Source: a virus. From it: a stretch of 20,664 nt of DNA. Numbering within the stretch: position 1 is the first letter of the stretch; every line of letters begins with the position of its first letter. The stretch spans positions 1 through 20,664 of the IMG/VR virus record IMGVR_UViG_3300043450_000076. One strand, given 5' to 3'. Below the pieces are notes generated by a model. That model did no database searches, was not told where the DNA came from, and saw only the letters and a program-made list of their open reading frames with translations. The position numbers and the translations under genes were made by a program. Below are positions 1 to 20,664 of this stretch, one piece after another.

Positions 1-33
1 CAATTAGAATACACCAAAGCATTTGCACAATGA
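1..33 (+). CDS. 3' end of an upstream gene (partial)
   Basis: The first frame is open from the window edge and reads QLEYTKAFAQ before a TGA at 31-33. That TGA overlaps the ATG of the next gene as ATGA, the same stop/start arrangement used at the next junction (359-362) and at 733-736. The junction pattern is the only argument that this is a real coding end; ten residues carry no functional information. Confidence 0.45.
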   Translation, partial: QLEYTKAFAQ

Positions 34-362
34 CCAAAGAATATTTACTACAAAAAGAATGTGTTAGGTTATTCAACCTATTGTACCCAAATTGTTATGG
101 GTTGTTGTTTTTGAATTATAACAATCCTCGCAATGCAAAAAACGGCTATTATTTAAAAGGCATTGGATTAATTTCTGGTGTTGCTGATATGACATTGCTA
201 ACAAAAAGTGGTGCAGTATTTATTGAATTTAAAACCATCAAAGGCAAACAATCTGATTTGCAAAAACAATGGGAACAAACCATAACATCATATGGCTACA
301 CTTATGTTATTATCCGAACACCACAACAATTCTTAAACCTTTTAAAAACTTATCCTTTATGA
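30..362 (+). CDS. VRR-NUC domain nuclease
   Basis: A 110-residue protein that is essentially one VRR-NUC domain, a PD-(D/E)XK nuclease fold. Visible active-site pattern: E10 in the first helix, D53 in GVADM, E66 and K68 in IEFKT, then the conserved KGKQSDLQKQWE helix with Q74 and Q78, followed by the GYTYVIIRTPQQF strand and helix. Stand-alone VRR-NUC proteins of about 100 residues are common in phages and are thought to act as structure-specific DNA endonucleases in replication or recombination, perhaps resolving branched DNA before packaging. The specific substrate here is unknown. The start ATG overlaps the preceding stop and its own TGA overlaps the next ATG, so it lies in a translationally coupled operon. 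Confidence 0.88.
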   Translation: MTKEYLLQKECVRLFNLLYPNCYGLLFLNYNNPRNAKNGYYLKGIGLISGVADMTLLTKSGAVFIEFKTIKGKQSDLQKQWEQTITSYGYTYVIIRTPQQFLNLLKTYPL

Positions 363-523
363 AACACGAAATACAACCAAACAATTTTAGACAATGGCAA
401 TTACACATACGCAAGATTTGTGTTCAATGTATTAAGCCAGATTATTCGGAAACAATTAAACCATTTACCATCAATTGGGAATTATATGGCAGAATTGTTA
501 TGGCAAAAAATATAAACAACTAA
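359..523 (+). CDS. small protein of unknown function (54 aa)
   Basis: Starts at the ATG inside ATGA (359-362) that also ends the nuclease gene. A longer version of the frame reaches back to 269 but would lie entirely inside the nuclease gene, so the short start is preferred. The product starts MKHEIQPNN and is basic, with two cysteines spaced three apart (ICVQC) and an aromatic C-terminal part. I recognise no family. The tight coupling to VRR-NUC suggests it belongs to the same early or middle DNA-metabolism operon; no function can be assigned. Confidence 0.6.
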   Translation: MKHEIQPNNFRQWQLHIRKICVQCIKPDYSETIKPFTINWELYGRIVMAKNINN

Positions 524-526
524 ACA

Positions 527-736
527 ATGAATGACACAAAATATTTACAATTGTTATTGATGTTAATGAACGCAATAACACAAAAAGATTTAAACAATAA
601 CAACGAATTGTTATGTGTTTTCCGTAAATGCCAAAACAATTTGGGTTTTAATCCGCACAAAAACAATATTAATATTGCTAATTATCTTGATAGAAAAACG
701 GACTATTATTTTGCTATGTTAAATCCAGAAGAATGA
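527..736 (+). CDS. hypothetical protein (69 aa)
   Basis: Starts three bases after the preceding stop and ends with a TGA embedded in the ATGA that starts the next gene. The N-terminal half is a hydrophobic leucine/methionine-rich helix (LQLLLMLMNAI), followed by an asparagine-rich linker and a segment with two cysteines (CVFRKC). The first helix is too short and too interrupted to be a confident membrane segment. No family recognised. Coding status is supported by the packed junctions on both sides rather than by homology. Confidence 0.6.
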   Translation: MNDTKYLQLLLMLMNAITQKDLNNNNELLCVFRKCQNNLGFNPHKNNINIANYLDRKTDYYFAMLNPEE

Positions 737-894
737 ACCATCATATTTACAAACACTTTATTGTCAATCGTGTATTTACTAATAACAATAATGAACAAAT
801 GGAAACAAATATTAATGCACAAGCAATTATTATTTTTTTGTTAGTTGTTGGATTGTTTTGGCTATACCATAAATTAAATGATAATGAATCGTAA
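733..894 (+). CDS. single-pass membrane peptide next to amidase (53 aa)
   Basis: A 53-residue frame starting MNHHIYKHF from the ATG of the ATGA at 733-736. Residues 1-28 are polar and asparagine-rich; residues 29-46 form one strong transmembrane helix (AIIIFLLVVGLFWLY); a short polar tail follows. It overlaps the amidase start. A one-helix peptide directly before a lysozyme-type amidase could be a small holin, pinholin-like or anchoring component, but no family match is visible and the role is inferred from position only. A more typical two-helix holin candidate lies at 1568-1804 on the other strand. Confidence 0.6.
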   Translation: MNHHIYKHFIVNRVFTNNNNEQMETNINAQAIIIFLLVVGLFWLYHKLNDNES

Positions 895-1309
895 CATCAA
901 ATATCTTGTTTGCCATTGTACGGCTACACCAGTAAACACCAAAGTTGAATCCATTAAACGATATTGGAAAAACGAATTAAAATGGAAATCTGTTGGTTAT
1001 CATAAAATAATTGAATCCAATGGTAACATTGTTACATTGGCTAATGATGATGCTATAACAAATGGTGTTAAAGGCTACAACGCAGAATCATTGCATTGTT
1101 CATATGTTGGCGGTCAATTCAAAGACAATAGAACCATCCAACAAAGACAAGCAATTGCTGGTTTGCTATTGCATTGGTTAACATTATACCCAAACGCAAA
1201 AATTATTGGACATAAGGATTTCCCTAATGCCAAAAAAGATTGCCCACAATTTGATGCAGAAAAAGAATATGGTTATTTGTATGATGTTATAAAACAACAA
1301 ACAACTTAA
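878..1309 (+). CDS. N-acetylmuramoyl-L-alanine amidase (T7 lysozyme-like endolysin)
   Basis: A 143-residue amidase_2 domain that cleaves the amide bond between N-acetylmuramic acid and L-alanine in peptidoglycan. Residues visible: H13 in VCHCTATP (zinc ligand), Y41 in VGYHKII, the conserved NAESLHCSYVGG and DNRTIQQ stretches, H112 in IIGHKDF (zinc ligand), K120 and C122 in KKDCP. This H/H/C zinc set with Y and K matches T7 gp3.5-type lysozymes, which are about 150 residues long. No signal peptide, so it would need a holin to reach the wall. The start could be 878 or 884 (MNRN). T7 lysozyme also inhibits its phage polymerase; nothing here shows that second role. The stop TAA (1307-1309) shares TTAA with the convergent gene. 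Confidence 0.93.
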   Translation: MIMNRNIKYLVCHCTATPVNTKVESIKRYWKNELKWKSVGYHKIIESNGNIVTLANDDAITNGVKGYNAESLHCSYVGGQFKDNRTIQQRQAIAGLLLHWLTLYPNAKIIGHKDFPNAKKDCPQFDAEKEYGYLYDVIKQQTT

Positions 1310-1578
1310 CCATTATCTTTTTTTAGCCGTTGATTTTCAACTTCAAGTTTAGTAATATGCTTTTGCATTTCAACAACCTTTTTGTTGAGTTCAACCAATT
1401 GGTTTTTTAATTCAGCAATTTCTTTTTCTTGTGATTTAGCCGTTGTTTCCCACATTTCCAAAACGGCTTTCGCTTGTTTGACATTGACAGAATCTTTGTC
1501 AATCCAGCCTTTTGCCATCCAAGTTATAATATTGGATAACGCAACCGCTAACACAATTAAAATGTCATTACTGGGCAT
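1306..1578 (-). CDS. N-terminally anchored coiled-coil protein (spanin-like candidate)
   Basis: Ninety residues: a hydrophobic segment at about residues 5-22 (ILIVLAVALSNIITWMA), a short linker, then an almost unbroken heptad-rich coiled coil from about 38 to 88 rich in K, E, Q, L and V. This is the layout of an inner-membrane spanin (Rz-like) or of other phage membrane/coiled-coil lysis proteins. It is the last gene of the minus-strand operon and overlaps the holin-like gene by 11 bases. No outer-membrane lipoprotein partner with a lipobox was found embedded or downstream, so the spanin assignment is inference from topology and position. Confidence 0.65.
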   Translation of the reverse strand: MPSNDILIVLAVALSNIITWMAKGWIDKDSVNVKQAKAVLEMWETTAKSQEKEIAELKNQLVELNKKVVEMQKHITKLEVENQRLKKDNG

Positions 1579-1804
1579 CTTCGTCTTTGCCTTTAATTTT
1601 TGTTAGGAACATCCAACCAGTTGATAACAATGTCAATAATCCACCAACCAATTCCAGCATAAGTTGTTCTGAAATCAATCCTTTGGCTACAATTGTTCCA
1701 CCAATAAATGTCAAAATGTGCCGTAACAAGGCAATAATTGCTGATTGCATAATTGTCAATTTAGGTTTGTTTGTTTGTTGTTTGCGTTTGAATAGTCTAA
1801 ACAT
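1568..1804 (-). CDS. putative holin (two transmembrane helices)
   Basis: A 78-residue protein starting MFRLFKRKQQ with a strongly basic N-terminus, a membrane segment at about residues 20-42 (including LTFIGGTIVAKGL), a second at about 48-67 (LELVGGLLTLLSTGWMFL) and a charged C-terminus KIKGKDEDAQ. Size, two-helix topology and charged ends fit a small phage holin, which would form the membrane lesion that lets the amidase reach peptidoglycan. It is followed with an 11-base overlap by the coiled-coil membrane protein. The start ATG at 1802-1804 is preceded by an A-rich leader and no Shine-Dalgarno sequence. Confidence 0.65.
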   Translation of the reverse strand: MFRLFKRKQQTNKPKLTIMQSAIIALLRHILTFIGGTIVAKGLISEQLMLELVGGLLTLLSTGWMFLTKIKGKDEDAQ

Positions 1805-1838
1805 AGATATTGTTTTTTAAATAATGTTGCAAATTGTG

Positions 1839-2390
1839 TTATGGTTCTGGCAAAATTGGCGGTGGCAAAGGTATTGATGGGCAAGTATCCGATGGGGACA
1901 AACCACCAATAACATTTGGATAAGGCACATTCAATGTTATGGTAAAATTCCAACCGCCAGTAATATCTTCCCCACTTTCAACAAATCTTTGACCATTGCT
2001 GGATTCCAAAAATTCCCAATTATATGTTGGCTCATTGCGTAATGCACTAATAATATCCAAGCCAATAAACAATGTATCGTTTAACACTTCATCTTCACTA
2101 TTCATCCAAGCATTAACTGCACCAGTAACAATGTCATTTACAATTTTGCCAGATTCCACTTTATCGGAAATAAACATATTAAATGTGAATGCAATCATTT
2201 CTTCATTGTCCACATTAACATTTTGTACATCAATAAATAACAATGGATATTGCAACCTTTCTCTGGTTATTGTTCGTAAATTAATTGTGTTATGCGTTCC
2301 GATGTCTATTGGACTGCCAGTTCCGAATGCGTTTATTTGCGGATGATTTATTGCTATTTGCATTAACGCATTCTTGATTTGATTCCACAT
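1839..2390 (-). CDS. putative tail-completion/neck protein
   Basis: A 183-residue protein starting MWNQIKNALM. The first half contains a pattern seen in phage tail-terminator or completion proteins (RLQYPLLFIDVQNV, then an alternating beta-rich section IAFTFNMFISDKV). The C-terminal part has a beta strand WNFTITLNVPYPN and ends in a proline-rich tail (PSIPLPPPILPEP). It sits after the connector and before the holin, a usual place for head-tail joining proteins. The assignment is inference from position, size and the short motif; it could equally be another minor virion protein. Confidence 0.4.
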   Translation of the reverse strand: MWNQIKNALMQIAINHPQINAFGTGSPIDIGTHNTINLRTITRERLQYPLLFIDVQNVNVDNEEMIAFTFNMFISDKVESGKIVNDIVTGAVNAWMNSEDEVLNDTLFIGLDIISALRNEPTYNWEFLESSNGQRFVESGEDITGGWNFTITLNVPYPNVIGGLSPSDTCPSIPLPPPILPEP

Positions 2391-2433
2391 ATTTCTTTAA
2401 TTTAATGATGTTGGTTTTGTGTATGCCCATTTG

Positions 2434-3021
2434 TTAGCATTCTTTACAAATTGTGTTACCATAATTGTATGGGTAATCCAATCCCCAATTGCCTCGTCTT
2501 GTGTTACGATTTAATACCATTCCAGTATTGTAATTGTTCATATTTGGGTAAATAGTATCCAATGCGGCTGGTGGATTATTCCACAATGGATATAGTGTTC
2601 TATTTTCCATCAAATGCCTTGTAATGCGTTCAGAATACCATTCAGCATCTGTTAATGCTTTGTCCGTTAATCTAACAATTTCATCAACGGACATTGGTGT
2701 TGTGTTATCACTTGTTTGCCGTACCATTCCCCTATTGACAAAACGGAATGACAACACAGATGGCAATTCATAATACAACCATTGGATAATACAAGGTTGT
2801 ATATGGTCTTGTAACAATGTTACATTTTGTGCTGATATTACTTGTGGTGTTGTTTTAACTTGTGTTACAATTTCATTGTACAACGCAGAACCTAAAATTG
2901 GTTGTATCCGCATTTCTTGAACCTTAACAATGGTTGGTCTAATCATTGTATAAGATACATTCTCATTAATGACTGAATTCTCAATCAATGTTTGTTCTGT
3001 TATAAATAATGCCTTGTTCAT
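2434..3021 (-). CDS. head-tail connector-like protein (DUF6712 type)
   Basis: A 195-residue mainly helical protein starting MNKALFITEQTLIENSVINENV. The order of motifs (an N-terminal 'ITEQ.L...S.I..NV' segment, IQPILGSALYNEI, then IIQWLYYELPSVLSFR and a C-terminal tyrosine/asparagine-rich tail) resembles the DUF6712 family common in Bacteroidota phages and usually found directly downstream of portal or capsid genes; it is thought to be a head-tail adaptor. The start codon overlaps the portal stop by four bases (ATGA). Family assignment is from memory of the pattern. Confidence 0.65.
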   Translation of the reverse strand: MNKALFITEQTLIENSVINENVSYTMIRPTIVKVQEMRIQPILGSALYNEIVTQVKTTPQVISAQNVTLLQDHIQPCIIQWLYYELPSVLSFRFVNRGMVRQTSDNTTPMSVDEIVRLTDKALTDAEWYSERITRHLMENRTLYPLWNNPPAALDTIYPNMNNYNTGMVLNRNTRRGNWGLDYPYNYGNTICKEC

Positions 3022-5294
3022 AGTGAAATTAATTTTTTGCCTTTCCTAATTACCAATTGTTGTTGCCAAATATGTCTGCAACTTGGTGACCTAACACCAT
3101 CTGATTCCGTGTACCAGCCACCACGCTTATTCCAAACACTATAACCCATAACATCAGAAATAGCATTGATGTCTTTTCTGGTGTACACTTTGCCAGACCG
3201 ACTCAAATTCATCATTGTTCTGCAAAATGCTCTTGATGTTACCAAATCGGAATCATCAAATTCGCCACTTCGCCATTCGTATTTATACATTACCTCAATT
3301 ACTTTTTCTTCTTCTGGTTGTGTTTTGTTTTTAATTTTCCTTTCAACTTCTTCTTGATATGGAAACTTATTGTTATCAACCAAATAAGCAATGCGTTTTG
3401 TTACTTTTGTTTCGCTAACACCTAATGCATTAGCCATTTGTTTTGCACCATCATTTGGATATTTTTTGTGATGTGCTAAAATTCGCTTATCCAAATCTTT
3501 ATCTTCAACTGACATTTCAGCAAAGGCATATAAACGATAACTATCCAATGTCATATCAATGTCTTGCATTTCAGTTATAATTGGCAAATGCTTTGTGTGT
3601 AACACAATATAATCTTCTGCATTTTTGCCCAATTTTAAACCAAGTTGATTTAACACTTGGTATTCCTTTTCCCCCCAAACACATTCTATTTCACCACCTT
3701 TAATAACACTAAATTGTTGTTCTTCACGAACACCCAATATTGTGTTAATTTCATCTTCGCTCAATCCAAATCCAGCCGTTAGCATTGTCTTTGCAATGTC
3801 TAATGTTATTTTATTTTGGGTATATTGTCTAACAATTCTCATAAGATTTTGGTATTCCCTACCACTTAATTTTCTTAAATGTTCATTTGAAATTAAACCT
3901 TGTTCTTTTGTTGGCTCTGGACTAACTTGTGTTGTAACATCAATGTCTGAAATTACTTCGCCTTCTGGTTTTGGTGGCAATGATACCAATGCCCTAATTT
4001 CATTTGGGGACATTGATTCCAATACTTTGTTAGCAACCAATGGGGATAGCGAATTGATGGCTTCAATAACATCTTTTACAGATGATTCTTGCTTTGTTTC
4101 CAATTCTGGCAATCCAGCCTTTTCACGCAATTCTTCTTTGGTCATTGCTTGTAACAATGCCGTTTCGGAAAGTTGTTGTGTTATAGGGTCTTTTGGAATT
4201 AATTCCAATGTTGTAACACCATTAAAAGATGCTAAATAATTAATCATCCTTTCAATTTTTTGCACTCTATCATCTACATAAACAGATTTAAAAATTTCAT
4301 ACGATGAAACCAATTCTGTGTTACCACCCAATTGACCTTCTGTTTTAACACCAAATAATAATGGATTTGTGCAACGATGCCCAATAAAAATTTCTTGTTG
4401 TACGGCATCATTTAACATTGAAAATTGTTTGTCCATATCCGATGGTGTCAATGGTAACAATGATGGTGCTTTACTTGCATCATCATTAAATGTTACAACA
4501 AACCTACCAGCGTTATCTGTACCAGAAAACTTGTTTTTTATTTGCCGTTCAATTTCATCTTGTTCTTCTGGTGTTGGTATGCCGTTATTAAAATTAATTA
4601 AATACCCACCCCAAAAATTGTTACGCAAATTGTTGTTATGAAAATTTGCAATTTCAACATCTGCTTCAATCCAAGCCAATGCACCCAAATATTCTGGCAA
4701 TGGATAATGTTTAACACCAGCCGAATAAACACGATAATAAAATAATTGCCTACCAATTCTATTGTTAGCATCAAAGCATTCAATTTTTTCTATATCCTTA
4801 TCGTGTGGAAATATTTGATTGCCTAATTCATCATACCAAGTTGCTATCTGAAATCCTTTGTTATCACGATTTACCCTAATCTTTTCAAATGGAATGTGTT
4901 CGTAACTATGAATTGTGCCAATCTTACTCCATTGAACTGCAATAGCAAAGCCATTAAACAATTCTAAATCCAATATTAGTTTTTCCGTAACATCATTTAA
5001 ATCTTCATCATTGAATGCGTTTTTAAAAAACTTGTTATAAATGGCTTCATCTTCCAATGTGGATTCTTGTGTTACCCTCCAACCTTTTCCAAATATGTAA
5101 TTTGTTTTGCCGTTTACAATTGCGTTATGCTTTGAACTGCGTCTGTACATATCCAGCAAATAATATGGGTATTCATTGTTAAGACCATATGTTATGTATT
5201 TGCCAGTTCTGTTATCCAACATAATCGGCACTTTGTGTTCAATGCCAGACCATTGCATAAATTGTTGAGCAATTTGTTTTTTATCAATTTGCAT
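3018..5294 (-). CDS. portal protein with helix-turn-helix-like and CRHxW C-terminal extension
   Basis: A 758-residue protein. Residues about 1-400 look like a phage portal of the PBSX/HK97 type: an N-terminal helix region, FGKGWRV near residue 68, the wing and stem region with GFAIAVQW, HIPFEKIRVNRD and IFPHDKDIEKIECFD, then the crown/clip region with GHRCTNPLLFGVKTEGQLGG. The portal dodecamer sits at one head vertex and is the channel through which terminase packages DNA. Residues about 600-758 are additional: a helix-turn-helix-like segment (ALGVSETKVTKRIAYLV, about 623-639) and a C-terminal GGWYTESDGVRSPSCRHIW block with C739, H741 and W743, reminiscent of motifs in minor head proteins fused to or placed after portals. 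The start overlaps the preceding gene by 11 bases. Portal call is strong; the function of the extension is unknown. Confidence 0.85.
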   Translation of the reverse strand: MQIDKKQIAQQFMQWSGIEHKVPIMLDNRTGKYITYGLNNEYPYYLLDMYRRSSKHNAIVNGKTNYIFGKGWRVTQESTLEDEAIYNKFFKNAFNDEDLNDVTEKLILDLELFNGFAIAVQWSKIGTIHSYEHIPFEKIRVNRDNKGFQIATWYDELGNQIFPHDKDIEKIECFDANNRIGRQLFYYRVYSAGVKHYPLPEYLGALAWIEADVEIANFHNNNLRNNFWGGYLINFNNGIPTPEEQDEIERQIKNKFSGTDNAGRFVVTFNDDASKAPSLLPLTPSDMDKQFSMLNDAVQQEIFIGHRCTNPLLFGVKTEGQLGGNTELVSSYEIFKSVYVDDRVQKIERMINYLASFNGVTTLELIPKDPITQQLSETALLQAMTKEELREKAGLPELETKQESSVKDVIEAINSLSPLVANKVLESMSPNEIRALVSLPPKPEGEVISDIDVTTQVSPEPTKEQGLISNEHLRKLSGREYQNLMRIVRQYTQNKITLDIAKTMLTAGFGLSEDEINTILGVREEQQFSVIKGGEIECVWGEKEYQVLNQLGLKLGKNAEDYIVLHTKHLPIITEMQDIDMTLDSYRLYAFAEMSVEDKDLDKRILAHHKKYPNDGAKQMANALGVSETKVTKRIAYLVDNNKFPYQEEVERKIKNKTQPEEEKVIEVMYKYEWRSGEFDDSDLVTSRAFCRTMMNLSRSGKVYTRKDINAISDVMGYSVWNKRGGWYTESDGVRSPSCRHIWQQQLVIRKGKKLISL

Positions 5295-5637
5295 ATTCTT
5301 TGTAGTTTATATCTGAATGATATGTTTTTGTATTTGCTTCTTGTAATTGAATATAAGCAATGCCAGTTTCAACAACACCAGTTGCATTTGCAATTCCGCT
5401 TGTGCAATCATATACAATGTAACTATATGTTCCTTCATTTAAATCTGGAATTGTAATTGTAAATAGGTCATATCTGTCTTTAATAACAGATTGATTATTG
5501 CTCTTGGTAATCAAAATATTTGTTGTTTCGTTTGATGATAAACTGCGTAATTGTAACAAATATCTTGTTCCAGATTTTTGCCTTTCAGACCAAGTAACTT
5601 CTATTGTGTTACTACTATTTGTGGTAAAGTATAACAT
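5284..5637 (-). CDS. small beta-rich virion-associated protein candidate
   Basis: A 117-residue protein made almost wholly of predicted beta strands: TIEVTWSER, RYLLQLRSLSS, TNILITKS, DLFTITIPDLNEGTYSYIVYD, then ETGIAYIQLQ. The 'L.EGTYSYIVYD' pattern is like an Ig or fibronectin-type sandwich. Its stop is inside the first codons of the portal gene (11-base overlap), which suggests coupled expression with the portal. Small beta-sandwich proteins in head gene clusters are often decoration proteins, but this is inference; I recognise no named family. Confidence 0.6.
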   Translation of the reverse strand: MLYFTTNSSNTIEVTWSERQKSGTRYLLQLRSLSSNETTNILITKSNNQSVIKDRYDLFTITIPDLNEGTYSYIVYDCTSGIANATGVVETGIAYIQLQEANTKTYHSDINYKEYAN

Positions 5638-5656
5638 CGTTTTATTATAAATACTT

Positions 5657-5689
5657 AATTGACAAAATGTTACTATTTTTTTGTCAATT
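5657..5689. repeat. 11-bp perfect inverted repeat at the 3' end of a glycosyltransferase gene
   Basis: AATTGACAAAA at 5657-5667 is followed, after an 11-base spacer, by its exact reverse complement at 5679-5689. The spacer contains the stop codon of the minus-strand glycosyltransferase gene (5673-5675). In minus-strand RNA this gives an AU-rich hairpin followed by an AU-rich but not uniform tract, so it could be a weak terminator, an RNA stability element or a protein site. Confidence 0.5.
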
Positions 5690-6746
5690 GTTGGTACAAT
5701 TCATAGCGTTTTTGACCAGTTTTCTTAATGTCAAATAATTTCTTTATGTCTTGTGTTAAATTATTAGCCAATTCAATACGCATATCTTTGTCATTAATCA
5801 AGGTTTTTATTGCTTTATGCCATCCGTTTTTCTTGTTTTGTGGTATCAATATGCCGTTTTTGTTATGCGTTATAACATCAGAATATGGAATAATATCAGA
5901 TGTAATTATGGCTTTGTTCATCCATCCAGCCTCAACAATTTTCAATTCAGATTTTAATTTGTTAAACTTTGTGTCTTTTAATGGTGCAAGTGCAACATTT
6001 ACAAAGTTGTATCCGCTAACATAAGAATAAATATCTGCGGCTTTTATGCGTCCATAATTTGGGTTTTTATTGTTGTTACTAAACACTTGCTCATAACCTT
6101 TGTAAATTGGATTAGGCTCATTCCAACCAGCCAAATAAATCCTATATCGGTCATTTAATGTGTTATCATAACACAATGTTTGCATTGAATCACGCAACAA
6201 TTCAATATCTTCTGTATGTTGTGCCGCACCAAACCAACCAAATTTTGTCAATTCTTTTTCTTGTTCTTGGTCTAAATCTGGAACAAATTGTTGGTATTTG
6301 TCATATGGTTCATTGGGCAATATTGTTATGTTTTTGTTCAATGGTGTAATGGCTTCGGCTAAATATGTGGTTGTTGTTATAATATGGTCTGCCAACCTCA
6401 TTTGATGCCTTAACTTTTCAGCCGTTTTGTTTTTGACATAATCAACATACATTGGATGCCCAGATTCCAAAACCCAATAATCATCCATATCTAACACAAC
6501 TTTTGCCCCTAATTGCTTTAATCCATTGTACATCGTTTCTATATCTTCATTGCTCCCTAACAACCAGTACCGATTAAACAAAAAAATGTCAATGTCTGCT
6601 AATTGTTCTTTTGTCAAATCCAGCAAACTATTTGTGCTAACAAAATCTACATCTGGGTAATTATCAGCAATATACGCATTAGGCATTTCCAGCCGATAAT
6701 AACTGCAACCAGTTGGATGCACATTGTAACAAATACATACTTTCAT
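5673..6746 (-). CDS. GT-B glycosyltransferase (family 4-like)
   Basis: I take the start at MKVCICYNV (ATG at 6744-6746, 357 residues); a 20-residue upstream extension exists but would run back through a hairpin at 6776-6799. The N-terminal half has a Rossmann-like beginning with a PTGCSYYRLEMP segment and KVVLDMDDYW; the second half has FGWFGAAQHTEDIELL, IYLAGW, and LKSELKIVEAGWMNKAIITSD followed by NKNGILI. The SELK..EAG stretch with a preceding lysine matches the nucleotide-sugar binding region of GT-B family 4 enzymes. Donor and acceptor cannot be read from sequence. It lies alone between the tail tube candidate and the portal operon, flanked by a terminator-like hairpin upstream and an inverted repeat at its end, like a cargo gene (moron). 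Confidence 0.82.
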   Translation of the reverse strand: MKVCICYNVHPTGCSYYRLEMPNAYIADNYPDVDFVSTNSLLDLTKEQLADIDIFLFNRYWLLGSNEDIETMYNGLKQLGAKVVLDMDDYWVLESGHPMYVDYVKNKTAEKLRHQMRLADHIITTTTYLAEAITPLNKNITILPNEPYDKYQQFVPDLDQEQEKELTKFGWFGAAQHTEDIELLRDSMQTLCYDNTLNDRYRIYLAGWNEPNPIYKGYEQVFSNNNKNPNYGRIKAADIYSYVSGYNFVNVALAPLKDTKFNKLKSELKIVEAGWMNKAIITSDIIPYSDVITHNKNGILIPQNKKNGWHKAIKTLINDKDMRIELANNLTQDIKKLFDIKKTGQKRYELYQQLTKK

Positions 6747-6762
6747 TTTATAACAAATTTTG

Positions 6763-6844
6763 ACAAATATAACAAAGCCCCACCATTTCTGGTGAGGCTC
6801 TGTCAACCCTTTAATTATGAATGAAAACCTTACAAATATAACAA
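6763..6844. repeat. 13-bp direct repeat in the intergenic region; candidate -7 boxes
   Basis: ACAAATATAACAA occurs at 6763-6775 and again at 6832-6844. Read on the minus strand each copy contains TATATTTG, an exact match to the Bacteroidota -7 promoter consensus TAnnTTTG. The gap from 6747 to 6854 is the longest non-coding stretch in the window. No convincing TTTG -33 element lies 19-21 bases upstream of either copy, so promoter function is only a possibility. Confidence 0.4.
6776..6799 (-). terminator. Rho-independent terminator candidate after the capsid/tail-tube genes
   Basis: On the minus strand AGCC-T-CACCA / GAAA / TGGTG-G-GGCT forms a hairpin with four and five paired bases around one mismatch and a four-base loop, and it is followed by TTGTTATATTTG, moderately U-rich. 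It lies after the stop at 6855 and before the glycosyltransferase start at 6746, so it would end or attenuate transcription of the head/tail-tube genes. Confidence 0.55.
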
Positions 6845-6854
6845 CAAATTAGTG

Positions 6855-7409
6855 TTATGCACCAACCATTGTTGTTGGGCTTGTAATTGTTGCTAACAAT
6901 GACCCAGATACTTCTAACATAGGTCTGCTTTCCATTCCGTTTAATGTGAATGCATAGCCGTTCCTATCCCCAAATGCCGTACCAGAATCTTGTGAACCAG
7001 TAAGCATATCCAAAGCATTGTCAATTCCTAACAACCAATATCTTCCATTTCTATCTTCTGCAATTGCAACCAATTGACCTTGTGCCATTAAAGCCATTTG
7101 GTTTCGTACTTGCGTTTGCAATTTGTTAATAACAAATGTTGCTTCTGGTTGGTAAAATGTTGTGCCGTTTTCTAAACTACCAACAATTGCTTCCTTAAAC
7201 ATTGAAGTTGATTTTGTCAAATTGTAGGTGTAAAACGCATTGTTACCACCAGTACCAGCACTTGCATACCCAGTAAATGCAGTAACAACATTCGCAGTTG
7301 TTACGGCAACAGAGCCAGTTGTGTTAAAATTAGCAACACGAATTGACCGCATACCTCCGACATTGTTCCTTGAACAACCCAGAGAATAACCACTTGTTAG
7401 AGTACACAT
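6855..7409 (-). CDS. putative major tail tube protein
   Basis: A 184-residue protein starting MCTLTSGYSLGC. The central and C-terminal parts (LVAIAEDRNGRYWLLGIDNALDM, then SGTAFGDRNGYAFTLNGMESRPMLEV) have the pattern usual for phage tail tube subunits: a 'W.LG..N' strand, a 'GD..GY.LT..G.E' strand pair and a closing strand. Such subunits stack as hexamers to form the tail tube. It follows the capsid gene by 13 bases and is followed by a terminator-like hairpin, consistent with an abundantly expressed structural gene. An alternative is another abundant virion protein such as a head fibre or decoration protein. Confidence 0.6.
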   Translation of the reverse strand: MCTLTSGYSLGCSRNNVGGMRSIRVANFNTTGSVAVTTANVVTAFTGYASAGTGGNNAFYTYNLTKSTSMFKEAIVGSLENGTTFYQPEATFVINKLQTQVRNQMALMAQGQLVAIAEDRNGRYWLLGIDNALDMLTGSQDSGTAFGDRNGYAFTLNGMESRPMLEVSGSLLATITSPTTMVGA

Positions 7410-7422
7410 ATGTTATAACAAT

Positions 7423-8355
7423 TTAGGCTTGTGTCCAACGGACGATTTCTTCTCCATAGGCGAATTGTACACCAGCCTTCCAAACGGCTTGCGTTCTAAC
7501 TTCATCGTTGTCTTTGGAATACCAAATATTAAATTGTTCTTCGTCAGACAGCAAATCTGTTCCATAAAACAAATTTGTAGTATGTGTTGCAACAATATGT
7601 CTTTTGGAAGCAATGTTACCATTTAGACCATTGACTGCAATTACTTTCATCGTTGTTCCAGGGAATGTTATTTCGCCATTTGCAAGTGCATTGGGGTCTT
7701 GATACCAATTAAAATAATTCTTATCAACTACGGCATTTGTTAGCGTTCGGAAAGTATCCCAACCACAGAATGCAACCAAGTTATCCTTACCAATAATTGC
7801 GGCTGGAACATTTTCGTAAATTGTGTTAAAGATGCCAATAATGTTACCAGTTGTAATGGTTGATGTATTGGCGGTGTTTGCACTAACAACAGAACCAGTT
7901 GCATCAGAAGCAGTTAGCAAACTAATTATACCAGAAAAATATGCGTTACCAGACCAAATTGCCGTTTCCATTGCTTGGGCAATTTTCTTAACTTTCAATT
8001 CAGCAAATTGTTGCTCAAATGGAACGGATTCAGCACCAGCGTTACTACCAGCCAACAATTGAGTTTGAATCCAATATTGTTCTAATTCCCTTGGACACAA
8101 TGTTTCTTGTGTTTTCATTCGTCCAACGGTCAATACCCTATTATTTAATGTTGTAGTACCAGATGGACTATAACCACAAGCACCACCACTTGATAATGTT
8201 AGGGTTGTGTCCATCAAGTTCAAAGCGGCTGAACTTTTAATACCAACTTGTGGTGTAAAAAGTTTAGCACTTCGTGCATCAAAGATTGCTTTGGTAATCA
8301 GAGGCAATCTGTTTTGTTCGGTGTAAACCGAAAGGTTTCCAAAATTGTATGCCAT
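7423..8355 (-). CDS. major capsid protein
   Basis: A 310-residue protein placed directly after the protease and scaffold-like genes, the standard place for the HK97-fold capsid subunit. It starts MAYNFGNLSVYTEQNRLPLI without a long cleavable delta domain, consistent with a separate scaffold gene. Features in line with the family: the KTQETLCPRELEQYWIQ helix region, the FEQQFAELKVKKIAQAMETAIWSG spine-helix-like stretch, and a C-terminal beta section FNIWYSKDNDEVRTQAVWKAGVQF. Length is normal for a capsid protein. Start is supported by an A-rich leader (AAACAAAATGG) and no competing upstream ATG. Confidence 0.82.
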   Translation of the reverse strand: MAYNFGNLSVYTEQNRLPLITKAIFDARSAKLFTPQVGIKSSAALNLMDTTLTLSSGGACGYSPSGTTTLNNRVLTVGRMKTQETLCPRELEQYWIQTQLLAGSNAGAESVPFEQQFAELKVKKIAQAMETAIWSGNAYFSGIISLLTASDATGSVVSANTANTSTITTGNIIGIFNTIYENVPAAIIGKDNLVAFCGWDTFRTLTNAVVDKNYFNWYQDPNALANGEITFPGTTMKVIAVNGLNGNIASKRHIVATHTTNLFYGTDLLSDEEQFNIWYSKDNDEVRTQAVWKAGVQFAYGEEIVRWTQA

Positions 8356-8375
8356 TTTGTTTTTTGTTTAAATTG

Positions 8376-8993
8376 TTATTTGTTTTTAAGTTTTTTAAGT
8401 GTTTCTGCTACTTGTGAAAAGTTGTGTTCTTGTATTGTCTTTTTGTTTTCAATAATTGCGTTTGTTGTTATTGTATTTGGCTTTGATGGTTCATTACCAA
8501 TTGTTTCAACAATATCAACCATTGAATTAATTTGTGTTGCAAACAATGACATTTTCTCTTTCATTGTTCCCATTTCGGCATATGCAAGTTTTAATTCTTC
8601 CATAATTGCAACCAAATGTTTTTTGACAATTTCTTCAACTACATCTGGTGTTAGTTCTGGATAACCACCAGCAATTTCTTCTGTAACATCACTTGCAATC
8701 TCTGGTGTAATTTCCATTTGTTCTTCAACAATTGGTTCTTGTGTTGCAACAATTTCTGAAATTCTGCCATTCAATGTTTTAACAACACCAACACCTTCAA
8801 TGGTGTGTTCGCCATCTGGTGCTGGTAAAACTTCCGTATCTGTAACAACAAATACTTCTGCACCATTGACCAAATCCCCATTAATGCGGATTGTAGTTCC
8901 ATCTGCTAATTTGTAATCAGCAAATTTTTGTTGTGTTGTGAAACTGCGTAATGCTAAACGCATTGCTTCAATTGATTCTTTTAAGTTCATCAT
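8376..8993 (-). CDS. scaffold-like capsid assembly protein
   Basis: A 205-residue acidic protein. An N-terminal section (FADYKLADGTTIRINGDLVNGAEVFV, then APDGEHTIEGVGVVKTLNGRI) is beta-rich and resembles sections found before coiled coils in scaffold proteins of Bacteroidota phages. The middle is Glu-rich and helical, and a long amphipathic helix spans about residues 115-165 (VEEIVKKHLVAIMEELKLAYAEM). It ends in a basic KKLKNK tail, which in scaffolds often contacts the capsid protein. It overlaps the protease stop (ATGA) and precedes the capsid gene by about 20 bases. Function inferred from position and composition. Confidence 0.7.
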   Translation of the reverse strand: MMNLKESIEAMRLALRSFTTQQKFADYKLADGTTIRINGDLVNGAEVFVVTDTEVLPAPDGEHTIEGVGVVKTLNGRISEIVATQEPIVEEQMEITPEIASDVTEEIAGGYPELTPDVVEEIVKKHLVAIMEELKLAYAEMGTMKEKMSLFATQINSMVDIVETIGNEPSKPNTITTNAIIENKKTIQEHNFSQVAETLKKLKNK

Positions 8994-9589
8994 TTGTTAT
9001 AATTATTTGTTTTGTTTAAATGTTGCAAAAAATATGTCAAATCTTCAATTAATGCGTTAAATGACAATTCTAATTCTGTTGTTGTTGGTTTCATCCCAAA
9101 CAAACCTTCAACTGAAAAACCAGTAAATGCTTTTCTGTTTTCCCAAACTTGCTCATTTTCAACTTTAAATGAACCAAACCAAGAACCATCCGTAACATCT
9201 TCATAGCCAATTGGTGGGTTAATGCCTCTGGATTTGTCAATTATGTAAGATTCAAACATAAAAACACCATCCAATTCTGTGTTATGAAAAGCGTTTACAT
9301 TGTGTTGGTTACCTTGTTTAAAGTATTTCTGGACAATTTTACGAATTGTGTCTTTGTCAAACACAACATAATATTGACCATAGGTAGCATCTTCACGATA
9401 AATCGGAACATCCGCTAACATTAGAGGTCCAGATAAAACCCTTTGTTCTGGTGTTTCTTTAAACCTTTGTAACACTTTATTGTCAAAGGCTTGGAATGGC
9501 TTTTCAATGGCTGGTAAATCCACCAAACTAACATATTGAACACCTTCTGTTAGTTCGTCAATTGTCATTTTATAAACTGGGAAATCCAT
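8990..9589 (-). CDS. prohead maturation protease, XkdF-like (peptidase S78_2)
   Basis: A 199-residue protein matching the XkdF-type phage serine protease pattern: YVSLVDLPAIEKPF at the start, LSGPLMLADVPIYR at about 52-64, YYVVFDKDTI, then H96 in GNQHNVNAFHNTE, FMFESYIIDK, GSWFGSFKVENEQVW and the GFSVEG block with S159. S159 and H96 or H102 are the candidate catalytic pair. The enzyme would cleave scaffold and possibly portal or capsid protein during head maturation. It is followed directly by the scaffold-like and capsid genes with overlapping stop and start, the usual head-gene trio. Confidence 0.85.
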   Translation of the reverse strand: MDFPVYKMTIDELTEGVQYVSLVDLPAIEKPFQAFDNKVLQRFKETPEQRVLSGPLMLADVPIYREDATYGQYYVVFDKDTIRKIVQKYFKQGNQHNVNAFHNTELDGVFMFESYIIDKSRGINPPIGYEDVTDGSWFGSFKVENEQVWENRKAFTGFSVEGLFGMKPTTTELELSFNALIEDLTYFLQHLNKTNNYNK

Positions 9590-9604
9590 ATAACATAAAT
9601 AACA

Positions 9605-11848
9605 TTAATTGCCTAATGTTGCAAATTCTTCTAACCGCCTAATCCTTTGTCCAGTTGTTGTAACATCACGCTCAACAACATAGGCTCTAATTGGTTGTGT
9701 TGTGCTTTGTCCATTTGACATATTAAAATTTGGGTTGTTTGCATTTGGGTTTGACAAATTGCCCAATGATGGATTTGGATTTAATGCACCACCACCAAAA
9801 TTTGGGGATTGCATTCCACCAGTAACACTACCAGTTGAACCAGAGCCAGACATTGATGCTGATTCAAATTGTGTTTGCTGAATTTTGACAAACCTACCAA
9901 GACCAGCAACAATTGCTGAACCAGCCGCAATTGCCGCTCTAATTGGGGAATCTGGTAACAAATTTAATTGCGACTGATAGGCTTTTTGGGCAGACGCATA
10001 TGTGCTAATTATTGTTTCTGCCAATGCGAATTTCTTGGATTGCTCAAAGGCTTTGCGTTGTGCGGCTTCTGATTTACCAGCCGTTGATGTTATAACATCA
10101 TCTATTGCCCCAAATACAGATGTTGTTGCATCTTGTAATAAATCAAATGTGTTTTCTTTTGATGTTGCTACTAATTGTTTGGATTTTGTTATCCATTCCC
10201 CAATCCAATCCCCAAGTGCGTCTAATGATTTATCAAAATTTTTACTATCTTCAATTGCTTGTTTATCGGCATATTCTTTGCGTATTGCGGCTAACCTTTG
10301 TTGTAACAATAATTCTAACGCTATTCGTTCATCACTACCAATTTTAAATTGATTTAACAATTCTTCAAATTGCGTTTCAACATCAATAATGGATTGTTCT
10401 AATTCTGTTTTGTTGGCTTTCCTTAATGCAATATTTTGTTGTTTTAAGAACTCAATATATTTCTCATTTTGTTCTTTGTTATACTTATCCCTTACGGCTT
10501 GTTTTTCTTTTTCTTTTAATTCAATTAATTGCTTTTCTTCATCTGAACCTTTAATGATTTTTAATGCTATTTGTTTGTACCTATCATCAATAGCATTTAA
10601 TTCTTGTTGTTGTTGTGTTTCGTTTGCATCCCTAATGGTTTGTCTTGCTTGTTCAATAAATTCCCTAACATCTTCTAAATTCTTTTTTGCCGAATCTGTT
10701 GTTGTTTTACCAGCATTTTTTATTGCTTGATTAATTCCTAATTGTCCTTCTTGTGTTAAGATGGTAATGCTTTGTTTTAATTGAATTGTTTCTGTTGTTA
10801 GTTTGTCAATTATGGCTTGTGTTTCGGCAAAGTTTTTTTCTTCTCCACTTAAATCTTGCACCATTCTGGCAAATGGATTAACATTAAATCCACCACCACC
10901 AGTTAAATTACCACCAATGCCAGTTGTTTTATTTTCGTTATTCCATTGTTGTGCTTTTTTTCTGTATTCATTGTTTTGGTCAATTACTTCTTTTTGCTTT
11001 GCTTGTAATTTATTTAACCTATCAATTTCAGATTGATTTGCATTTATGATTTGTTGGGATTCTATGTTACGCAATCTAATCCGTTCAGCAATTGTTTTAG
11101 CAATTACCAATTCGGATGCGTTTCTAATTTTTAAATTATTAACAATAATTGTTGTTTCATTGTCAAATTCTTTTATTCTGTTTTCAGAATTACTTTTTAC
11201 GCTTTCATAATTCAATTTGGCTTTTTCTGCATCTTTTGTTGCTTTGGTTGTTTTCGCCATCCCTTCGGCAAGGTATGCTAACGCAACAACAACCGCACCA
11301 ATACCAGTTGTGGCTAATGCAATTTTAAATGCTCGTAATGATATTGTAGCCGTTGTTGTGGTAACACCAAACACTCGCATAGCATTGTTATACAACCCAA
11401 GTGCTATTGCATTTGCTCTAATCATTATTTGGCTTTCGGCTTGTAACAAATTTGTTATTTCCGTAACACCATTTAACAATGCCATTGCACCTTGAACTTG
11501 CACCAAGGTCTTTTGCAATTCTTCATTTTCTTCCCCAAACAATGCCGTAGCACCTTGGGCAATAGCAAATCCAGCCGCTATGCCTCTAACCGCTTCGCTA
11601 AAAACTTCAATTTGTTTTGTATCACTCCCAACATTTTTTATTGTTTGGCTAACATCAGCCATTGTATCATTTAGGTTTCCAGCCTCTTGTGATAATGCCC
11701 TAAATTGTTCTGTGTTCGCTTTTCCAGCCAAAGCAAGTGCAGTCATTTCTTGCTTTAATTCTTTCAGCCTTGCTTTTGCCGACTGAATAGCATTATTGCT
11801 TTTATCTTCTGCACCAAATTCTGCTATTACTTCATTTTTTTTAGCCAT
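9605..11848 (-). CDS. tape measure protein
   Basis: I choose MAKKNEVIAEFG (ATG at 11846-11848, 747 residues); the frame continues to 11920 but that would overlap the upstream gene and add a low-quality N-terminus. Long alpha-helical and coiled-coil stretches dominate (about residues 40-110, 230-330 and 400-540), with hydrophobic segments near 100-125 and 190-215 (IALATTGIGAVVVALAYLAEGM) that could insert in membrane during DNA ejection. A C-terminal helical part (FALAETIISTYASAQKAYQS) precedes a Gly/Asn/Ser-rich tail. In long-tailed phages this protein sets tail length; by the usual 0.15 nm per residue rule, roughly 110 nm. Repeat content and length fit the family; no lytic domain is seen. 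Confidence 0.85.
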   Translation of the reverse strand: MAKKNEVIAEFGAEDKSNNAIQSAKARLKELKQEMTALALAGKANTEQFRALSQEAGNLNDTMADVSQTIKNVGSDTKQIEVFSEAVRGIAAGFAIAQGATALFGEENEELQKTLVQVQGAMALLNGVTEITNLLQAESQIMIRANAIALGLYNNAMRVFGVTTTTATISLRAFKIALATTGIGAVVVALAYLAEGMAKTTKATKDAEKAKLNYESVKSNSENRIKEFDNETTIIVNNLKIRNASELVIAKTIAERIRLRNIESQQIINANQSEIDRLNKLQAKQKEVIDQNNEYRKKAQQWNNENKTTGIGGNLTGGGGFNVNPFARMVQDLSGEEKNFAETQAIIDKLTTETIQLKQSITILTQEGQLGINQAIKNAGKTTTDSAKKNLEDVREFIEQARQTIRDANETQQQQELNAIDDRYKQIALKIIKGSDEEKQLIELKEKEKQAVRDKYNKEQNEKYIEFLKQQNIALRKANKTELEQSIIDVETQFEELLNQFKIGSDERIALELLLQQRLAAIRKEYADKQAIEDSKNFDKSLDALGDWIGEWITKSKQLVATSKENTFDLLQDATTSVFGAIDDVITSTAGKSEAAQRKAFEQSKKFALAETIISTYASAQKAYQSQLNLLPDSPIRAAIAAGSAIVAGLGRFVKIQQTQFESASMSGSGSTGSVTGGMQSPNFGGGALNPNPSLGNLSNPNANNPNFNMSNGQSTTQPIRAYVVERDVTTTGQRIRRLEEFATLGN

Positions 11849-11891
11849 TGTTATTGATGTTTGTGTAATGTTATTGTTTGTGTATTTCGTG

Positions 11892-14783
11892 TTAAGTTGG
11901 ACCAATGCCCATTGCAACAAATGAAAAACTATAAACTTTTGTGTTTTGTGGATTGTTAGCAGAATATTGATGTGTTACATCCAACCTCCAATAACTACCT
12001 TCATCTGTTATTGCCGTAACAAGATATAAAGCCTTTTGGCTTGGGTCTTGCACACCAGTTACTTGCAAATAAACATATACTGGAAAATTAACAAATGTTT
12101 CCATTATTTGGAAATATGTGGTAAAATCAGATTGTGTTGCAAATTCTTTTTCATCTATGTAAATTATTGTTATAGAATCAAAATTATCGTTATCACTTGT
12201 CCATTCTGTTGTTCCAGCACTTGGTGTGGAATTATTATCGTTAAATTTCCAGCGTCCACTTATTGCACCATCAACACCATCCGCTCCATTTGTTCCGTTT
12301 GTTCCGTTTGTTCCGTTTGCACCTTTATCGGCTACCAATGTCCAATAATCTGGTGCAGTTACGGCTGGTGTTATTCCAGTAACAAAATCTTTTGCTATCC
12401 AAGATGCACCATTGTATTGAACAATTTCTGTTGGTGCATACAATGTTGAAGAAACATATGTGCCTTCCCAAGTTGCACCAACCAAACCTTGTGTTATGGG
12501 TATTACTTTGCCTCCTAATACTGGATTATATTCTTTTACGGCATTTGCTGATTCTGATGTTTTTATTGCTGGTGGGTCATTTGTTACTGGTATCAAAGAT
12601 GTAGGAACAAAATTTGGCAAATCCAATACTCTACGCAATGTTACTTTGGCTAACATTTGTTTACCCAAAATATAATCTTCAATGCTAATTAATCTAAACA
12701 ATATGTTTTTGTAGAATATTAATTTGTTAAAATTCAAATTGTTTATATCCCTTGGTGTTAGCAAAGCATATGCCGTTAATGTCATTGCATCAACGGACAT
12801 AATTTCCTCAATGTACTTTTTCCAATAAGCGTTGTACAAATTGTTATTAGTGTACAATATGTTTCCGCTAACATTTGGTGCATTATAAAATATGCGTTTG
12901 GGCATACCAAATGCTAAATCTATTGTTGGGTTATTTGGGTTGTTTATATGGGATATAAACGGCAAATATTCCAATGAAACATCTGTTGGATTATACAAAT
13001 ATTCAAATTGATATGCCGATAAGAAATTGTATTGGGCAATTCGGTATCCACATTCCAATGGTCTTATGTTAGCAGAAACGGCTGACCCATCATAATCCCA
13101 AGTTCTACCAATTGGCAATGCACCTTGAAATGTTGCTGGAATTATTGTAGCACATTTAAGTTCTGTTATACGGCTTCCTTTTCCGTAATAATTCTGCAAA
13201 TCTGCATCTATGCCACCATAACCACTTTCGTCTGTTGGGTACAATTGCTTATATGATTTGTGCAAATAATCATTTGTTTGCCTATATTTAAATATAACAT
13301 TTTTAATGTTATTAGACATTCCATTTGTTATGGTTTGGTCTGCACCTTCATCTATTTTTTCTGTCCAATCCAATGCGTTGTTGCCAACATCATAAAAATC
13401 TTTCCAAGGTTCAATGTATAATTTTTTGCTATTTTGTCTATCTTGCGTTATGTACAAGTTAAACATCTTTTGCAAATCTTGAATTAAATCAACTTGTGTT
13501 ACATCTTTTGGAACTACTTTTTTGAAATCGTATTGGTCAAAAACTTCAACACCTTTTATGACCAATGCCGTCTTTGGCGCACCACTAATAATTCTTCCAT
13601 CAAGACCTACAATTGCAGTTAAGTTTTGTGTTGGTTGGAATCCAACAACAAACTCATAAGATGTGTTAGGCTCTAATGTTATGTTAGACCAATTGACATA
13701 AAACGCAGAATCTCCTTGTTGTGATGTTTGCGTTCTTGAATACAATGTATTTGGTACAACTGGATTGCTTTGTGTTGAACCAATTACTTTTTGTATTGCA
13801 ATGTATAAATTAATTGTGGTTGTGTTTAATGTAAACAATGGTGTTATACTGGCATTAAAATCCCAAACACTATTTACACCATTGTTAGGAGTTGTAAAAA
13901 CATTTGTTGTTGCATCCCAATAACCAGAATTATCATAAAAAATTCCACTATTGTCTAAATTAAATGGAATGCGTTTCTTTTGATTTATTGTTCCAGTAAC
14001 ACACGCTTGGCTTGTATAATTTGGAAATGAAATACTACCAGTTGCGGCTATGTACGAATTAAATCCAGATGTTGGTGTTCCAGCCTTATCCAAAGAATAC
14101 GGCACAACCAATGACCTAAATAAATAGGAATTAAAAAATGTAGATTCATATGTGTAACCGCTTTCTTTAAATATTAAATCAATCAAATGTTTTACATATA
14201 CTGATGGTGTGAATTTATACCAAGGTATTCTTGGTGTAATGTTTTGTTGTAACACATCATTAGCACCATAATTGTCTACTAAACCATAAACAAATCCGCT
14301 TAAATATCCATTAACCCAACTATTTTCTACAATGCCACTTGTTGGTGCGTGAGCCATTGCAGTTAATCCAGACAAATCGGATAACAATTTATTGTTTATT
14401 GTTTGGTAAAAATCTATTTCTTCGGAAAAGATTGAGCATTCATAAGTAACATTATTATTGGTTTTTGATACCGATAACAATTGTAATACACCTTGAAATA
14501 TTTCTAATCCATCTTGAACAACAATACACCTAATTTTTTTGTTAGGTGTAAAACCACCAGCAAAAGATTGAATGTTATAAGCGAATTTAAACGCTTTGGC
14601 ATTTTCTGATGTGTTGGGAATTGTTATTGTTTTACTAAACGATGCTTTGCGTTTTGTTATATCTTCTAAATCATCAATAGCATATGTTACGGCAATATCT
14701 AATTCACTATTTAAATCCAATAAGTATTGTACTTCTTGGTTGGAATCATTTAATGGGAATATTTTTATACGAATGTTGCTCAT
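11892..14783 (-). CDS. large tail-tip/baseplate protein with carbohydrate-binding and collagen-like segments
   Basis: A 963-residue protein starting MSNIRIKIFPLNDS. The first part (LDLNSELDIAVTYAIDDLED, then KASFSKTITIPNTSENAKAF and a GVLQLLSV strand) is a pattern typical of a large tail-hub-like protein of Bacteroidota phages. Residues about 772-814 (WEGTYVSSTLYAPTEIVQYNG, then PDYWTLV) resemble a family 5/12-type carbohydrate-binding module with its three aromatic positions. Residues 821-839 are collagen-like GxY triplets (GANGTNGTNGTNGADG). The last 124 residues form a separate beta-rich end domain starting GRWKFNDNN. Together this suggests a structural hub fused to a receptor- or sugar-binding tip. 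Starts four bases inside the upstream gene's end (ATGA). Confidence 0.7.
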   Translation of the reverse strand: MSNIRIKIFPLNDSNQEVQYLLDLNSELDIAVTYAIDDLEDITKRKASFSKTITIPNTSENAKAFKFAYNIQSFAGGFTPNKKIRCIVVQDGLEIFQGVLQLLSVSKTNNNVTYECSIFSEEIDFYQTINNKLLSDLSGLTAMAHAPTSGIVENSWVNGYLSGFVYGLVDNYGANDVLQQNITPRIPWYKFTPSVYVKHLIDLIFKESGYTYESTFFNSYLFRSLVVPYSLDKAGTPTSGFNSYIAATGSISFPNYTSQACVTGTINQKKRIPFNLDNSGIFYDNSGYWDATTNVFTTPNNGVNSVWDFNASITPLFTLNTTTINLYIAIQKVIGSTQSNPVVPNTLYSRTQTSQQGDSAFYVNWSNITLEPNTSYEFVVGFQPTQNLTAIVGLDGRIISGAPKTALVIKGVEVFDQYDFKKVVPKDVTQVDLIQDLQKMFNLYITQDRQNSKKLYIEPWKDFYDVGNNALDWTEKIDEGADQTITNGMSNNIKNVIFKYRQTNDYLHKSYKQLYPTDESGYGGIDADLQNYYGKGSRITELKCATIIPATFQGALPIGRTWDYDGSAVSANIRPLECGYRIAQYNFLSAYQFEYLYNPTDVSLEYLPFISHINNPNNPTIDLAFGMPKRIFYNAPNVSGNILYTNNNLYNAYWKKYIEEIMSVDAMTLTAYALLTPRDINNLNFNKLIFYKNILFRLISIEDYILGKQMLAKVTLRRVLDLPNFVPTSLIPVTNDPPAIKTSESANAVKEYNPVLGGKVIPITQGLVGATWEGTYVSSTLYAPTEIVQYNGASWIAKDFVTGITPAVTAPDYWTLVADKGANGTNGTNGTNGADGVDGAISGRWKFNDNNSTPSAGTTEWTSDNDNFDSITIIYIDEKEFATQSDFTTYFQIMETFVNFPVYVYLQVTGVQDPSQKALYLVTAITDEGSYWRLDVTHQYSANNPQNTKVYSFSFVAMGIGPT
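12267..12323 (-). repeat. collagen-like GxY codon repeat within the tail-tip gene
   Basis: The segment encodes consecutive Gly-x-y triplets, with a near-perfect 9-base unit (TTCCGTTTG on the + strand) repeated at least three times at about 12294-12322. Such short repeats can change copy number by slippage, which would lengthen or shorten the fibre. Confidence 0.8.
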
Positions 14784-16087
14784 AATATGTTATTAATATA
14801 ACTTTCATCCACTTGAATGTTCAATGATTTTTGTTTGTCATTTGCCCTTTTTACTATGTTATAACTTGATGTGGCAATAACACATTCTACTAATGTTGTT
14901 GAGCCAGTTATTTGTGATAAATCCAAAAAACAAATTGGGGAATATAACATTTCTTGCAACCAATCATATTCTGATTCTGTTAGGATATGTGAATTTAAAT
15001 TCCAACTTGGTTTTTGATTTCCAGAATAAACTTGCGTTGCCGTTGTTTCATAGACTCTTGTAGTACTTCCACCGCCAGATTGAAGAACAAATGAAAGCAT
15101 ATTTCTTAAAAATGTGTTTCTATTTATCTCTAATGTTTTTCGGTTTTTGTAGGCAAAATAAAACGATTCAATAACACCAAATTTATTAACAAACCATAAC
15201 CCTATTTTCTTGTATGGTGTACATTGTTTCATAACATACCTTACGGCTATTGTTGGCGAACTTGATGCAGTAACAAATTGTATTGTATAACTTCCATTTT
15301 CATAATCTGGAAACAAAACACTACCAGCAGAACCATCTGAACATTGACCAGATGTTAATGCTTTAATATTCATTGGACCAGATGCAAATCTTTTAATAAC
15401 TGCGGTATTTGTAGTCCCACCAGCCGTAACATTAAATCCTCGTAACAATGTATTTTGTGCATTAAAATATTCTACCCTTGCTGATGTTATAACATTGCCA
15501 CTTGTTATGTTTTGTCCCATAAACAACCAATCATATGTGTCTGAATAAACATATTTTGTTAGCCAACTGACCAATGGCAAATATGATGTTAGCGTTGCAC
15601 CACTACCAGTCGGATATCTTGTGGTCATTAAATCTGGTGTGTTGTTTATAAAATCCAATTGAGGCAATCCATTATAAACTGCGTATTTATCGGATTGTGT
15701 TACCAAACCAGTTGTAACAACAGATGGTGGATTTGTTGTGTTGTCAATATATTGTTCACCAAGAATAACACTATATTTAGATGTCAAACCATTTGGTGTT
15801 GCAAGATTGAGAAATCCAGCCGTTGTTATAGGCAATTTTGCTGGAACAATCAATGTCCTAACAATACTTGAAACATCAAAATATCCAATGCCACTTGGAA
15901 CTGCTACATTTGCAATTACATCTTTATCTGCTTTTAATCGTGTTACAACATTATTGCTTGAATCCCTAACATCACAAATAAAACGAAATTGGTTTGCAGT
16001 TGCGGCTATTGAACTACTAACAATATATCTTTCTGGATTGTAACATTGTGTTACATCATTTGGGGAATTTAATACCGATATTGCCAT
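14780..16087 (-). CDS. tail structural protein (distal tail/baseplate candidate)
   Basis: A 435-residue beta-rich protein starting MAISVLNSPNDVTQCYNPERY. Distinctive parts: FRFICDVRDSSNNVVTRLK, GYFDVSSIVRTL, IGLWFVNKFGVIESFYFAYK and a C-terminal LTESEYDWLQEMLYSPICFLDL followed by strands ending in NIQVDESYINNIL. The 'W.N.FG..E.F.F' signature occurs in a family of large structural proteins common in Bacteroidota phages next to the tail-tip gene. By order (after gp10-like, before the hub and tape measure) it is likely a distal tail or baseplate component. Exact role not known. Confidence 0.6.
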   Translation of the reverse strand: MAISVLNSPNDVTQCYNPERYIVSSSIAATANQFRFICDVRDSSNNVVTRLKADKDVIANVAVPSGIGYFDVSSIVRTLIVPAKLPITTAGFLNLATPNGLTSKYSVILGEQYIDNTTNPPSVVTTGLVTQSDKYAVYNGLPQLDFINNTPDLMTTRYPTGSGATLTSYLPLVSWLTKYVYSDTYDWLFMGQNITSGNVITSARVEYFNAQNTLLRGFNVTAGGTTNTAVIKRFASGPMNIKALTSGQCSDGSAGSVLFPDYENGSYTIQFVTASSSPTIAVRYVMKQCTPYKKIGLWFVNKFGVIESFYFAYKNRKTLEINRNTFLRNMLSFVLQSGGGSTTRVYETTATQVYSGNQKPSWNLNSHILTESEYDWLQEMLYSPICFLDLSQITGSTTLVECVIATSSYNIVKRANDKQKSLNIQVDESYINNIL

Positions 16088-16088
16088 T

Positions 16089-16745
16089 TTAATTTATTTT
16101 TATTGTTACTCGTTTTTGAAATCTTTCCATCATTATTTGTTCAAATTCTTCTATGAATTGTGGTGTCAATGTGTTATTAACAAAATGCGTTCCCCTAATA
16201 CCATTTGCTTGGATGCTTCTGCTCAATGCGTATGCGGCTCGTTTTGTTTGCTTTGTTATATCTCGCTTTGTTACTTTCAATTCCCTACCGCTTTTGTTTT
16301 TTCTTGGTGTAACATCAATTTGCAATGGTTTTGCTTTGATGTATTGTAACATTGCTTTTAATGGTGGTGGCTTGTCCTTGAATTGATATGGGGAATTTTC
16401 AGCACCACTTTTAACACTATCCCTACCTTTTACACCTTCGTTGATAAAATCCCAATACGATGGTGCAGTAATGGCTATAACAATTTTCTTTTTGTTTACC
16501 ATTATTGGTTCTGCTTTTATGCCTTGAATTAATCCTCTGCGTGATGTATATGCTTTTTGTGATAACAATTCACTTTTCATTTTGTCAATTGCATCTTTGA
16601 CAAACGATGCCACTACTTTGACATCTTCATCCAATTCATTGTTATTTGGTTCTGTTGTTATGCCAATTTCCTTTAAGGAATCAAAATCCTTTTCTGTCAA
16701 TTTGCCACCAGATTGAACCTTTAATTTTAGTTTGAATACCAACAT
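16089..16745 (-). CDS. HK97 gp10-like tail/neck protein
   Basis: A 218-residue basic protein starting MLVFKLKLKV. It shows the gp10-family layout: an amphipathic helical start, SYWDFINEGVKGRDSVKSG (the 'Y..F.N.G..G' signature), a proline-rich loop (YQFKDKPPPLKAML), then AAYALSRSIQANGIRGTHFVNNTLT, a usual C-terminal signature of such proteins. Members act at the head-tail joint or in tail completion. The start ATG at 16743-16745 lies about 30 bases after the end of the chaperone frameshift extension. Somewhat longer than the roughly 150-residue standard because of an N-terminal addition. Confidence 0.65.
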   Translation of the reverse strand: MLVFKLKLKVQSGGKLTEKDFDSLKEIGITTEPNNNELDEDVKVVASFVKDAIDKMKSELLSQKAYTSRRGLIQGIKAEPIMVNKKKIVIAITAPSYWDFINEGVKGRDSVKSGAENSPYQFKDKPPPLKAMLQYIKAKPLQIDVTPRKNKSGRELKVTKRDITKQTKRAAYALSRSIQANGIRGTHFVNNTLTPQFIEEFEQIMMERFQKRVTIKIN

Positions 16746-16775
16746 ATTGTCAAATACACTTTTGTCAAAATAGTG

Positions 16776-17548
16776 TTATGTGTTATTCATTGACATCCTC
16801 AACTCCCATTCTTCTTGCTTTTTTATATCGTTCAACATTACGGCATAATTCAAAAATTCCAATGCCGATAATTCATAAACTTCCTTGAATTTTAACATAT
16901 CCTTGTTTGCCATTTGGTAAACAACCAATAGCCATCCATATTGTGATAACAAATCTATGCCTTGCCCATTGTCTTGTGGTTCATCATTTGTTATATCTTG
17001 GTCAATTGGTTCTTGGAATATGTCTGCAAAGCCTTCAAGTAACTTTCTGAACTCAACAAAAAAAAACTAACAACTCCCCAAACATCTTTGATTTTTGCAT
17101 TGTGTAACAAATGTTCTGCTCGTTTTTGATGTGTTGCGGATGTGTACTTTTCTGGCATCCATTTATAGAACTTGCACTCACAACACAATGTAGCCATAAT
17201 GTTATGCAAGTTTTTTACAAGTTCTTGCTCATTGCTTGTGTTATAAGACATCAAATCTATTAATTGACCAGCATTCAATTCATTGGTGTACAATATTGGT
17301 TTGTACCATTTGTTCCCAGCCTTAAACCTTGTTTTAAAGATTATTGCTGGTAGTTTGTTCCATTGTGTTATGATTTCTGTATATCGTTTATGGATGTGTA
17401 TCGGTTGTTCTTGATACAATTCATCCAACGATTTTTTGTCAACCACAGATATAACACCAATCTTTTTGTCTAACATATCCAGTTCTTGCGTAAACTCAAT
17501 GTTAGCAACTTGCTGAAATTGATTAATTGTTAATTGCGTAAGTTTCAT
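16776..17548 (-). CDS. tail assembly chaperone, -1 frameshift product (gpGT-like)
   Basis: Translation starts at 17548 (MKLTQLTINQFQ). The zero frame ends at 16991 and gives 185 residues. The -1 frame, entered at the T9 run (17066-17058 on the minus strand), stays open for 93 more codons to a TAA at 16778-16776, giving about 257 residues. The extension reads VEFRKLLEGFADIFQEP..., then YGWLLVVYQMANKDMLKFKEVY and ends EEWELRMSMNNT, a helical acidic/basic pattern like the T domain of phage tail chaperones, whose G domain is the upstream part. The short and long forms guide tail tube polymerisation around the tape measure. The only alternative I see is an undercounted T in the homopolymer, which would make this one plain gene. 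Confidence 0.75.
16991..17548 (-). CDS. tail assembly chaperone, zero-frame short product (gpG-like)
   Basis: The 185-residue zero-frame form. Features include LTQLTINQFQQV at the start, KSLDELYQEQPIH, KWYKPILYTNELNAGQLIDLM and a C-terminal DVWGVVSFFLL immediately before the slippery codons. The tail after the T9 run (SSESYLKALQTYSKNQLTKI) is the default ending. In long-tailed phages the short form is made in large excess over the frameshifted one. Lies between the methyltransferase at 17560 and the gp10-like gene. Confidence 0.75.
   Translation of the reverse strand: MKLTQLTINQFQQVANIEFTQELDMLDKKIGVISVVDKKSLDELYQEQPIHIHKRYTEIITQWNKLPAIIFKTRFKAGNKWYKPILYTNELNAGQLIDLMSYNTSNEQELVKNLHNIMATLCCECKFYKWMPEKYTSATHQKRAEHLLHNAKIKDVWGVVSFFLLSSESYLKALQTYSKNQLTKI
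17058..17067 (-). promoter_or_regulatory. slippery site for -1 ribosomal frameshifting
   Basis: On the minus strand the codons AGT TTT TTT TTG TTG cover a run of nine T. The heptamer T TTT TTG in zero-frame phasing permits both tRNAs to re-pair one base back (TTT, TTT), after which the frame reads GTT GAG TTC. The position, at the end of the first domain of a tail chaperone, is where phages usually frameshift. Confidence 0.7.
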
Positions 17549-17550
17549 AT

Positions 17551-17566
17551 TGTGTTATTTTATAAT
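17551..17566 (-). repeat. duplicated leader before the tail chaperone start
   Basis: On the minus strand ATTATAAAATAACACA is immediately before the chaperone start (two bases away). The identical 16-mer lies at 18921-18936, directly before the start of the GT-A glycosyltransferase. Both copies follow methyltransferase genes and include their stop codons. Confidence 0.7.
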
Positions 17567-18132
17567 TTTATGTACCATTGTGTGAATGAGATAATTTTTC
17601 TTTCTGGTATCAATTCATCAACTGCATTCATTACACCATTCCAAGTTGTACAATAATCATCCCCACATAAATATCCACCTTTTTTTACTTTTGATTTCCA
17701 ACATTGAATGTCTTGTTTTACTGGTTCGTATTCGTGTGACGCATCAATATAAACCATATCAAAAGTATTGTTACCATAACTATTAACTATATCTAAACTA
17801 TTACTTTTTACTAATGTTATATTTTCTGCTAATAAATTATTTTGCTTTATGTTATTAATATGATGTAAGGCTTCTTCATAATTAGGCATTGGGTACATTC
17901 CGCTTTGATGTTCTGGACTACCTTCAAAATGGTCTATGCCTATTATTTCGTGAGGTATAATATGTTTGCATAACACTTCGTGAAATATTGCAATGCTTCT
18001 TCCACGAAATACACCAATTTCTGCAATGCGTATTTTCTTTTTTGATTTCCAATTACTTTCTGTAATAAAATGTTCTAACATTGCTCCTTGGGTTTCCATT
18101 TGCGACCACCCAAATATTCTTTCGTAATACAT
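17560..18132 (-). CDS. SAM-dependent methyltransferase (Methyltransf_24-like), copy A
   Basis: A 190-residue class I methyltransferase. Motif I EIGVFRG at 38-44 binds S-adenosylmethionine; GIDHFEG at 65-71 provides the acidic residue for the ribose; FDMVYIDASHEY at 124-135 and GGYLCGDDY at 152-160 form the later motifs, with candidate metal-binding acidic residues as in the sugar or macrolide O-methyltransferases of the TylF/CmcI/Methyltransf_24 kind. Neighbours are a GT-A glycosyltransferase (stop and start share one base) and a related methyltransferase, so a sugar or glycan hydroxyl is the likely target. Related to copy B (18925-19428) by motifs and by the WYI..K C-terminus. Confidence 0.8.
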   Translation of the reverse strand: MYYERIFGWSQMETQGAMLEHFITESNWKSKKKIRIAEIGVFRGRSIAIFHEVLCKHIIPHEIIGIDHFEGSPEHQSGMYPMPNYEEALHHINNIKQNNLLAENITLVKSNSLDIVNSYGNNTFDMVYIDASHEYEPVKQDIQCWKSKVKKGGYLCGDDYCTTWNGVMNAVDELIPERKIISFTQWYIKL

Positions 18133-18920
18133 TATAAATAATTTAATTTTGTTTTGTGTTCTAATGGAATGTCAAAAATACCTATTCCACCAGCATAACC
18201 ATTTATCATTAATGATTTTATTTCTTCTTCTTGATACTGACGATTATGAAAGCCTAATCCACCTTCATCTGCTAAATTCCATTCTGTATTTTTCCAAATA
18301 TGTCTTTGCAACATTATGTTATAATCCATTCTGTGCAAATGTAAAAGGTGCAAATTATAACAATAATTATTTGGATTATAATAATTGTTACTATTAATAT
18401 ATTTTGCATAATGGAAACCCACCGCATATTGCAATGGAACTTTTGTTATTAATGGTTTGTCATATAATGGCTCTCTTGACCATTTGTTTCTTTGTTCCAT
18501 TATTGGTAACAACAAATTTAATGGTGCTTCTTCTTCCATTATATGCACTATCTCATAACCAACACAATTTACATATTGATGATTACTTTGCCTAAATTCT
18601 TCTAACACATCTAACAAACTTTTATCTTCTGTTGTGTATATAATTTCATCTGCATCTGTGTATAACACAACTTCGTATTTTTCCAGTAATTCTATTTGGA
18701 ATGCTTGTGCTTGTTCTACCAGCCAAGTATGTCTGCCAGCCTCTGGATTAAATATTGGTATAACATTAACTCCAATGTTTTCTGTGCTTTTATCTTTTGT
18801 TTCGTGGTCTAACACATAAATATCTTCGTTTGCAAATGTCTTACGATAATGTTTTAACCATAATGGTAAAATAACAGATTCATCTTTTGCTATTGTAAAT
18901 ATTGCAAATGGTTTTTTCAT
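18132..18920 (-). CDS. GT-A type glycosyltransferase (family 2/Glyco_tranf_2_4-like)
   Basis: A 262-residue protein starting MKKPFAIFTIAKDESVILPL, which is the first strand and nucleotide-binding loop of this fold, followed by WLKHYRK, DIYVLDHETKDKST and the metal-binding acidic motif TDADE at 88-92. A C-terminal HRMDY...LQRHIWKNTEW section is typical of related glycosyl transferase family 2-like enzymes (also annotated DUF or Glyco_tranf_2_4). Likely adds a sugar to a phage or host molecule; donor and acceptor unknown. Located between the two methyltransferases, which suggests a shared glycan substrate. Confidence 0.75.
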   Translation of the reverse strand: MKKPFAIFTIAKDESVILPLWLKHYRKTFANEDIYVLDHETKDKSTENIGVNVIPIFNPEAGRHTWLVEQAQAFQIELLEKYEVVLYTDADEIIYTTEDKSLLDVLEEFRQSNHQYVNCVGYEIVHIMEEEAPLNLLLPIMEQRNKWSREPLYDKPLITKVPLQYAVGFHYAKYINSNNYYNPNNYCYNLHLLHLHRMDYNIMLQRHIWKNTEWNLADEGGLGFHNRQYQEEEIKSLMINGYAGGIGIFDIPLEHKTKLNYL

Positions 18921-18936
18921 TGTGTTATTTTATAAT
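18921..18936 (-). repeat. duplicated leader before the GT-A glycosyltransferase start
   Basis: Second copy of the 16-mer ATTATAAAATAACACA (minus strand), adjacent to the ATG at 18918-18920. The stop codon TAA of the preceding methyltransferase lies inside it. Confidence 0.7.
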
Positions 18937-19428
18937 GTACCAACTATCTTCTTGTGGTTCTTCTGTAACAATAAATTCTTTTCCTATGTTATTGGTAAAT
19001 TCTTGCAATGCTTTTCTAACACCATCTAAACTTCTATCGTGACCGCATAAAATACCTCCTTGTTTTACTTTGTTCCAGTAATTTGTTATATCGTGTAATG
19101 CCCATTTGTATGAATGGTCTGCATCAACATAGATAAAATCGTATTTGTTATCTTCCAATTCCTCTAATGCTTTATCACTATATTTTGGGATAAGCGTAAA
19201 TCTACCATTTGTTACATATGGATTTAATGTTTCAGTTGCTATGCGTTCTCTTTCTGACATAAATTCTTTGTTAATAAATCCCCACCAATCTTGATACCCT
19301 TCAAATGGGTCTATTCCAATCAATGTTAGATTAGGAAATTTGTCTAACAATCTTTTTGCATTTGCTCCTTCCCAAACTCCAATTTCTATTCCAAGTATCG
19401 GATTTGTTGTGTCTATTTGTGAATACAT
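18925..19428 (-). CDS. SAM-dependent methyltransferase (Methyltransf_24-like), copy B
   Basis: A 167-residue class I methyltransferase with EIGVWEG at 15-21 (motif I), GIDPFEG at 38-44, YDFIYVDADHSY at 96-107 and GGILCGHD at 124-131. The same four motifs in the same spacing are found in copy A, and both proteins end in WYI(I)K, which points to a shared ancestor. Copy B has no N-terminal extension and lacks the GDDY acidic pair of copy A (GHD instead), so the two may act on different positions or substrates. The start at 19428 has an A-rich leader and no Shine-Dalgarno. Confidence 0.78.
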   Translation of the reverse strand: MYSQIDTTNPILGIEIGVWEGANAKRLLDKFPNLTLIGIDPFEGYQDWWGFINKEFMSERERIATETLNPYVTNGRFTLIPKYSDKALEELEDNKYDFIYVDADHSYKWALHDITNYWNKVKQGGILCGHDRSLDGVRKALQEFTNNIGKEFIVTEEPQEDSWYIIK

Positions 19429-19448
19429 ATTTTTTTGGTTTTATGGTT

Positions 19449-20120
19449 TTAGAATATAATAAAATGTGCGTGATTCATATTTGGATGCCAATCTGTTGGT
19501 GTTGTTGAATATATTGTTGGGTTATTTAAGCCAATCCATCTTTCGGATTGATATCGTGTTTGTTTAGCAACTTGTGGCAATGTTCTAACATAACTTGATT
19601 TTGCCCACCAAAAGTTACCACCAAAAAATGATGTTCCATTTGGGTCATCTTGTATAATTTGCGGATGTTCAGATTGTGTTAGCCAAAAAGCACCAGCACA
19701 ATCTATTTTGGTGTTTTCAAGTTTTTGAAATATTGCTCTGCGTTGAACAACATTATAAAATAACATTGTCCTTGCCCATATCATATTTGACAATGTTGGT
19801 CTAAATGAACCTTTTGTATGACCATAAAAATATAACACATTATCTTCTATCAAACTTGCTTCTCGCATTTTTTCTAATGTTACATATTCATCCCCAGAAC
19901 CTCGCTCAATAATGATTTTAATTTTGTCTTTGACCATTGACTGGTGTAACATTTCTTTGATTAATTTACGCAATTCTGGTTTGCCAACAATGCCTATTCT
20001 AATTTCTTCAAGTTCTTCTATTAATGCCCAATTGCATATTGTGTTAAAATGTTGCAATACGATTAATGATGTTATGTTAATCTCATTAACATAAATGTGG
20101 TAATAGTGGATTTTTTTCAT
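19449..20120 (-). CDS. glycosyltransferase-like protein of the glycan block
   Basis: A 223-residue protein starting MKKIHYYHIYVNEIN. Recognisable pieces: VLYFYGHTKGSF (the 'YFHTKG' pattern), MIWARTMLFYNVV, and DPNGTSFFGGNFWWAKSSYVRTLP (a 'GNFWWA..SY...LP' pattern), ending near GLNNPTIYSTTPTDWHPNMNHAHF. These are seen in glycosyltransferase-like proteins of bacterial polysaccharide clusters and in some phages. I cannot name the family securely and no classical DxD is evident. Starts two bases after the terminase stop, so it is read from the same transcript. Confidence 0.55.
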   Translation of the reverse strand: MKKIHYYHIYVNEINITSLIVLQHFNTICNWALIEELEEIRIGIVGKPELRKLIKEMLHQSMVKDKIKIIIERGSGDEYVTLEKMREASLIEDNVLYFYGHTKGSFRPTLSNMIWARTMLFYNVVQRRAIFQKLENTKIDCAGAFWLTQSEHPQIIQDDPNGTSFFGGNFWWAKSSYVRTLPQVAKQTRYQSERWIGLNNPTIYSTTPTDWHPNMNHAHFIIF

Positions 20121-20122
20121 TG

Positions 20123-20664
20123 TTATGTATTTAAAATTGTGTATTTGCCAGAATTGGTAACACCAAGTTTGTTCAATGCAACATATCGGATTGCATCACA
20201 ACAATGATTAAATGAATCAATTGGAATGCCAGTTGTGTTACCATCTCTATCTGTTGCCCAAGTATATGAACGAAATTCTTTAATTAGGTTTACGCTTTCT
20301 TTTGTTACTTTCAATTTATACCTTTTTAAAATGTCAATCCCATTCCGTATGGAATCTGGACCTTTTTTTGCTGGTACAATGTTATAACCTAATCTGCGGA
20401 TTTCTTCAATTGATTTTGGTTCTGCTGAATCAGCAACAATTTCAAATGAACGATTAATGTTATAATACTTTAATTTGTTTGCTATGTCTTGATTTGTTAA
20501 TCCTTTGTCATATAACAATTCGTGTAAGTACAATTCATCTTTGTTACGATAAATAGCAACCAATGCCGTTGGGTCTTGTGCAAATCCCCAGTCCATTCCA
20601 AATGCAACAAATTTTGTGTTAGTAACATCAATTGAATCCACCATTTCAAAATCATCAAAGATTG
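20123..20664 (-). CDS. terL: terminase large subunit, C-terminal nuclease domain (partial)
   Basis: The frame is open through the right window edge (IFDDFEMVDSIDV precedes FVAFGMDWGFAQDPTA), so this is the C-terminal part of a longer protein; the ATG at 20642-20644 is internal. The piece has the RNase H-like nuclease signature of TerL: DWGFAQD (first aspartate), IVADSAEPKSIEEIRRLG (second), and DSFNHCCDAIRYV (third), which together bind two metal ions and cut concatemeric DNA during packaging. The ATPase half with its Walker motifs would be outside the window. It is the first virion gene in the direction of transcription seen here. Confidence 0.92.
   Translation of the reverse strand, partial: IFDDFEMVDSIDVTNTKFVAFGMDWGFAQDPTALVAIYRNKDELYLHELLYDKGLTNQDIANKLKYYNINRSFEIVADSAEPKSIEEIRRLGYNIVPAKKGPDSIRNGIDILKRYKLKVTKESVNLIKEFRSYTWATDRDGNTTGIPIDSFNHCCDAIRYVALNKLGVTNSGKYTILNT

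Follow-up and report, generated by a model that had tools for sequence, protein, structure and literature searches.

We find extreme avoidance of restriction sites in a phage genome of approximately 33.3 kb. It very probably reflects ongoing selection from a pool of diverse Type II restriction systems, which are not neutralized by the modifications that the phage encodes. The avoidance was detected in a stretch of 20,664 nucleotides (hereafter the window; positions 1-20,664 of IMG/VR record IMGVR_UViG_3300043450_000076), which is a fragment of this genome. The missing words have a Type II-like geometry, and their absence persists over about 15% sequence divergence, is shared by three sister phages, and coexists with cassettes of DNA-modification genes. 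A preliminary description of the window had proposed pressure from many type II systems, and our results support this proposal, exclude codon use, hairpins, and host composition as the source of the pattern, and show that avoidance was still being enforced while the lineages diverged.

The preliminary description had reported that GATC, CATG, and AGCT appeared to be absent and, from a less rigorous scan, that TCGA, CTAG, CCGG, GGCC, ACGT, and CGCG were missing as well. Exact counting gave 0 copies of each of these nine palindromic tetramers in the window (1..20664, unstranded, as are the single sites given below), and the lone GCGC noticed near 13578 was found at 13577. An order-1 Markov model predicts 139 copies of CATG, 38 of ACGT, 32 of GATC, 27 each of AGCT and GGCC, 19 of TCGA, 15 each of CTAG and GCGC, 12 of CCGG, and 7 of CGCG, such that these ten core palindromes were seen once in all against 331 expected, a larger effect than first stated. 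Expectations for CGCG and GCGC are small at 33% GC. The palindromes described as common lay near their expectation under the same model, including GTAC (39 observed/45 expected), TGCA (137/178), and the AT-only words AATT (358/355), ATAT (190/183), TATA (119/129), and TTAA (206/250). Further words are also purged from the window, with single copies of CAGG/CCTG (71 expected) and ACNGT (54 expected) and no copies of CCCG/CGGG, CTNAG, or CASTG, for which 26, 20, and 28 were expected, respectively.

To extend the window, we joined it to record G001 (25,477 bases), which matches window positions 1-16421 at 99.99%, and to G005 (13,234 bases), which overlaps both G001 and the right end of the window (20223-20664). 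This closed a circle of 33,329 bases, here called phage A, via 442/442 and 127/127 identical overlap bases. Many sites elsewhere in the genome had been named as evidence that would speak against avoidance, and the 12.7 kb outside the window contain no further copy of any of the ten words, leaving one GCGC (13577..13580) in the whole circle and no copy of the other nine. The sole CAGG/CCTG of the whole phage is at 7659..7662, where about 90 copies would be expected in coding DNA, and the sole ACNGT is at 8126..8130. A gene on the minus strand (7423..8355) matches phrog_11320, a family of unknown function, and its position and conservation indicate that it probably encodes the major capsid protein. 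Using this capsid-region protein as a query to find relatives, we identified a sister clade in which it is 91-93% identical and phages of ~52% GC in which it is 56-60% identical. The sister records G002 (30,609 bases), G004 (14,871 bases), and G003 (7,666 bases) are 15-17% diverged from phage A and show near-absence of the same words, and the same purge pattern occurs in records from several metagenomes. G004 is the only record whose habitat could be placed, its accession leading to the Lake Soyang freshwater virome (PMC7553992); since it is listed under a virome accession, at least one member of the clade was sequenced from a virus-particle preparation.

If the rarity of these words were a by-product of AT-rich DNA, strand asymmetry, or codon preference without selection, it should reappear when proteins and codon usage are held constant. 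We therefore permuted synonymous codons across all genes without altering the proteins or the number of times each codon is used. The codon-preserving shuffle, a check suggested in the preliminary description, predicted 14-72 copies of each of the ten palindromes in the 33,329-base phage, where 0 were seen (GCGC once), and 19-76 copies of each in G002, where 0-2 were observed. Over all coding sequence of the phage, ~387 core palindromes were expected and 1 is present, while CAGG was expected 90 times in phage A and 81 times in G002 and observed once in each. Codon choice is visibly bent by the avoidance. Histidine before a codon starting with G is encoded by CAC 32 times and by CAT 0 times, and elsewhere by CAC 76 times and by CAT 221 times, and only 1/410 codons preceding ATG ends in C. 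It is true that 33% GC lowers the expectation of GC-rich words and that CTAG is low in bacteria generally. However, contexts that overlap the purged words (TGCA, GTAC, CCAG, and GCGT) occur at normal or elevated frequency, and 29 stretches of Bacteroidota chromosomes (12-20 kb each) showed no such avoidance except of CTAG, the one word strongly depleted overall. With shuffles that still yield 14-76 copies of each word, the by-product explanation is refuted at fixed protein and codon counts, and we give it practically no credence. The pooled observed/expected ratio of CTAG in the chromosome stretches was 0.37; being scarce in bacterial DNA generally, CTAG is weaker evidence when taken alone.

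We next considered the geometry of the avoided words by measuring the frequency of XY-N{n}-complement for every dinucleotide XY at spacings of n=0-8, excluding any instance at n>0 with a core word inside it. Strong avoidance of the ten words at n=0 was accompanied by avoidance of ACNGT (1 observed/79 expected), CTNAG (0/62), and CGNCG (0/35) at n=1 and of CTNNAG (5/116), GCNNGC (2/26), GGNNCC (1/36), and CGNNCG (4/25) at n=2, and there was no strong avoidance at any spacing from 3 to 8. Orthodox Type II enzymes typically have half-sites spaced by 0-2 bases. The confinement of avoidance to these spacings points to Type II restriction-site geometry and not to composition or to hairpins, selection on which would extend beyond a spacing of 2. 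A hairpin effect, or some other structural effect of palindromic DNA, would account for the fact that the majority of purged words are palindromic, but it is contradicted by the unaffected half-sites 3-8 bases apart, by the untouched GTAC, TGCA, and AT-only palindromes, and by the equally strong purging of the asymmetric CAGG and CCCG, making it a highly improbable cause. Further asymmetric words are purged as well, with overall observed/expected counts of 2/170 for CAGG, 0/60 for CCCG, 1/82 for ACAGC, 0/46 for ACGAC, and 1/23 for GAGAC. We know of no common enzyme that matches CAGG, CCCG, ACAGC, or ACGAC, and the presence of these asymmetric words among those purged counts against our preferred explanation.

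The preliminary description had also stated that no DNA-modification enzyme is visible. This holds within the window but not for the genome as a whole, since a TET/JBP cassette lies just outside it and a likely 7-deazaguanine pathway occupies the same slot in the sister phages. Two methyltransferase genes lie in the window, both on the minus strand. The first (17560..18132; PF13578, 1.5e-18) is a Methyltransf_24/TylF-like protein that probably acts in O-methylation of a sugar or small molecule and not as a DNA methylase. The second (18925..19428; PF13578, 9.4e-17) also belongs to Methyltransf_24 and has a partial match to phrog_2675, whose label of DNA methyltransferase we found unconvincing for this protein. 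The cassette slot is located between a ParB-like gene and the terminase genes. In phage A, it was found by Pfam and tblastn past the right end of the window, upstream of the terminase, and comprises, on the minus strand of G005/L095, a TET/JBP oxygenase (1538-2323), a 234-residue protein that we call X234 (2332-3036), and the ParB-like protein (3033-3605). The oxygenase belongs to the Tet_JBP family of 2OG-Fe(II) enzymes (PF12851, 45.4 bits with a cut-off of 34.9) and is 50% identical to a gene of Prochlorococcus phage MED4-184; its relatives occur in at least 597 IMG/VR contigs, mostly beside ParB and another gene that is often FkbM-like, and in one of these phages (L142), an FkbM-family methyltransferase occupies the X234 slot. 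X234 itself had no Pfam or NCBIfam match, and its low-confidence predicted fold (pLDDT 57.5) had no significant PDB match, such that a glycosyltransferase, attractive by context, gained no support from sequence or fold. TET/JBP base-oxidation operons have reportedly been described in phages by Iyer and Aravind and in later phage TET work. The phage A cassette resembles them in having a Tet_JBP domain (PF12851) next to a ParB-like gene and a gene that may be of transferase type, but it differs in that the clade records lack a C5 cytosine methylase (PF00145; no match in G000, G001, G002, G004, or G005) and in that sister phages have a likely 7-deazaguanine pathway in its place. A search of the phages with PF01555 likewise returned no DNA methylase. 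A C5 methylase in cis would not be required if thymine were the TET substrate, and alternatively, 5mC could be made by the host.

The slot is occupied in G002 and G004 by one cluster that combines a DpdA-like gene with the supply genes queC, queD, queE, and folE. QueC (PF06508, 2.8e-62 in G002), PTPS, and FolE were assigned by Pfam, and QueE by TIGR04508 at 4e-33, below its 240-bit cut-off. The DpdA-like protein (243 aa) matched the PADLOC DpdA model at 4.6e-07 and is 43% identical to a gene from a Fusobacterium phage that carries the annotation queuine tRNA-ribosyltransferase; its score against NCBIfam DpdA was 29 bits with a cut-off of 200. Protection of phage DNA against restriction has been demonstrated for sets of DpdA with QueC, QueD, QueE, and FolE (PMC6884629). 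The G002/G004 cluster is like these 7-deazaguanine systems in combining queC, queD, queE, and folE with a DpdA-like gene, but unlike them, it belongs to genomes that still avoid sites, it stands beside a ParB-like gene and the terminase, and its DpdA-like protein is short and far under the NCBIfam cut-off.

Modification usually relaxes avoidance (PMC6286503), as in T-even-like coliphages, in which 2.4% of sites are avoided with a hydroxymethylase and 55.8% without (PMC6286503). That likely modification systems elsewhere have this effect counts against our preferred explanation, and together with the presence of cassettes in both branches, it would favor the idea that the avoidance is a fossil of past restriction, kept by inertia since DNA modification was acquired. 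The substitutions that separate the phages argue otherwise. There are 3,321 substitutions (15.3%) between the aligned parts of phage A and G002. Randomized placement of these substitutions, with bases and codon positions matched, created 338 ± 18 core sites compared to the 12 that actually arose. The corresponding numbers were 6 real and 98 random for G004 and 10 real and 124 random for G003. Selection against sites is thus still in force during divergence. The cassette genes are also nearly free of sites, with 0-1 per gene compared to 5-15 expected, whereas 4-16 sites are present in the TET homologues of five other phages. This means that the cassettes were either purged after their arrival or donated by similarly purged phages. 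Modification did not end avoidance under either origin, and we regard a fossil pattern as very unlikely.

To place this purge among other phages, we scored a word as eliminated when it occurred at <10% of its expected count, testing 16 palindromes and 24 words in total. Phage A and G002 have each eliminated 10/16 palindromes, and 18/24 and 17/24 of the tested words, respectively, and G004 and G003 have each eliminated 9 palindromes. The comparison set of 86 other phage sequences is not random and consists mostly of capsid or TET relatives; in it, L175 has lost 7 palindromes, L053 has lost 5, and the remaining 84 have lost 0-4. T7 is known to have lost GATC and SPO1 to have lost GGCC, and the score recovered both. 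Phage A resembles these phages in the near-complete loss of orthodox Type II words from a dsDNA phage without a recognized integrase, but T7 and SPO1 lose 1-2 palindromes by the same score, phage A loses 10 palindromes and 8 other words, and here, the purged phages also encode modification cassettes. According to a survey, elimination typically affects orthodox Type II sites and is commoner in non-temperate phages (Rusinov 2018, PMC6286503). In agreement with the latter trend, no integrase was recognized among the phage proteins that we examined.

The other phages lose subsets of the same words; TGCA was lost by none of them and GTAC by only one, Helicobacter phage KHP30, and the ~52% GC phages (capsid-region protein ~59% identical) mainly lack AGCT, CTAG, CGCG, and GATC. 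This patchwork fits lineage-specific restriction pools, of which the phage A clade would face nearly all. One broad-specificity nuclease, or a few degenerate systems, could instead cut many words in place of ~18 Type II systems, and within the clade, the core words do vanish together with no partial state. However, related and unrelated phages lose different subsets, so the words are separable, and the set cannot be captured by any one degenerate word that also spares GTAC, TGCA, AGCC, and CCAG. We consider such a nuclease unlikely.

The hosts are probably Bacteroidota, to judge from the terminase, the portal, and relatives in metagenome-assembled genomes (MAGs). The C-terminal part of the terminase large subunit (TerL; 20123..20644, minus strand) has PHROG terminase matches, and its full-length G002 homologue is 48% identical to a TerL of a Flavobacterium psychrophilum phage. 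The portal protein (3018..5294, minus strand) matches phrog_33693 at 1.9e-32 and is 26% identical to the portal of Nonlabens phage P12024S. A TerL search returned only MAG contigs (Flavobacterium, Chitinophagales, and two Bacteroidota) at 37-52%, with the Flavobacterium and Chitinophagales contigs at 50-52%. A prophage-type search of genome contigs with the capsid-region protein found nothing. With two candidates scored per genome, spacer-style searches for CRISPR-like matches gave only repetitive tail-fiber sequence in 399 Chitinophagales genomes and almost only folE homology in 396 Bacteroidota genomes; none of the matches was convincing, which counts against our preferred explanation, albeit as a weak negative. 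A Bacteroidota promoter motif was also sought in the intergenic DNA of the phage, but there were too few instances. Genera carry a mean of about 2.5 restriction systems per genome, with about 16 in Microcystis (PMC8262939), and since at least 18 specificities exceed this usual single-strain repertoire, our explanation has to invoke a pool of hosts, an added assumption that counts against it.

Under continuing Type II selection, a new mutation that makes a site would cause the genome carrying it to be cut on entry, and the mutation would be removed. The cutting agents would be Type II endonucleases of Bacteroidota hosts, with the pressure probably exerted by a population of hosts rather than one strain. 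The outcome would be a genome nearly devoid of at least 18 short words, in which GTAC, TGCA, and AT-only palindromes are spared because they are not targeted in the host pool. The TET/JBP and 7-deazaguanine cassettes may make modified DNA without blocking these enzymes, or may act on other defenses; the modifications could be partial, late, sequence-limited, or directed at other defenses. We tentatively suggest, at somewhat less than even odds, that the phages employ two anti-restriction strategies at once, combining a still-enforced purge of at least 18 words with an exchangeable slot by the terminase (ParB-X-TET/JBP or ParB-dpdA-queCDE-folE), whose modifications do not relax avoidance and so would serve against CRISPR, Type I, or BREX systems or miss key sites.

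If this dual strategy is real, the list of purged words could be read as an inventory of the restriction specificities present across an entire community of hosts. The purge marks how far site avoidance can reach. It also conflicts with the published generalization that pressure on restriction sites is eased by DNA modification, and one backbone with two cassettes and the same purge offers a natural pair for testing the purpose of the modifications. More broadly, the word-elimination spectra of uncultured phages may map the restriction specificities of a habitat, including those for unassigned words such as CAGG, CCCG, ACAGC, and CTNNAG.

A cassette encoding a ParB-like protein, a protein at a position that we call X, and a TET-JBP oxygenase recurs in many aquatic phages, where it is positioned upstream of the terminase genes. 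In phage A, the cassette lies just beyond the window (L095, the same contig as G005, 1538-3605), and we also found it in the IMG/VR phage contigs L142 (3753-5789), L195 (3316-5371), and L202 (4662-6786). The X position differs among phages, holding either an unknown 234-aa protein or an FkbM-like methyltransferase, and the TET proteins of the cassettes share 72-80% identity, although their carriers otherwise differ. In the sister phages G002 (L085, 243-3435) and G004 (L094, 3242-6434), this slot is filled by a DpdA-like gene, queC, queD, queE, and folE, a 7-deazaguanine-type set whose folE bears an N-terminal extension that, judged by eye, appears phosphoribosyltransferase-like.

Within the window, glycosyltransferase-like and Methyltransf_24 genes are interspersed with structural genes (5673-6806 and 17560-20120) and possibly function in capsid or tail decoration. 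The predicted tail-fibre protein contains a collagen-like Gly-rich repeat (~12265-12323), which matches Chitinophagales genomes because of its simple repetition.

CTNNAG is missing from A but occurs five times each in the sisters G002 and G003, so its purge seems to be either more recent or restricted to one branch. Outside this clade, the closest rival in palindromes eliminated (<10% of expected) is L175 (10,264 bases), also a TET carrier, with seven: ACGT, CATG, CCGG, CGCG, CTAG, GATC, and GGCC. The 52% GC contigs L006-L080 form a large phage group with a related capsid-region protein; they mainly lack AGCT, CTAG, CGCG, and GATC, and CASTG and GTSAC are low. This group is a related backbone carrying a different restriction imprint from that of the A clade.
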